The notes under the pieces: model-generated | Told to the model about the DNA's origin: nothing | What the model saw: the letters and a program-made list of their open reading frames with translations, nothing else | The model's database searches: none | Shown: in pieces, positions 1 through 64,000 of the stretch | Position numbering within the stretch: position 1 is the first letter of the stretch | Layout of the letters: the number at the start of each line of letters is the position of its first letter | Made by a program: the position numbers and the translations under genes | From: Pyropia yezoensis | Taxonomy: Eukaryota > Rhodophyta > Bangiophyceae > Bangiales > Bangiaceae | Length of the DNA: 64,000 nucleotides | NCBI GenBank assembly: GCA_009829735.1 | Contig: CM020619.1 | Coordinates: 27,616,063-27,680,062, forward strand | Direction: 5' to 3'

Positions 1-714
1 CTCACCCCGCCGGGAGTGCTACCGCCACATGGGCAGTGCTCACCCCGGCGGGAGTGCTACCGCCACATGGGCAGTGCTCACCCCGCCGGGAGTGCTACCG
101 CCACCCAGGCAGAGCTCACCCCGGCGGGAGTGCAACCGCCACACAGGCAGTGCTCACCCCGGCGGGAGTGCTACCGCCACCCAGGCAGTGCTCACCCCGG
201 CGGGAGTGCTACCGCCACATGGGCAGTGCTCACCCCGCCGGGAGTGCAACCGCCACATGGGCAGTGCTCACCCCGCCGGGAGTGCAACCGCCACATGGGC
301 AGTGCTCACCCCGGCGGGAGTGCTACCGCCACCCAGGCAGAGCTCACCCCGGCGGGAGTGCAACCGCCACACAGGCAGTGCTCAACCCGGCGGGAGTGCT
401 ACCGCCACCCAGGCAGTGCTCACCCCGCCGGGAGTGCTACCACCACACAGGCAGTGCTCACCCCGGCGGGAGTGCTACCGCCACCCAGGCAGTGCTCACC
501 CCGGCGGGAGTGCTACCGCCACCCAGGCAGTGCTCACCCCGCCGGGAGTGCAACCGCCACACAGGCAGTGCTCACCCCGGCGGGAGTGCAACCGCCACAC
601 AGGCAGTGCTCACCCCGGCGGGAGTGCTACCGCCACCCAGGCAGTGCTCACCCCGCCGGGAGTGCAACCGCCACACAGGCAGTGCTCATCCCGGCGGGAG
701 TGCTACCGCCACAC
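1..714. repeat. 38-bp GC-rich minisatellite, about 19 copies, open at left edge
   Basis: A tandem array with a 38-bp period built from CTCACCCCGSCGGGAGTG, GCTACC or GCAACC, then GCCAC and one of three nine-base endings (ACATGGGCA, ACCCAGGCA, ACACAGGCA). Variants recur in a mixed order, suggesting amplification of multi-unit blocks. The array runs off the left edge. The unit contains no stop codon and is not a multiple of three, so all three plus frames stay open and produce long but meaningless reading frames; I do not call a gene here. Confidence 0.95.
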
Positions 715-2189
715 GCCCCCCCCCCCCCCCCCCCCCCCCTCCGCCCCGCGCCCCGCCCCACCCGCCCGGCACGCCGCCCCACCCCGCACCCCGGCCACCC
801 ACCACCCCTGGCCTCACTCTGCGGGCTGCCCATCCCCAGAGCCCTCAGAGCCCGCAGCGCCCGCAGCTGCGGCTGCTGCCCGCCTGCGCCGTTCAGCCCG
901 CCTCATATTGGAGCGCGCAGCAGAAGTGCGATTGCGCTGGATCCGCGTCCACAGCCGCGCTGCGCGTGGGTCGTCAGTGGTGGGCGCCACAATCTCCCAG
1001 GAAGGGCGGCGGCGCCGACCAGTGCTAGCCTTGCCCGAGCTGGGGAAAGCCGAGCTGGCACCCCCGTCGCCGCCCCTGGCACCGCCGTCAACGCCCGAGG
1101 CGGTGCCTGCCACTTGTGGCACCTCGACCGACAGGCCCATCAGACGCCGACGCGTCTCCTCCACAACGTAGACCTCGTACAGCTCGCGTTCCCGCTCAAG
1201 AAAGGCTTCCATGAGAACACAGAGCTGGGCAGGGGGGGGGCGGGGCGGGCGGGTCCCCACCCCCACCGCCGTTGTCATCACCGTTGCCGCCACCGCGACA
1301 GGCGCCAGCACGGCCTCCCCGGCCGCCGCCCCGTCCGTCGCCCCGACCGTCGACCCGTCCGCCGCCGCGTTCGCAGCCGCGTCCGCCGCCGCGTCCGCCG
1401 TTACCATCGCCATTACCGACGGGGGCAGGCCGGTGGGCTTGGTTCCCCGCCGCCACCACCACAGCCGACGAGATCCTTGACCGTGGTCTGCGTGGTGGCA
1501 AGCCCTCTGCCGGCCGCCGCCCGCCACTCGTCAACTCCGGCGCCACCTGCCACTCGTCACCGCCGACGCCGCCCGCCGCCCGCCACCGCCAGAGCAGGGC
1601 GGAAGGGTGAGGGGGGGGAGAGGTGAGCACCGGCCCCCCGCCGGCCGCCCGCCACCGTGCAGGTTGTGGCAGGTGGGGGAGAGGCGAGCCCCTGCGGCTC
1701 GCCACCGGCACCGTCGCTTGCCACCGGCCCCACCACCGAGCAGGCAGAGGTTGCGGGGGGCAAGGCAAGTGCGAGGGAGGAGGGGGGAGGGGCGGGGGGG
1801 GGAGAGGTGTGCACCGGCCCCCCGCCGGCCGCTCGCCGCCGTGCAGGTTGTGGCAGGTGGGGGAGAGGCGAGCCCCTGCGGCTCGCCACCGGCACCGTCG
1901 CTTGCCACCGGCACCGCCGGTCGCCACCGGCACCCACCACCGAGCAGGCAGAGGTTGCGGAGGGCTCTGCGTGGCGGGGGGGTTGGGCGGTGGGGCGATG
2001 AGGTGAGGGGGGCTGCTAGGAATTAAATAAGGCTGGCGAGGCGTCCTTGAGCAACCCGCCTCCGGAGCCTCGACCAGTCGTCGCCCATCTCGCCCATCTC
2101 CCTCACCGCCTATTTCCCTCGACCGCTCACCGCCCTTCTCCAACACCTCGCATCTATCGCACGCCGGCCAACCCCCAACTGACCCCGTC
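715..2189. other. GC-rich low-complexity spacer, no gene seen
   Basis: The stretch begins with a 24-nt poly(C) run (716-739) and continues as skewed CCN/GGN-rich DNA. Reading frames are open on both strands only because AT-rich stop codons are scarce; none shows a domain or a convincing ATG context. The only structure found is the duplicated block listed separately. It lies upstream of the 768-residue ORF and may hold that gene's promoter. Confidence 0.6.
1623..1975. repeat. Imperfect tandem duplication, offset about 186 bp
   Basis: The block from 1623 (beginning GTGAGCACCGGCCCCCCGCC) recurs from 1809. The core TGCAGGTTGTGGCAGGTGGG and the downstream GAGCAGGCAGAGGTTGCGG are shared by both copies. 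The second copy carries an extra short CACCGGCA-type expansion. Confidence 0.8.
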
Positions 2190-4496
2190 ATGGGGAGGAA
2201 GACCAGGCGGGGTGCATGCGGCCGTAAAAAGCCGGACTCCACGAGTGGCACGTCGTCGTCGACGACACACTCTGGCTCTACTGGCCCGTCGCTTGCTGCA
2301 CCACCCGCCGCGGGCTGGGCCGTCGCCGCCGGTGCATCTCCTGCTGTTCCTGCCGCCGCTTCTCACATCATGTGCTGGACGGCCCCGCCCAGCTTGCCTC
2401 CTTCGGCCCCCGCTGGCGCTCCCCCCGCCGCAGGGCGCGCCGCCCCGGCCTGTGCCCCCTTTTTTTTTTCGGCCCCTGTCGGCGCTCCCCCCTCTGCGGG
2501 CTGGGCCGCCCCTACCGGTGCCCCACCTGCTGCCCCCGCTGCCGCTCCCTCCGCCGCGGGCTGGGCGGCCCCTGCCGGTGCCCCCTTTTTTTTTTCGGCC
2601 CCTGTCGGCGCTCCCCCCTCTGCGGGCTGGGCCGCCCCTGCCGGTGCCCCACCGGCTGCCCCCGCTGCCGCTCCCCCCGCTGCGGGCTGCGCCGCCCCTG
2701 CCGGTGCCCCACCGGCTGCCCCCGCTGCCGCTCCCCCCGCTGCGGGCTGCGCCGCCCCTGCCGATGCGCCCTCTTTTTTTTCGCCCCCCGCTGCCGCTCC
2801 CTCCGCCGCGGGCTGGGCGGCCCCTGCCGGTGCCCCACCGGCTGCCCCCGCTGCCGCTCCCTCCGCCGCGGGCTGCGCCGCCCCTGCCGGTGCCCCACCG
2901 GCTGCCCCCGCTGCCGCTCCCTCCACCGCGGGCTGGGCGGCGCCAGCCGGTGCCCCTGCTGGCCCTCCTTCCCACGCTGCCGCTCCCCCCGCTGCGGGCT
3001 GGGCGGCGCCAGCCGGTGCCCCTGCTGGCCCTCCTTCCCACGCTGTCGACCCTCCCGCTGCGCGCTGGGCGGCCGCCGCCCCTCTACCGGCCTGGCCGGG
3101 CACTCCCTCCTCTTCATCTACCGGGGAAAGCGCTGCCCCTTCTGTGGCCACTGCCGCCGCTTCCCCCGCCGTGGGCTCGTCGGCCGTTGCCCCTCTCCCG
3201 GCCTGGCCTGGCACGACCACTTCTTCATCGACCGGGGGGAGCGCTGCCCCTCCTTCTGCCCCAGCCGCCGCCCCCCCCGCCACGGCCGTTGCCGCGGCTG
3301 CCGCTACTCCTCCCTGTGCTCCCGCTGGCCCTCCCCCCGCCTCGGGCTTGGCGGCATCTGCCGGGTTCCCGCGCTCGACCCCTTTCGCCGCCCCCCCTTT
3401 CGCGGGCGGCGCAACCTCTTCCGCGTCCGCTCCTTCTGCTCCTGCCGCCGCCTCTCCCGCCTCCGGCTTGGTGGCTGCTGCCCCGCTCCCGGCCTGGCCG
3501 GGCACCCCCTCGTCCTCGTCGACCGAGGAGAGCGCTGCCCCTCCTGCTGCCCGCGCTGCCGGCCCCCCCGCCACGGCCGGTGCCGCGGCGCCCGGTGTGC
3601 CTGCCGCTGGTGCGTGTGGGGGTCCGTGGGAGGCCTCCGCCTCCGTCGCGGAGGACCGGGGCTATGTGGACGCCTTGGAGGCGGGCATGGTGCATTTGGA
3701 CCGGTCTGCCGTGGTTGACCCAGCGGAACTCGCGCACATCACCGACGTGGTGGGCGTTTTGAGAGGCGCGGTCGAAGAAGCGTGCGCGGCACGTATCGAG
3801 CCGTGCCTAGGGCCGGCAGGCTGGGCGGTCGGCCCAAACCGCGCAGCCGACCACAAGCTGCTGTCAACGTGGGCCGGCGGTATCTACGCACTAGTCGCGT
3901 GGGACCCTGACGGCGCCTCCGGGGCCCACATGGCCGTCGGCGCCGGCCGCTGCGAAAGCCCGGCGGGTTGGATGGCGGGCTTCCGGGCCAAACGCGCCCA
4001 CTACGAGGCGTGTCTGGTCACGCGCTTCCGGGAGTACCTGGGGACTGTGGACCACTCCAGGGTGTCCCTGGTGTGGGTGTGGCGGGCTCCGGCGGGCATC
4101 GCTTTTCAGTCGGTGGCTGACGCGCTCCTCAGCGATGCGGAGGATGCTGCCATCACCCGCTGCCACCAGCTGAAGAAGGCCCAGGATGGGCGCTTTGCGA
4201 TCATCCTGAACAAGATTCGGGCTTCGCGACCCCGCTTTCCGTGTGGACCGGGACCATTTCACTTGGCGAGAGCCGAAACGTTTATGGTGAGCATGCGTCT
4301 ATACTACGCGAGGGAGGGGCATTGTCATCCTGTGGAGATCGTGGAAGGCTTGCCCTACCCGGGTGACTTCGGCTTCGACGCATGGCTCAACCGTCGGTAC
4401 GGACACTTGGTGCACCCCGCCTCGCCACTCGGTAAAGAGCTGACGTCTATGGGATGCCAGTGGGGCGCAAAAGCCCGAAAACTCACCGCTCCGTGA
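2190..4496 (+). CDS. Ala/Pro-rich repeat protein with an unrecognised C-terminal domain
   Basis: A 768-residue ORF starting at ATG 2190. Residues about 35-470 are low complexity: repeated GAPPAAPAAAP and AAGWAAPAGA blocks with interspersed FFFSAPVGAPP units, encoded by 60-bp and longer DNA repeats. From about residue 475 composition becomes normal and GC3 stays high, giving roughly 290 residues of globular-looking sequence (WEASASVAEDRG through KARKLTAP). This contains G-I-Y at 564-566, AVGAGR about 16 residues on, and a basic FRAKRAH segment. That order faintly recalls GIY-YIG nucleases, but the second Tyr is absent and I do not assert the family. The normal codon use of the C-terminal half is the best sign that this is a real gene. 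The repeat half is hypervariable and may be unreliable in length. No signal peptide or membrane segment is evident. Confidence 0.6.
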   Translation: MGRKTRRGACGRKKPDSTSGTSSSTTHSGSTGPSLAAPPAAGWAVAAGASPAVPAAASHIMCWTAPPSLPPSAPAGAPPAAGRAAPACAPFFFSAPVGAPPSAGWAAPTGAPPAAPAAAPSAAGWAAPAGAPFFFSAPVGAPPSAGWAAPAGAPPAAPAAAPPAAGCAAPAGAPPAAPAAAPPAAGCAAPADAPSFFSPPAAAPSAAGWAAPAGAPPAAPAAAPSAAGCAAPAGAPPAAPAAAPSTAGWAAPAGAPAGPPSHAAAPPAAGWAAPAGAPAGPPSHAVDPPAARWAAAAPLPAWPGTPSSSSTGESAAPSVATAAASPAVGSSAVAPLPAWPGTTTSSSTGGSAAPPSAPAAAPPATAVAAAAATPPCAPAGPPPASGLAASAGFPRSTPFAAPPFAGGATSSASAPSAPAAASPASGLVAAAPLPAWPGTPSSSSTEESAAPPAARAAGPPATAGAAAPGVPAAGACGGPWEASASVAEDRGYVDALEAGMVHLDRSAVVDPAELAHITDVVGVLRGAVEEACAARIEPCLGPAGWAVGPNRAADHKLLSTWAGGIYALVAWDPDGASGAHMAVGAGRCESPAGWMAGFRAKRAHYEACLVTRFREYLGTVDHSRVSLVWVWRAPAGIAFQSVADALLSDAEDAAITRCHQLKKAQDGRFAIILNKIRASRPRFPCGPGPFHLARAETFMVSMRLYYAREGHCHPVEIVEGLPYPGDFGFDAWLNRRYGHLVHPASPLGKELTSMGCQWGAKARKLTAP
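2641..2760. repeat. Perfect 60-bp tandem repeat inside the Ala/Pro region
   Basis: Bases 2641-2700 and 2701-2760 are identical. Related degenerate copies of the same 60-bp unit, some with T8-10 tracts encoding Phe-Phe-Phe, extend from about 2440 to 3060. The period is a multiple of three, so the reading frame is kept, unlike the 38-bp and 65-bp arrays elsewhere in the window. Confidence 0.85.
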
Positions 4497-5813
4497 CTGG
4501 GGAGGTGGGGGGAGAGGGAGGGGGGGGGGGGGGGGGGGGGGATGGTGTGGCAGGGGATTGTAGGTGGGAAGGGCAGAGAGTTACACTTCCTTTCCTTCCT
4601 CGCCGGGAGGCACCTGACCCCGTCTCCGAACGTCCCCTTGCTCCACCCCTCCTTCCCCCCCTTGCCACCTCCCGCTCCCTCCTCACCCCCCCCCCCCCCC
4701 CCCCTCCGCCCACTACCCACCACCACCACCCCCACCACCCCCACCGCCGCCGCTGCCACCACCACCACCGCCACCACCCGCGTCGCCGCGCCGTGCGCGG
4801 ACGGCTACGGCCGCGATCGACGGGGTTCACCCCCCCGGCCCTCCCCCGCACGCAGTCAGCCGTGAACGGTGCGGCACCGTGTAGGGTCGGCGCGCGCACA
4901 CCAGCCAGGCGGGGGGTGGGGGAGGGGGAGGGGGACGGGCCGGCCTGGTGGAGGCGGGGCGCCGCCGCCAGCCAGTGGGGGGAGTGGTGGGGCGGCCATA
5001 CCCCGGCCGGGCGGTCGGCGGCTGCGGCAGCCGACGGGCGCGGCGCCCCGCCAGCTTTGCGCTGCTGGCGGGACGCGCGTTGCCGGCCGGCCGGCGCCCC
5101 CCCCCCCCTTCCCCCCCTTCCCCCCCCCCCGCCACCCGCCCGCCACCGCACCGGATGGTGGGCACCCGCCGCCGCCGCCGGGGCGTACGCCCGTGAGAGG
5201 ACCTCCATCCCTTCCTCTACTCCCATCCGCCCACCCTTCCACCCCCGCCCGCCCCCCACCGCTTCTTCCATCACGCGGGGCGCCCTGATCGACGTGCCAA
5301 CCGCGCCCCCGGCGGTGCGCGGGCACTGTGGCCACCGGCACACGCCTTCCGCGCAAGCTGGCCATCCGCTCTTCTTGTCTGCCTGCCCGCCGACGCGGCG
5401 CTCCCCGCTGGGCCGCCACCGTCGTGCTGTCCCACCCTCCCGCCACCCCACCGCCCCTCTGCCAGACCCCAGGCGGGTTTTAGCCCAACCCCCCCCCCCC
5501 CGCCACCCCCCCCCCCCGCCATCCCCCCCCCCGCCATCCCCCCCCAGGCCGCCCCCCTCTCCCGCGGTCCCCCATCCCCCCTTTCGTGCTCACGCCCTCC
5601 CACCCACGCTCTTTTCTCCGCTCCCCCCCCTCTCCCGCTTCCCTTTTCCCCCCTCCTTCCACTCTCGCTCCCCCTCCCCCCCCTGCACCCTTTTGCTCAC
5701 TCCGATTCTCTCTCCTCCCTCCCGCAATCCCTCCTTTCTCTCCCGCCCTGCCCCCCCCTCCCCCCCCCCCCATCTTCCTTTTCACCAAGGCGGCGGCGGC
5801 GTCGGCAGCACGG
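4497..5813. other. Low-complexity spacer with long G and C runs
   Basis: The stretch follows the TGA of the upstream ORF. It contains a 22-nt poly(G) run (4520-4541), several poly(C) runs and (CCA)n/(CCCCCNN)n pyrimidine tracts up to the next candidate ATG. I see no domain, RNA gene or transposon end. Confidence 0.6.
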
Positions 5814-6941
5814 ATGGACTGGGCGGGCACCCCCCCCTGGCCACTAGCGGCGGCCGACGCGACCGCCGCCGATGCGGCGGCGGCGGCGGCGGCGGCGGTG
5901 GCACCGCCCCCCCTCTCCGCCGAGGACTGTCCAATGGCGGCGGAGGCGGCAGGCCTGGGCGCCGCCGCCGCCGCCGCCGCAACGGCGGCGGACCTGCACC
6001 ACCTCCTCGGTGGGGGGTGCGGCGACGGTGGCGCCGCCCTCTTTCACGACAACGGCGGCGGAGGGGGGGGCGTCGGCGGCGACAGCGCCGTTGGCCTCGT
6101 CGTCGACGGCGTGGGCGGCGGCGGCAGCGGCGGTGGCGGTGGCGGCGGCGGCGTCGGTGGCGGTGACGGAGGCGGCGGGTGCGGCGGGCCGCCGTCCCTG
6201 ACGTGTGCGGATTTGGACACGGCGGATGAGCTGTGGCAGGCGTTGATGGACGACCCGGCCGGCGGCCTCGGGGCGCTGCCGCCGCCGCCGCCGCCGCCGG
6301 GGACGCCGGATGAGCCGGGGGAGCCAGACGTGCCGCCGTTGCTGCACGGTCACCCGCTGCTGCCCCCACCGGCAGTGGTGGGCGCGGCACCGGCGCAGAC
6401 GTCGGTGGCGGCGGCGGCGGCGGGCGGCGGGCCCACCCCAAAGGGGTCCCCGCCGCCGCTCGCTGACGTCCCCACCGCCGGGCCACCCCCCGCTGGACCT
6501 CCCCCCCCCACCCCGCCCGTGACGTTGGCAGCAGCGGCAGCAGCCACGGCGGCAGCAACGGAAGCGTCGGCGGCGCCGCCGGTGGCGGCATCGGCGGCAG
6601 CGGCGGCGGCGTCGACGGCAGCAGCATCGACGGGGGCCGCGACGGCGGCGGCGCCGCCGCCCCCGCCCCTGTCGACGACGGCGACGCCGCTGCTGTGGGG
6701 GCTGCCCCTCTGCCGCGCCCTCGCAGGCCGCGGTCCGTCGGTGGTGGCAACGGTGGCGAGCGCGCTGCTCGCCCGTGGGGCGGCCACCGCGGGGGCGGCG
6801 GAGGGAGGGGGCACCCTGCCGGTGGGCTCCTCGCCGCCCCCGCCGTCCCCATCGGTTGGCCCCTACCGTCCGCCCGTGGCGGTGGGCGGCGTCACGCTCC
6901 TCCGACAGTCCAGTCCCATTGACGGAGGCACGGAGAGATGA
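5814..6941 (+). CDS. Doubtful low-complexity Ala/Gly/Pro protein
   Basis: ATG 5814 (context GCACGGATGG) opens a frame of about 375 codons rich in homopolymeric Ala, Gly and Pro. One segment of normal composition, around SLTCADLDTADELWQALMDD (about 6198-6255), is acidic and amphipathic, the sort of patch seen in transcription activators; the remainder is repeat. Third positions are almost all G or C, which favours this strand and frame, but the antisense frame is also open. No conserved domain is recognised. It could be spurious, or one exon of a larger gene. Confidence 0.35.
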   Translation: MDWAGTPPWPLAAADATAADAAAAAAAAVAPPPLSAEDCPMAAEAAGLGAAAAAAATAADLHHLLGGGCGDGGAALFHDNGGGGGGVGGDSAVGLVVDGVGGGGSGGGGGGGGVGGGDGGGGCGGPPSLTCADLDTADELWQALMDDPAGGLGALPPPPPPPGTPDEPGEPDVPPLLHGHPLLPPPAVVGAAPAQTSVAAAAAGGGPTPKGSPPPLADVPTAGPPPAGPPPPTPPVTLAAAAAATAAATEASAAPPVAASAAAAAASTAAASTGAATAAAPPPPPLSTTATPLLWGLPLCRALAGRGPSVVATVASALLARGAATAGAAEGGGTLPVGSSPPPPSPSVGPYRPPVAVGGVTLLRQSSPIDGGTER

Positions 6942-9800
6942 CTTGTAAAAAGTCGCTTCAGTTGTTTTGGAGTTGGTCGTCTCGCAAGGGGCTGGGCGTG
7001 GCTGACGAGTGACACCCTTGCTTGTAGCGCCCCCCCCCCCCCCCCTTCCCGACATGTGGACGCGCGGCGAAAGCGGCAGGAGTCCATGGCTACCCTACCG
7101 CGGCGGGCATGAATCAATGAAGTGTGAGTGGATCTGGCGGCACGCTCACACGTCAGCCACGGTGCCCGCCGTAGGGCTGGCTGCAAGGCCGCCGACGGGT
7201 TGCGTGGCCGCCTGTCTGGGCACCCCCAACGCACGATTGCGCGGTGGGTGGGGCAGGGGGCCCGCAGCGTGGGGCGGGAGTGGACGGTGGCCACGGTGGC
7301 CACCAGCCCCCCCCGCCCACCCGTCGGAGGGGGGCGTGAATGGAAGGGGGGGCCGCCCGAGTCGCGGCCACGGGGATCTGCCTGTGGCGGGCGCCGGGTC
7401 CTCCCCCTCTGGCTTGCCTTCAAGGCTAAACGGTGGGGGGCGGGGGGTGCCGCCCAGCTGGGCTTGCAGAGATCCCCCCCCCCCCCCCCCCCCCGCCCAC
7501 CCACGCGTGAGCGTGCCAGCAGCGGTGGCGGCGGGGCCCCCGCCCGCGTGGCGACCGGTCGCTCCCGTCTCGCGGGCGGGTGGAGGATCCTCTGCCGGGA
7601 GGATCCTCCTTTCGTGAGGGATGATTCCGCGCCCGCCGGGGCGCCCGCCCGCCCGGCGACGGAGCCGCGCGCCGTGGCGGGCCGCCCACCTCCCGTCGTG
7701 CCGCCGCGCGGGGGAGGGGACCCCCCCGGCCCGCCGCCGCCGCCGCCGCCGCCGCCGTCCACGGCCACGCCACACCCCTCCACGGCCCGGCGGCGGCGGC
7801 GGCGGCGGCGGCGTGGCCGGCACTCTGCCCAACGCACGACCGACGGTCTCGGTCGACCGTCATCACAGAGGGGCGGTCGCTGACCTTTCCCTGCCCCGTC
7901 CACACGCCATCCCCCCCCCATCGAAAAAAAGAAAGAAAACGTAAAACAGGCCGCTGCCAGCCGCGCGATGCCGACAGCCGCCGCGGCACCCCCGCCAGAC
8001 GGTCGCGATCGTTGGTACTTCTCGGCACCTCTCGGCACTTCTCGGCACCTCTCGGCACTTCTCGGCACCTCTCGGCACCTCTCGGCAGGCGGTAGTGGGC
8101 AAGGGGGCCTTGCCGCCGCATCCTCCACTCCCCCCACCCCCCCACCACCCGCGCCCCTCCTCCGCCACCACCGCCACCCCCCCCCCGCACCCGCAGCCAC
8201 CCGCGGGTTGCGCCACGCCGCCGCCGCCACCACCACGGCCGTTGGGGGCTGGGTGGGGCGCTCTTGCCGCGTCCCCCCTGGACCGCGGGCGCCCAGCGCC
8301 CCGTTGGCGGGCGCACCCCCGTCCCGCGCCCAGCCGCTGGGCCTACCCGTCCGGGCGGCAGCAGCGGCTGGCGCGGGCGCCCAACCGACTTTCGCCCCCC
8401 ACCTCGGCCCACCGACCCCCCCCCCCCCCCCCTCTCCTCTCACACCACCAGCTGCCCCGAGGGCGTTGCAATCACGCATAACCCTGGCGTGCCCTTGCCC
8501 TCATCCCCCTCCTCCTCCCTCCTCCTGCTCCTTTTCGACCGCCTCAGCCTCCTCCCCTCCCCCCCCGCCCCCCCCCGTCTCAGCCTCACGTCGGCCGCTG
8601 CCCCTTCCTTCCCGTAACCGTTCCGCTGCCGACCGTCGGGGATCCACCCGCCCCGGTGGGAGAGGGAGGGAGGGGGGGGCGAACGATCGACCAACCGTCG
8701 CCGCTTTGTCAGCGGAAGGCGTGCCGGCAGCGACACGGCCAGCTCCGCAGACACACCTCTGGCCGCGGGGTGGACGCGCCAAACTCACGCACCCCTCCCC
8801 CCCCCGTCCCCCGCCCCGTGTACCCCCCCCCCCCCGTAAGGTCGGATCCTCCCCGGCGTGGCCTAGACCCAGTTCTTTTTGTTCATGGCTCCTTCTTTGT
8901 GCGCAGGCCCACGCCAGCCGCGGCGGCCGTCCACCCCACGCCTCCCTGTATTCCCGTCCATGTGGTGTGGAGTGTGCAGCTGCTGGTTCGCTGCTGGCCT
9001 CACGTGTCTGGTGGCGGGGGGGGGGGGGGGGGGAGTGGAGAAGGGGATGGTGCAAGGGGCGGGCATATGTTGGATAGGGGCGGCAGAAGGGTATGGATAG
9101 TGGGAGGGGGGGGGGGGGAGCACCCCCTGCTTGCCCACCGTTGAGCGGGGCGGGAAAAGCGTGGAGCGTACAGTAGCGCTACCGTGCAGCAACAGTGACG
9201 GCAGCGAGACGACGGCGCGGCGCGGGTGTGCGGCGGCCGTTGAGCGGGGAGGGGGACGCGGCGCGCGGGGGGGGCACGCTCGCCGCGGGTCCCCGCGGCG
9301 AGTGTACACCCCCCCCCCCCCCCCCCCCCCCCGCCCCCCCCATCCACGACCCCCCGCCCCGGACCCCGCTCTACAGCCTGCCGACGGGAGGTGCGTGCTA
9401 AGCGCACGCACCTCTCGTGGCGGTACCACCAGTGCCCCCCCCCGCGGCGGCCGTCGTTGGCGTGACACACGTCGGGCGGGCGGGGGGGCCCGGCGGGTCA
9501 GGTCGGGGTACTATCGGCACGGCGCTGGCGCCACACCTTCACGCTGCCGAGACGGCCGACCGACCCGGCCGCGAGAGGGCGGGGGGGACCCGGCGGAGGA
9601 CCCCCGCCGGCGCTGGGGGAGTACAAAAAGAGGGCGGGGATGGATCGGGGACAACTTGACCGACGGCGCCAGCACGCCCTCTCAACTCACCTACCATCCG
9701 TCCGTCGCCCCTCGCCGTTCAGAGACCGTCTCCCACTTCTCTGCCTGGCCCTTCCTGCTGGACGCGCGCCCGCCCTTGTCGCCCCGCTTTTCCAGCCACC
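6942..9800. other. Gene-poor GC-rich spacer
   Basis: Nearly 2.9 kb of skewed sequence with many poly(C)/poly(G) runs, including C24 at 9309-9332, and open frames on both strands that show no domain. The only ordered structure is the 10-bp array at 8021-8087. The last 200 bases precede the secreted-protein gene and include an A-rich TACAAAAAG (about 9620) that could be a weak TATA-like element. Confidence 0.55.
8021..8087. repeat. 10-bp tandem repeat CTCGGCACYT
   Basis: Six full units of CTCGGCAC(C/T)T plus a seven-base partial unit. Pyrimidine C and T alternate at position 9 in most units. It lies in a gene-free spacer. Confidence 0.95.
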
Positions 9801-10733
9801 ATGACGCGCCTGGTCGTCGCCGCCCTGGCGGCTGCCGTGGCCACCCTCTCCACCGCCACCCTCTGCACGGCCAACGCGTACGTGGTACCGGCCAGCGCCA
9901 CAAAGTCGTCGTCGGGCGGGACCACCACCACCACCACCACCACCACCCTCGTGGGCGGCACCACCACCACCGTCGTTGGCGGCACCACCACCTTTGTGGT
10001 GGTGACGCCCAAGGCCACCGCGTGCGCGCCCGTCCGCTCTGACTGCTCCATCCGCACCTTTACCGGCCAGTGCACGGTGACCGGCCTGGGCAACCCTGTG
10101 CCGTGCACCACCGCGACGCCGCTGCTTACCTTTGGGGGCGTCTGCTACAAGGTGGTCCGCACGCCCACCGGCTGCACGTCGGTCGTGGACAAGCGCCGCA
10201 CCTGTGAGACGCCATGCAAGACGGCGGCGAAGGCGACGACCAAGCCGCAGCCGATGCGTGCCCCCGCCTGTGGGGTGGCCTTCCCGTGCAAGGTGACCAC
10301 CTCCTCCGTGGGCACCTGCACCATCCCGGCGGGCGCGGCGGTGGCGTGCCCGGCGGGCACCCCCGCCGGCGCCACGTGCGTGTCGGCGGCAGCAACGACG
10401 GCGGCGTGCCCAAAGAACAAGGTCGTCACCGCCTCGTGCGTGACGCCGTGCGCGGGCGGCGGCACGTCCGTCATTGGTGGGGTGGTGGTGCTGGTGCCGG
10501 CCCCGTCGCGGGCGCCGACGCGCACGCGGGCGCCGACGCGCACGCGGGCGCCGACGCGCACACGGGTGCCCGTCCCGTCGGGCACGCCGGTCGCGACGGC
10601 CGCGCCGATCCGTGCTGGGGATGGGGGCAACGGCGGCAACGGGGGCGCGGGGCCAAACGGGGGGGTGGGCGGCGCCGGCGGCGCTGGCGGCTCCGTAACG
10701 GTCACGGACATGGGCACCACGATGACGACCTAA
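9801..10733 (+). CDS. Secreted Cys-rich, Thr-rich matrix-like protein
   Basis: A 310-residue ORF with ATG in a strong context (CCAGCCACCATGACG). Residues 1-26 form a clear signal peptide (MTRLVVAALAAAVATLSTA..., likely cut after TANA). Next comes a poly-Thr stretch (about 40-66), then a region of about 110 residues with some 17 cysteines in C-x(n)-C and ETPC/VTPC patterns, suggesting a disulfide-bonded extracellular module. Residues about 236-258 hold three APTRTR repeats encoded by a perfect-looking 18-bp DNA repeat, followed by a Gly/Asn-rich tail. No catalytic motif is visible. An extracellular-matrix or cell-wall structural role is inferred from secretion, Thr content (O-glycosylation sites) and cysteines. 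The family is not recognised. Confidence 0.75.
   Translation: MTRLVVAALAAAVATLSTATLCTANAYVVPASATKSSSGGTTTTTTTTTLVGGTTTTVVGGTTTFVVVTPKATACAPVRSDCSIRTFTGQCTVTGLGNPVPCTTATPLLTFGGVCYKVVRTPTGCTSVVDKRRTCETPCKTAAKATTKPQPMRAPACGVAFPCKVTTSSVGTCTIPAGAAVACPAGTPAGATCVSAAATTAACPKNKVVTASCVTPCAGGGTSVIGGVVVLVPAPSRAPTRTRAPTRTRAPTRTRVPVPSGTPVATAAPIRAGDGGNGGNGGAGPNGGVGGAGGAGGSVTVTDMGTTMTT
10512..10565 (+). repeat. 18-bp in-frame triple repeat (APTRTR)
   Basis: Three successive copies of GCGCCGACGCGCACGCGG (10512-10529, 10530-10547, 10548-10565), the last with a terminal CACACGG-type variant. They encode a basic Pro/Thr/Arg linker in the secreted protein. Confidence 0.9.
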
Positions 10734-12007
10734 GGACACTGTCAAGGGGGCGGCACCTGACGGGGCCCATGGTGGGGCGGGCGGGAGGGGGGGTGGCGGG
10801 TGGGTTGGCGTGCGCGGCAGCGGGAGCGCGCCACGAGGGGAGACCAAGGAAGCACACGGTGGGGGCAGAGGGGAGGAGCGGGCAAGGCTGGCGGTGTGTG
10901 CGCACGGGGGGGAGAGGGAGCAGCCAAAAACTTAAAGCGATGAAAAGAAACAGGAAGGGGGGGGGGGGGGGGGGGGGCTCCTCAAGGCGAGTGGCGGCGC
11001 GGCGGGACGACCCCCCCGCGTCGCTTCTTTTTTTTTTTGTTCTTTTTTTACATTCCTGTCTTTGCCTCCCCAGACGAGCGGTCGCCATGTTGTCTCTGCG
11101 CGGAGAACCCCCCCTCACCACGTGGGGTCAGGTGGCGGCGCCACCCGCCAGGGGAGCGCCTCCGCCACCGCCGCCGCCGCCGCCCCCGGCGCCCAGCGCG
11201 CAAGTCCGCCCCTGAGCCCCTCCCCCTTTGCCCCATGCGACAGTGCGACGGCACACAACAGCCGCCGCCACGACCGCCCCGCCCCAGAACTGCGCGCATC
11301 CTCCTTAGAGAGCAGGAGTACAAGCAAACAAATAGGTGACGACGCGTGGAGTAGGTCTGAACAGGCCTTTGCAAGAGTACAAGAAATTTGAACAGGTGAC
11401 GACCACCCCCACCCGGACGTCAGCGGCGCCTGCCAGCCAGTCCGCGCGCGCCCCCTCCCCACTGTCCGCCCACCCACCCTCCCTCCGCAACACCCAGGCA
11501 ACGGGTCCGGGGTGGCCTCTCTTTTCCGCCGAGGGCCCCGCCTCTTCCGCGCAGCGAGCGGGCGCGCGGGGGGGGGGGGCGTTGCGTCCGTTGCCGTCGG
11601 GGGCGTTGTTTGGTCGGACCCGCCGACACGCCCCCCCTCAAGCCGGTGGCGGCTCCCACCAGCCGGGTGCACCACCCTCCAAGCCCCGCCCACGTCCCAC
11701 CCCCCCCTCCCTCGTCGGGTGCTCACGGGAGGGCGGAATCCCGCCCCCGCCCCACCCCCCCCTCCCACGCAACCCCGTCCACGTCGCCGCGGCGGGCGCG
11801 GGAGGTGCCCCTGCCAGACAGCCAGCAAGCCAGCCAGTCACCCCGCCCCCCTCCCCCGCCTTCCCCCCCCACCACCCCCGACCGCTCGCCCCGCCGACAT
11901 GCGCGCACGCATGCGTGCGAGCGGGGGCGGCGGCGCCCCCTTCCCCCCCGCCCCACCTGCAGTAGCTACGCACCAGACAGAGCCGGGGGTGGGCACGCCC
12001 CTTCCCA

Positions 12008-12073
12008 GCGCAGTGCCCGTTGTTGCGGGATCCACCGTAAGCGCGTTGTGACCCCCGAACCCTTGTTGAGACC
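12008..12073 (+). repeat. 66-bp repeat, left copy of an inverted pair
   Basis: Begins GCGCAGTGCCCGTTGTTGCG and ends TTGTTGAGACC. Its reverse complement lies at 13198-13263 with 61 of 66 positions identical by eye. Similarity stops sharply at both ends of both copies. The pair encloses 1.1 kb of lower-GC DNA without a transposase ORF. No target-site duplication is seen outside the pair. Confidence 0.85.
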
Positions 12074-13073
12074 TTGCTAAGTAGCCCTCTACACCCCCCT
12101 TCACACCCCCGTACAGGCCGGTCGAATGTGATTTTTTGCCTTTGACCCTTGTTGGATGCAGCTATACGTCTCTGGAACATGGGTTTCGTCGTACGACGAG
12201 ACGGCCCTCGGCGGTGCGTACCAGAAGATGTAAAAAAAAATAGAGGACGTACCCACCCCGAAGAATTAACAAGGTTTTACGAGCGTTCAACAAGCCCTTT
12301 GCCGTGACAGGAGTGTCTGCATTAGGGCGTCTGGACCGCTACTAAGGGGAAGTACAGCAAGCATGGCCCGGAAGACGGGTCTGTAAATGCGCTTTCACGA
12401 GCTTACTGAGCATACTTTCGCACGCATCAGGAGTTGGCAGCCTCGCTCATAGCCAGCTTTCAGGCCGCGATATGGAGTGGGCAAGGAATGTCGGAGGCAA
12501 CTCCCATCCAAAGCTCAACGAGAGGAAGAACAGCAGCACCCTCGCATCCCACCCCGCGGCCTGCAACGACCATTGCAATCGCCGCCAAGCCATGAGAAAC
12601 GCCGGCAGCCGCCCACTCGCGCTGCTGAGGTGTGGTGGTGGTTGAGCTGGCCGCGGCATCCCCCCCCCCAATATCCCTCCCACCGCGCCCACCGCGGCTG
12701 CCGGTACTCCACACGCGACCCTTGCCGCCGCCGTGCCGACCGCGCCCAGCCCCCGCCGCCGCCGCCCACCAGTATGAGCCAGATGCACCAAGTGATGCGC
12801 GCAGTGACGCAGTCATGATATGCGCGCGGGGCGGGTTCGCCACGAGTGTTGGCGCCTCTGCCCGATGAGCATTTCCTCTGGGACTTCTGGACCAAGCAGT
12901 AGTACTTCTGAGTGCTTTAGTAATACTTCCGGCGCTCCTAATAGCGAGCCTACCCCTCTAATAGTATGCACTTTGTTAGAATTCTTTCTCATTAAGTGCG
13001 ATATTGGGCCCAGGTTTCGGGTCGTTTCACCCGGGGAAGACGGCGCGGCGGCGCCCCTCGACAAGCTTTTATT

Positions 13074-13188
13074 GTGCGTCCCGTAAAAAGTGGACGTGCA
13101 CGGGTCGTGCAGTGTGGGTTTGATTGGTCCAGTGGCCGATATTTGACATGATCACGACACGAGCAGGTCCACTTTTTACGGGACGCAC
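13074..13188. repeat. Foldback: 36-bp inverted repeat with 43-nt loop
   Basis: Left arm 13074-13109 begins GTGCGTCCCGTAAAAAGTGG and right arm 13153-13188 is its reverse complement. The outer 22 bp pair perfectly; the inner 14 bp have three mismatches. No clear target duplication flanks it. It could be a small MITE-like element, a hairpin RNA precursor or a regulatory cruciform; the sequence alone does not decide. Confidence 0.85.
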
Positions 13189-13197
13189 TATACGAGG

Positions 13198-13263
13198 GGT
13201 CTCAACAACGGTTCCGGGGTCAAAACGCGCTTGCGGTGGATCCCGCAGCAACGGGCACTGCGC
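13198..13263 (-). repeat. 66-bp repeat, right copy of an inverted pair
   Basis: Reverse complement of 12008-12073 with five mismatches. It lies 9 bases right of the foldback at 13074-13188, which the left copy does not have beside it. Confidence 0.85.
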
Positions 13264-13311
13264 AGTGAAGGTCCTGGCAGAGAGCTGCCACGTGGCCACC
13301 CCCCGAATACG

Positions 13312-13458
13312 TTGATCCATGGATCCGGACGGGATCTATGGATCAAAGCAATAAATTGATATGACATGTATGTACATATCTATGCATGTACTGTACAGTA
13401 GACAACAAACGGGTGTGTACTGTACTGTACATTCAGACGGTATGTACTGTACCGTCTG
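13312..13458. repeat. Cluster of palindromes, GATC- and GTAC-rich
   Basis: Two hairpins and the DNA between them. 13312-13326 pairs with 13332-13346 (TTGATCCATGGATCC against GGATCTATGGATCAA, one mismatch, 5-nt loop). 13434-13442 pairs perfectly with 13450-13458 (CAGACGGTA/TACCGTCTG). Between them lie repeated TGTACTGTAC words. The cluster precedes the GC-rich DNA leading to the galactosyltransferase. Confidence 0.75.
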
Positions 13459-14323
13459 TGCAAAAGAAAAAGACAATAGATCGCAGTGGGGGTGTCAGCT
13501 TGCCTCGCCGCGAGCGTGGCAGCCTCGTTGACCTGGACCCCTCGGCCAGAAGAAGCCAAGGCCAGAGCACTGCCGCGCGGGCAGCGCGGCGCCGCCGTCC
13601 TCCTTCCCCCCCCTCTCGTGGGATCCCTCGCCCGCGCCCCCCCCCCCTTCCTGGCCTTGCTCAGCCTGGGCGCGCCGCCAAGACCACCACCGCCCCCCCC
13701 TCTCCCATTTGCCACACCGACGTCGCCTCCCACCCCCGCCCTCTCCGCGCTCCAGCGGCGGCGGCCTCCGCCAGTCGCGGCGGCCGCGGCCGCGGCCGCC
13801 CCTTCCCCACCCGCCAGCGGTCCCGACCCTCTCTTGCGCGGGGCGGGCCACGCGTGCCGCCGCCGTTGCTGCCTGCGGCTGCTGCTGGTGCCGCCATTGT
13901 TGTTGCTGCTGCTACCGCTGCTGCCGCCGCGGTACTGTCACCGCTGCCGCAGCCGCTCCCAGCTACTAATGCACCCCCCCCCCCCGCTGGCGGGCGGGGC
14001 GACTTTGTGGCAGCGCCGACGGGCGGTTGGGCGGCAGCCTGCACGCCCTTCCACCCTCTCTCTTTTCTTCCCTGTTCTCTTTTTTTTGACTTTTGTGTTT
14101 GTTTCTTTGGGTCCCCCCTTGTCGTGGTCACATCCCTCCTGCCACCCACGGGTACAATTTCGCGTGTCGGCTCTCCCCCGCCCTTCCCCCTGTGGAATCC
14201 GCTTTTGGTCCCCCACGCACCTCACCCCCCCTGCACACGCTCTTGTCTCCGTTCCTAGAACCTCTCCATCCCTGCCTTTTTTCATCCTGCCCCATCACCT
14301 AGACGTCACCCCCCCCCCCCACC

Positions 14324-15702
14324 ATGGCCACATCTCCAGGCCAGTCGCCCACCCTACCCTTGACGGTCACCCCCCCCCGCACCCCCCCCCCGCTGGAGGC
14401 TGGGGCGGTGTCGCCGCCGCCACCGCCGCTGCCGCCCCGAGACGCCGCGGGCGGCCAGCGCCGCGGTGGCGGCCGCCGCCACCCCTCCGCCGCCTGCTGC
14501 GGTCATGGTCGGCGACGGTGGCGGTCGTGGCGGCGGCCGTCGTGGCGGTCCTGGGGAGCGTCGCCCGCCTGGCCTACTCTGCCGGCGCGCGCGCGGCGGC
14601 GGCCGCCGCCGTTGCCGCGGCTGTGCCACTGGCGGGCCGCGCGGGCGGCTTTGGGGGAGGCCCGTCGGCGGCAGGAGGCGGCGGCGGACCGCCGCCCCCT
14701 CGCAGGCGGCCGCTGCGCCTGTTTATCGCGGTGGGGTCTGCGCCGGCCAATGGGGCGCTGCGGGAGGCGGCGCGGGGGGGGTGGCTGCGCTGGCGTGGCG
14801 CCGAGGTGGGCTACCGCTTCTTCTCCGACGACCGCCCCCCTGCTGCGGCAGCTGGCAGCGGCAGGGGCGGTGGTGGTGGTGGCGGCAGCGGCGGCGGCGG
14901 CGATGGGGGGCCCGCCGTCTGGGACGCCCTCGACGCGGAGGCGGCCGCCCACAAGGACGTGGTGCGGATGCCTCTGGCGGCGGGCTACGGCTCGCGGGAG
15001 GACAATACGTTTGGCGAGCGGGGCCTGTGGCAGATGCGCTGGGCGCTGGCCGCCGCGCCGCCGTTTGACTACTACCTGCGGGTGGATGACGACAGCTTCC
15101 TGTGCCTCCATAAGCTCCGCGCCGAGCTCGCCGCCTATCCGCCCGTCCAGTTTGTGGCGGGCCGGTACTGGTGCAAGCCGGGGCGCTTCCGGATGGACGA
15201 GAACTACCTACTCTTCTCACGGGACCTGGTGGAGGTGATGGGCAGCGTCGGCAGCGGCGGCGGCGGCGTCGGCGGCGGCGGCGGCAGCAGCGGGGATGGC
15301 GGCGGTGGCGGCGGCCTCGTCGGTGGCCTCCTCCCCTTTGACCCGCACGTGACCTTGGGGTGGAATGTCGGCTACTGGGCGGCGGTGCTCAACGTGACGG
15401 TCCTCGACGACCAGCGTCGCATCGACGCGCAGCAGGGGGAGCTCACAACGTACATGCACACGCCCGACGCGACGGACCGCCCCGCCGTCTATGCGTCGTT
15501 TTGTGAGCGCTACCTCTACGCCCACCACGTGAGCGCGGCGGTGGCGACGGCGGCCGCCGCGGCCACCCGCCTCCACCCCGTCTACAGCGAGGTGGCGGTC
15601 GGCGCGGGGGGGGTGCGCTGCCCGGCGGCGGCGGGGGCACCCACCTTTTTGGCCAGCCGCCACTCAGCACGGCTGCCCAACGTGCAGGTCACTCAGCTAT
15701 GA
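14324..15702 (+). CDS. GT31-like beta-1,3-galactosyltransferase, type II membrane protein
   Basis: The catalytic frame is open to TGA at 15700-15702. It encodes a membrane anchor (SATVAVVAAAVVAVLGSVARL, about 14510-14570), a Gly/Pro/Arg stem, then a luminal glycosyltransferase domain. Landmarks are LRLFIAVGSAP, a segment ending in REDNTFGERGLWQMRW, the metal-binding YLRVDDDSFL (about 15070-15100), YWCKPGRFRMDENYLLFSRDLV, and FDPHVTLGWNVGYW. This order and the DxD context fit family GT31, which transfers galactose or a related sugar from a UDP-donor in the Golgi. The Kozak-like ATG 14324 (CCACCATGGCC) is in a different frame from the domain, and poly(C) runs at about 14370-14390 could hide a one-base error. 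The alternative is in-frame ATG 13969. Gly-rich inserts interrupt the domain. Confidence 0.75.
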
Positions 15703-16186
15703 GGGACACACGGGGGTTGTGGGGGGGGGCAGCAAGGAAGCCCAGGCGCGGAGGGGGGGAGGGGTTGCGAGAAGGGGAGGCATGGAGGCGAAGATGGGGT
15801 GGGTCGGGAGGGGGGCGGGGAGTGGGAAGGAAGGCGGCCTCAACGCCGCTGGCGTGCGGCGGATGCGGCTAGTGGGTGTGACGGACAGGACATGCAATCA
15901 GCAGGTCTGGGGGGCAGTGCGATAGAAAGGGTAACCGCAACCGCCAGGCGGAGCGCGCACACTGGGAGAGGGAGGTGGAGGTGGCCGAGGGGGTATGTAT
16001 GTATGTACAGTACACCGGCACGAGGGCGGGGTGAGCGCTTACAAAAAACGGGCTCTTCGTGTCGCGCGGCCACACGCGGGTGCCCCACCCCCCATCCGCC
16101 TCCAAAAAACAAAAGAAAACCTGCACCTCAACCCCCCCCCCCGCCCACCCCTCCGACTCGCCTCCATCCCCAGCGGTGACGCCCCA
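15703..16186. other. Convergent intergenic region
   Basis: Lies between the galactosyltransferase (plus) and UXS (minus) stop codons, so it should hold both 3' ends. It contains a short GTAT microsatellite merging into TGTACAGTACAC (about 15990-16015), reminiscent of the TGTACTGTAC words at 13.4 kb. No gene is seen. Confidence 0.6.
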
Positions 16187-17539
16187 TCAAGCGCCAGCCG
16201 GCGGCTGAGGAGGCGCCGTGACGCCCTCCCCAATCCGCTCCCGGAAGTCCGCAATCATCGACGAGAGCCCCTTCTTGAGTGGCACTGCGGGCGTCCACCC
16301 AAGGTGGGTGGTCGCCTTGGAGATGTCTGGCTTGCGCTTGGTCGGGTCATCGGGCGTGGCGGGCAGGTAGGTAATGTCTCGGCCGGGGTCCACCTGGTCC
16401 TTGATGAGCTGTGCCAGCTCGAGCATGGAAAACTCGCCCGGGTTGCCCAGATTAAACGGCCCCGTGTGGTTGCTGTTCATCATCCGGATGATGCCGTCGA
16501 CGAGGTCGGCAACATAGCAAAACGAGCGCGTCTGGGAGCCGTCGCCGTACACGGTCAGCGGCTGGCCACGAAGGGCCTGGCCCACAAAGTTGGACACCAC
16601 CCGCCCGTCATTCTCCACCATCCGCGGGCCATAGGTGTTGAAGATGCGCACGACGCGGATGTCCACCCCGTGCTGCCGGTGGTAGTCAAACGCCATCGTC
16701 TCGCCAACGCGCTTGGATTCGTCATAGCACGAGCGCACGCCAATGGGGTTGACGTTGCCCCAGTACTCTTCCTTCTGGGGGTGTGCCAGCGGGTCGCCGT
16801 ACACCTCGGACGTGGAGGCGAGGAGGAAGGTGGCGCCCACGCGCTTGGCTAGGCCCAGCATGTTGAGCGTCCCGAGGACGCCCGTCTTGAGCGTCCGAAT
16901 CGCATTGTACTTGTAGTGGACGGGCGACGCCGGGCAGGCGAGGTGGTATATCTGGTCCACCTCAGCCGTGAAGGGCTCAATGACATCGTGGCGGAAGAAC
17001 TCGAATCGGGGGTGGTCCCGCCAGCGCTCAATGTTGGACTTCTTGCCCGTAAACAGCGAGTCCACCACAATCACCTCGTTGCCCTCCTCCATCAGCCGGT
17101 CCACCAGGTGGGAGCCAATAAAGCCGGCGCCGCCCGTCACGAGGATGCGTTTGTGCGACGTGGGGCGGTTGGGCGCGTTCTTCCCCCGCCATGTCGCGAG
17201 CGTGTCGAGCGCCTCGGCGCCCTGCCGCTGCACATCCACCGCCGGCGCGGCGGCAGCAGCAGCTGCGGGGGCGCCCCCATTGGCCTCAGAGGTGGTCATG
17301 GCCACCGACGACGTGCGTCCCAGCGACGATGACTGCGTGGACGGTGCGGGTGCCGACGACGGCAACGACGACGACGACGTCGACGACGGCGACCGGCCAG
17401 GCACTGACGGCAGCCACGACGGTCCCTGCACGGCGCCCACTGACTGGCGGGTGAGGGTGGCGGTCAAGAGGGCGGTCGTCACGCACGAGGCGCCGACGAG
17501 GGCGGCAATGCCAATGGACGTCGGCAGCTGCCGCCGCAT
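16187..17539 (-). CDS. UXS: UDP-glucuronate decarboxylase (UDP-xylose synthase), Golgi type II form
   Basis: Converts UDP-glucuronate to UDP-xylose with bound NAD, a short-chain dehydrogenase/reductase-fold enzyme. The 450-residue protein starts at ATG 17539-17537. A hydrophobic segment at about residues 8-27 makes it a likely Golgi membrane form, followed by a Ser/Ala-rich stem to about residue 130. The NAD-binding motif [11 protein letters not shown] begins at about residue 134; [12 protein letters not shown] and the catalytic Y-x-x-x-K pair (CYDESKR, Tyr about 272, Lys about 276) follow. The conserved [26 protein letters not shown] and RKPDISKA blocks are all present. Length and motif order match eukaryotic UXS. 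No intron is apparent. It is convergent with the GT31 gene. UDP-xylose would feed xylan or other wall polymers. Confidence 0.96.
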
Positions 17540-19659
17540 GGCCGCCGCCACGCGTGGGGCTGCAACCTGCAGGGAGGCGGGGAGGGGAAAGTTGCACAGG
17601 TGGGGTGACAGTGCCGGGGAGAGGGGGGGGAGAGGGGCAACGGGCGCGTGCAGACTGCCCTCTCAGCGCCTAGCACGGACCGGTAAGGCGGGCAGGAATC
17701 CACTCCCCCGAGAGGAGCCGGGCCTGGCTCCGGGGGGGGGGGGGGAGGGGGGGGGGGAACAGAGGGTCCTCCAAGGCGGTTGAATTGGTCACCCCCACGC
17801 GGCGGCCGACGCCACCGCCGCACGGTTTGAATGCAGCGGCGGTCGAGGGGCCCCCCCCGGTGCAGTGCGCTGGTTGTCTGCCCAGGGGGGGGGCACCGCC
17901 GCCGTGGCGGCGAGTCAGCCAGCGGCCGCTGACAGAGAGCCGGAGCCTGGCGGGTCGAGTTGTTCAAGGGTCGAGGAGGAAGAGGGGTAAGGATGGCAAT
18001 TTCGTTGAACTCATGCAGCAATCAACATCGTTCAAGTTCGGCACGCCATCGGGATCGGCTGGACCTGTCGACTTCTCTTCCGTGCGGTCGAATCACTGCA
18101 ACATTTCATGGGCCAGAGGATCTACTAAGGTAAGGGTAAACATATTTGCGAATGACCAGCGAAGAGGCCCGGTTGCGTGCGAGTGATGTCTCCGTGCAGA
18201 GACTCGTGGGCGTAGAGGGGTAGTAAAATCAAAGAAGCTTGGAAGGAGGGACTTTTCTGCGATACGACCCTCTCTCAGACATCAGCCGCCACCGAGCTAC
18301 GAGGGGTAGAAGTGGGGTGTCGCTCAGGTCCAGCTGGGTTGACGTTAAAAGATCAATAGGGCAGTACAGAACACCCAGAGACACATCACTGCACACGACG
18401 GGGCCCACCGCAGGACGCGGCAACCAGCGCATAAAAGAGGACACGGCACCACGTACGTACCCACTCTAGAGTAGACGTTGACATGCCACCACCGTCTTGT
18501 CCTGGTCTGCGCAACACCTTACGGCTTTAAGCTCTCACTACCCGCAACCTTTCATTGCCCTACTCTCCGCTCGCTGCCCGTGTCTCGTTTTCACCACTTC
18601 TCTCCAGCAACAACACACGTGATTCAAATGTTTCATACAGGGGCGCTGTTCGTCTGTCTGACGAGCGACACAAGAGAGCCGACGGCCGACCATAGCACAA
18701 CTAAATACGTGGCGTATTGCCGCGACGTGTGAGGCGGCGCACAAGCAGTTCTTTGTGGCAGGACGGACGAAAAGTGGATAACAGACTAGGGTTCGCTCAG
18801 TGGGAAACGTAAGCGGCGCCGTGCCCTCCGCTTCTGGTCACCGCGCGCGCACGTATGCGCCGCCAGGCGAGTGAAGCGTAATGGTAAACCATGCCTAGAT
18901 TATGTGGTGCTCCGCGGCTTGGAGAGCGTTACACATGAACTGGATACAGCCAGTATTGAAGTATCACTTCCCGCAAATAATATTAACAGGAACCATTCGA
19001 TAAATATCGGAAGTCGACCGTTCAACGGTGGTGCAATTTCGATTCTATAGTTAATGCTAACCGTACGAGGTGCGGTCCACTGACTTTCCGTGGGGAGGGG
19101 GGGGGGCTGAAGGCGATCAAGACTGCGGCGGCACCAGGAACGCCCCCCCCCCCCCGCGGCCTGGTGGCCCCTCCATGTCTTGTCTGCTCGGCGACAGCTG
19201 AGATCCGAGGCAGACACGCGAGTGCGCGGTGGGGCTGCAGGGTGTAACGACTGGGAGCAAAAAGAGATCCAGTGACTCGTGCGCACGGAGCATGTAAATA
19301 GTCAAAAGTAAGAAACACTTACCCACTCAGTAGCTGGATGTGATGACAACTACATGTGTACGTACATTCTGGTGTACATGTAATTGTAGAGTATTGATAG
19401 TTCACACTCTGCTCCAAAGCAATTTTCTCACCTATCAGCCCGCCCTGTTCTTATCGTGTGACCCGCTCGCTGCATGGTTGTACATAGTGGTTACTGTACC
19501 GCTTGGGCGCAGCGGGCCAACACGTACCGAGAGACACCCGCAGTAAATATGCTACCGAGTCGGTGGTGGTTGTGGTGGTGGTGTTGGCAGTGGTAGTCGT
19601 GGGCTTCCCCCTTCGGCCTCCCCATGGCGGTACCACGGGGAAGGGGGGGGCGCGGCACG
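17540..19659. other. Divergent upstream region between UXS and the sulfotransferase
   Basis: About 2.1 kb, GC-rich near UXS and clearly lower in GC from about 18.0 to 19.5 kb. Runs of G occur at 17731-17757 and 19099-19107. A TACATGTGTACGTACATTC stretch near 19351, followed by GTGTACATGTAA, is locally palindromic. The region must contain the promoters of both neighbours, but I find no clear TATA or RNA gene. Confidence 0.5.
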
Positions 19660-20850
19660 ATGGCTCGCCTCCACCCCCCCACCGCAGCTGCCTCCGTCCT
19701 CTTTCTGACCGTCGCCCTGTGGCTACTGTTTGGCCGCCACGGCCGCCGCCCTGTGGCCTTCACGCCAGCGAGCCGCTTCTTCCCCTCCCCCGCTGCCGAG
19801 GCGGTTTACCGGGCCACCCGGCGGCTGGCACTAGCCAACGCGACCGCTACCGCCGCTGCTGGTAGCGCGTCGTTGACGTTGTCATCGTCGTCCTCCCCGT
19901 CGGGTGCCCCTTCCCCGGCCCTCCCCGCGGGCGACATTACCCGGCGGCCCTGGGCGGCGCGTATTATTGTCAGCGAGCGCCGCAAGGTTCTCTTCTGCCC
20001 CATCCCCAAGGCCGCCAACAGCAACTGGAAGTACCTGCTGCGTCGGCTGGAGGGCTACGGTGACTATGCCAACCTGTCCAAGCTCCATAGCCCCGCCCTG
20101 TCGGGTCTTCGATACCTCTCTGACTACTCGGCGGGGGAGGCGGCGGCGTTGCTGGCCGACCCAGCGTACACCAAGTTTGTGTTTGTGCGCGACCCGTACA
20201 CCCGCCTGCTGTCGGCGTACATGGACAAGATTGCGTCCACGCAGCCGACGTTTGTGCACGCGGAGCTCCGCGCCTTCCTCGCCCACCTCATGGACTGGCG
20301 GTGGGTCAAAGCGCGCGTGGCGAGCGTCGGCGGGGGAGGGGGTGGCGGCGGTGGCGCGTTGCCCCCGGACGCTGCCGCTGGGGTTGGGGGCGCGGTACGC
20401 GTCGCGGGTGTGGCTGGCGGCGGCGGCAGCGGCGGTGACGGAAACGGTGTCGGCGGCGTGGCCGTCGCTGCGGGGGGCGTCGGCCGCGGCGGCAGCGGGG
20501 GCATCGAGGCGGCGCCGCGCCCCAGCTTCCGCGCGTTTGTGGACGAGCTCCTCAAGGCCCCTCCCGCGGCTATGAACGCCCACTGGGCTCCCCAGTCGCT
20601 GCTGTGCGGCTTTGGCGAAATGCCCTATGACTTTGTCGGCCGCTTTGAGCGCCTCGCTGCGGACGCGGCGACGCTGCTGGCGCGCATCGGCGCGCCGCCG
20701 GGGGTCACATTTCCGACACAGGCGGAGATTGGGTTCCCACCGTCGGGAGCGGCGGCGGTCGCGGGGGACTTCTGGAGCTTGGACCTGATGCTCAAGGCGC
20801 GACTGATTTACGATGTTGACTTTCACACGCTGGGGTACGACTCGGTTTGA
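19660..20850 (+). CDS. Carbohydrate sulfotransferase (Sulfotransfer_2 / HNK-1 type)
   Basis: Transfers sulfate from PAPS to a glycan in the Golgi lumen. From ATG 19660 the protein is 396 residues; an in-frame ATG at 19624 adds 12 basic residues. Residues about 9-25 (ASVLFLTVALWLLFG) are a signal anchor. The 5'-phosphosulfate loop is FCPIPKAANSNWKYLLRRL (about 112-130, Lys and Asn-Trp-Lys as in the family). The 3'-phosphate loop is FVFVRDPYTRLLSAYMDK (about 173-190), and the C-terminal HWAPQSLLCGF and YDFVGRFERL blocks follow. A long Gly/Val/Ala-rich insert (roughly 20325-20510) separates the two halves of the domain and is probably a disordered loop. Substrate is not readable from sequence; sulfated galactan is a reasonable inference from the neighbours and proposed host. 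Confidence 0.92.
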   Translation: MARLHPPTAAASVLFLTVALWLLFGRHGRRPVAFTPASRFFPSPAAEAVYRATRRLALANATATAAAGSASLTLSSSSSPSGAPSPALPAGDITRRPWAARIIVSERRKVLFCPIPKAANSNWKYLLRRLEGYGDYANLSKLHSPALSGLRYLSDYSAGEAAALLADPAYTKFVFVRDPYTRLLSAYMDKIASTQPTFVHAELRAFLAHLMDWRWVKARVASVGGGGGGGGGALPPDAAAGVGGAVRVAGVAGGGGSGGDGNGVGGVAVAAGGVGRGGSGGIEAAPRPSFRAFVDELLKAPPAAMNAHWAPQSLLCGFGEMPYDFVGRFERLAADAATLLARIGAPPGVTFPTQAEIGFPPSGAAAVAGDFWSLDLMLKARLIYDVDFHTLGYDSV

Positions 20851-21125
20851 GGATGCGTGGGTGGAGGGGAGGGGTGGGTGAGGGGGGTGGCTTTCGCCGC
20901 GCGGAGGGCGTGCACGAGAGTGGACGAGGACTAGCCGATTGGCTCCGTGATGTACATAGTTCTAGAGCGCCACGGGGTATGATGTGCGAGGTGGGAAAGC
21001 GCCGGCCCGGGCGCACGTGCCCGCCCACGAGGCGTAGATTGCTCGCGACGATCGCCAGATGTGAGCCGCGTACCATTGTACACACTTCCCGCCCCGAGAG
21101 GGTTGCCCACAATGTACACGCTCAT

Positions 21126-22793
21126 TTACGCCTTCGAACCACTGCCCGTAGCGGGTACACACTTCGTCTCCAACAGCAGGTCGCTCTCGGGTGGGAGCCC
21201 TACGCACGCGCGGAGAAGGTTCTCCACCGCCGCCCGCTGGCGCGCCAGCGAGTTGACAATCGGCTCCCCCGGCGGCGTCCGCGGGATCTTCATGTAAAAG
21301 CTCAGCACGCTGAGCACCGGGTGGAGCGGCTGGTAGGGCGCCCCGTCTGCGTCCGGCGCGGCGTTGCCGACCGTAAAGTCAATGCGGGTGAGGAGCTCCG
21401 CGAGGAGCGCCAGGTCCAGAATCAGCGGCGCGCACAGCGCCGAGTCCAGGCACGTGTTGTGCATGACGCTGGTGTAATGGGCGTCCATAAACGTCTCGGA
21501 AGTGTACTCGGACACGTCCCGCTTCGAGTCGCCAAGGAAGGGCACGTACTTGACAACAACGACGTGGTCAGGGCGCGCGGTGCCCGGCGGGTAGAGCAAC
21601 CCATTGCCGTCGACAATGTCGTCAATGACACGAGACTTTGCCGCGCTCTTGGGCTTCCACATCACCCCGTCGGTCAGCTGGTACATGTCATTGTTGCCCA
21701 GGTGGTTGTACGTGACCATCGTCTTGACCTTGACGCCGCAACCGATGAGGTAGTCCACGAGCACCGACTTCATCTTGGTCTGCCCCGACTTGAAGTCGTC
21801 TCCCACAACCGCCACCCCCGAGCGGATGGCGAGGTCCACCGCACCCGCCACGAGCGTGTTTTGGGGACTCCCATTGATAAACGGACAGCCTTCCAGGATG
21901 GCCGCCACCGCGTACAGCGTGCTGGGCGACACCTCCGCTTCGTCCCTCGCAATTGCCGCCAGCAGCGCGTCGGCCGTGTCGTTGAGGCCTGGGCGCTCCT
22001 CGGCGTAGCGCTCTGAGTTGGCCGTCCACACCACCACCACAAACTCCACGTCGTTGGCTGCCTTGAACGCCACGATATCCTCGCGCAGCGCGTCGAGACG
22101 CTGCTGCTTTGTCCACTCCGCGGGCATCACGTGGTCCGCGCGCGGCGCCTGGTTGTCCGCAATAAACGCCGGGTCGTAAGCGCCCCGCATCGGCACCATG
22201 CCGTCGGTGAGCGGCCGCAGCTGGCGGCGGAGGTCGGGCTCAAAGACGCCCGCCCGGTCAGCAGCGTCGGCGAGGCTCGCGCCCGAGATGTCCCACCCAC
22301 CCAGTGCGAGCGCCTCGGGGGTGCCCATCGGCAGCACGTCCCGCAGCGGCACCGTCACCGCCGCGCCGTCCGCGTCGAGGCCGACGCGGACGGTCGCCGC
22401 CTGGGTGAGGCTCCCCTTGTAATTGGGCTTGTGGTCTGCCTGCGAGCGGGACGCCCACGTGAGGTTGGAGCGGGACGCAACAATGGCGCCCGTGAGGGTG
22501 GACCCGTTGGCGCCGCCCCAGCCGACCTGCAGCAGCCCCGTCCGCCGCACCCGCGTGCCGGTACGAAAGTGGTAGACGGTGGACCGTGGGGTGGCGGTGA
22601 CCCGACCAGTCTCCGCGTCCACCGCCGCCGCCGTGGACCGGTACTCGTAGCGGGCGGTGATGTGGTCACCCCCGTACGCCACGTCAGGACTGTCCACGTG
22701 CAGGCCGCCGAGGGCGGTGTAGCCACCACCCCCGCCGCCACCCCCGCTGGGCCCGGTGGCCGCTCTCAGGCGGGACGCGTCATTGTCCGTCAT
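21126..22793 (-). CDS. INO1: Inositol-3-phosphate synthase (MIPS)
   Basis: Converts glucose 6-phosphate to 1D-myo-inositol 3-phosphate with catalytic NAD, the first step of inositol synthesis. Start chosen at ATG 22793-22791 because the conserved N-terminal block LHVDSPDVAYGGDHITARYE follows after only 30 residues; the 555-residue length matches the family. Visible signatures: NAD loop LQVGWGGANGSTLTGAIVAS (about 88-107), NGSPQNTLVAGAVDLA, the active-site GDDFKSGQTKMKSVLVDYLI, and YNHLGNNDMYQLTDGVMW. C-terminal blocks YVPFLGDSKRDVSEYTSE and HNTCLDSALCAPLILDLALL are also present. No intron or frameshift. The gene ends in TAA, so TAA is a true stop in this genome. It is convergent with the sulfotransferase gene (275 bp between stops). 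Product inositol can supply glucuronate for the UXS substrate. Confidence 0.97.
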   Translation of the reverse strand: MTDNDASRLRAATGPSGGGGGGGGYTALGGLHVDSPDVAYGGDHITARYEYRSTAAAVDAETGRVTATPRSTVYHFRTGTRVRRTGLLQVGWGGANGSTLTGAIVASRSNLTWASRSQADHKPNYKGSLTQAATVRVGLDADGAAVTVPLRDVLPMGTPEALALGGWDISGASLADAADRAGVFEPDLRRQLRPLTDGMVPMRGAYDPAFIADNQAPRADHVMPAEWTKQQRLDALREDIVAFKAANDVEFVVVVWTANSERYAEERPGLNDTADALLAAIARDEAEVSPSTLYAVAAILEGCPFINGSPQNTLVAGAVDLAIRSGVAVVGDDFKSGQTKMKSVLVDYLIGCGVKVKTMVTYNHLGNNDMYQLTDGVMWKPKSAAKSRVIDDIVDGNGLLYPPGTARPDHVVVVKYVPFLGDSKRDVSEYTSETFMDAHYTSVMHNTCLDSALCAPLILDLALLAELLTRIDFTVGNAAPDADGAPYQPLHPVLSVLSFYMKIPRTPPGEPIVNSLARQRAAVENLLRACVGLPPESDLLLETKCVPATGSGSKA

Positions 22794-24650
22794 GTCCCAC
22801 GCACGAAGGGGGGGAAGTAGGGGCCGCAGAGGGGAGGGAGGGGGGTCGCGGCGGTTCTCGTCTGCCGATGAGAAGGAGAGGATGGGCTGAAGCGGGCCAC
22901 GCGGATCGCCTTGGCCCCACCCGCGCAGCCATCCCAGACGCGGGAGCTCAACGTTTGGAACAAAATCGCGGAACATTTTAGCCAATCCAGACAAAAAGGA
23001 GACGCCCGCCGAGCCAGCGGGGCGCTGACACCCCAGCCGGCCGTGGCCCCGATACCATGCACACACGAGCTCTAAAGTTCTCCAATATTATTCCGACCAA
23101 TAGAATCCGACCTGGCCCAGGTTCGTTCAGTAAGTGATGGACAGGAGCGACCACTCTCGACGATTCCTAGCCGCATGTATGGTCCGTTGCAGAAAAAAGA
23201 TACATCGAGGTTTTTCTCGGCTCGGGCCCGGGCAGGACATCGGCCGTGACGGGGTCCACGGCCGCTATGCTGACAGAAGGATCATAGAGGTCCTTGCGAA
23301 CTAATGAGGTCCCTGGGTCTCCTGGTTTGTGTACCGCTCTGAGGGACACCCTGAGTGGACCAGATGCTGACGAACCTGAAATGGGGCCTTTCTTTTCGCA
23401 TTGATTTGCACTGCTCGGGGGCTGATTCGGGCCCATGTGCTAACTGAGGCTTGGAAGGGGGGTAGTCGAGATAGGGGAGCTTCGCGGGGACAGCTGGAGG
23501 GCACTTTTTTCAGATTCTTTTTTCGCTCGCGAGACCTCGTGTATAAAATGGTCTCGCGAGAGGAAATAGTTCCAACCAATGCGCTCGTGTGATTGGTCCA
23601 TGAGCAAGACTGGTGCTCATGCGTTAGTCATGCTTCGAGACCGTTAGCGTGCGCCCCGACGGTCCCCGATGAGGAAGCGGAGAGCGCCTCTCTCGCCTTC
23701 TGGTTCCCTCTCATCGTCCTGCCCCTCCCGCCAGCCAGTGCCAAGCAACCCCTTCCACCCTTTCCTCCCGCCTGGCACGACAGGTCCATTGTTGGCGACT
23801 TAGGTGGTGCCAGCCTCAGTGCATCCAACGTGGCTCGGGGGATGGGGGGACCGGGTAACCAGGGAGAAGGTGCCGCCAGCCTCAACGTTAGATGAGCTGT
23901 GGTGGGCGTGCCAGGGTGAGGAAAACGCACCCCGGGCGTGTGGGCGAGGCGGGGGGAGGGGGATGATAATGGGAGGCAGACGGGAGGGAAAAAAAAAAAA
24001 AGCGGAACGCGACGGTCTGCTTGGCTCTTGTGGTCGAGTGCCGGGGCGCAAAAGAAAATAGGGAAAACAAGCGCCTGTTCTCTTTTGCGCGGGGGTGCGA
24101 GAGAGGGGGTAGTCTGCATGCATTGTGCGTTGCTCCGCCGCGCCCCACACTCCCGCCACCGATTTCCTGCACGAGACATTCTGGGATACCTTGCCTGGCT
24201 ATGACATCGTCGACAAGGCACCCATGACCGCCCTCCTTTACTATAAAAAAACAATCGTGCCGACGCCGGCGATTCACCCAGCGCTGGCGGCATCACCGCC
24301 CCTAACAACCCCACCAGCAACACCGCCACCACCTACGCTTCCCATCCCGTCACATAAATCACACCGCCCACGACCCCCCCCCCCCGCATACTGCCAACCT
24401 CTCACCCCCTCTCCCAAACACGTGGCCGACCCCACCGTCAGAAAAAGCTCTCCGTCTCCACCGCCACCAACGCAAGCCCCCCACTCCACAGCCAAAGCTA
24501 CCAAAACCCCCGTCGCCACGTATAACCCCGTCGCCACGGCCACCCCCGTCGCCACGGCCACCCCCGTCGCCACCACCACGCCCGTCGCCACCGCCGTCGC
24601 CACCACCACGGCGGTCGCCACCAACGCCGCCGCCGCCGCCGTCGCCCCCG
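22794..24650. other. Upstream region of INO1 and spacer
   Basis: Contains the presumed INO1 promoter, with a CCAAT word at about 23097 and, 0.7 kb upstream, the TATA-bearing palindrome listed next. An A13 run lies at about 23989. Beyond 24166 the sequence grades into GTCGCC-rich repeats. Reading frames here are short and without domains. Confidence 0.5.
23526..23560. promoter_or_regulatory. 11-bp perfect palindrome enclosing a TATA box, with CCAAT words beside it
   Basis: CTCGCGAGACC (23526-23536) and GGTCTCGCGAG (23550-23560) are exact reverse complements around a 13-nt loop that contains GTATAAAAT. A CCAAT follows at 23576-23580 and an inverted ATTGG at about 23592. The arrangement looks like a core promoter, possibly bidirectional, but no convincing ORF starts within the next several hundred bases on either strand. 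Confidence 0.5.
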
Positions 24651-24652
24651 CC

Positions 24653-24990
24653 ACCCCGTCGCCACCGCCACCCTAGTCGCCACCGCCGTCGCCTCCGCCA
24701 CGGCCGTCGCCCCCGCCACCGCGTCGCCACCGCCGTCGCCACCGCCACGGCCGTCGCCCCCGCCACCCCGTCGCCACCGCCACCCCAGTCGCCACCGCCG
24801 TCGCGTCCGCCACGGCCGTCGCCCCCGCCACCCCGTCGCCACCGCCACCCCAGTCGCCACCGCCGTCGCGTCCGCCACGGCCGTCGCCCCCGCCACCCCG
24901 TCGCCACCGCCACCCCAGTCGCCACCGCCGTCGCCTCCGCCACGGCCGTCGCCCCCGCCACCGCGTCGCCACCGCCGCCCCAGGCGCTAC
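24653..24990. repeat. 65-bp minisatellite of GTCGCCACC-type subrepeats
   Basis: Units starting AGTCGCCACCGCCGTCGC recur at 24788, 24853 and 24918, exactly 65 bp apart, with one or more diverged units on each side. Each unit is built from GTCGCC and CCACCG subrepeats. Like the 38-bp array at the left edge, the period leaves remainder 2 on division by three and lacks stops, so all frames are open. Confidence 0.85.
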
Positions 24991-26373
24991 CGTCGCCACC
25001 GCCACGGCCGTCGCCACCGACGCCGCCGCCGCCACTGCCACCCCCGTCGCCACCGTCGCCACCGTCGCCGCCGTCGCCGACGCCGACCGCAGCACCGGCG
25101 ACACCCCTGGCGTGGCCACCGCGGCGGCCGTCAAAACCCTGCACACTTTCCCAAAAGCCTGACTAATGAGCGTGCACACCACACCCGAAAGGAGCCCACC
25201 ATCAAGCAGGACCAGTCCATTTCACCGGGGCAAATTCCCGAGGCACCTGATTGGCCGAGGGGTGTGGCTCGAACAACGCCGGAGAAGAAAGAAAGTAATG
25301 CTCGATGTATCTTTTTCGTGCAACGTACCATAGTATGCACCGGCTCACAGCGCATGAGGGCATTTGGCCTTCAGCCAATAGATTCCCCGGAATACTGCAT
25401 TCACATATTTCACCGTGCATCGGAAGAATAGTTTGAAAGATCATCATCGCCTCGACTTCGAAATAATCTTTTGCCCAGGGGCAGGTTTCTGGTGGTCGCC
25501 GCGCCCCTCACTTCACCCTTCCGTCCCTGGGGCTGCCCCCATACCTCGTCTCGTCGGGTGTCCGGGCACCCCCATCACATTCACCGCTATCACCATTCGC
25601 ACCCCGCGTCATGTCCAGAGCTCCCCCCCCCCCCCTAGCATGGCCACCGCTGCCGACGGCCGTCGTCGCCGGAAAAGCCGACGATGACGCCGCCGCTGCC
25701 GTCGCCGCGACCGCCGCCTGTCCCCACCGCGGCGGCGGCGAACACCACTGCCGCAGCCCCCGCGTCGATGCAAGCCTCCACCTGGTCCGCGCCGCCCACA
25801 CTGGCGGCGGCGCGCGTGGCGGCAGGGGCACTGGCAGCAGCGCCGGACGACAAGCTCCCAGCCGCAGTCACCGCCGCTGACGGGGAGGAGTCACTGCCGC
25901 GGATGGGGGCGAGTCACCGCCCATGGGGCCGCCGCCACCCCCTACTACATTTGTTAGTGCGTCCGCGAGCGCCGCTGTCGCCCCGCCGGCCGCGTCGAGG
26001 CCTCCACCTCCTGCCGGTGGCGGACACCGGCGCTCACGCCCCGGCCCCGTCGCACCCTGTGGCGCAGGCCCCTCGGCAGCGGCGGGGGTGGCAATTGGCC
26101 TCCGTCGCGGACGCGCGGTTGATGGGGCGGAGGGAGCGCCGTCGACGCTTTCGGCAGCCCTCTGCCCCTCCTTCCGTTTGGCTTCATTGCGTGCAGTAGG
26201 GGGGGCAGGTTTCTGGACAGCCGCGACCCACTCCGCCGCACCCTCCGCACACCGCGCCCCCGCTCCCCTCAATGACTCGCCCATTTCTATATTGCAAGAG
26301 ATCTTTCCACCTCCCCGCACGATCTCTTCTCTCGCGCCGTTCTTCCCCGCTCACATGAGAGACCTGCGCAAGG
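24991..26373. other. Spacer up to the retrotransposon insertion site
   Basis: Degenerate repeats continue to about 25140, followed by a short lower-GC stretch (25.15-25.45 kb) with no recognised feature. From 25611 a GC-rich Ala/Pro/Arg-coding-like region begins, with ATGs at 25611, 25640 and 25684 but no stable single frame. Element A is inserted at its right end, so a host low-complexity gene may have been interrupted; the evidence is weak. Confidence 0.4.
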
Positions 26374-26378
26374 ACGCC

Positions 26379-26741
26379 TGTAGCACAATAGGTATCCGCT
26401 GCACGTCCACTCTCAGGGAACACTCACCAAGGGGGATCGGCACCAACGTCACCGGGAGGCCAAGGTTGCTGTCCTTGGAGCGCAAGCCACGGGACCAAGA
26501 TGGGAGCCCAAATGGGAGGGGTTTGTTGTTCTACCTTGGCCGGCGGTGGATTCGCCGCCGGCCCCCTCGTTATGAACCCTCGGAGACACTACTAACTACC
26601 CTCCACCCCAAGATGCAAGTCCCTCTGGTCATACGTAACTTATAGATACCGTGACCAATACGGACTCCCAAATTGAAAGTTAAGGGTTATAAGTAGCCCC
26701 CCCTATATAAGGGTCACAATACGGTCAACCATATTGCTACA
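26379..26741 (-). repeat. Element A 3' LTR (left copy)
   Basis: Starts TGTAGCACAATAGG and ends ATTGCTACA on the plus strand. On the plus strand a TATATAAGGG box lies at 26704-26713, about 30 bases before the junction with the internal region, which is the correct position to start antisense transcription into the element. A polypurine stretch (minus strand AAGGGGGGGATA) directly precedes the LTR, as expected of a PPT. Confidence 0.93.
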
Positions 26742-27096
26742 TATCCCCCCCTTGGATTCGGCCCGTCCTCGGGTCGAGTTGCATTCGGGTTTCCGAATGT
26801 AAGTGGGTCGCGTGACCGTTTACCAGTCGGGTGGGGCTTTGCGCCCTGTCGCGATAGACACCCCTATTCGAGGTTGTCTGAGGGGGGTGCCCCCCTTTGT
26901 GTGGTACACACACGATCCGTTTTCCGGACCGTTGAATTCCCGATGCGGGCTTTTGTTCACGACCCCCCTTTCCGAGGGGTGGTGCAAGCGGATCCGCCAC
27001 CAGGCGTCTGGTGGTAGGGGGGCCCCTCTCGCGGGACGATTGATTGGGGGGCGGGGGCTGCCCGCGTTGCGTGGAGGCGGTTGGGGGTGACCCCCC
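26742..27096 (-). other. Element A internal DNA between its 3' LTR and the B insertion
   Basis: 355 bases belonging to the 3' end of A: the PPT, then noncoding DNA with several short GC-rich hairpins. It ends at GTGACCCCCC, where B is inserted. It continues at 45078 on the far side of B. Confidence 0.8.
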
Positions 27097-27564
27097 TGTG
27101 GCAAAAACCACTCGCACACACAGTACCCAAGTTGGGGCGGTGTGCGAGGGCTGCCTCCCGTGTCGGGGGAACCGGAAGAAGTGCAAGTCGCACACACTCT
27201 ATCCCTGTTGTGGGGCAATCCCCCCTCGGACAAACAAGAAGATGGTGTGTGGTCCAACAGTTTCTTGGTCGGGACGGGGACGCAGGGCCAAGCCCCGCTG
27301 TCCCTCCCCTTATCCCCCCAGGGTCCACTCAGAATCTCGCCACTCAGAATCTCCCACCCCAGCACCTGCCCACCGGGCCACACGAAAATTCAAGACGATA
27401 AATGCAGAAAACCCTCAAATCCAAGTTGGATTTACTACTAAGCTAACTATCCCGAACTTAGGGAATATGGACCCAAATGCAGGGGGAGGAACGGATCAGG
27501 CTAGTGGCCTGCCGCCCCTTGCATGGCACGTGTTGCCCCCTACCTGGGGGTCAATACTGCCACA
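27097..27564 (-). repeat. Family B LTR 1 (3' LTR)
   Basis: 468 bp, TGTGGCAAAAACC to ATACTGCCACA. I noticed one base different from LTR 3 (T for A near 27230). The adjacent internal bases on the minus strand (GAGGAGAGGGAG) form the polypurine tract. Confidence 0.93.
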
Positions 27565-27905
27565 CTCCCCTCTCCTCAGTTCCGACCGACCCGGTCGGCC
27601 CTGTGAGGGGGTGCGTAAACGCACGTCTCGGCGTTGGGGGGGACGCGACTTGCTGTCCCCCCTTGAGTACGTAACGCGGATGTGGAGGCGGTCACGTTGG
27701 CCGCCCCTCTCCTCAAGCTTGCCCACTTGGCAGCTTGCTCTCCTCGGTTCACACCTCACCACCACCACCACTTCTCCTTCACCTTCCACGGGGCCACCCC
27801 ACGCTGGGGAGGCCACCCGTTTACCCACGATCCGAGTCCCCCTCAACTCGAGGCGGGTCTCGTGCCGCGATAGCCAGGACGTCTCTCCCCAACTTGGGGA
27901 GAGCC

Positions 27906-29849
27906 ATGGCGACTCCGGGAGTGGAGACGGACTCTCTCGATGAGCGTATGGAGGACACCTCCTACGGTGCAGCGCCTGCCGGGACTTCCGGCGGGGGCTC
28001 CGCGATCGCTCCGGGGGGTGGGACTCCCGCGTCACCCGGCTTTGGGTTGACGGCAGGATCTCCCCCGGAGGCGGGACAAGTTGTCCCGCGTGAGGCCTTG
28101 GGGCGGTGGTTTTACCCCGCTTGGCCTCTGTATGAGGAGGGGTTGACTGTTCTTCGCTGTGGCCGACTCGGCGCAGCGATGGGTCGGGTATGGGACCGCC
28201 TACGGGAGAAGTATCCCCGTAGGGTCGGGTTCCCTGCCGGCTTCAGGACGGACCAGTTTGCCTTCCTGGACGACGAGGAGGTCGAGGACGTGCAGCGGGC
28301 CAAGGCCATGGTGGACCGCGGGGGAACTATCCCGGGTCCCGGCGACTTGCCGACCTTCACTTGGGACGCGGTGGCAACTCGCCCCCCGTACCTTCACGAG
28401 GCCGATCCGCACACTCATCACTTTGATGTGCGGATGGAGAAGGACTTCCGGCGAGGTCCCTACTTGGTGACCTCGGCTCAACTTGAGTTTCCTCAGCAGT
28501 CTGCTGCCAGTAAGGAGCAATACTACCCGAAGAAGCCCGAGTGGTGGCCTCAAGTTGAGGTCCCCTACGGGTTCCCGGCATTGTTGCCACGGTTGCTTGA
28601 CCACTTCGGCTCCGTCATGTTGACGGCTGGCCCTGATCATCTGGTGTGGGCCATGTTGGCCACCCAGTGGCTCCTCGAGGTCATGTCGACCTGGGTGTCA
28701 TGTGTTCAGCGGCGGGGGATGCTCTGGCATCTCCCCCTCCGGCTCATCCAGGGTTTGGAACAGCTCACCCCTCAGCTAGTTGCTGAGGGGTGCTCGTCAG
28801 GACAACTCACTCTACTTGAGGAGATGCTCCGCCTCCACAAGTTTATCGAGTGGGAGAGCATTGAGCACAAGTTGCGCCGCCCCACTCGGGGGCCCAAGGA
28901 CGATGGCGCACTTCGCCAGTTCGTGTGGGTCGCTCGTGAACTTCACGACGGCCGTGTGGTCCTACGAGAGGGGTTGGGCATCGGGGACTACCCGTATGCC
29001 CCGGGGGTGGATCGTCACACTGCGCCACCCCCGGACAAGCCCATAGTTATGGCTGTGCCCTCATATGATGACCATATGACTCAACCTACTGCGGGGGCCC
29101 CAAGTCGGGGTCGCAGTTACACCCGGGTACCGCCACCTCGGCGTGCCCCTCCGCTTCCTCCTGTTCCTTTCCAGCCTCACGGGAACATCCCGATCAGCGT
29201 GGCCGTGGAGTCATCCACACCGGTGTCTCCCAACTTGGGGGCCACCCTCCTGACGGTATACCCCAAGTTGGTGTTACCGCCCACGCCTCTAACCTCAGAG
29301 ATGATGATCACCACGTTGGTGCGCACCATTTCCTGGTTGGCCGCGTCGACCGCAACCCTCCAAAGTTCCGAGACTCCTCAACTTGAGGAGCGCGTTCGTA
29401 CTGCAGTGGCGACCGCGAGTTGCGAGTCGGTGGCGGAGTTTATGACGGCCGAGTTGGCTCGCATTGGGGCTATTATGCCCCAGCCAACCCCACTTGGGCG
29501 TGGCAAGCGTCGTGCGAGCCGGGCATACTCGCCTCCTCGCCGTCGTCGCCGTCACTCGCGGCGCTCTCCCTCCGTGTCGGAAGACGAGTTGTCTTACTCC
29601 GTCTCGGAGTCCTCTACCCCATCGGAGACGGAGTCTGTCCAGCGTCTGCGTCGCAAACTTGCGCGCAAGACCAGGCAGAAGAGTAGCCACGGTCGGCGCC
29701 ACTTGCGCGACCGTGAGGGGCGCGACGGTTCCGACTTGGAGCCGCCACCCCTTCCAACGAGTGGAGACCGTTATCGGCGTGGGTCTCGCCGCTCGCCTCC
29801 ACGTGAGGGCGAGGGCCGTGGAGTGGGAGAGTCTAGCATGCGTGCCTAG
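27906..29849 (+). CDS. Family B accessory ORF, antisense to gag-pol (copy 1)
   Basis: A 647-residue ORF from ATG 27906 (context GAGCCATGGCG). It lies between the 3' LTR and the end of pol and is transcribed toward pol; its stop is only 111 bp from the pol stop. The N-terminus is acidic and Gly-rich (ETDSLDERMEDTSYG). A central globular part (about 50-330) is rich in Trp, Tyr and Pro, including the core FGSV...VSCVQRRGMLWHLP...LHKFIEWES that is shared with the antisense ORF of element A. A Pro-rich linker follows, then a helical segment (about 455-525), and an Arg/Ser-rich tail resembling an RS domain (SPPRRRRRHSRRSPS). The family is unknown to me. A nucleic-acid-binding accessory role is inferred from the tail only. 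The frame is intact, which argues for selection. Confidence 0.75.
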   Translation: MATPGVETDSLDERMEDTSYGAAPAGTSGGGSAIAPGGGTPASPGFGLTAGSPPEAGQVVPREALGRWFYPAWPLYEEGLTVLRCGRLGAAMGRVWDRLREKYPRRVGFPAGFRTDQFAFLDDEEVEDVQRAKAMVDRGGTIPGPGDLPTFTWDAVATRPPYLHEADPHTHHFDVRMEKDFRRGPYLVTSAQLEFPQQSAASKEQYYPKKPEWWPQVEVPYGFPALLPRLLDHFGSVMLTAGPDHLVWAMLATQWLLEVMSTWVSCVQRRGMLWHLPLRLIQGLEQLTPQLVAEGCSSGQLTLLEEMLRLHKFIEWESIEHKLRRPTRGPKDDGALRQFVWVARELHDGRVVLREGLGIGDYPYAPGVDRHTAPPPDKPIVMAVPSYDDHMTQPTAGAPSRGRSYTRVPPPRRAPPLPPVPFQPHGNIPISVAVESSTPVSPNLGATLLTVYPKLVLPPTPLTSEMMITTLVRTISWLAASTATLQSSETPQLEERVRTAVATASCESVAEFMTAELARIGAIMPQPTPLGRGKRRASRAYSPPRRRRRHSRRSPSVSEDELSYSVSESSTPSETESVQRLRRKLARKTRQKSSHGRRHLRDREGRDGSDLEPPPLPTSGDRYRRGSRRSPPREGEGRGVGESSMRA

Positions 29850-29960
29850 TTGGCAGCTGCCTTTGTTGTGAGAGTGTGAGGGTTAGGGCTGTAGTTTAAA
29901 GCCACTCTGCGTACCACTTCGACTTGAAGCACTCTCTTGGCACTGTTGCTCGGCCTTCCC
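29850..29960. other. Junction of convergent accessory ORF and pol, copy 1
   Basis: Only 111 bases separate the two convergent stop codons, so the 3' ends of the two transcripts must overlap or abut. Confidence 0.7.
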
Positions 29961-32900
29961 TCACGTTGAGGGAGGGCTGTTAGGGTCTATCTCGTTCCGG
30001 GCACAGTACGCCCGGACCTTCTCAGCAGGAAGGTCCTCCACATACTCCCACGTATCATCCTTGGCTTTGTAGCCAAACCAACGCACCCTCAACATGAGGC
30101 GGTCAGTATCCTCATCCCAGCCGTGGTCGATGAACTTGTCGAACACGTACTCCTGCGGGCCCTGTTTGGCTGCAGGCAGCGAGGGCAGGCGCCACGTTTT
30201 CAAAGCACGCGCCCAAGCTGGGTCGCCTGCAGGCGGTGGTGCAACTTTGACCACGTCCTGTCCGTTCACTGTGCGGACCCCATCGTCACTTTCGATGGTG
30301 AAGCGCCGCCCATCAGTACGAAGGACCTGGTACGGCCCCTTCGTCTGGAACACCAACTTACCCCCAGTTGGGGTGTGTGAGTGGACCAATACCCAGTCAC
30401 CCTGCTCGGGGACATGCTTGGCGTTGCGCACCTTCTTGTCAAAGGTACGCTTGTAGCGCTTTTGTGCTTTGTCCATCTCAGCCCTGACTTTAGGGATGAG
30501 GTTTTCAAGCCTAGCAGCGAACTCCGCCTTACTCTCAGTAGGAGTGGGCGTACTGCCACCATCCTCCCTAGTTGGGAGCGGCCGCCGCACGGCAATAGAC
30601 CGCACGCGACGGGGGGTCACAAAAGCGAGGGGTACTTCCCCGGTAGATGAGTGAACCTGCGAATTGTAGGCAGTGGTCAGAATAGAAATGTATTGGTCCC
30701 ACGTCTTCACGTGCTCACTCACATAATGGCGCAGCTGCCTAACAATAGTTTTGTTGAAGCGCTCCACCTGCCCATTAGTTTGTGGGTGGTAGGGGGTGGC
30801 ATAGTTTGCCTTAACCCCCAACATATCCAGCACTCCTTGAAACAGTACAGACGCAAATTGCGGTCCATTGTCCGATAGTGTACTATCCGGAATGCCATAC
30901 GCGGCAACCCAGTGATCTAGGAAGGCTGACACGACCGACATGGCCGTGATCTCTGCCAGTGGGATCGCTCGCGTAAGTTTCGTGAAGCGGTCACAGATGA
31001 CCAGGAGGTACTGGTTGCCCTCCTCGGTCACTGGCAGTGGCCCAAGGATGTCCATCGCCAACGCGGCGAAGGGCTCCTTGGCCGGGAACAATAGCATAGC
31101 CGTAGTAGGCCGCCGTTCCATCAGACGGTTCTGTGCACAACTTGTGCAGGCAGCCACCCAACTGTAGATGTCCACCACCATGGACGGCCAGTAGTACCTG
31201 GTCCTCAGGGTCTGGTACAGTTTACTAGACCCCAGGTGTCCACCCGTGGGAGCGTTATGCTCCCTCTCAAGGATACTGTCCTTGAGGGATGCGGGGACGA
31301 CAAGTTGTTCGGTCCCCTGGAATACCCCCCTCCTCATGAGGAGGCCATCGTCTCCCAGGAAGAACCGCGTCTCCGCCACTGTATCCAGGGTATCCCTCTG
31401 CGACTTGCAGAAGGGATCCTCGGCCTGGGCCTTCACTACTTCGTCCAGGGACAGGGGCAAGTACTTCTTGTTCCCTGGCGCCTCGGGATTCAACGCCTGA
31501 CCCGAGCGCGTGACTACCCCCACGATGGGGATGTCCTCATCGACTGGGGTGGTGTCCAGTCCCTCGGTAGGTACCCGAGAGAGGCCATCGGCAAGGGCAT
31601 GTTGCCTGCCAGGTCGGTACTCAATATCAAAGTTGAAGGGTGCAAGTCGCACCCTCCACCGGTTGAGACGAGTGTTCGTACAGTCCGTCTTGAAGATGAA
31701 CTGCAACGCGCGGTGGTCACAGCGGATGAGGAACTTCTCACCCTCTAGGTAGTGACGAAGTGACGTCACCGCCCATACCACTGCGAGTCCTTCCAACTCG
31801 GTGACTCCGTAGTTCTTCTCGGCCGAGTTTAGCCCCTTGCTGAAGTATCCCACCGGCAAGTACTCCTTGTCCGGCTGTTGCTGAAGCAACACACAACCAA
31901 GTTGGTCGTAGCTAGCGTCCACATCCAGGATGTAGTGGCCTCCCAACCTGGGAATAGCCAGGATAGGGGGCTTCAGCAGAAGGTCCCGAAGAGTCTCAAA
32001 GGATTCCTGCTCCACCCGACTTGGGGGAGGCAGGTTCTTCGGTAGCGTTGAGCTCACTAACTCATTCAACGGCTTCGCCACTTTGGCGAAGCCCTTAGTG
32101 AAACGTCGGTACACGTTACACATCCCGAGGAAGCTCCTCATCTGGGTCTGGGTCCGGGGGTACTGAGCCTTGCGGATGGCCCTCAAGTTTTTCTCGTTGA
32201 CACTGAGACGCCCCGGACGGACAACATGTCCCAAGTACTCCACCTCTTGAGTGAAGAGGTGGCACTTACTCGCCTTCAGTGACACTCCGGCGTCAGCAAG
32301 TAGCTTGAACACCTGGCCAAGATGGCCAATGTGTTCCTCTGGACTTCGGGAGAACACAATGATATCGTCTAGGTACACGAGACAGATCTGCCACCGTACT
32401 CCGGCCAGAATCATGTCCATAGCGCGCTGGAAAGTTGCCGGCGCGTTACACAGGCCAAACGGTAGACGCTTGCACTGGTAGGTACCACAGTGACAGGTAA
32501 AGGTAGTTTTATGCCTGTCCTCCGGGGCAATGGGAATTTGCCAGTACCCCGCGTTACAGTCCAGGGTAGAGAACACGTTTGCCTCCCCCAGAGAGTCCAG
32601 ACAGTCATCCATCCGAGGTAGGGGATAACTATCCTTCACCGTGCTCTCGTTGAGCTTACGGTAGTCGATACAGAACCGGGGGGTCCCATCAACTTTGGGG
32701 ACGATCACCACCGGACTCGCCCACTCGGCGTTGCTGGCCTCGATCACATCGAGGGCCTCCATGCGAGCAACTTGCTCCTTAACGAGGGCCCTTGAACGGG
32801 GTCCCCCCCTATACGGTTGTTGGCGTATAGGGGGCGCACCGGGTTTCAACTCGATCCGGTGTTGGGTAGCTCTCATGAGTCCCAATTGACCATCCCACAA

Positions 32901-33944
32901 CTTGTGATATTGGTCCAAGAGGCGTTCAACTTGAACCCTCAACCTGGGTGGAACACCCTCCATGTTTACCTGGGGCCGAGGAGAGGCGGCCGACTTGGCT
33001 TGATGCTTCTCCTTTCCGGACTTCGGGTCGCCACTTGCGCCCGCGCTGAGGGTGACCGCTACTACCGGTCCCTCGTGTTGGTCGATATAGCCGAACTTGG
33101 CCCCCGACTTGAAGAACTTGGGCGACGAGCTCAGGTTCATCACCTGGATCCTCCACGGGACTCCGGCTTTGGAGTCCATCGTGCCAAGGGCAACATGCAC
33201 TTGGTGCTTGCGAGCAAGACGGGGGTTAGGGTGCACCAACCCGTTCCCCGCATAATCAGTTACAACATCCACGTGCGCCACCGAGTTGGGGGGCAACATG
33301 ACTTTACGGGCTAAACGCAGAGTAGCAGTAAACCCTTCCCTCACAGAACAAACAGGCTTCGACTGTGAAACTGTCACAGGAGCCACAGACTTTCCCTTAC
33401 CAAGGATGGGGATAGTCTCCCCGTTCATCAACTTGACCCAGTACTCAGGGCCACAAATCAAAGGCACTTGTGTTACGACATAAGGGGTACCCAGAAGCAG
33501 GGGTACCGATATATTCTCAACTACACCATAGGTCACGTCGACCTCATGGGTCCCCAACCGAGTTGGTAGGGTCACGGCACCAACGATGGGAAGTACCCCA
33601 CCATTGATATCGATCAGATGGTCAGCTTTAGACTTCCAGCGTTGGAGCCTCATCCCCTTTGGTAATAGCGACTTGCGTATCAAGGAGGCTCCTGACCCGG
33701 TATCAAGTACGATACGGACACAACAGGCGCGGCCGGGGGCTAGTTGCACCCGTCCAGCCACCTGGAAGTTCTCACCCGTCAGCACCGCGATGACCCGACG
33801 TGGGTTTACGTTCTTGGGAAGTCCCACCCGAGGTGGGCGGACTCCCTTAGGTCGCCGCAGTATCCGACACGGTTGGTTCGTCCTCTTGGCCCACTTGGCC
33901 GAGGCTGCCGTTGTGAGCTTCGGACGACCAGCTCCAACGGTCAT
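29961..33944 (-). CDS. pol: Family B Pol polyprotein, copy 1
   Basis: An intact 1327-residue polyprotein from ATG 33944. Protease: LDTGSGASLI with Asp 81. Reverse transcriptase about 380-560 with FCIDYRKLNE, LPFGLCNAPATFQ and YLDD at 523-526. RNase H about 670-790 (DVDAS, TELEGLAVVWA, DHRALQF, HALADGLSR). Integrase with the H-H-C-C zinc site (His 895, His 902, Cys 932, Cys 935) and catalytic Asp 964, Asp 1024 and Glu 1060, a DD35E spacing. The C-terminal chromodomain (about 1266-1316, RVRWFGYKAKDDTWEYVEDL) marks it as a chromovirus-type Ty3/gypsy element. Its ATG overlaps the gag stop as ATGA. All catalytic residues are present, so this copy appears competent. Confidence 0.96.
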   Translation of the reverse strand: MTVGAGRPKLTTAASAKWAKRTNQPCRILRRPKGVRPPRVGLPKNVNPRRVIAVLTGENFQVAGRVQLAPGRACCVRIVLDTGSGASLIRKSLLPKGMRLQRWKSKADHLIDINGGVLPIVGAVTLPTRLGTHEVDVTYGVVENISVPLLLGTPYVVTQVPLICGPEYWVKLMNGETIPILGKGKSVAPVTVSQSKPVCSVREGFTATLRLARKVMLPPNSVAHVDVVTDYAGNGLVHPNPRLARKHQVHVALGTMDSKAGVPWRIQVMNLSSSPKFFKSGAKFGYIDQHEGPVVAVTLSAGASGDPKSGKEKHQAKSAASPRPQVNMEGVPPRLRVQVERLLDQYHKLWDGQLGLMRATQHRIELKPGAPPIRQQPYRGGPRSRALVKEQVARMEALDVIEASNAEWASPVVIVPKVDGTPRFCIDYRKLNESTVKDSYPLPRMDDCLDSLGEANVFSTLDCNAGYWQIPIAPEDRHKTTFTCHCGTYQCKRLPFGLCNAPATFQRAMDMILAGVRWQICLVYLDDIIVFSRSPEEHIGHLGQVFKLLADAGVSLKASKCHLFTQEVEYLGHVVRPGRLSVNEKNLRAIRKAQYPRTQTQMRSFLGMCNVYRRFTKGFAKVAKPLNELVSSTLPKNLPPPSRVEQESFETLRDLLLKPPILAIPRLGGHYILDVDASYDQLGCVLLQQQPDKEYLPVGYFSKGLNSAEKNYGVTELEGLAVVWAVTSLRHYLEGEKFLIRCDHRALQFIFKTDCTNTRLNRWRVRLAPFNFDIEYRPGRQHALADGLSRVPTEGLDTTPVDEDIPIVGVVTRSGQALNPEAPGNKKYLPLSLDEVVKAQAEDPFCKSQRDTLDTVAETRFFLGDDGLLMRRGVFQGTEQLVVPASLKDSILEREHNAPTGGHLGSSKLYQTLRTRYYWPSMVVDIYSWVAACTSCAQNRLMERRPTTAMLLFPAKEPFAALAMDILGPLPVTEEGNQYLLVICDRFTKLTRAIPLAEITAMSVVSAFLDHWVAAYGIPDSTLSDNGPQFASVLFQGVLDMLGVKANYATPYHPQTNGQVERFNKTIVRQLRHYVSEHVKTWDQYISILTTAYNSQVHSSTGEVPLAFVTPRRVRSIAVRRPLPTREDGGSTPTPTESKAEFAARLENLIPKVRAEMDKAQKRYKRTFDKKVRNAKHVPEQGDWVLVHSHTPTGGKLVFQTKGPYQVLRTDGRRFTIESDDGVRTVNGQDVVKVAPPPAGDPAWARALKTWRLPSLPAAKQGPQEYVFDKFIDHGWDEDTDRLMLRVRWFGYKAKDDTWEYVEDLPAEKVRAYCARNEIDPNSPPST

Positions 33945-35886
33945 TCGTTTCCCGCCGACTTGGCGTCCGAATCTGAGGGCGAAGGGGACGACGACGAGTC
34001 CGAGGACGACGTGTCCGCCCCCTCCGTCGAGGGTGTGGCGACCGCCACCACTGGTCGAGACCCACCCTCGCGGCGTGAACGCACTTCGTTCGTAGCCGAC
34101 TTCTTACTCGCATTCCTAACAAGCTGTTGGATGCGTTTACTCAACTTGGGGCAATCATATGCCCAGTGACCATCGGAGTTGCAGTTCCAACACCGATGAT
34201 CAGTTCCCGGAGGGGTCTTCCCAACTGGGGAAGACGACGAGGTACCTTGGGAAGTTCCCACGGCAGCTACCACCCTCTCCTTGCGGATTCGGCGTGCCTC
34301 TCGCAACTCTCTGGCCTGGCGCGCCTCTTCCCGTTCCTTGGCCAACTCGGCCTGACGCTCCTGGCGTTGTTCTTCCCGCAACTTGCGGTAGGCCTCGCCT
34401 CTGCGGTAGGCGAACCTAGCCAACTCGGCCAGGGTCGCCCGGGCAGTGTTATGCTCCCGGGTCTCCATCCGGACTGACCAGTGGAGTCCTTCCACAAACC
34501 GACTCTTCACCACAGCTTGTGGATGAAGAAACCCACAAAGATTGTTGAGCTTACGGACTCGCTCCGCAAAGGACAACTCGTCCTCCGCCTCTTCCTGATG
34601 GGCTTGCGTAAACTCCTCGACTTGAGAAGCCAACGCCGCTTCATCAACCATGGCCCTCAACAACCAGTTGACGAGCTCCAAATAGGACGTCACCTCCCCA
34701 GCGCCTCCACTTGAGGAGCTGGGCATGACGGACATAAGTTCTGTCCGCAGGTCTCCCTTCGTAAACTCCTGTAGCATGTAAAAAGCCATGCCTTCACTTA
34801 TGGCATTGTCGTCACAGGCTTTTGTGAAACGACGTAGGAACTCAAAGACACGGAGGGGGGGAGTTCCATCCCACTCCGCTTTGTGCCCAAAAGAGTGAAG
34901 TGCATTCTTCTTGGCACGGCCCATGGCTCGGGCCTGGTCAGGACCATACGCCACCGACTTGTTGTGGAGGGCGTAGGTCTCACAGTCAAAGATCCTCTGG
35001 TAGACCGGGTTGGCTACCTGGATCTTGGGCGGCACCTCACGTTGAGGGAACAGCCGCTGTGCCACTGGGGTAAGTTCACCCACAGTGCCTGTAGTCCGGC
35101 GCGGCGCGCTTGGTGTAGCCGCCGGTGTTGTCGGGGGAACTCCCCCATGAAGGGCGTACGCCCCACCGAGTATGGTGTGGCTCCCTCGTTGGGAGTCACA
35201 GGTGTCGCCCCCAGTTCGGGGCGACCAGAGATAGGCGTAAGGGGGGATTCCCCCTGCGCCTGCGGGCTCGAAGGCCCCAATCCGGTCTGGACATTAAGGC
35301 CATCTGGCAAACTCGCCACAATCTGATTCAGAATAGTATTCGTCATCGTGACCACCAGGTCCGGCAAAGTCTGCCGCAACACAGTGGTCGCCTCCCGACG
35401 GACAGTTTCCGCGAGGAGTGGATTGACGACTCCAGTTGAGTCTCGGTCCACCTCCGGGAGTCCACCTGAGGGGTAACCACGTTCCTCAGGGGTCTCAACC
35501 GGGGGCATGGGCGCGAGCCCATCGCCGACCAACGGAGGTCCGCCGTCCTCCGAAAGCCTAGTTGGCGATGGCTCCATGCCAAAGTTGGCTCCAACCCGAG
35601 TGGAACTCGCGGGGACAGTCCTCACCCTTGGGACGTTCCCGTTGAGTATACCACGCGGTGGCCAGACTTCGGCCCACCCACGTCAGAAGTGTCACCCGAG
35701 TGAACTCCCGACTGAGTCGGGGTGGCCTGTTGCCCGCCCGCACTTCCAGTCCTGCTGGCTTGAGGGACCTCTAGTCCCTCTGCGACCCCAGGTAAACCCA
35801 CCTGTGTCTCACCAGTATTCAAAGGCACTGAAGTACGTGCGTCACCCGTGTACTCCCCGGACGACGGGGGGTCCGAGCTAGCCATG
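33941..35886 (-). CDS. gag: Family B Gag, copy 1, broken by two single-base shifts
   Basis: Homologous throughout to the intact copy at 42544-44490. Relative to it, one G is missing in a G run near 35135 and one C in a C run near 35628, splitting the frame into three parts. Both differences are homopolymer-length changes within 1.1 kb of the assembly gap, so sequencing error is more likely than mutation. The part from 35083 to 33941 keeps the capsid region and the zinc knuckle (CWNCNSDGHWAYDC). The start is ATG 35886. Confidence 0.85.
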
Positions 35887-35984
35887 TTGGCTAACGATCC
35901 GTATGACACGGTCCAAGTCCACCGTTCCTCTGAGACAGAGGGCCCCTACACCCGGGTGCACCCGGAGGTAAAGTTTACCTCTGT

Positions 35985-36001
35985 CCCCTGCTGCTCCACC
36001 A
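35985..36001 (-). promoter_or_regulatory. Primer-binding site next to LTR 2
   Basis: On the minus strand TGGTGGAGCAGCAGGGG begins two bases after the LTR end. Identical to the site beside LTR 3. Confidence 0.85.
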
Positions 36002-36003
36002 AA

Positions 36004-36166
36004 TGTGGCAAAAACCACTCGCACACACAGTACCCAAGTTGGGGCGGTGTGCGAGGGCTGCCTCCCGTGTCGGGGGAACCGGAAGAAGTGCAAGTCGCAC
36101 ACACTCTATCCCTGTTGTGGGGCAATCCCCCCACGGACAAACAAGAAGATGGTGTGTGGTCCAACA
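36004..36166 (-). repeat. Family B LTR 2, first 163 bp before the gap
   Basis: Identical to LTR 3 over the visible part and differs from LTR 1 by one base (A for T). The rest of this LTR is inside the N run. Confidence 0.9.
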
Positions 36167-36666
36167 NNNNNNNNNNNNNNNNNNNNNNNNNNNNNNNNNN
36201 NNNNNNNNNNNNNNNNNNNNNNNNNNNNNNNNNNNNNNNNNNNNNNNNNNNNNNNNNNNNNNNNNNNNNNNNNNNNNNNNNNNNNNNNNNNNNNNNNNNN
36301 NNNNNNNNNNNNNNNNNNNNNNNNNNNNNNNNNNNNNNNNNNNNNNNNNNNNNNNNNNNNNNNNNNNNNNNNNNNNNNNNNNNNNNNNNNNNNNNNNNNN
36401 NNNNNNNNNNNNNNNNNNNNNNNNNNNNNNNNNNNNNNNNNNNNNNNNNNNNNNNNNNNNNNNNNNNNNNNNNNNNNNNNNNNNNNNNNNNNNNNNNNNN
36501 NNNNNNNNNNNNNNNNNNNNNNNNNNNNNNNNNNNNNNNNNNNNNNNNNNNNNNNNNNNNNNNNNNNNNNNNNNNNNNNNNNNNNNNNNNNNNNNNNNNN
36601 NNNNNNNNNNNNNNNNNNNNNNNNNNNNNNNNNNNNNNNNNNNNNNNNNNNNNNNNNNNNNNNNNN
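36167..36666. other. Assembly gap, 500 N
   Basis: Exactly 500 N, a placeholder length. By alignment to copy 1 the flanks correspond to 27259 and 28060, so the missing piece would be about 800 bp: the rest of LTR 2, the leader, and the start of the accessory ORF. Confidence 0.95.
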
Positions 36667-38453
36667 CTCCCCCGGAGGCGGGACAAGTTGTCCCGCGTGA
36701 GGCCTTGGGGCGGTGGTTTTACCCCGCTTGGCCTCTGTATGAGGAGGGGTTGACTGTTCTTCGCTGTGGCCGACTCGGCGCAGCGATGGGTCGGGTATGG
36801 GACCGCCTACGGGAGAAGTATCCCCGTAGGGTCGGGTTCCCTGCCGGCTTCAGGACGGACCAGTTTGCCTTCCTGGACGACGAGGAGGTCGAGGACGTGC
36901 AGCGGGCCAAGGCCATGGTGGACGCGGGGGAACTATCCCGGGTCCCGGCGACTTGCCGACCTTCACTTGGGACGCGGTGGCAACTCGCCCCCGTACCTTC
37001 ACGAGGCCGATCCGCACACTCATCACTTTGATGTGCGGATGGAGAAGGACTTCCGGCGAGGTCCCTACTTGGTGACCTCGGCTCAACTTGAGTTTCCTCA
37101 GCAGTCTGCTGCCAGTAAGGAGCAATACTACCCCGAGAAGCCCGAGTGGTGGCCTCAAGTTGAGGTCCCCTACGGGTTCCCGGCATTGTTGCCACGGTTG
37201 CTTGACCACTTCGGCTCCGTCATGTTGACGGCTGGCCCTGATCATCTGGTGTGGGCCATGTTGGCCACCCAGTGGCTCCTCGAGGTCATGTCGACCTGGG
37301 TGTCATGTGTTCAGCGGCGGGGGATGCTCTGGCATCTCCCCCTCCGGCTCATCCAGGGTTTGGAACAGCTCACCCCTCAGCTAGTTGCTGAGGGGTGCTC
37401 GTCAGGACAACTCACTCTACTTGAGGAGATGCTCCGCCTCCACAAGTTTATCGAGTGGGAGAGCATTGAGCACAAAGTTGCGCCGCCCCACTCGGGGGCC
37501 CAAGGACGATGGCGCACTTCGCCAGTTCGTGTGGGTCGCTCGTGAACTTCACGACGGCCGTGTGGTCCTACGAGAGGGGTTGGGCATCGGGGACTACCCG
37601 TATGCCCCGGGGGTGGATCGTCACACTGCGCCACCCCGGACAAGCCCATAGTTATGGCTGTGCCCTCATATGATGACCATATGACTCAACCTACTGCGGG
37701 GGCCCCAAGTCGGGGTCGCAGTTACACCCGGGTACCGCCACCTCGGCGTGCCCCTCCGCTTCCTCCTGTTCCTTTCCAGCCTCACGGGAACATCCCGATC
37801 AGCGTGGCCGTGGAGTCATCCACACCGGTGTCTCCCAACTTGGGGGCCACCCTCCTGACGGTATACCCCCAAGTTGGTGTTACCGCCCACGCCTCTAACC
37901 TCAGAGATGATGATCACCACGTTGGTGCGCACCATTTCCTGGTTGGCCGCGTCGACCGCAACCCTCCAAAGTTCCGAGACTCCTCAACTTGAGGAGCGCG
38001 TTCGTACTGCAGTGGCGACCGCGAGTTGCGAGTCGGTGGCGGAGTTTATGACGGCCGAGTTGGCTCGCATTGGGGCTATTATGCCCCAGCCAACCCCACT
38101 TGGGCGTGGCAAGCGTCGTGCGAGCCGGGCATACTCGCCTCCTCGCCGTCGTCGCCGTCACTCGCGGCGCTCTCCCCTCCGTGTCGGAAGACGAGTTGTC
38201 TTACTCCGTCTCGGAGTCCTCTACCCCATCGGAGACGGAGTCTGTCCAGCGTCTGCGTCGCAAACTTGCGCGCAAGACCAGGCAGAGAGTAGCCACGGTC
38301 GGCGCCACTTGCGCGACCGTGAGGGGCGCGACGGTTCCGACTTGGAGCCGCCACCCCTTCCAACAGTGGAGACCGTTATCGGCGTGGTCTCGCCGCTCGC
38401 CTCCACGTGAGGGCGAGGGCCGTGGAGTGGGAGAGTCTAGCATGCGTGCCTAG
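36667..38453 (+). pseudogene. Family B accessory ORF, copy 2, 5' lost in the gap and frameshifted
   Basis: Same gene as 27906-29849, beginning at the codons for SPPEAGQVVPREALG. At least ten single-base insertions or deletions relative to copy 1 break the frame (for example near 36924, 36990, 37130, 37475, 37636, 37869, 38175, 38286, 38364 and 38382). Most are in homopolymers and all lie within about 1.8 kb of the gap, whereas DNA farther away is identical between copies. I read them as low-quality contig-end sequence rather than true decay. Confidence 0.8.
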
Positions 38454-41400
38454 TTGGCAGCTGCCTTTGTTGTGAGAGTGTGAGGGTTAGGGCTGTAGTT
38501 TAAAGCCACTCTGCGTACCACTTCGACTTGAAGCACTCTCTTGGCACTGTTGCTCGGCCTTCCCTCACGTTGAGGAGGGCTGTTAGGGTCTATCTCGTTC
38601 CGGGCACAGTACGCCCGGACCTTCTCAGCAGGAAGGTCCTCCACATACTCCCACGTATCATCCTTGGCTTTGTAGCCAAACCAACGCACCCTCAACATGA
38701 GGCGGTCAGTATCCTCATCCCAGCCGTGGTCGATGAACTTGTCGAACACGTACTCCTGCGGGCCCTGTTTGGCTGCAGGCAGCGAGGGCAGGCGCCACGT
38801 TTTCAAAGCACGCGCCCAAGCTGGGTCGCCTGCAGGCGGTGGTGCAACTTTGACCACGTCCTGTCCGTTCACTGTGCGGACCCCATCGTCACTTTCGATG
38901 GTGAAGCGCCGCCCATCAGTACGAAGGACCTGGTACGGGCCCCTTCGTCTGGAACACCAACTTACCCCCAGTTGGGTGTGTGAGTGGACCAATACCCAGT
39001 CACCCTGCTCGGGGACATGCTTGGCGTTGCGCACCTTCTTGTCAAAGGTACGCTTGTAGCGCTTTTGTGCTTTGTCCATCTCAGCCCTGACTTTAGGGAT
39101 GAGGTTTTCAAGCCTAGCAGCGAACTCCGCCTTACTCTCAGTAGGAGTGGGCGTACTGCCACCATCCTCCCTAGTTGGGAGCGGCCGCCGCACGGCAATA
39201 GACCGCACGCGACGGGGGGTCACAAAAGCGAGGGGTACTTCCCCGGTAGATGAGTGAACCTGCGAATTGTAGGCAGTGGTCAGAATAGAAATGTATTGGT
39301 CCCACGTCTTCACGTGCTCACTCACATAATGGCGCAGCTGCCTAACAATAGTTTTGTTGAAGCGCTCCACCTGCCCATTAGTTTGTGGGTGGTAGGGGGT
39401 GGCATAGTTTGCCTTAACCCCCAACATATCCAGCACTCCTTGAAACAGTACAGACGCAAATTGCGGTCCATTGTCCGATAGTGTACTATCCGGAATGCCA
39501 TACGCGGCAACCCAGTGATCTAGGAAGGCTGACACGACCGACATGGCCGTGATCTCTGCCAGTGGGATCGCTCGCGTAAGTTTCGTGAAGCGGTCACAGA
39601 TGACCAGGAGGTACTGGTTGCCCTCCTCGGTCACTGGCAGTGGCCCAAGGATGTCCATCGCCAACGCGGCGAAGGGCTCCTTGGCCGGGAACAATAGCAT
39701 AGCCGTAGTAGGCCGCCGTTCCATCAGACGGTTCTGTGCACAACTTGTGCAGGCAGCCACCCAACTGTAGATGTCCACCACCATGGACGGCCAGTAGTAC
39801 CTGGTCCTCAGGGTCTGGTACAGTTTACTAGACCCCAGGTGTCCACCCGTGGGAGCGTTATGCTCCCTCTCAAGGATACTGTCCTTGAGGGATGCGGGGA
39901 CGACAAGTTGTTCGGTCCCCTGGAATACCCCCCTCCTCATGAGGAGGCCATCGTCTCCCAGGAAGAACCGCGTCTCCGCCACTGTATCCAGGGTATCCCT
40001 CTGCGACTTGCAGAAGGGATCCTCGGCCTGGGCCTTCACTACTTCGTCCAGGGACAGGGGCAAGTACTTCTTGTTCCCTGGCGCCTCGGGATTCAACGCC
40101 TGACCCGAGCGCGTGACTACCCCCACGATGGGGATGTCCTCATCGACTGGGGTGGTGTCCAGTCCCTCGGTAGGTACCCGAGAGAGGCCATCGGCAAGGG
40201 CATGTTGCCTGCCAGGTCGGTACTCAATATCAAAGTTGAAGGGTGCAAGTCGCACCCTCCACCGGTTGAGACGAGTGTTCGTACAGTCCGTCTTGAAGAT
40301 GAACTGCAACGCGCGGTGGTCACAGCGGATGAGGAACTTCTCACCCTCTAGGTAGTGACGAAGTGACGTCACCGCCCATACCACTGCGAGTCCTTCCAAC
40401 TCGGTGACTCCGTAGTTCTTCTCGGCCGAGTTTAGCCCCTTGCTGAAGTATCCCACCGGCAAGTACTCCTTGTCCGGCTGTTGCTGAAGCAACACACAAC
40501 CAAGTTGGTCGTAGCTAGCGTCCACATCCAGGATGTAGTGGCCTCCCAACCTGGGAATAGCCAGGATAGGGGGCTTCAGCAGAAGGTCCCGAAGAGTCTC
40601 AAAGGATTCCTGCTCCACCCGACTTGGGGGAGGCAGGTTCTTCGGTAGCGTTGAGCTCACTAACTCATTCAACGGCTTCGCCACTTTGGCGAAGCCCTTA
40701 GTGAAACGTCGGTACACGTTACACATCCCGAGGAAGCTCCTCATCTGGGTCTGGGTCCGGGGGTACTGAGCCTTGCGGATGGCCCTCAAGTTTTTCTCGT
40801 TGACACTGAGACGCCCCGGACGGACAACATGTCCCAAGTACTCCACCTCTTGAGTGAAGAGGTGGCACTTACTCGCCTTCAGTGACACTCCGGCGTCAGC
40901 AAGTAGCTTGAACACCTGGCCAAGATGGCCAATGTGTTCCTCTGGACTTCGGGAGAACACAATGATATCGTCTAGGTACACGAGACAGATCTGCCACCGT
41001 ACTCCGGCCAGAATCATGTCCATAGCGCGCTGGAAAGTTGCCGGCGCGTTACACAGGCCAAACGGTAGACGCTTGCACTGGTAGGTACCACAGTGACAGG
41101 TAAAGGTAGTTTTATGCCTGTCCTCCGGGGCAATGGGAATTTGCCAGTACCCCGCGTTACAGTCCAGGGTAGAGAACACGTTTGCCTCCCCCAGAGAGTC
41201 CAGACAGTCATCCATCCGAGGTAGGGGATAACTATCCTTCACCGTGCTCTCGTTGAGCTTACGGTAGTCGATACAGAACCGGGGGGTCCCATCAACTTTG
41301 GGGACGATCACCACCGGACTCGCCCACTCGGCGTTGCTGGCCTCGATCACATCGAGGGCCTCCATGCGAGCAACTTGCTCCTTAACGAGGGCCCTTGAAC

Positions 41401-42547
41401 GGGGTCCCCCCCTATACGGTTGTTGGCGTATAGGGGGCGCACCGGGTTTCAACTCGATCCGGTGTTGGGTAGCTCTCATGAGTCCCAATTGACCATCCCA
41501 CAACTTGTGATATTGGTCCAAGAGGCGTTCAACTTGAACCCTCAACCTGGGTGGAACACCCTCCATGTTTACCTGGGGCCGAGGAGAGGCGGCCGACTTG
41601 GCTTGATGCTTCTCCTTTCCGGACTTCGGGTCGCCACTTGCGCCCGCGCTGAGGGTGACCGCTACTACCGGTCCCTCGTGTTGGTCGATATAGCCGAACT
41701 TGGCCCCCGACTTGAAGAACTTGGGCGACGAGCTCAGGTTCATCACCTGGATCCTCCACGGGACTCCGGCTTTGGAGTCCATCGTGCCAAGGGCAACATG
41801 CACTTGGTGCTTGCGAGCAAGACGGGGGTTAGGGTGCACCAACCCGTTCCCCGCATAATCAGTTACAACATCCACGTGCGCCACCGAGTTGGGGGGCAAC
41901 ATGACTTTACGGGCTAAACGCAGAGTAGCAGTAAACCCTTCCCTCACAGAACAAACAGGCTTCGACTGTGAAACTGTCACAGGAGCCACAGACTTTCCCT
42001 TACCAAGGATGGGGATAGTCTCCCCGTTCATCAACTTGACCCAGTACTCAGGGCCACAAATCAAAGGCACTTGTGTTACGACATAAGGGGTACCCAGAAG
42101 CAGGGGTACCGATATATTCTCAACTACACCATAGGTCACGTCGACCTCATGGGTCCCCAACCGAGTTGGTAGGGTCACGGCACCAACGATGGGAAGTACC
42201 CCACCATTGATATCGATCAGATGGTCAGCTTTAGACTTCCAGCGTTGGAGCCTCATCCCCTTTGGTAATAGCGACTTGCGTATCAAGGAGGCTCCTGACC
42301 CGGTATCAAGTACGATACGGACACAACAGGCGCGGCCGGGGGCTAGTTGCACCCGTCCAGCCACCTGGAAGTTCTCACCCGTCAGCACCGCGATGACCCG
42401 ACGTGGGTTTACGTTCTTGGGAAGTCCCACCCGAGGTGGGCGGACTCCCTTAGGTCGCCGCAGTATCCGACACGGTTGGTTCGTCCTCTTGGCCCACTTG
42501 GCCGAGGCTGCCGTTGTGAGCTTCGGACGACCAGCTCCAACGGTCAT
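38450..42547 (-). CDS. pol: Family B Pol polyprotein, copy 2
   Basis: Same polyprotein as 29961-33944 with identical protease, RT, RNase H and integrase. Two single-base differences near 38938 and 38976 shift and restore the frame, replacing about 14 residues just before the chromodomain. A missing G near 38573 removes the normal stop so the frame reads on to 38450, making 1365 residues and overlapping the end of the antisense ORF. Both changes are in homopolymers close to the gap and are probably errors; the natural stop would be near 38564. Confidence 0.93.
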   Translation of the reverse strand: MTVGAGRPKLTTAASAKWAKRTNQPCRILRRPKGVRPPRVGLPKNVNPRRVIAVLTGENFQVAGRVQLAPGRACCVRIVLDTGSGASLIRKSLLPKGMRLQRWKSKADHLIDINGGVLPIVGAVTLPTRLGTHEVDVTYGVVENISVPLLLGTPYVVTQVPLICGPEYWVKLMNGETIPILGKGKSVAPVTVSQSKPVCSVREGFTATLRLARKVMLPPNSVAHVDVVTDYAGNGLVHPNPRLARKHQVHVALGTMDSKAGVPWRIQVMNLSSSPKFFKSGAKFGYIDQHEGPVVAVTLSAGASGDPKSGKEKHQAKSAASPRPQVNMEGVPPRLRVQVERLLDQYHKLWDGQLGLMRATQHRIELKPGAPPIRQQPYRGGPRSRALVKEQVARMEALDVIEASNAEWASPVVIVPKVDGTPRFCIDYRKLNESTVKDSYPLPRMDDCLDSLGEANVFSTLDCNAGYWQIPIAPEDRHKTTFTCHCGTYQCKRLPFGLCNAPATFQRAMDMILAGVRWQICLVYLDDIIVFSRSPEEHIGHLGQVFKLLADAGVSLKASKCHLFTQEVEYLGHVVRPGRLSVNEKNLRAIRKAQYPRTQTQMRSFLGMCNVYRRFTKGFAKVAKPLNELVSSTLPKNLPPPSRVEQESFETLRDLLLKPPILAIPRLGGHYILDVDASYDQLGCVLLQQQPDKEYLPVGYFSKGLNSAEKNYGVTELEGLAVVWAVTSLRHYLEGEKFLIRCDHRALQFIFKTDCTNTRLNRWRVRLAPFNFDIEYRPGRQHALADGLSRVPTEGLDTTPVDEDIPIVGVVTRSGQALNPEAPGNKKYLPLSLDEVVKAQAEDPFCKSQRDTLDTVAETRFFLGDDGLLMRRGVFQGTEQLVVPASLKDSILEREHNAPTGGHLGSSKLYQTLRTRYYWPSMVVDIYSWVAACTSCAQNRLMERRPTTAMLLFPAKEPFAALAMDILGPLPVTEEGNQYLLVICDRFTKLTRAIPLAEITAMSVVSAFLDHWVAAYGIPDSTLSDNGPQFASVLFQGVLDMLGVKANYATPYHPQTNGQVERFNKTIVRQLRHYVSEHVKTWDQYISILTTAYNSQVHSSTGEVPLAFVTPRRVRSIAVRRPLPTREDGGSTPTPTESKAEFAARLENLIPKVRAEMDKAQKRYKRTFDKKVRNAKHVPEQGDWVLVHSHTQLGVSWCSRRRGPYQVLRTDGRRFTIESDDGVRTVNGQDVVKVAPPPAGDPAWARALKTWRLPSLPAAKQGPQEYVFDKFIDHGWDEDTDRLMLRVRWFGYKAKDDTWEYVEDLPAEKVRAYCARNEIDPNSPPQREGRPSNSAKRVLQVEVVRRVALNYSPNPHTLTTKAAAN

Positions 42548-44490
42548 TCGTTTCCCGCCGACTTGGCGTCCGAATCTGAGGGCGAAGGGGACGACGACGA
42601 GTCCGAGGACGACGTGTCCGCCCCCTCCGTCGAGGGTGTGGCGACCGCCACCACTGGTCGAGACCCACCCTCGCGGCGTGAACGCACTTCGTTCGTAGCC
42701 GACTTCTTACTCGCATTCCTAACAAGCTGTTGGATGCGTTTACTCAACTTGGGGCAATCATATGCCCAGTGACCATCGGAGTTGCAGTTCCAACACCGAT
42801 GATCAGTTCCCGGAGGGGTCTTCCCAACTGGGGAAGACGACGAGGTACCTTGGGAAGTTCCCACGGCAGCTACCACCCTCTCCTTGCGGATTCGGCGTGC
42901 CTCTCGCAACTCTCTGGCCTGGCGCGCCTCTTCCCGTTCCTTGGCCAACTCGGCCTGACGCTCCTGGCGTTGTTCTTCCCGCAACTTGCGGTAGGCCTCG
43001 CCTCTGCGGTAGGCGAACCTAGCCAACTCGGCCAGGGTCGCCCGGGCAGTGTTATGCTCCCGGGTCTCCATCCGGACTGACCAGTGGAGTCCTTCCACAA
43101 ACCGACTCTTCACCACAGCTTGTGGATGAAGAAACCCACAAAGATTGTTGAGCTTACGGACTCGCTCCGCAAAGGACAACTCGTCCTCCGCCTCTTCCTG
43201 ATGGGCTTGCGTAAACTCCTCGACTTGAGAAGCCAACGCCGCTTCATCAACCATGGCCCTCAACAACCAGTTGACGAGCTCCAAATAGGACGTCACCTCC
43301 CCAGCGCCTCCACTTGAGGAGCTGGGCATGACGGACATAAGTTCTGTCCGCAGGTCTCCCTTCGTAAACTCCTGTAGCATGTAAAAAGCCATGCCTTCAC
43401 TTATGGCATTGTCGTCACAGGCTTTTGTGAAACGACGTAGGAACTCAAAGACACGGAGGGGGGGAGTTCCATCCCACTCCGCTTTGTGCCCAAAAGAGTG
43501 AAGTGCATTCTTCTTGGCACGGCCCATGGCTCGGGCCTGGTCAGGACCATACGCCACCGACTTGTTGTGGAGGGCGTAGGTCTCACAGTCAAAGATCCTC
43601 TGGTAGACCGGGTTGGCTACCTGGATCTTGGGCGGCACCTCACGTTGAGGGAACAGCCGCTGTGCCACTGGGGTAAGTTCACCCACAGTGCCTGTAGTCC
43701 GGCGCGGCGCGCTTGGTGTAGCCGCCGGTGTTGTCGGGGGGAACTCCCCCATGAAGGGCGTACGCCCCACCGAGTATGGTGTGGCTCCCTCGTTGGGAGT
43801 CACAGGTGTCGCCCCCAGTTCGGGGCGACCAGAGATAGGCGTAAGGGGGGATTCCCCCTGCGCCTGCGGGCTCGAAGGCCCCAATCCGGTCTGGACATTA
43901 AGGCCATCTGGCAAACTCGCCACAATCTGATTCAGAATAGTATTCGTCATCGTGACCACCAGGTCCGGCAAAGTCTGCCGCAACACAGTGGTCGCCTCCC
44001 GACGGACAGTTTCCGCGAGGAGTGGATTGACGACTCCAGTTGAGTCTCGGTCCACCTCCGGGAGTCCACCTGAGGGGTAACCACGTTCCTCAGGGGTCTC
44101 AACCGGGGGCATGGGCGCGAGCCCATCGCCGACCAACGGAGGTCCGCCGTCCTCCGAAAGCCTAGTTGGCGATGGCTCCATGCCAAAGTTGGCTCCAACC
44201 CGAGTGGAACTCGCGGGGACAGTCCTCACCCCTTGGGACGTTCCCGTTGAGTATACCACGCGGTGGCCAGACTTCGGCCCACCCACGTCAGAAGTGTCAC
44301 CCGAGTGAACTCCCGACTGAGTCGGGGTGGCCTGTTGCCCGCCCGCACTTCCAGTCCTGCTGGCTTGAGGGACCTCTAGTCCCTCTGCGACCCCAGGTAA
44401 ACCCACCTGTGTCTCACCAGTATTCAAAGGCACTGAAGTACGTGCGTCACCCGTGTACTCCCCGGACGACGGGGGGTCCGAGCTAGCCAT
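42544..44490 (-). CDS. gag: Family B Gag, copy 2 (intact)
   Basis: A 648-residue Gag from ATG 44490. The N-terminal third is Pro/Gly/Thr-rich and probably disordered. A capsid-like helical region follows (FEFLRRFTKACDDNAISEG, ELVNWLLRAMVDEAA, FAERVRKLNNLCGF), then a charged Arg/Glu helix. One CCHC zinc knuckle is at 566-579 (CWNCNSDGHWAYDC), and the tail is a Ser/Asp-rich acidic segment ending SAGNE. The TGA stop is embedded in ATGA, the A-T-G of which starts pol in the -1 frame. It forms the virus-like particle shell and binds element RNA. Confidence 0.93.
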   Translation of the reverse strand: MASSDPPSSGEYTGDARTSVPLNTGETQVGLPGVAEGLEVPQASRTGSAGGQQATPTQSGVHSGDTSDVGGPKSGHRVVYSTGTSQGVRTVPASSTRVGANFGMEPSPTRLSEDGGPPLVGDGLAPMPPVETPEERGYPSGGLPEVDRDSTGVVNPLLAETVRREATTVLRQTLPDLVVTMTNTILNQIVASLPDGLNVQTGLGPSSPQAQGESPLTPISGRPELGATPVTPNEGATPYSVGRTPFMGEFPPTTPAATPSAPRRTTGTVGELTPVAQRLFPQREVPPKIQVANPVYQRIFDCETYALHNKSVAYGPDQARAMGRAKKNALHSFGHKAEWDGTPPLRVFEFLRRFTKACDDNAISEGMAFYMLQEFTKGDLRTELMSVMPSSSSGGAGEVTSYLELVNWLLRAMVDEAALASQVEEFTQAHQEEAEDELSFAERVRKLNNLCGFLHPQAVVKSRFVEGLHWSVRMETREHNTARATLAELARFAYRRGEAYRKLREEQRQERQAELAKEREEARQARELREARRIRKERVVAAVGTSQGTSSSSPVGKTPPGTDHRCWNCNSDGHWAYDCPKLSKRIQQLVRNASKKSATNEVRSRREGGSRPVVAVATPSTEGADTSSSDSSSSPSPSDSDAKSAGNE

Positions 44491-44590
44491 GTTGGCTAAC
44501 GATCCGTATGACACGGTCCAAGTCCACCGTTCCTCTGAGACAGAGGGCCCCCTACACCCGGGTGCACCCGGAGGTAAAGTTTACCTCTGT

Positions 44591-44607
44591 CCCCTGCTGC
44601 TCCACCA
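44591..44607 (-). promoter_or_regulatory. Primer-binding site of family B
   Basis: Minus strand TGGTGGAGCAGCAGGGG, two bases downstream of the 5' LTR. It would pair with a tRNA whose 3' end is CCTGCTGCTCCACCA. The same 15 bases occur at this position in elements A and C. Confidence 0.88.
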
Positions 44608-44609
44608 AA

Positions 44610-45077
44610 TGTGGCAAAAACCACTCGCACACACAGTACCCAAGTTGGGGCGGTGTGCGAGGGCTGCCTCCCGTGTCGGGGGAACCGGAAGAAGTGCAAG
44701 TCGCACACACTCTATCCCTGTTGTGGGGCAATCCCCCCACGGACAAACAAGAAGATGGTGTGTGGTCCAACAGTTTCTTGGTCGGGACGGGGACGCAGGG
44801 CCAAGCCCCGCTGTCCCTCCCCTTATCCCCCCAGGGTCCACTCAGAATCTCGCCACTCAGAATCTCCCACCCCAGCACCTGCCCACCGGGCCACACGAAA
44901 ATTCAAGACGATAAATGCAGAAAACCCTCAAATCCAAGTTGGATTTACTACTAAGCTAACTATCCCGAACTTAGGGAATATGGACCCAAATGCAGGGGGA
45001 GGAACGGATCAGGCTAGTGGCCTGCCGCCCCTTGCATGGCACGTGTTGCCCCCTACCTGGGGGTCAATACTGCCACA
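44610..45077 (-). repeat. Family B LTR 3 (5' LTR)
   Basis: 468 bp with the same termini as LTR 1. It drives gag-pol leftward. Flanked on its outer side by CCCCC, matching the outer flank of LTR 1. Confidence 0.93.
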
Positions 45078-45200
45078 CCCCCTTGTTTACCCCTTGTGGG
45101 GGGGGCGTGGCCCCGATCCAGGTGCCTGGGTGGAGCGACCTCGTAGCTCGGCTGGCGCGGGTCGTCCCGCGCAGCCGTATCGCTCGTGCTGAGCTGTGTG

Positions 45201-45224
45201 GTTATAAGCGCGGGTGCCCGCGCT
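45201..45224 (+). promoter_or_regulatory. TATA-like box and perfect hairpin ahead of element A accessory ORF
   Basis: GTTATAAG (45201-45208) runs into AGCGCGGG-TG-CCCGCGCT (45207-45224), a perfect 8-bp stem. It is about 105 bases upstream of ATG 45314 and is a candidate core promoter for the antisense ORF. Function is inferred. Confidence 0.35.
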
Positions 45225-45313
45225 TCCCTGGCTCGTCCGCGAGCGTTCCTTGTACCGGGTCGAGCCGGCCGCGGCTTTTTGGCACGGGGCGCCCCTGCTA
45301 CCCCGGCTCCACC

Positions 45314-47686
45314 ATGTCGGACCCCCAGGTACCCGGGGGCGAGGACGACCTCCTGCTTGACGAGGAGGAGGAGGTGATGCAGGACGACGTTCCCGTCTCC
45401 GCCACCGCCGCCGAGTGCTTCTTGGCGAGCTCGTAGGAGGACGAAGGCGACCGGGTAACCGTCCGTGTAGCCCCGGAAGGCGCGCCGGGCGGGTTGTCGT
45501 CCGTGTGCAGCGGCACGACGGCTCCGTCGGGTGGCGGTCAACCGCGTGTAGCGGCTGCCCCTACTCCTACTCCTCCGGCGACCCAGATGGCTCCTGTCGC
45601 CGGTGCCGGCGCGGCTCTACCTCAAGAAGGCGCAGCCGGTGTGCCGGACCGTCATGGCGGCACCCCGGCCGGGACGGCGGGTCAAGACGGTGCGGGCGCC
45701 CGCCCGGTTGGTGGTGTATTCGTGGAGGCGGGTAACGGGTCTACCCCCTCCGCCCCCGTGGTGCCCATGTCGGGCCCGGGTGGCGGCGATGCTCTGCCCG
45801 CGGTGCCGCGGGCGACAGGTGGTCAAGACGTGTCTTCCCCGATGGCGGTGGACTCCGGGAGCTACTCCGGGCGGGCGCCCGCCCTTCTTCTTCCTCCTCG
45901 GCCCCGTGCGCCTACGGCACCGGCCCATCTGCCGGTGGGGCTCCCCCCGGCGCCCCCGATTCTTCCTGGACCCGCCCGGGTTGCCCCGTTGGGTGGCGGC
46001 GTCGCCTCGGCGGCGGGTCAACCTGCCGTGTCGATGTCCGACTTGGTGGCTCGGGTTCGAGGCCTAACTGTGCAGGAGTCCATGGACTCCGCTGGGCGGA
46101 TGCGGGTGGACTTCCACCAGCCGCGTCACCGTGGAGGGTCCTCCCGGCGCGTCAATTTGGACCCGAGTTGGGAGCGGGAGTTGGTGCGGCTGGTCAACCA
46201 GCCGAATGCGGTCCGGGTGGAACATCATTGGGTTCTGAGTCAGCCGGACGACCGCCATGCGCAGCTCTGGCGCACCCGGGTGGGGCGGGGTGAAGTCTTC
46301 CTCGACCCCGCCTTCGGGGTATGCGACTTGGTTGCCCCCGCGTTGCAGCGGGAGGTTGACTACCCGGCTAGTGCTTGGGGGGTTGCGTCGGCGGTGGCGC
46401 CTGTGGCGTTTGGAAAGACGGTGAGGGATACCCGCCGGTATCCCGGGTTTGAGTACTTCCCGGGGGTATCCCCGTACCTGACATTGACGGCTCCGTACCC
46501 GCCCATGGCGGGGTTGAAGTCGGCGTCGAGCTGGCGACGCAACCCTGGTGTCATGGCGGATGCGTTCCGCACCGATATAACGTGTTCGTTGCAGACCAGT
46601 AACGGTCGTGCGCCGGTGTACACTCCCGTGCGCCCGCCTCTGTGGCAGGAGGGGTGGGAACCCGCCCCTGCTTTCCGGTTTGACACCGGCTCCTGTCTCC
46701 GATACTTCGGGAGTGTGTTGGCCTCCCGGCCGGTCCACCCGTTGCAGGGGACCGTCACCCTTGAGGTTACCCTCGGGCAGGCTTCCTGCTTTGTGCTGTC
46801 CGTCCGTCGGCAGGGGCGCCTGTTTCATCTTCCGACGGGTGTCTGTCGGCATATCGGGCAGCTGGGCGTGGACATGATAGCTGCCAAGACTGGGTTGGCC
46901 CGGGAGCTCGAGGCCCTGCTGGCCGTTCACGATGCCGTGAACTGGGCTGGGGTGTTGACCCTTCCCCCGTACCGGGATCCGCAGGCTGGGGCTGCCCCCT
47001 TGCCTCGTCACTCGTTGCGCATCCGGCGTACTCAGCCGGGTGAGCCCAATTGCCGTGGGTGGGCGTCCACCGAGAGTTTTACTGACCTGGGTATTCCCAT
47101 GGTTATCCATGACCCTCTGCAGGTCCTCGCCCCGTGGTTCGGTAACCCGATACCGGTGACGGTTGGCTGTCATCCCCGAGAGTGGGACTCTGCGGGTGGG
47201 GAGCGTGAGGTGTCCCGTCCTCGGGCGGAGCCCCGCCGGGTTTACGGTGGGGCCCCTTCAGTGGGGTCCTACCGGGCCTCGTATCAGGCGCCACCGGCTC
47301 CGGTGGTAGCCGTGTCGGCTCCTGTGGCTCCTCTGGCTGCGCCAGTGTCACCTTCCGCCCCTGTCATGCGTGACGGGGGTCCCCGTCTATGGTATGAGGG
47401 CGTTGACGCCCTAATTGCCCGCGAGATGCGGGAGGGTCTCTCCGCTAGCTGGGGGGATATCCCCCCAGGTGCTGCGCTGGTTGGGTCCGCGCGTTGCTTC
47501 GGTGGCGTGCTGGACCGCCTCCAGACAGCTCTGGAGGACGTGGAGGCTGGTCGCTGCACCCTCGTCCAGCTATGCGCCGAGGTAACTCGGGCGATTGACC
47601 GTCGTGAGATTGCCGACCGGTGGAGCATGGAGGTGTACGCGTTTACGCGTGAGTGGCCTCCCTCGGGCAGTGGGTCAACCCACTGA
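45314..47686 (+). CDS. Element A accessory ORF, antisense to gag-pol, with one internal stop
   Basis: ATG 45314 (context CCACCATGTCG) opens a frame of 790 codons interrupted once, by TAG at 45434-45436 (codon 41). The same frame continues as clear coding sequence on both sides (acidic DDLLLDEEEEV before, EDEGDRVTVRV after). A long Ala/Pro/Gly linker follows, then from about 46030 a globular region with many Trp and Pro. The core LRYFGSV...FVLSVRRQGRLFHLP...HDAVNWAG (46697-46959) matches the family B antisense protein in order and spacing. The C-terminal quarter has a helical GVDALIAREMREGLSASWG segment. Unlike B it lacks an RS-like tail. Function unknown. Position, strand and shared core make it the orthologous accessory gene. 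Confidence 0.72.
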
Positions 47687-48135
47687 GGAGTGCTATTGTT
47701 GTGAGGAAGAGGGACCCGGTGACCCTTATGGTGGCCGGGTAGTAGTGAGTATAAACTCATCCCCCGCTGGGGCGTTTGCATGATACCAATGCCTGCCTGT
47801 GGGGAGTACCCCGTCTGACTTAGCCGTGGCCTGCCTCGGTTCTTTCTCGCCCCCCCCGACCCATTCTGGTTGGTTAATACTCATGAAGGTCAACCTTCCT
47901 TGGTCCGTCACTTGCCCCATGGATGAAGGTTTACCTTGGTGTAAGCCTCAGGTTACTTTGAAATTACTGGAGTTAGTCATCTCCTTCAAGTAAACTCGTA
48001 GAAGTCAGTAGCTTACTTAGTTCCCTAAGTCCGCTCCAACTTAGTGAACCTAAGTCTTGTCGAATCCATGTGACATCCTACTTAGTAGGTATGAGCCTCA
48101 CCCCCCAACAGCCGAAGTCGGTGTCGGTTGGGCTG
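47687..48135. other. Convergent region between element A accessory ORF and pol
   Basis: 449 bases with no ORF of note. It contains several TAAACCT/AGGTTTAC-type words and a stem (CCCAAC...GTTGGG) just outside the pol stop, possibly 3'-end signals for either transcript. Confidence 0.45.
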
Positions 48136-51100
48136 TTACAGTAGGCGTCGTCGCCTCATGTAAGGCATGAGAAGTTGGCAGAATATATTCGCCGCCTGTT
48201 CCCAGGTGGGTGAGTCGTATCCGACCCACATCACCTTAACGTACCAGGGTCCTGGTAGGTCCGGGTCTGTATGTCCGACCACGCTCTCTATTTGGTATGG
48301 AATCCCATCCGGTCCCACCGGGTCATCTGACTGGTGGGTTGTAAGAGCTTCATGTAGCAACCCAGCCGGTACCGGCTGAGGCTGTTCCGGCTTCGGAGCA
48401 GGTGTCATATCAATGAGATTGATGCGTTGTATCTCCGTATCGGAGTGCAGGATGACAGAGTGATCATCTCTGTGTAAGATCTGGTACGGTCCCTTGACCG
48501 GTTGCATAAGCTTGTTCCCCCGGAACTTCTGGTGTCTGATGTAGACCCAGTCACCTGTTACCAGGGTTTCGTTGCGTACCCGTAGCAGGGCGTCGAAGTT
48601 CTTCTTGTATCGAAGTTGTGTACGGTCAAGGGCACCCTTGAGCTTCGGTATCATCCACGATAGCTTGGCCAACCAAGCTAAGTGGATCCTTTCTGCCGGT
48701 CGGCCCATCGGTATGTCATACCGAGTGCATTTGCCCGGTGGTAGCGTCAGGTTACCGACGCCCATCGGCATGACCCATTCCAGTGGGGCAATGCTGGTAC
48801 TCCGGTGGGGCCTGGCATTATATGCCAGGGTCAATACGGACAGAAGCCTGTCCCATGTCTTTGTGTGCTCCGCCACATAGCATTGGAGCATCTTGACGAT
48901 GGTGCGGTTGAACCGCTCCACCTGCCCGTTGGATTGCGGGTGGTAGTCGGATGCCCGACGGGGTTCGATACCGAACATGCCCAGGACCTTAGTGTAGAAT
49001 GCTGACGTAAGATTTGCTCCGCTATCGGAGAGGGGTTGCTTCATTACTCCGTAAGCGCTGATCCAGTGGTCAACCACTGCGTTCATGATGGTGTAGGCCG
49101 TATCGTTCGGGATTGCTACTGCCCGTGACAGCTTAGTAAAGCGATCCGACATGACCAGGATGTACCTGTTCTCTTCTTCCGTTACCGGAAGTGGCCCGAG
49201 TATATCGATAGCGACTTGCTCGTTGGGCCCATCCGGGGGGAACAGCTTCATAGCGGATGCCCGCCTATGAAGACTCATACGATTCCGTGCACACGGGTGG
49301 CATCCCCGCACGTGGTCGATTACGTCGACGGCCATTGCTGGCCAGTAGAAGAACCTTCGCATTGCTGCGAACATGCGCGAACCCCCCGGGTGTCCGGCTG
49401 TGGGGTTCTCGTGTTCTCGTTCCATGACGGCTCGTCGTAGGGACACGGGAACCACGACTTGATCCCGTCCATCGGCGGGTGACCGCCGGTATATGAGGCC
49501 GTCCTCATTCTCGGAGAAGATGCCGGCCGTGCCGGCCAGGAGGTTAGCACGATGGCGTTTACAGTCATTGTCATTGGCCTGCGCCTCGCGGAAGTCCGCG
49601 AGGGTCAATGGGCACGCAAGGTGTGCCATGGTGTGGTCAACCATACCTTGGGTGGCATTACCCACCATGCAAGCCGGTACCACCGGGATGTCCTCGTCCA
49701 CCTGTCGGGTATCCCCGCTCGGTGTATCGAGTCGCGACAGCGCGTCTCCCAGATGATGGGTAGAGCCGGCCTTATATATGGTCCGGTAGTCGTGCTCGGC
49801 GATCTTCAGCCTCCACCGGGCCAGCCGACCGTGGCTGTCGGAATCCTTGTCACCACGGTTCAGAAGCCATCGTAAAGGTTCGTGGTCGGACCTCACGATG
49901 AACCTGGAACCTTCCAGGTATGGCCGGAGCAGTTGCACTGCCCATATGACTCCGAGGCACTCGCGCTCGGTGGCACTATAGTTACGCTCAGCCGGGTTGA
50001 GTGTCCGGCTGAAGTACCCTACCGGATGAAGGTCCGGGATAGCATGATCGGTACCGATGATTCTCTCTCCCTGTAACAGGGTGCATCCCACTTGGGTATC
50101 GCAGGCATCGACGTCGATGACGAAGGTCCCGCGTCTATGCGGCAACGCAAGCACGGGTGGGGCTAGCAGAGCTTGCTTGAGCAGCTCGAATGCCCCTTCC
50201 TCACTGGGCGAGGGAGGTTGGAGTACCTTGGGCAAGGCGCTGCTCGTCAGAACCGTGAACGGTTTGGCTATACGAGCGAAGTCCTTGATGAACCGTCGGT
50301 ATACGTTGCACAGCCCCCGGAAGCTTTTCAGCTGGGTCTGGGTGGTTGGGTATTGCGCATCCCGGAGTGCCCGGGTATTCGCTTCGAGCACTCCCAGTTT
50401 ACCTGGTGTGATCTGGTGACCCAGATACTCGACGGTCTGCTGAAAGAAGGCGCACTTCTTGAGGCGCAGGGTTACCCCGGCGTTCCGCAAGAGGGTGAGT
50501 ACCTCGTCGACATGTTGCACATGGTCATCCATGTTTCGCGAGAAGACGATCACATCGTCCAGGTACACCAGGCAGGTACGCCACTTCACTCCCGACAGTA
50601 TAATGTCGATGGCCCGCTGGAATGTGGCGGGGGCGTTGGACAGTCCGAAGGGCATCCTTAGGAACTCGTACACTCCACTGTGACAGACGAACGCCGTCTT
50701 GGGGATATCCTCCTCGGCAACTGGGATCTGCCAGTACCCGGCATTGCAGTCGATAGTGGTAAACACTGTGGCTTCCCCCAGCGAGTCGATGCACTCGTCC
50801 ATCCTTGGTAAAGGGTATGAGTCTTTCTTGGTAACCAAGTTGAGGCGTCGAAAATCGATGCAAAACCGAGTGGTTTGATCCTTCTTCGGTGCGATCACGA
50901 CTGGGGCGCCCCACTCCGACATCGAAGGTCGGATCACCTTAGCTTCGCTCCTCCTCTTCACTCTTCCATCAACTATTTCTCGTTGCATAGGTCCCGCGCG
51001 ATGCGGTTGCGACCGCGCTGGTCAAGCACCTGGTACCAGGTCTATACGGTGTTGGGTTTCCCCAATGGTACCCAGCGCCCCGCCGGTCCACATGACGTCA

Positions 51101-52227
51101 TGCTTTCTTAGCATCCGTCGTACCCCTTCAGCTACCGAAGGGGGAAGGTGGTCGACGTCAGCCTCGGCCAGTGCCTTCAAGGCTTCTTGGTCCTCTGGCG
51201 GAATGTCCGCCGGAGCTGTTGATGGGTTAAGTTTCCCGACATCGGGTTGCTGCCGCTCGGTGGTCTCGGCGACCGACAGTACCTCAAGTAGTTCCACTTG
51301 ACCTTCCTTGTCAGGGGTAAGGATGTCTCCTTCGTAGAGCTCGGCAATCCCGAGGATAGTTCCTTTCGGAAGGGTGACTGCCTTACGGCGATAGTTCGCC
51401 ATCACGAGCAGTGATGACCCCCACGCTGGGAGGTCTACGATACCGTTGGCCATGGTCAACCCATGGCGCTTGTAGGTTCGTAGGTTGGACTGGACTCTGC
51501 AGATGCCTGCGAGGTCACAGTTAACCGGGAGAACGGTCTCCGATAACGGCTCAAAGCGAGTCCGCTTAGCCAGCCGGAGTGTCTTCGGTTCTACGCTTGC
51601 GTATACCTCAGCCACGTTAGCGTGGCTCCCTTGCAGCCTCAGGTCCCTGACGATAGCGGTCTGCCCTCTCTTCGTCCCGTCGGCCTCGTGCAGCTCGACG
51701 GTCCTCCGGCCCGGCTGGATTGCATCAACGTGAACGTTGATGAAGGTGCACCCCAGTATGCAGGGCACAGGTAGAGTCTCACACACCAGGAAGTCAACTT
51801 CCGTAGTGAGCTCCCCGATGGTGACCTGCAGCGACATCGCTGCGGTCATACGAATGAGACGACCATTCGCATCCTTGATCGTGGGTCCCCGAGCAACTCT
51901 GACTCGCGGGAGCCACTTGTCCGGGAGGGTATCCTTCCGGATCAGGTTAGGTCCAGCCCCTGTATCTAGTACAGGGTAATACGATCGGGTCGAGTGGGGG
52001 TCAACCCCCAGTGTAGCTGACACCTTGAAGTTCTCCAAGGTAAACAGTACGTGGCCTACACCGATATCCGGTGTAGCTCGGGCATCCTGAACAGGGCCCT
52101 TGTCTGGTTCCATGTGACGGGGCTTCTCGTCCTCTCCTCCCAACCTTGGAGGTTGGTCATCAATCCCCTGACGCCGTGTCGTCGGGGCCGGAAGGTGTAC
52201 CCGGGGGTTGATGCGGCGTCGGCTCAA
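48136..52227 (-). CDS. pol: Element A Pol: protease, RT, RNase H, integrase, chromodomain, one in-frame TGA
   Basis: One minus-strand frame interrupted by a single TGA at 51024-51022. Upstream part (401 residues to the stop, start codon uncertain) has the protease motif VLDTGAGPNLIRK. Downstream, after PARSQPHRAGP, come RT (FCIDFRRLNLVTKKDSYPLP, MPFGLSNAPATFQ, CLVYLDDVIVFSR), RNase H (VIDVDACDTQVGCTL, ERECLGVIWAVQLL) and integrase. Integrase shows HENPTAGH, CHPCARNR, VAIDILGPLP, LSDSGANL and NGQVERFNRT, that is HHCC plus D, D, E. A C-terminal chromodomain (VKVMWVGYDSPTWEQAANI) ends the protein. The TGA stands where family B has Pro in its PGAPPIRQQPYR block, so it is either a nonsense mutation or readthrough (TGA followed by C). 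Catalytic motifs are otherwise intact. Confidence 0.93.
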
Positions 52228-52310
52228 CCGCGCTCTCCGTGGGGCTTTCCCCGCGGCGGTCCGGGGTGGCTTGCTAGGATTACCCCAGCGACCCCGTGTC
52301 GTCCTTCCTC

Positions 52311-54487
52311 TTACTCGTTTCCCGTGATCGGCCGGGTACTATCTTCCGGGATATCCGGGACAGGAGGTGCCTCCTCGACTGCGAGCACTCCTCCTGGAGC
52401 TTGCTGCCTACCCGGTGCCGGGCCTCTGGTGGGATACCCCCCAATGGATGCCTTGCGTTGCGCCGCCGCCCGTCGAGACTCCTCCGGGATGAGCGAGCAT
52501 GAGGACACCCAGTGTTGGGGGTCTCCGCACAGCATGCATCCGGACGTGCCGGCCGTCCCGGGCGTCCGCGTCGGGTTGGCTCCATAGGTTCGGTTGCCTG
52601 CCTCGGGCACCCGAGGGCCGGCCCCTTGGTAGGCCTTGGGTCCCGGTGCCAACCGGAACATGGACTCCCCCAGCCGGTTGGTTCTACCAGCGATGTGCGG
52701 AGGTGCCTCCGTACGCACTGCCCATGTCGGCAGGGGTTGGTGAGCGTTACCCATAACCGGGGCATACCCCGTAGTCCGAACATACGGGACGCGCCGGCCC
52801 ACTCCCTCGTTGACCTGGAACTGGGTCCCAGCCGGAGCGATGTACGCTACCGTGCCATGCTCATCAATCACCGGCGTCGCCGGTAGCAACAGGTGGCCCT
52901 GTTGGTCGACTAGAGGTTCATCCTCACCCGTAGGGGTATGTTCGGTCGCCACCAGTACTGGTGCGGCCTTACGCTCCACCATCTCTTGCCTCGGTACCGG
53001 GGTAAGACTGGGCTTGCCTCCCTCACCCTTGGGCTTCGGGGCCAAGGCACATTCCGGGTGTAGCACCCGGTAGCGTCCCCTAGGGACTTGCACATATGCA
53101 TCAGTCGACTAAAGTTCGTCCGAGCCGTATTGGCTCCCCGTGCGGATATCCGCACATAGTTGGGTACTCCTGCGAACAGGATGGCCCGTAGCTCCCCTTC
53201 GCCGAGAAGCTTCCCCAGCTCGTAGTCGAGCTCTTGGATCCGGCGTCCGAACATCTCCTCATCCTCCCAGGACTGGGCGGTGGCGGTGCGGAGGGCCCGA
53301 TAGTGGTCTTCGCACTTGTCTTCACTGAGGTAGCTGCTAAGCAGCTCCTTCAGTATACCGCGGTAATCCATGGGGGTGGCTGCGACCCTCATTCAAGGCA
53401 TCGGGGATGCCTGGCGGAGGATGCCTCGGACCCGTTCATCAACGAAGAACGGGAGGATCTCCAGCGCCAGCCCATCGTTGACGAGTGCCTCGTCCGCGGC
53501 TGCCTTGGAGCTAGTCAGGAAGCCAATGACTGCCAACGGGCATCCGTTAGGGCCCCCGAACATAGGGACTCCCTTCATAAGGGTCTGCATAGAGCGGATC
53601 GCTCGGTGCGAGGTCGTACGCATCGATTCCGATACGGTGGTGGATCGGTCTTCCAAACGATAACGATCAGGAGTCAGTACCGACCTGCGGACTTCGTTGA
53701 CAATCTCCGTGTCCGCGTCCTGGATATCCAGTCGCTTGGCCAGTTTATGAGTAAACTCATCGGACTCAATCCGCTTCAGTAAGCTCGCAGTAACCTGCGC
53801 TGTTATCGCTTGCACCAGTGACGCTGGAACTTCCGGCGTCGGCGCCTCGGGTGCCCGAGTTGCCTGGCTTCCGTCGTCGATGGGGTACTGCGATACGGTA
53901 CCGTCTCCCCCCATCGCCGACTCTGTTCCGGCGTAAGTATCCGCCGGACCATGTCCGCGGAGCCCGCTCTGGGTGCTCCGGGCGTAGCGCTCCGTATGGC
54001 TACGTTCCAACTCAGCCGACGAGTCGGATCCACAACCCGCCGTGTCCGGGGGTTGTCCAGGAGTAGCAACACCGGGGTTGACCCTGGTGGACTCCGAAAG
54101 TAGTCCGGCCGGTTCGAACCGTACCGGTGTGGGAGGAATACGACGGGGTACCGTCGTATGGCGTGCTGACATCAGCACAGCCATTGCGTCCTCCGTACGC
54201 TCTTGACGGGCGTCGAGCCCGGCGAACCGGGCCTCGATGCGAGCCAATGATGCCATCAGGGAATCCCCTGGCGAAGGTGGCGGCGGCGTGAGGTCGGCAG
54301 TGGACAGTTGCGGCGGTCCGCCGCCCCCGGCCGTCCGTGCCGTACCAAGCGTCGATCCGGCACCGGAGAGCACCGGCGTCTCAATGTTGTCGATCGGGTT
54401 ACCGATCCCGGTTCCCGGGTTCAGCTCCGGGGTCGGTGTCGACGCCGATCCGTCATCTTGAACGTTTCCCGTCTCATGGGTAGACAT
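52311..54487 (-). pseudogene. gag: Element A Gag with one in-frame TGA and one frameshift
   Basis: ATG 54487 opens a Gag with a Pro/Thr/Gly-rich N-terminus and a helical region. TGA at 53395-53393 interrupts it inside the capsid region, and coding resumes in the same frame (MRVAATPMDYRG...). A frameshift near 53095 moves the frame before the zinc knuckle CMLCGDPQHWVSSC (CX2CX4HX4C, 52538-52497). The protein ends ITGNE-TAA, matching the GNE end of family B Gag. The element cannot make full Gag as it stands, so it is probably inactive or trans-dependent. Confidence 0.85.
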
Positions 54488-54694
54488 AGTCACAATCAGT
54501 CAACCGACGTAACAGTCACCACGAATAAGAGAGCGAGGGGGTAGTTGGGGGAGAGTTACAGTAGATCGAAGTCAAACGCAACCACTCAAAACAATCAACC
54601 AGATCGCAGCACCACGAGTACAAGAAATGGACCGGATCCCTATCCGTGTGCCAGGGCCGAAGACGGCGTCACCACAAGGGTGACGGAAACCCGT

Positions 54695-54711
54695 CCCCTG
54701 CTGCTCCACCA
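54695..54711 (-). promoter_or_regulatory. Primer-binding site of element A
   Basis: Minus strand TGGTGGAGCAGCAGGGG, one base after the 5' LTR. Identical to the family B site. Confidence 0.88.
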
Positions 54712-54712
54712 A

Positions 54713-55074
54713 TGTAGCACAATAGGTATCCGCTGCACGTCCACTCTCAGGGAACGCTCTCCAAGGGGGATCGGCACCAACGTCACCGGGAGGCCAAGGT
54801 TGCTGTCCTTGGAGCGCAAGCCACGGGACCAAGATGGGAGCCCAGAGGAGAGGGGTTTGTTGTTCTACCTTGGCCGGCGGTGGATTCGCCGCCGGCCCCC
54901 ACGTTACAAACCCTCGGAGACACTACTAACTACCCTCCACACCAAGATGCAAGTCCCTCTGGTCATACGCAACTTCTAGATACCGTGACCAATACGGACT
55001 CCCAAATTAAAAGTTAAGGGTTAGAAGTAGCCCCCCCTTATAAGGGTCACAATACGGTCAACCAGATTGCTACA
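54713..55074 (-). repeat. Element A 5' LTR (right copy)
   Basis: 362 bp, same termini as the left LTR. The TATA region here reads CTTATAAG (55037-55044), a perfect palindrome, so it presents a TATA box on both strands. It is followed outside by the target duplication ACGCC. Confidence 0.93.
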
Positions 55075-55079
55075 ACGCC

Positions 55080-57586
55080 TCGCCACGCAGCCACCCTCAA
55101 ACCCCATTCCGCTCAAGGTGGTGCCATCTCCTCACCCCCCCCGGCGGTCCCTCTCCACCATAATACATCGCCATCAATAGTGCCATCATTAGTGCAGCTT
55201 CCGAAAGTCCGACGACCGCAGTCATGCGAGAGAACGCCGTTCGCTCCACAGCCTCCTTCCTGAGCGAGCAAGAACATTCGAAAACTTAAAAACTTTTCAT
55301 GTAGCCCGCAAAGCGCAAATCAATAATGAAAAGCATCCCCAATCAAAACACAAAACTCGTGTGTGTATGGTACCCGAGCCCCGGCCGTCAGGGTTGTTAT
55401 AGTGCTTTTCTATAAAGTGCCCGGACACCGTGCTGCGGCGCTTCTCATGTCGGAGGTGGACCACCAAGTCGCGAGGGCATGGGCAGCCAATGGCAGCTTG
55501 GGCAACCCAGGCCTGTCCACGTGCCTGAACCTGCTGCCGGTACTCTGGTGAGTGCCGTTGACCAAGGCCAGACCTCACGGGAGAGGTTTCCATATTGATG
55601 CAAGTTGGCTTCTTGCCTGGTGGCCCTGTCTCTGCGATCGATCGAAGCTCGTTCCCAACAGACTCAGCTTGAATGGGATCCGCAGCATTTCAAAGTTTAC
55701 CCTGTACATTTCCTGGCACATTGCGATATTTGATGAGATCGACTGATGAAGGCTCGACAGCCACACAATGACAAGCCTCGAGTTGACAGGCCACTTTTTG
55801 AAATCCGTGGAGTGCTTCTGGTGGCGGATTATCCGTCACCGTCGTCGCCTCCTCTACCGACGTCGCAGCGATCTGGCCGCGGGACGGCTGCTGGCGATCG
55901 GAGGCGGCGGCGGCGGCGGCGGCGGGAACGTTGGTGACGGCGGCGGCAGCGACGATGGTGACGATCATGATGTGCTGTCGTTGTGCTCGGCGACCGTCTT
56001 TTTGGCGGCGTTGGGTGTCCGAGGCGACGGTGGCGGCGGCCCCGTCCGTGGCAATGACGGCGTTTGACGGTCGTGACGTCGGTGGGCGTCAGCGTCGGCG
56101 GTGGCGGTCGATGGCCACCTCGACAGCAACGGCAGGTGTGCTCGTCTGTGGTGGTGGAGGGGGGGGGGTTGGGGGGGGGGGCGGAGGAGTAGGCGGAGGG
56201 GGGGGGGTGGAGGGGGCGGGGGGGGTGGAGGGGGGGGGGGCAGGGGCTGTGGTGGCTGTGGGTGGTGGGCGACAGTGGGGGGGGAATGATTGCTGTGGTT
56301 GTGGTGGTGAGCGACGGTGGGGGGGGGGGATGGCTTCCATGATGTTTGATGGGGTGTCGGCGGTGGAGGGGGTCGTCGTGGCGGCGTCGATGATCGTCTG
56401 CGGTGGCGGAAAGGGCGGGTGCGTTCATCCACGGCGGCAAAGGGTGTCCACGTTCGTGGCGATTTAGGTGGGGGGAGGTGCACGACGGCGGTAGTGGTTT
56501 GATCAGGGGACGGGGGGGGGCTGCTGCGGCTGTGATGTTGGGGGCGGGTACGGGGAGAATTGCCTTGAGGGTGACGGGCGGGCGGGTACGGTGGTGAGGG
56601 GAGGTATACGGAGGGTGGAAGGGACTTGTAGGTAGAGCGCTCGTGATGGTGGGGGTGGTGGATGCTTGGAGAAGTGGTGGGTGGTAGGAGGGGGAGGGTT
56701 GTGGGGGGTGTGGAGGAGGGGGGGGGGGTGCTTGAGTAGGTGGGGTTCTTGGGGGGAATAGGTGCTCGGGGGGGGGTTGGGTCATTGGGGGCGACCCCGC
56801 TGCCTCTATCTTTTTATCACTAGTTTTTCCATGTTTTCTTTTCCCGTAGCGTTGAAGTGGTGGGCGAGTTTTATGGCTGGTCGTCGTGGCTGCTTGGCAG
56901 GTGCGAGGGACTGCGGCGGTGGCGGCAGTGGGCTGCGGCGGTCGTTGACGGGGACGGTTGCGGGGATGTCGTCGCTGTGGCAGTCTTTCGCGGCGGATTT
57001 CCGCCGCGGTGCTGCTCGTGGCCGCCCCAAGTTGTGACGACAGCGGTATGGGGGTGGCGGCGGCGTCGATTGTGCTCTGGGGGTCCAGGCGAGCGGCGAC
57101 GGCGGATGCGGCTTGGTGGGGTGGTGACGGTCGCTGCTGCGGGCTGGGTTAATGGGGGGAGAACGAGCGGCGGCTGTGGAGGTGCTACCGCTGGGGACGC
57201 TGTTTGTCCTCGTCCGTCGTGGCGGAGGAGTGGTGGGGGGGGTGGAAACGACTGCGTTGGCGTGCTGACGGGGGCCGGAGGAGGGGACAGCTGTTGTCGT
57301 CGTGGTTGGAGTTGGGGGGGTTGGCCATGATTGTGCCGGCTGTGGGGGGAAGACGGTAAGAGGAGCTCGACGTGGGGGGGGGGAGGGGGAAGGCCGCAGA
57401 GTGCTCGTAGTCGTGCAGCTTGGTTGGGTACTGTGGGGGGGCTTGTGCTGGGGGGAGCTTCGTGCTGGGGGGGGGGCGGGTTTCAGGTAGGGGGAGGGGG
57501 CGGCTGGGGGTGGGCGGGGATGCAGGGGTAGTGGGGTCGCCACCGCAGAGTCCGTTTTGTTTGCACAACTGTACTACTTCAATATT
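55080..57586. other. Host spacer with long G-rich tracts
   Basis: After the insertion site a short stretch of ordinary composition (to about 55.9 kb) gives way to strongly strand-asymmetric G-rich DNA at 56.13-56.35, 56.50-56.78 and 57.23-57.53 kb, with many G4-G11 runs on the plus strand. These are plausible G-quadruplex regions. Open frames here (poly-His/Pro on the minus strand) are composition artefacts. Confidence 0.55.
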
Positions 57587-58385
57587 TTATTTCTCCCCGA
57601 GTGTTTGTGACAGGAACGCTTCGTGCTTGTTCGTGATGGTGGGGAACGTCTGTGGAGGCGCCGCGGAGGTGGGCTCGTAGAGTGACGGGTAAAGTGACGG
57701 GCGAATTCCCCCTGCCGCCGGGCGCCCCCCTCGCGGGTGGCTGCTCGGGGCGATGGCGACGTCGCCGGCGGGTGCGGCGCCTCGGCGCGCGCGGCCGCCG
57801 GCTCCACCGGGCGCCTGCGCGCGAGGCTGCTCGTCCGTGGCGGTGGCGGCCGCTTGCGCACGCCACGGGCGACGGCGGCGGCGGGCATCGCGGCCGCGGC
57901 GGCCGCATCGGGGGTGACGAGGCCAGTCGCCGTGGCAGGGGTGCGGGGTGCAGAAACCGCAGCGCGGGACATGGTGGAGGCGGCTGGCGGCGGTGGTGCT
58001 CGGTCTGTGAGTGCCACCTCCCCCCACCGCACCCAACCGCAGCGAGGGGGGCGCCGCCGGTCGGGCGGGCGACACCGCCGCCGGGGGCGCCCGCGGCTGC
58101 GGCAGCGGCGTTTGGGGTGGCGGTGGCTGCGGCGGCGGTGGGGACGGTGGCTGTTGCGGCGGATATGGCGGCGGCGGCGGCGGCAGGGACGCGGTAGCGG
58201 CGGCGGCGGCGGCGCCCCTGCCCCTCCCGCCCGTCCGCCCCCCCCCCCGCTGCGCGGCCAGGATGCGCACGCGCGACGGCGGCGGCGGAGTTGCGTAAGG
58301 TCGCCCAGCGGCCGGCGGGCCTCCCCAGGCCGCCCTCCTCGCCCTCCGGCGCCCCCGCGGCCGGCTCAGCCACGTCAGCCGCCAC
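57587..58385 (-). CDS. Possible low-complexity protein, frame uncertain
   Basis: Minus-strand DNA rich in Ala/Pro/Arg codons ends in a segment of normal composition with strong GC3 (RPSLYPSLYEPTSAAPP, then PTITNKHEAFLSQTLGEK and TAA at 57589-57587), which looks like a real C-terminus. Upstream, another minus frame (from about 58385, AADVAEPAAGAPEGEEGG) looks the more coding-like. A shift or small intron would be needed to join them. No ATG is certain and no family is recognised. Confidence 0.3.
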
Positions 58386-59660
58386 CCGACGAGGAGCTTC
58401 GCGGTACCACCGCCTATTGGGCCTACCAGGGGAGGCAGCAGTGGCAGAGGCAGGTGCGGCAGTGGCAGTGGTTCATAATTTTCGTTTTTTTCTCTGTCGA
58501 CGCCTGACCCGCCGCAGAAATACACGCACGCGCTCCGCTGCGCGACAGCCAGATGGCAGGCGCAACGCCAGCCGAAGTCGGCCACCCCTACATGCTACCC
58601 GTAGCTCCTTCCACAACACCAGCTAACCTCCCCCGCCTCCCTCCCACCCCCCCCCCACGCCCCCCTCTCCACCAGCTCACGCATCACGCAATACGGCAGC
58701 GACAACATAGGGGTGGGTGCCAAAAGGAGTCTCGGCTAGGTGACGGGCCACTGGCCGCCGCGGCCTACCCGCGGACGCCACCACGGGGGGGGTGGATCAC
58801 TCACGCTCAACCCACCGCGACCAACCCCACCCCCGCCGCCCCCACCCCATCCTCTGTCATCGGCACACCCGCTCCAAGCGCCACCATTCCTCCGCCCCCC
58901 GTGGCGGCCCGGCGGCGACGGCACCAGCGCAATACCGCCGCCGCCCTCTCCCCCACCGCTGAGGCTATGCTTGCGCCGCCCGCCTGCCAATGCGTCTCTT
59001 CCCCCCAGCCCCCACCCGCCCCCTACCTGCTGCCGCCGCCACCGCCCCAGCCCACCTCGACAGTTGCGGGCGCCAACGCGGCCGTGGCTGTAGCATCCCT
59101 GGCCCCGACTTGGCGCAGACCCGGGACTGCAACCAGAGAGCACCAGGTGCCAGAACACGCCCGCCGTGTGTTGATGGTTGGCGGCCGTGGCCCGTGTCCG
59201 GCACTGGGATGCGGTGGACTACGCTATCCACACGTGAGAGAGGGATTTCTGATGGGTTTTTGCATACTTGTGAGGGATTTGATTTGAGAGAATTTGAGTG
59301 TGAGATTAGTGAGTGGGAACAGAATTAGTAGTGATAGTGGCCCCCGACCTGACGAGGTCAGACTCGGGTCGGGGCCACTCGGGGGTATGGGGGGGACTAC
59401 CTGGCCAACGTGCCGAGGCTCCCCCAGATGCACGTTAAGAGGGACAGCGAGGCGCCCTTGGCCCGCGCCCTCAGGAAAAAGACAACTGCGCGTTTGCTTT
59501 CCTCTTCCCCGTGTGCACTACCGTGCGTATCTGCTTGCTCTGCGAGCAGGCACGTGAGGCAACAGGCATACCACTCTCTTAGTTCCCCTTTCTGTGTTAC
59601 CTGTCCCTTTCCTCCGAGGGATATTGACACGTGTCTGAGAGGATCGAGATTTATACCACA
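58386..59660. other. Spacer leading into element C; its 5' LTR is probably here but unresolved
   Basis: Pro/Thr/Arg-coding-like C-rich DNA to about 59.1 kb, then lower-GC sequence. By analogy with A and B the 5' LTR of element C should end at TACCACA (59654-59660). A TGTAGCA word at 59089 could be its start, but I cannot confirm it without a second LTR, which lies outside the window. Confidence 0.4.
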
Positions 59661-59664
59661 TGTT

Positions 59665-59679
59665 TGGTGGAGCAGCAGG
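59665..59679 (+). promoter_or_regulatory. Primer-binding site of element C
   Basis: TGGTGGAGCAGCAGG, then CGACAGG; the first 15 bases are identical to the sites of A and B. It lies four bases after the presumed LTR end CACA. Confidence 0.8.
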
Positions 59680-59869
59680 CGACAGGAGGGTTTGAGAAGA
59701 GACATTTGGGAGCAGCGGTTGGGTTGTTCCTGGTCTGTCTTTTTCTGTGGTTTGGGAATTATTTGCACCCGTTCACGGGAATCCCATTCCTGGCTCTCCA
59801 ACCCCTCTCTTGTGGTCTTGCGATCTTCGGACACGCAGGCAACTGGACTGTGGATGTCAAGAGTCCAAC

Positions 59870-61630
59870 ATGGCTACCCTCCCTGGCACGACGGTGCCCG
59901 AAGAGGTAGACCCCGCGTCCCTTGACGCATCCCTGGTCACCGCGGGGGACGGTGCCCAACCCGGCGCTCTCCCTACGGCTCAAGCAGACCTGGGTGTGAC
60001 ATCCGGTAGCGGACTGGAGTCTGAAGGCGGCCAAGTACCTCCTGCTCCCGTTCCTCCGGCTTTTCCTCCTGTGGGAGCCACCCCGGGGTCAACGGCGTTT
60101 GAGTCCGCTCGCAGCAGACGTCTCCCTTCTGTCGGATCCACTCCTCAACCTCCAGGGATAGCCCCTGGTGTGTTTACTCCTGGACCCACACATGGCAGCT
60201 GGGTGCATACACCTCTTCCTGTGGGCACTAGCAGTGCCAGAGGCACCGCTGTAACTGGTTCTACGGGTCACCCTGAGGCCTCGACTCCTGGGACCGGCCA
60301 AGCTTTTCCTCCCCTTGCGTCCTATGGAGCGGGGAGCTCCAAGACCGGTAACCGGAGCAGCCGGAGGCGTCGGCGTCATCATCGTCGCTCTAGCACCAGC
60401 AAGACCAGTTCCTCCAGCTCTGAGGAGGGATATGACTGGGACGCATCTCCTGGCCCAACTCGGCGCAGGCTAGTCGAGTTTGACCTCCCTGCCCACTAAG
60501 TGGGAGATGCCACCCAGAACAAGGTCACGTATTGGGGTAACTACCGGCTGGAGAACCAAGACCAAGGTTACACTCGGAAGATGGCGAAGAAGATGGCATC
60601 GCTGAACCGGCGAATGCAGCCGAGCTTCGGGCGACATCCTAAGTTTTCCGGGAAGAGACCGGCGCTTACCTTTGCCTTCCTGCGCCGGTTTGTCAAGGCA
60701 TGCAACGAAAACGATGTGTCCGAGGGCAAGGCTCTCTACCTTCTGGTTAATTTCATGACCGGAGAAGCAAAACAGCGGTTCGCACAGGTTCTACCAGACT
60801 CTGCCGGACACATTGTCGGGCGTACCGTTGGGAGCTATCCGGAAGCGGTCAACTGGCTCCTGTCCAACGACGCTGACGCGGACTCCCTGCGCAAGGCAGT
60901 CGGCAGGTTGAACCGGGCAACCATGGAACGACAAGAGACTCCAGAGGCCTTCGCCCGCCGTGTCCGGGAGATGAGCGAGGCTTGTGGCAACGTTTACCTT
61001 GAAGACAGGCTCAAGATGATCTTCTCGGAAGGGCTTCCTGAATACCTTCAAGTGGACGCGTAGAACTACAACCAGGAACATCAAGAACGTACCTTCCAGC
61101 AGTTGATGGCCAACACCGAGGGCAAGTACCGGCAAGCCAAGGCACTCCGGGCTCCCATGGTGTCAACTCCTAAGCCGTTGTCGCGAGCTCGTCCCGGACC
61201 CGACAAGTGTAAGGGAGGTGATAGCCCTGTACCGGTACTCGCAGGTGGCGAGGCCTCACCCGTGGGGTCAGGAGACAAGTTGGGCGGCTTCGTTTCTAAG
61301 GAGCAACCTTCCCTAGTCGCCCCCAAGCAGGTCAAGAACGAGCGGCTCCGGTCTTGTTGGCTGTGCCAGAAGGAGGACCACATGTCCTACCAGTGGCCGA
61401 CCATTCCCAAGGACCTCCAGGAGAAACTCAAGCGTCATGGACTGGTGTTTGCAAAGGCGGTCAACTAGGCTGACCGACAAGCGCCCTCCAAGATGGACAA
61501 GGCACAGGTACACGCAATCCGGGTGGCAACCTTGCAGAGCATCACGGAGGCTCTGGCAAGGGAAGCTCCTACGGACTTTGACCTGGAGACCGAAACCTCT
61601 TAGGACTCCTCGGACCCGGGAAACGAGTAG
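59870..61630 (+). pseudogene. gag: Element C Gag, one frame with four internal stops
   Basis: ATG 59870 opens a Ser/Thr/Pro-rich N-terminal part ending in an Arg/His/Ser run (NRSSRRRRRHHRRSSTS). TAA at 60497-60499 interrupts the frame. The capsid-like part follows in the same frame (FAFLRRFVKACNENDVSEG, SYPEAVNWLLSN, EAFARRVREMSEACGN) and clearly matches family B Gag. TAG at 61061, TAG at 61466 and TAG at 61601 follow, and the last stop in frame is TAG 61628-61630. The zinc knuckle reads CWLCQKEDHMSYQW, with Trp in place of the fourth ligand Cys. Confidence 0.85.
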
Positions 61631-61716
61631 GGCAGGCGCTCTGCACAAGTGTCTTCCCGAATCTCCGACGGCAGGGTACTTCTACCCGTTCTCCCCTTGC
61701 GTGCCGGGAGAAATGA

Positions 61717-64000
61717 CGGCAGTTACCTGCTCAACTGGTAGCCGCCTGGACACCCTGTTTGTTCAAGGGGACGTTGCTTGTCCTGCGCAAGGAAAACCTC
61801 AAGATTAATGCTCGTATGCGTGTGGGGGATAGCCTCCCCCAAGCTGTTTCGCCGGTGGTTGACACGGGAACCGGACCAAGCATCATCACTGAGAGCCTGC
61901 TACCCCTGGGCTGGCGTCGACATGCCTGGAGAGCGCCTAACAGGACCCATATTGTCGACGCTTCGGGTCAAACCCTACGACCGCTTGGCCGTCTTCCTGT
62001 CGCCATCTATGTCAACAATGAACCAATGCTTTTCCCCTTTCTGGTAGTCAAGACTCTATCAGTCCCCCTCATCTTGGGCTGGGACTTCCAGAAGCAGCAT
62101 GTCAAGAGCATCCTTCCCGGAGAAGGAAAGGTGCAGTTCAACCATGGGTTTGTGTCACCAGTGCTGGGGCATCTGGACGCCAAGGTTCGTGTAGTCAAGA
62201 ACAAGAAGGAACGCACCCCACCCTCTACCTTGACTCTCTTCAAACCGGTGCTCCTGCCTCCTTGCTCGGAAACCAATATTCAAGTCACGACCCGGACTGC
62301 AGGTCAATGCCTGATCTACGGACGTAAGGAGTTTTTGGCGAAACACCGATTATACATGGCGCACGGACATCACAAGAAGGTGGAAAGGTACACCCCACTC
62401 TCGGTGCTAATCGTCAACGTGAGCCGGAAGCCGATAACCCTCGCCAAGGGCACTCGAGTTGGTACAGCGGAGCCTTACCGGGGGTCTGCCCGTGCCATGA
62501 GCAAGGAGGACCTCTTGAACCTGCAACAAGAATTGGCATCCAACTTAACGGCCCTAGACGTACCTCCGAGGCACGAGCAGGCTAGCAGCGCCACCCCGAA
62601 GCCCGATCAAGCACCATCCGAGATGCCGAAGGTCAACCAGGAAAATGTCCCTCCCGACTTGAAGAAGGCACTGGAGAAGCTTCTCCGGGAGTATCGGCAC
62701 CTGCGGTCTGGAGAGCTGGGCAAGATGGACGCCACTCTACACCGGATTCAACTCAACCCAGATGCCAAGCCAGTGCACCTGCAACCATACCGGGCTGGAC
62801 CTCATCGCCGGGATGAGATTGAGAAGCAGGTTATCAAGATGCTCAAGATGGGTGTTATCGAGCCGTCTGATGGCGACTGGGCCTTCCCGGTGGTAGTTGT
62901 CCCGAAACCTGGCGGTCACTTCCGTTTCTGCGTTGATTACAGGCGCCTGAACGAAATGACAGTCAAGGATGTTTACCCGATACCCCGGATGGATGATTGC
63001 ATTGACTTTCTTGGTGATGCCACCCTCTTCTCGACGCTGGATTGTAATGCCGGTTACTGGCAGATCCCTCTGGCTGACGAGGACAAGGACAAGACTACCT
63101 TCACGTACCACCTGGGACTATTCCGGTGCAAGCGTCTTCCTTTTGGTCTCACCAATGCTCCGGCAACCTTCCAGAGAGCCATCGACGTCATCCTGTCGGG
63201 GCTAAGGTGGAGAACATGTATGGTCAACCTGGACGATATTATCGTTTTCTCCAAGACCCCGGCGGAACACCTGGAGCACCTTCGAGAGGTCCTGGCTCTC
63301 CTGTCCAAGGCTGGAGTTACCCTGAAGGCTGAGAAATGCCACCTGTTTGAGACTGAGGTGGAGTACCTCGGGCACGTGCTTAGTCCGGGGGAGCTCCGAG
63401 TTAATGAGAAAAACATCAAGGCCCTCCGGCATGCACGGCAACCTAAAACTCAGACGGAACTCAAGAGCTTTCTGGGTATGTGCAACGTCTACCGCCGGTT
63501 CGTACGAGACTATGCCCTGATTGCCCGGCCATTGACCAAGCTCACCAGCAAGAAGCTCCCCGCACAACTTCCGGTGTTCGACGAGAAGCAGACCGCTGCC
63601 TTCGAAGAGCTCAAGAAGCGCCTGACCACAACTCCAGTACTGGCGTTACCCAAGCGGGAGGGCCAGTTTGTCCTGGAGACTGATGCCTGTGGCGTCCAGG
63701 TGGGGTGTTCTCTATTCCAGCAGCAACATGATGGGCACTTCCTCCCGATAGGCTACTACAGTCGCGTCCTGACTCCAGCCGAGAAGAAATACTCCACGAC
63801 GGAGCGCGAGTGCTTGGCGATTGTCTGGGCTTGCCTCTTGTTACGCCCCTATCTTGAAGGACAAGAGTTCCTCATCCGGACGGACCACACCAGCCTAAGG
63901 TGGCTGCTATGCATGGACAGCAGCCTAGGAAGGTTCGCCCGGTGGCGCCTACGCCTTTCAGAATTCAAGTACAAGGTGTGCACCAGAGCAGGGAGGGAGC
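61717..64000 (+). CDS. pol: Element C Pol (protease, RT, RNase H), open to the window edge
   Basis: A single uninterrupted frame of about 760 codons with no stop before the window ends. The first codon after the upstream TGA is 61717, and ATG 61816 is the first Met. The block LLVLRKENLKINARMRVGD precedes the protease motif VVDTGTGPSIITE and parallels ENFQVAG and ENFKVSA in B and A, so the frame begins before the ATG. RT follows (FRFCVDYRRLNEMTVKD, STLDCNAGYWQIPL, RLPFGLTNAPATFQRAI), but the active site reads MVNLDDIIVFSK, with Asn (AAC) for the Tyr of YLDD. RNase H (LETDACGVQVGCSLF, TERECLAIVWACLLL) runs to the edge. It lies in the -1 frame relative to gag. Confidence 0.93.

Follow-up and report, generated by a model that had tools for sequence, protein, structure and literature searches.

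What is the large open reading frame that runs antisense to gag-pol, in the interval from the pol stop to the 3' LTR, in two retrotransposons of the red alga Pyropia (Neopyropia) yezoensis, and do the elements maintain it as a gene? The stretch of DNA analysed here (the window) is 64,000 nucleotides long, and the answer draws on this stretch, on further copies of its elements in the same genome and on their relatives. It is almost certain that at least three Ty3-type families of P. yezoensis carry an antisense protein-coding gene, placed tail-to-tail with pol and adjoining the 3' LTR, which is under purifying selection and goes back to common descent.

Elements A and B, the latter nested within the former, both belong to the Ty3-type LTR retrotransposons, and a third element, D, was assigned to the Ty3 type by the similarity of its pol to those of A and B. 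As in other Ty3-type LTR retrotransposons, the LTRs of all three run from TG to CA and are flanked by 5-bp target duplications (CCCCC for B, ACGCC for A and GTGGC for D), and the primer binding site (PBS) TGGTGGAGCAGCAGG is common to A, B and D. Pfam domains in A and B follow the order RT, RNase H, integrase. Both had been described at the outset as chromodomain elements, a label that depends on matches to PF00385 (E = 7.8e-5 in B, E = 0.072 in A and E = 0.0029 in a relative, L049), all of them weak and under the Pfam cut-off of 25.1 bits. The parts of the three elements are as follows.

26379 to 26741, minus strand: element A 3' LTR
27097 to 27564, minus strand: element B 3' LTR
29961 to 33944, minus strand: element B pol, with RT, RNase H, integrase and the weak chromodomain match
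33941 to 35083, minus strand: part of element B gag, with a CCHC zinc knuckle
36167 to 36666, no strand: 500-N scaffold gap, with the same 8.1 kb of sequence to its left and right
44610 to 45077, minus strand: element B 5' LTR, with the PBS inward of it
48136 to 50988, minus strand: element A pol, with RT, RNase H, integrase and the very weak chromodomain match
51022 to 52227, minus strand: protease-containing ORF of element A
54713 to 55074, minus strand: element A 5' LTR, with a PBS identical to that of B
59089 to 59660, plus strand: element D 5' LTR; D extends beyond the end of the window
61717 to 64000, plus strand: part of element D pol, similar to A and B pol
L055:4018-4589, outside the window: element D 3' LTR

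The contig ends that flank the 500-N gap are 99.8% identical over the shared 8.1 kb, with 2 mismatches and 15 gap openings (BLASTN). Since they duplicate the same sequence, what looks like a second B is very probably a duplicate created in assembly, where the overlap of the two contigs was missed. The alternative of two distinct B elements was set aside: nearly all differences between the copies are changes in length by a single base, and both contig ends lie directly against the gap. Inside the duplicated contig end, a 656-aa version of the B gag part is open at 42544-44514.

The antisense genes and the parts that they share were located as follows.

27906 to 29849, plus strand: element B antisense accessory gene, uninterrupted from the ATG at 27906 to the stop at 29849, 647 aa
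28371 to 28862, plus strand: part of the B gene homologous to A (about B residues 156-319, aligned with A from residue 161)
45314 to 47686, plus strand: element A antisense accessory gene, with its ATG at 45314 and a premature stop at codon 41, then open to 47686
46472 to 46954, plus strand: part of the A gene homologous to B (BLASTP)
L055:3028-4014, minus strand, just past the window end: element D antisense gene, an open frame that is shortened in the D copy found here

The B gene lies between the B 3' LTR and the pol stop (29961). The preliminary description had reported a large open frame in both elements; that of B is intact, whereas 45314-47686 in A is not a single open frame because of the in-frame stop at codon 41. 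In a relative, P0002, the frame runs through uninterrupted from an N-terminus similar to that of A. Since the window is rich in long ORFs, with 118 of at least 150 aa, such frames might have opened by chance in GC-rich DNA; yet in simulated DNA of the same dinucleotide make-up the stop-to-stop lengths seen in A and B were reached in 0 of 2000 simulations each.

The antisense proteins of A and B are homologous (BLASTP E = 2e-10, 42 of 164 positions identical). The core of about 90 residues, which had been aligned by eye without large gaps and credited with some 20 identities, holds 27 identical columns of 90 when counted, and the alignment stands well clear of shuffled sequence: its local score is 126, whereas 1000 shuffles reached 93 at most (for the core, 120 and 70). 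When all frame pairs of A and B were compared, only +1 against +1 matched (E = 6e-9; next best pair E = 1.0). A homologue of the antisense gene occupies the same position in family D, with a B-D match at E = 7.2e-7 that was equalled by 0 of 1000 shuffles and that extends to B residue 300; the direct comparison of the A and D proteins was not significant. Because the core is shared between A and B and between B and D, the antisense gene of the three families is, as judged from these alignments, one of common descent. The carriers are themselves well diverged: Pol of A and B is 45% identical over 952 aa, and among A, B and D the aligned pieces of Pol are only 39-51% identical. The antisense gene evolves faster than pol, because the relative P0013 is 51% identical to the A antisense protein (over 48% of the query), while an element carrying a 99% match to P0013 has a pol 83% identical to that of A.

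At least 61 A, at least 112 B and at least 63 D matches were scored in the P. yezoensis genome; the copy lists comprise the best matches only, and it is on these that retention in most copies was judged. The full 647-codon frame was present in 34 of the 39 fetched B copies, which also supports the intact frame of the first B, and the matched part was free of stops in 35 of the 61 scored A matches (window copy included) and in 43 of the 63 D matches. Further copies with an intact frame, for which the preliminary description had proposed to look, thus occur in all three families among these best matches, and its guess of a red-algal host was right. The remaining A and D matches (26 of 61 and 20 of 63, respectively) bear stops, the pattern expected of dead copies. 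Wherever the pol-side flank of a further copy or relative was fetched (8 A copies and 6 relatives), the gene had the same position and strand beside pol, in 14 of 14. Relatives were also found in Pyropia vietnamensis, where they are recorded as ordinary hypothetical proteins; among 29 IMG/VR and 38 GTDB pattern hits on contigs, 0 were confirmed as relatives.

Measured against a mutation-spectrum null, the nonsynonymous/synonymous ratio was 0.29 in B, 0.65 in A (0.54 in the A core) and 0.57 in D, which bears out the earlier proposal of a maintained function and points to purifying selection rather than to a ratio near 1. The three outcomes that the preliminary description had named as refuting were thus looked for, in further copies, in these ratios and in the shuffles, and none was seen. 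Synonymous changes numbered 35 in B against 17.8 expected (0 of 10000 simulations as high; the rearranged copy L026 excluded from the B tests), 102 in the A core against 68.9 (1 of 10000), and 161 in D against 112.8 (0 of 2000; alignment blocks below 85% identity excluded). The same test gave 61 synonymous changes against 32.6 expected in B pol and 48 against 30.2 in A pol. The N-terminal parts of the antisense gene were without constraint in A (55 against 53.0) and in D (10 against 9.0).

Frame -2 on the opposite strand, which has its third codon positions in common with the antisense frame, also carries a synonymous excess in B (pN/pS 0.35), A (dN/dS 0.59) and D (0.63), so the signal could be the shadow of a coding frame on the opposite strand. 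By the same measures, however, the antisense frame gave 0.22, 0.46 and 0.57, a stronger signal in each family; frame -2 holds 24, 19 and 9 stops inside the antisense gene of B, A and D (L057), respectively, and homology is confined to frame +1. The length simulations, the frame -2 tests and the frame-specific homology together refute chance frames and other-strand shadow, whose probability we regard as next to nil.

Transcription of the antisense strand would yield an RNA that overlaps the full-length sense transcript and might itself act, as double-stranded RNA or by interference with that transcript, with the open frame incidental; an RNA-level role has been raised for other antisense ORFs (reviewed in PMC7264820). 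Amino-acid-level constraint in three families, long frames that stay open and frame-specific homology speak against this, and codon-level tests disfavour it to the point where we consider it very improbable. A single capture of a host gene, or of one from a different mobile element, with the gene then carried along, would fit the ordinary hypothetical proteins recorded in P. vietnamensis. This is improbable, though less so than the RNA reading: the gene is not a passenger, because three families with such distant pol genes carry it and selection acts on it, and its place beside pol is constant in orientation in all copies and relatives tested. The element may still have captured the gene long ago and put it to use afterwards.

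We favour a protein-level explanation in which the antisense gene would be a fast-evolving accessory gene whose separate transcription would start within or close to the 3' LTR; its product would be a nuclear protein, soluble and acting on the DNA or RNA of its own element. By preference, we picture this protein as a regulator of element expression that would keep copies active despite host silencing, with a core that would bind either the element's DNA or a partner in host chromatin. This nuclear regulatory mechanism is proposed tentatively, at a little under an even chance. Two published systems favour it by analogy, Grande with a nuclear antisense protein and Retand with its TRP28 domain, for which DNA binding is predicted (PMC7264820, PMC11963269). 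The B protein consists of a short acidic N-terminus, the conserved core, a Pro-rich linker, a C-terminal part and an Arg/Ser-rich basic tail (about residues 534-647) that was not seen in A, and a membrane-like segment is absent from both proteins (maximum 19-residue hydropathy 1.2 in B and 1.4 in A, the latter in a Pro/Ala stretch); the hint of a nuclear or nucleic-acid role arises because B combines the basic tail with the lack of such a segment. No Pfam family was assigned to the antisense proteins (16 family members scanned, plus A and B; three weak single-member matches, best E = 0.014), PDB held no credible relative by sequence (best E = 0.15), and two AlphaFold models were uninformative (mean pLDDT 32 and 35).

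The same basic tail would suit a protein that moves or packages element RNA, e.g. a Rex/Rev- or CERV-like exporter or a nucleocapsid-like Gag partner, rather than a regulator of chromatin or transcription. CERV of the Cer1 retrotransposon is described as required for export of genomic RNA (PMC10309623), a precedent by description; A has no basic tail, though, and RNA-binding families went unmatched in Pfam, and we consider RNA transport unlikely. The interval between pol and the 3' LTR is also the position of env, but a structural or envelope-like particle role is slightly less probable even than a captured passenger: the gene lies on the opposite strand and its product is without a transmembrane-like stretch, whereas envelope-like accessory ORFs lie on the sense strand and encode transmembrane segments.

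For the preferred nuclear regulator, a putative DNA target would be a variable array of 24-bp repeats that adjoins the antisense gene in A-type elements only. Two units lie in the A spacer, which separates the stop codons of the antisense gene and of pol, and 9 occur in a relative, L053.

48015 to 48056, plus strand: two units of the 24-bp repeat with the dyad ACTTAG(4-5)CTAAGT

Neither the array, which is confined to A-type elements, nor the basic tail, seen in B and not in A, characterises the family as a whole. A repeated-word test of nine noncoding segments (words of 6, 7 and 8 bases, 200 simulations) singled out ACTTAG in the A spacer as the sole word above all 200 simulations; the 7- and 8-base words of this spacer were matched by 81 and 187 of 200, and for words of the B LTR (8 bases) and the D LTR (6 bases) 17 of 200 simulations were as high. 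A word found downstream in both A and B, TTGTTGTGAG, was dropped, as it was absent from the searched stretches of six relatives.

The preliminary description knew of no described family with this protein, and none was found in the literature searched, in Pfam or in PDB; the antisense layout itself, on the other hand, has been described before (PMC7264820, PMC11963269). By sequence comparison, then, the protein family is new, and so is the lineage of its hosts, while the arrangement as an antisense accessory ORF is known. The literature searched, with few subscription papers and preprints among it, gave no account of antisense ORFs in red-algal retrotransposons. The antisense accessory genes covered by two published accounts come mainly from flowering plants, and their function is not established (PMC7264820, PMC11963269). 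That red algae have a different antisense family, and one under clear purifying selection, suggests that the layout either arose repeatedly or is far older than thought. The very many near-identical young copies offer a system for testing antisense gene function, and the listing of relatives among the ordinary proteins of a related alga affects gene counts.

More speculatively, and less probably than even RNA transport, the genes might form an ancient family of antisense anti-silencing or transcription factors in red-algal Ty3 elements, independent of Arabidopsis VANC and of Retand/Grande, co-diverging quickly with element-specific DNA targets (the 24-bp dyad array in A-type elements) and having aided high copy numbers in Pyropia. 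VANDAL is a DNA transposon. Its VANC anti-silencing proteins are described as transposon-encoded and diverging, with noncoding tandem repeats as targets (PMC10398659), which the A-type array might parallel; unlike the elements here, VANDAL is an Arabidopsis transposon, and the likeness is one of description, anti-silencing being putative in our case. The layout found here, opposite gag-pol, in the pol-3' LTR interval and in most copies among the best matches, is that of the aORF-3R class, and strand and position are shared with Grande gene23, for which separate antisense transcription and nuclear location have been reported, and with the antisense ORFs of RIRE2, PvRetro13 and Boty (PMC7264820), which belong to other hosts and were compared by description only. 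Deltaretrovirus HBZ and APH-2 are antisense genes for nuclear regulators (PMC11963269), a likeness of layout only, as a nuclear regulator is inferred here. Also close in layout is the Retand lineage of plants, Ty3-type elements with a long antisense ORF between pol and the 3' LTR in most copies, a TRP28 domain predicted to bind DNA and, in roughly half of the elements, tandem repeats within that region; a regulatory role of the ORF has been suggested (PMC11963269). We set the present family apart from it by a scan for TRP28 (PF04195; PMC7264820), with no match at E<=1 in 16 of 16 antisense family members scanned and none in A and B at E<=0.1, and by the published description of Retand as a non-chromovirus lineage of flowering plants only, whereas the elements here are red-algal and have a weak chromodomain-like end.

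At least three Ty3-type LTR retrotransposon families (A, B and D) of one red alga, Pyropia yezoensis, share a selected antisense accessory gene family, located between pol and the 3' LTR on the strand opposite gag-pol. The preliminary description had claimed a conserved, functional gene of this kind in elements A and B; it is real, the case for it is stronger than stated there, and it extends to D. LTR retrotransposons are the predominant repeats of this genome, according to a passage of PMC7423979, and the relevant features are listed below.

Features of elements A, B and D (window positions unless another stretch of the genome is named)
26379-26741 and 54713-55074: LTRs of element A, target duplication ACGCC
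27097-27564 and 44610-45077: LTRs of element B, target duplication CCCCC
27906-29849, opposite gag-pol: antisense ORF of B, ATG to stop, 647 aa
45314-47686, opposite gag-pol: antisense ORF of A from its ATG, premature stop at codon 41 in the window copy
36167-36666: gap of 500 N, splitting two 8.1-kb stretches (28060-36166 and 36667-44772)
48015-48056: two units of a 24-bp repeat (four in L052, four in L054 and nine at L053:319-534, all A-type elements)
59089-59660: 5' LTR of element D, target duplication GTGGC
L055:4018-4589: 3' LTR of element D, which begins in the window and ends in L055, its continuation

The LTR pair of B falls between that of A, and B is thus nested within A, with gag-pol of both on the - strand; in L048, an A copy elsewhere, the LTR end and the stretches that lie before and after the insertion point of B are contiguous. 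A, B and D have in common TGGTGGAGCAGCAGG as the primer-binding site adjoining the 5' LTR, and therefore probably use one tRNA primer; no tRNA gene was found in the window. Both 8.1-kb stretches abut the gap and represent one sequence: BLASTN counts 2 mismatches and 15 gap openings between them, and a MAFFT alignment shows the differences as single-base length changes except for one two-base change. The gap flanks are a missed contig overlap of element B, and gene and repeat counts in the assembly may therefore be inflated at such joins; a 'second' B as a separate element is very improbable, the flanks differing almost solely by single-base length changes and both reaching the gap. Elsewhere in the window, a 38-bp unit forms a head-to-tail array at 1-870 (most copies 85-94% alike), and other short-period repetitive stretches lie at 2298-3589 and 24561-25073.

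The large ORF originally described in B stood as open, whereas that of A is interrupted in the window copy; P0002, a database protein with an N-terminus similar to that of A, reads through without interruption. The open lengths of A and B were each unmatched in simulations with the same dinucleotide content (0/2000). The two proteins align with E=2e-10 across 164 positions (26% identical in the alignable part), 27 of 90 columns being identical in the core, the region of about 90 residues that aligns between them without large gaps, and the score lies beyond those of 1000 shuffles. When all six frames of the A region were compared with all six of the B region, +1 against +1 alone was significant. 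Database protein searches, each scoring about 8000 candidates, returned one relative with B (P0001, 97%) and six with A (P0002-P0007), and a profile search returned 12 proteins, 5 of them known from the A and B searches, for a total of 14; six of these (P0004-P0009) are Pyropia vietnamensis MMPV_ hypothetical proteins. Internal segments of the alignment are missing from P0005, P0006, P0007 and P0009, the pattern to be expected if gene prediction had placed introns within the frame. A and B were without a Pfam match, any one Pfam family hit at most a single protein among the 16 members scanned (best E=0.014), and the best PDB match had E=0.15.

The LTRs of D are 99.1% identical to each other, and its pol, in aligned pieces, is 47-51% identical to that of B and 39-51% to that of A. 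In the window copy, pol carries stops or frameshifts and the antisense frame is shortened, matching 1285-2160 alone of the 2160 bases of L057, so that the core is absent; other D copies have long antisense frames, that of L057 being open through all 720 codons fetched. The B protein was matched by three D copies, with E values between 7.2e-7 and 1.1e-5, and none of 1000 shuffles reached the score of the B-D core. A and D did not match when compared directly, 444/1000 shuffles scoring as well and the best BLASTP match (E=0.022) lying outside the core; profile comparison, although weak, indicated the same core (E=0.0065 at 6% probability; E=0.00042 at 34% probability), and three family profiles run in hmmsearch at E<=1 did not recover the D antisense frames; the link between A and D therefore rests on B.

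Further copies of the antisense frame without stops in the matched part exist in all three families. Scored matches numbered at least 61 for A (86-100%; 35/61 stop-free in the matched part), 112 for the B core (99-100%; 112/112 stop-free) and 63 for D (88-100%; 43/63 stop-free), lower bounds that include the window copies and that, being drawn from best matches only, are biased toward intact copies. P0013, another database relative, had at least 126, with identity from 99% down to 50%. A complete 647-codon frame was present in 34 of 39 further B copies fetched, likewise from among the best matches, the remainder comprising one with a stop, three interrupted (apparently by frameshifts) and one rearranged. 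In 14/14 copies or relatives for which a pol-side flank was taken (A copies L040-L047 and relatives L049-L054; L048, taken on the LTR side, is not counted), pol follows downstream and on the other strand, the pol match in L050 covering 54 aa only.

Synonymous changes per frame, observed vs expected with observed mutation types placed at random (simulations as high in brackets; the copies are related to one another, so these are not exact probabilities)
B antisense frame: 35 vs 17.8 (0/10000)
B core: 11 vs 5.4 (43/10000)
A antisense frame: 204 vs 153.6 (0/10000)
A core: 102 vs 68.9 (1/10000)
A C-terminus: 47 vs 33.2 (26/10000)
D antisense frame: 161 vs 112.8 (0/2000)
N-terminal parts, without constraint: A 55 vs 53.0, D 10 vs 9.0
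Pol, same test: B 61 vs 32.6, A 48 vs 30.2

The proposed maintenance of the gene was borne out by this synonymous excess in A, B and D and by ratios below 1: simple pN/pS in B was 0.22 for the antisense frame, from 22 nonsynonymous and 35 synonymous changes, against 0.27 for pol, and pairwise dN/dS in A was 0.46 for the whole, 0.38 for the core and 0.28 for the pol end. Opposite-strand frame -2 also has a synonymous excess (pN/pS of 0.35 in B and dN/dS of 0.59 in A; D gave 0.63). This is to be expected, since frame -2 and the antisense frame have their third codon positions in common, but frame -2 contains 24 (B), 19 (A) and 9 (D) stops inside the gene. Judged by sequence divergence, the antisense protein evolves faster than pol: A and B are 45% identical in pol and, as noted, 26% in the antisense protein, and P0013 is 51% identical to the A antisense protein over 48% of the query, while L049, an element with a 99% match to P0013, has a pol 83% identical to that of A.

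As for function, the B protein ends in an Arg/Ser-rich basic tail, and a membrane-like segment is absent from the A and B proteins. The 24-bp tandem repeat of A-type elements, with the dyad ACTTAG/CTAAGT, lies in the spacer separating the stop codons of the antisense gene and pol. ACTTAG half-sites occur in 8/8 A copies L040-L047, each fetched stretch having 4 to 7 of them, once in the L050 stretch and not in those of L049, L051, L055 or L057; the LTRs of B contain half-sites singly, and B has no array. These features are consistent with a putative nuclear regulator, possibly an anti-silencing factor.

Going by titles and abstract openings, none of the papers listed by the literature searches appears to describe the family. 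Its layout is already known, since a passage of PMC7264820 reports an antisense ORF in this position, pol on one side and the 3' LTR on the other, for Grande, RIRE2, Retand, PvRetro13 and Boty. In Retand, an excerpt of PMC11963269 places an antisense ORF with TRP28 in 97% of clusters; the red-algal antisense family differs in that TRP28 is absent from the 16 members scanned, and resembles Retand in that tandem repeats often occupy the same region of Retand elements (same excerpt).
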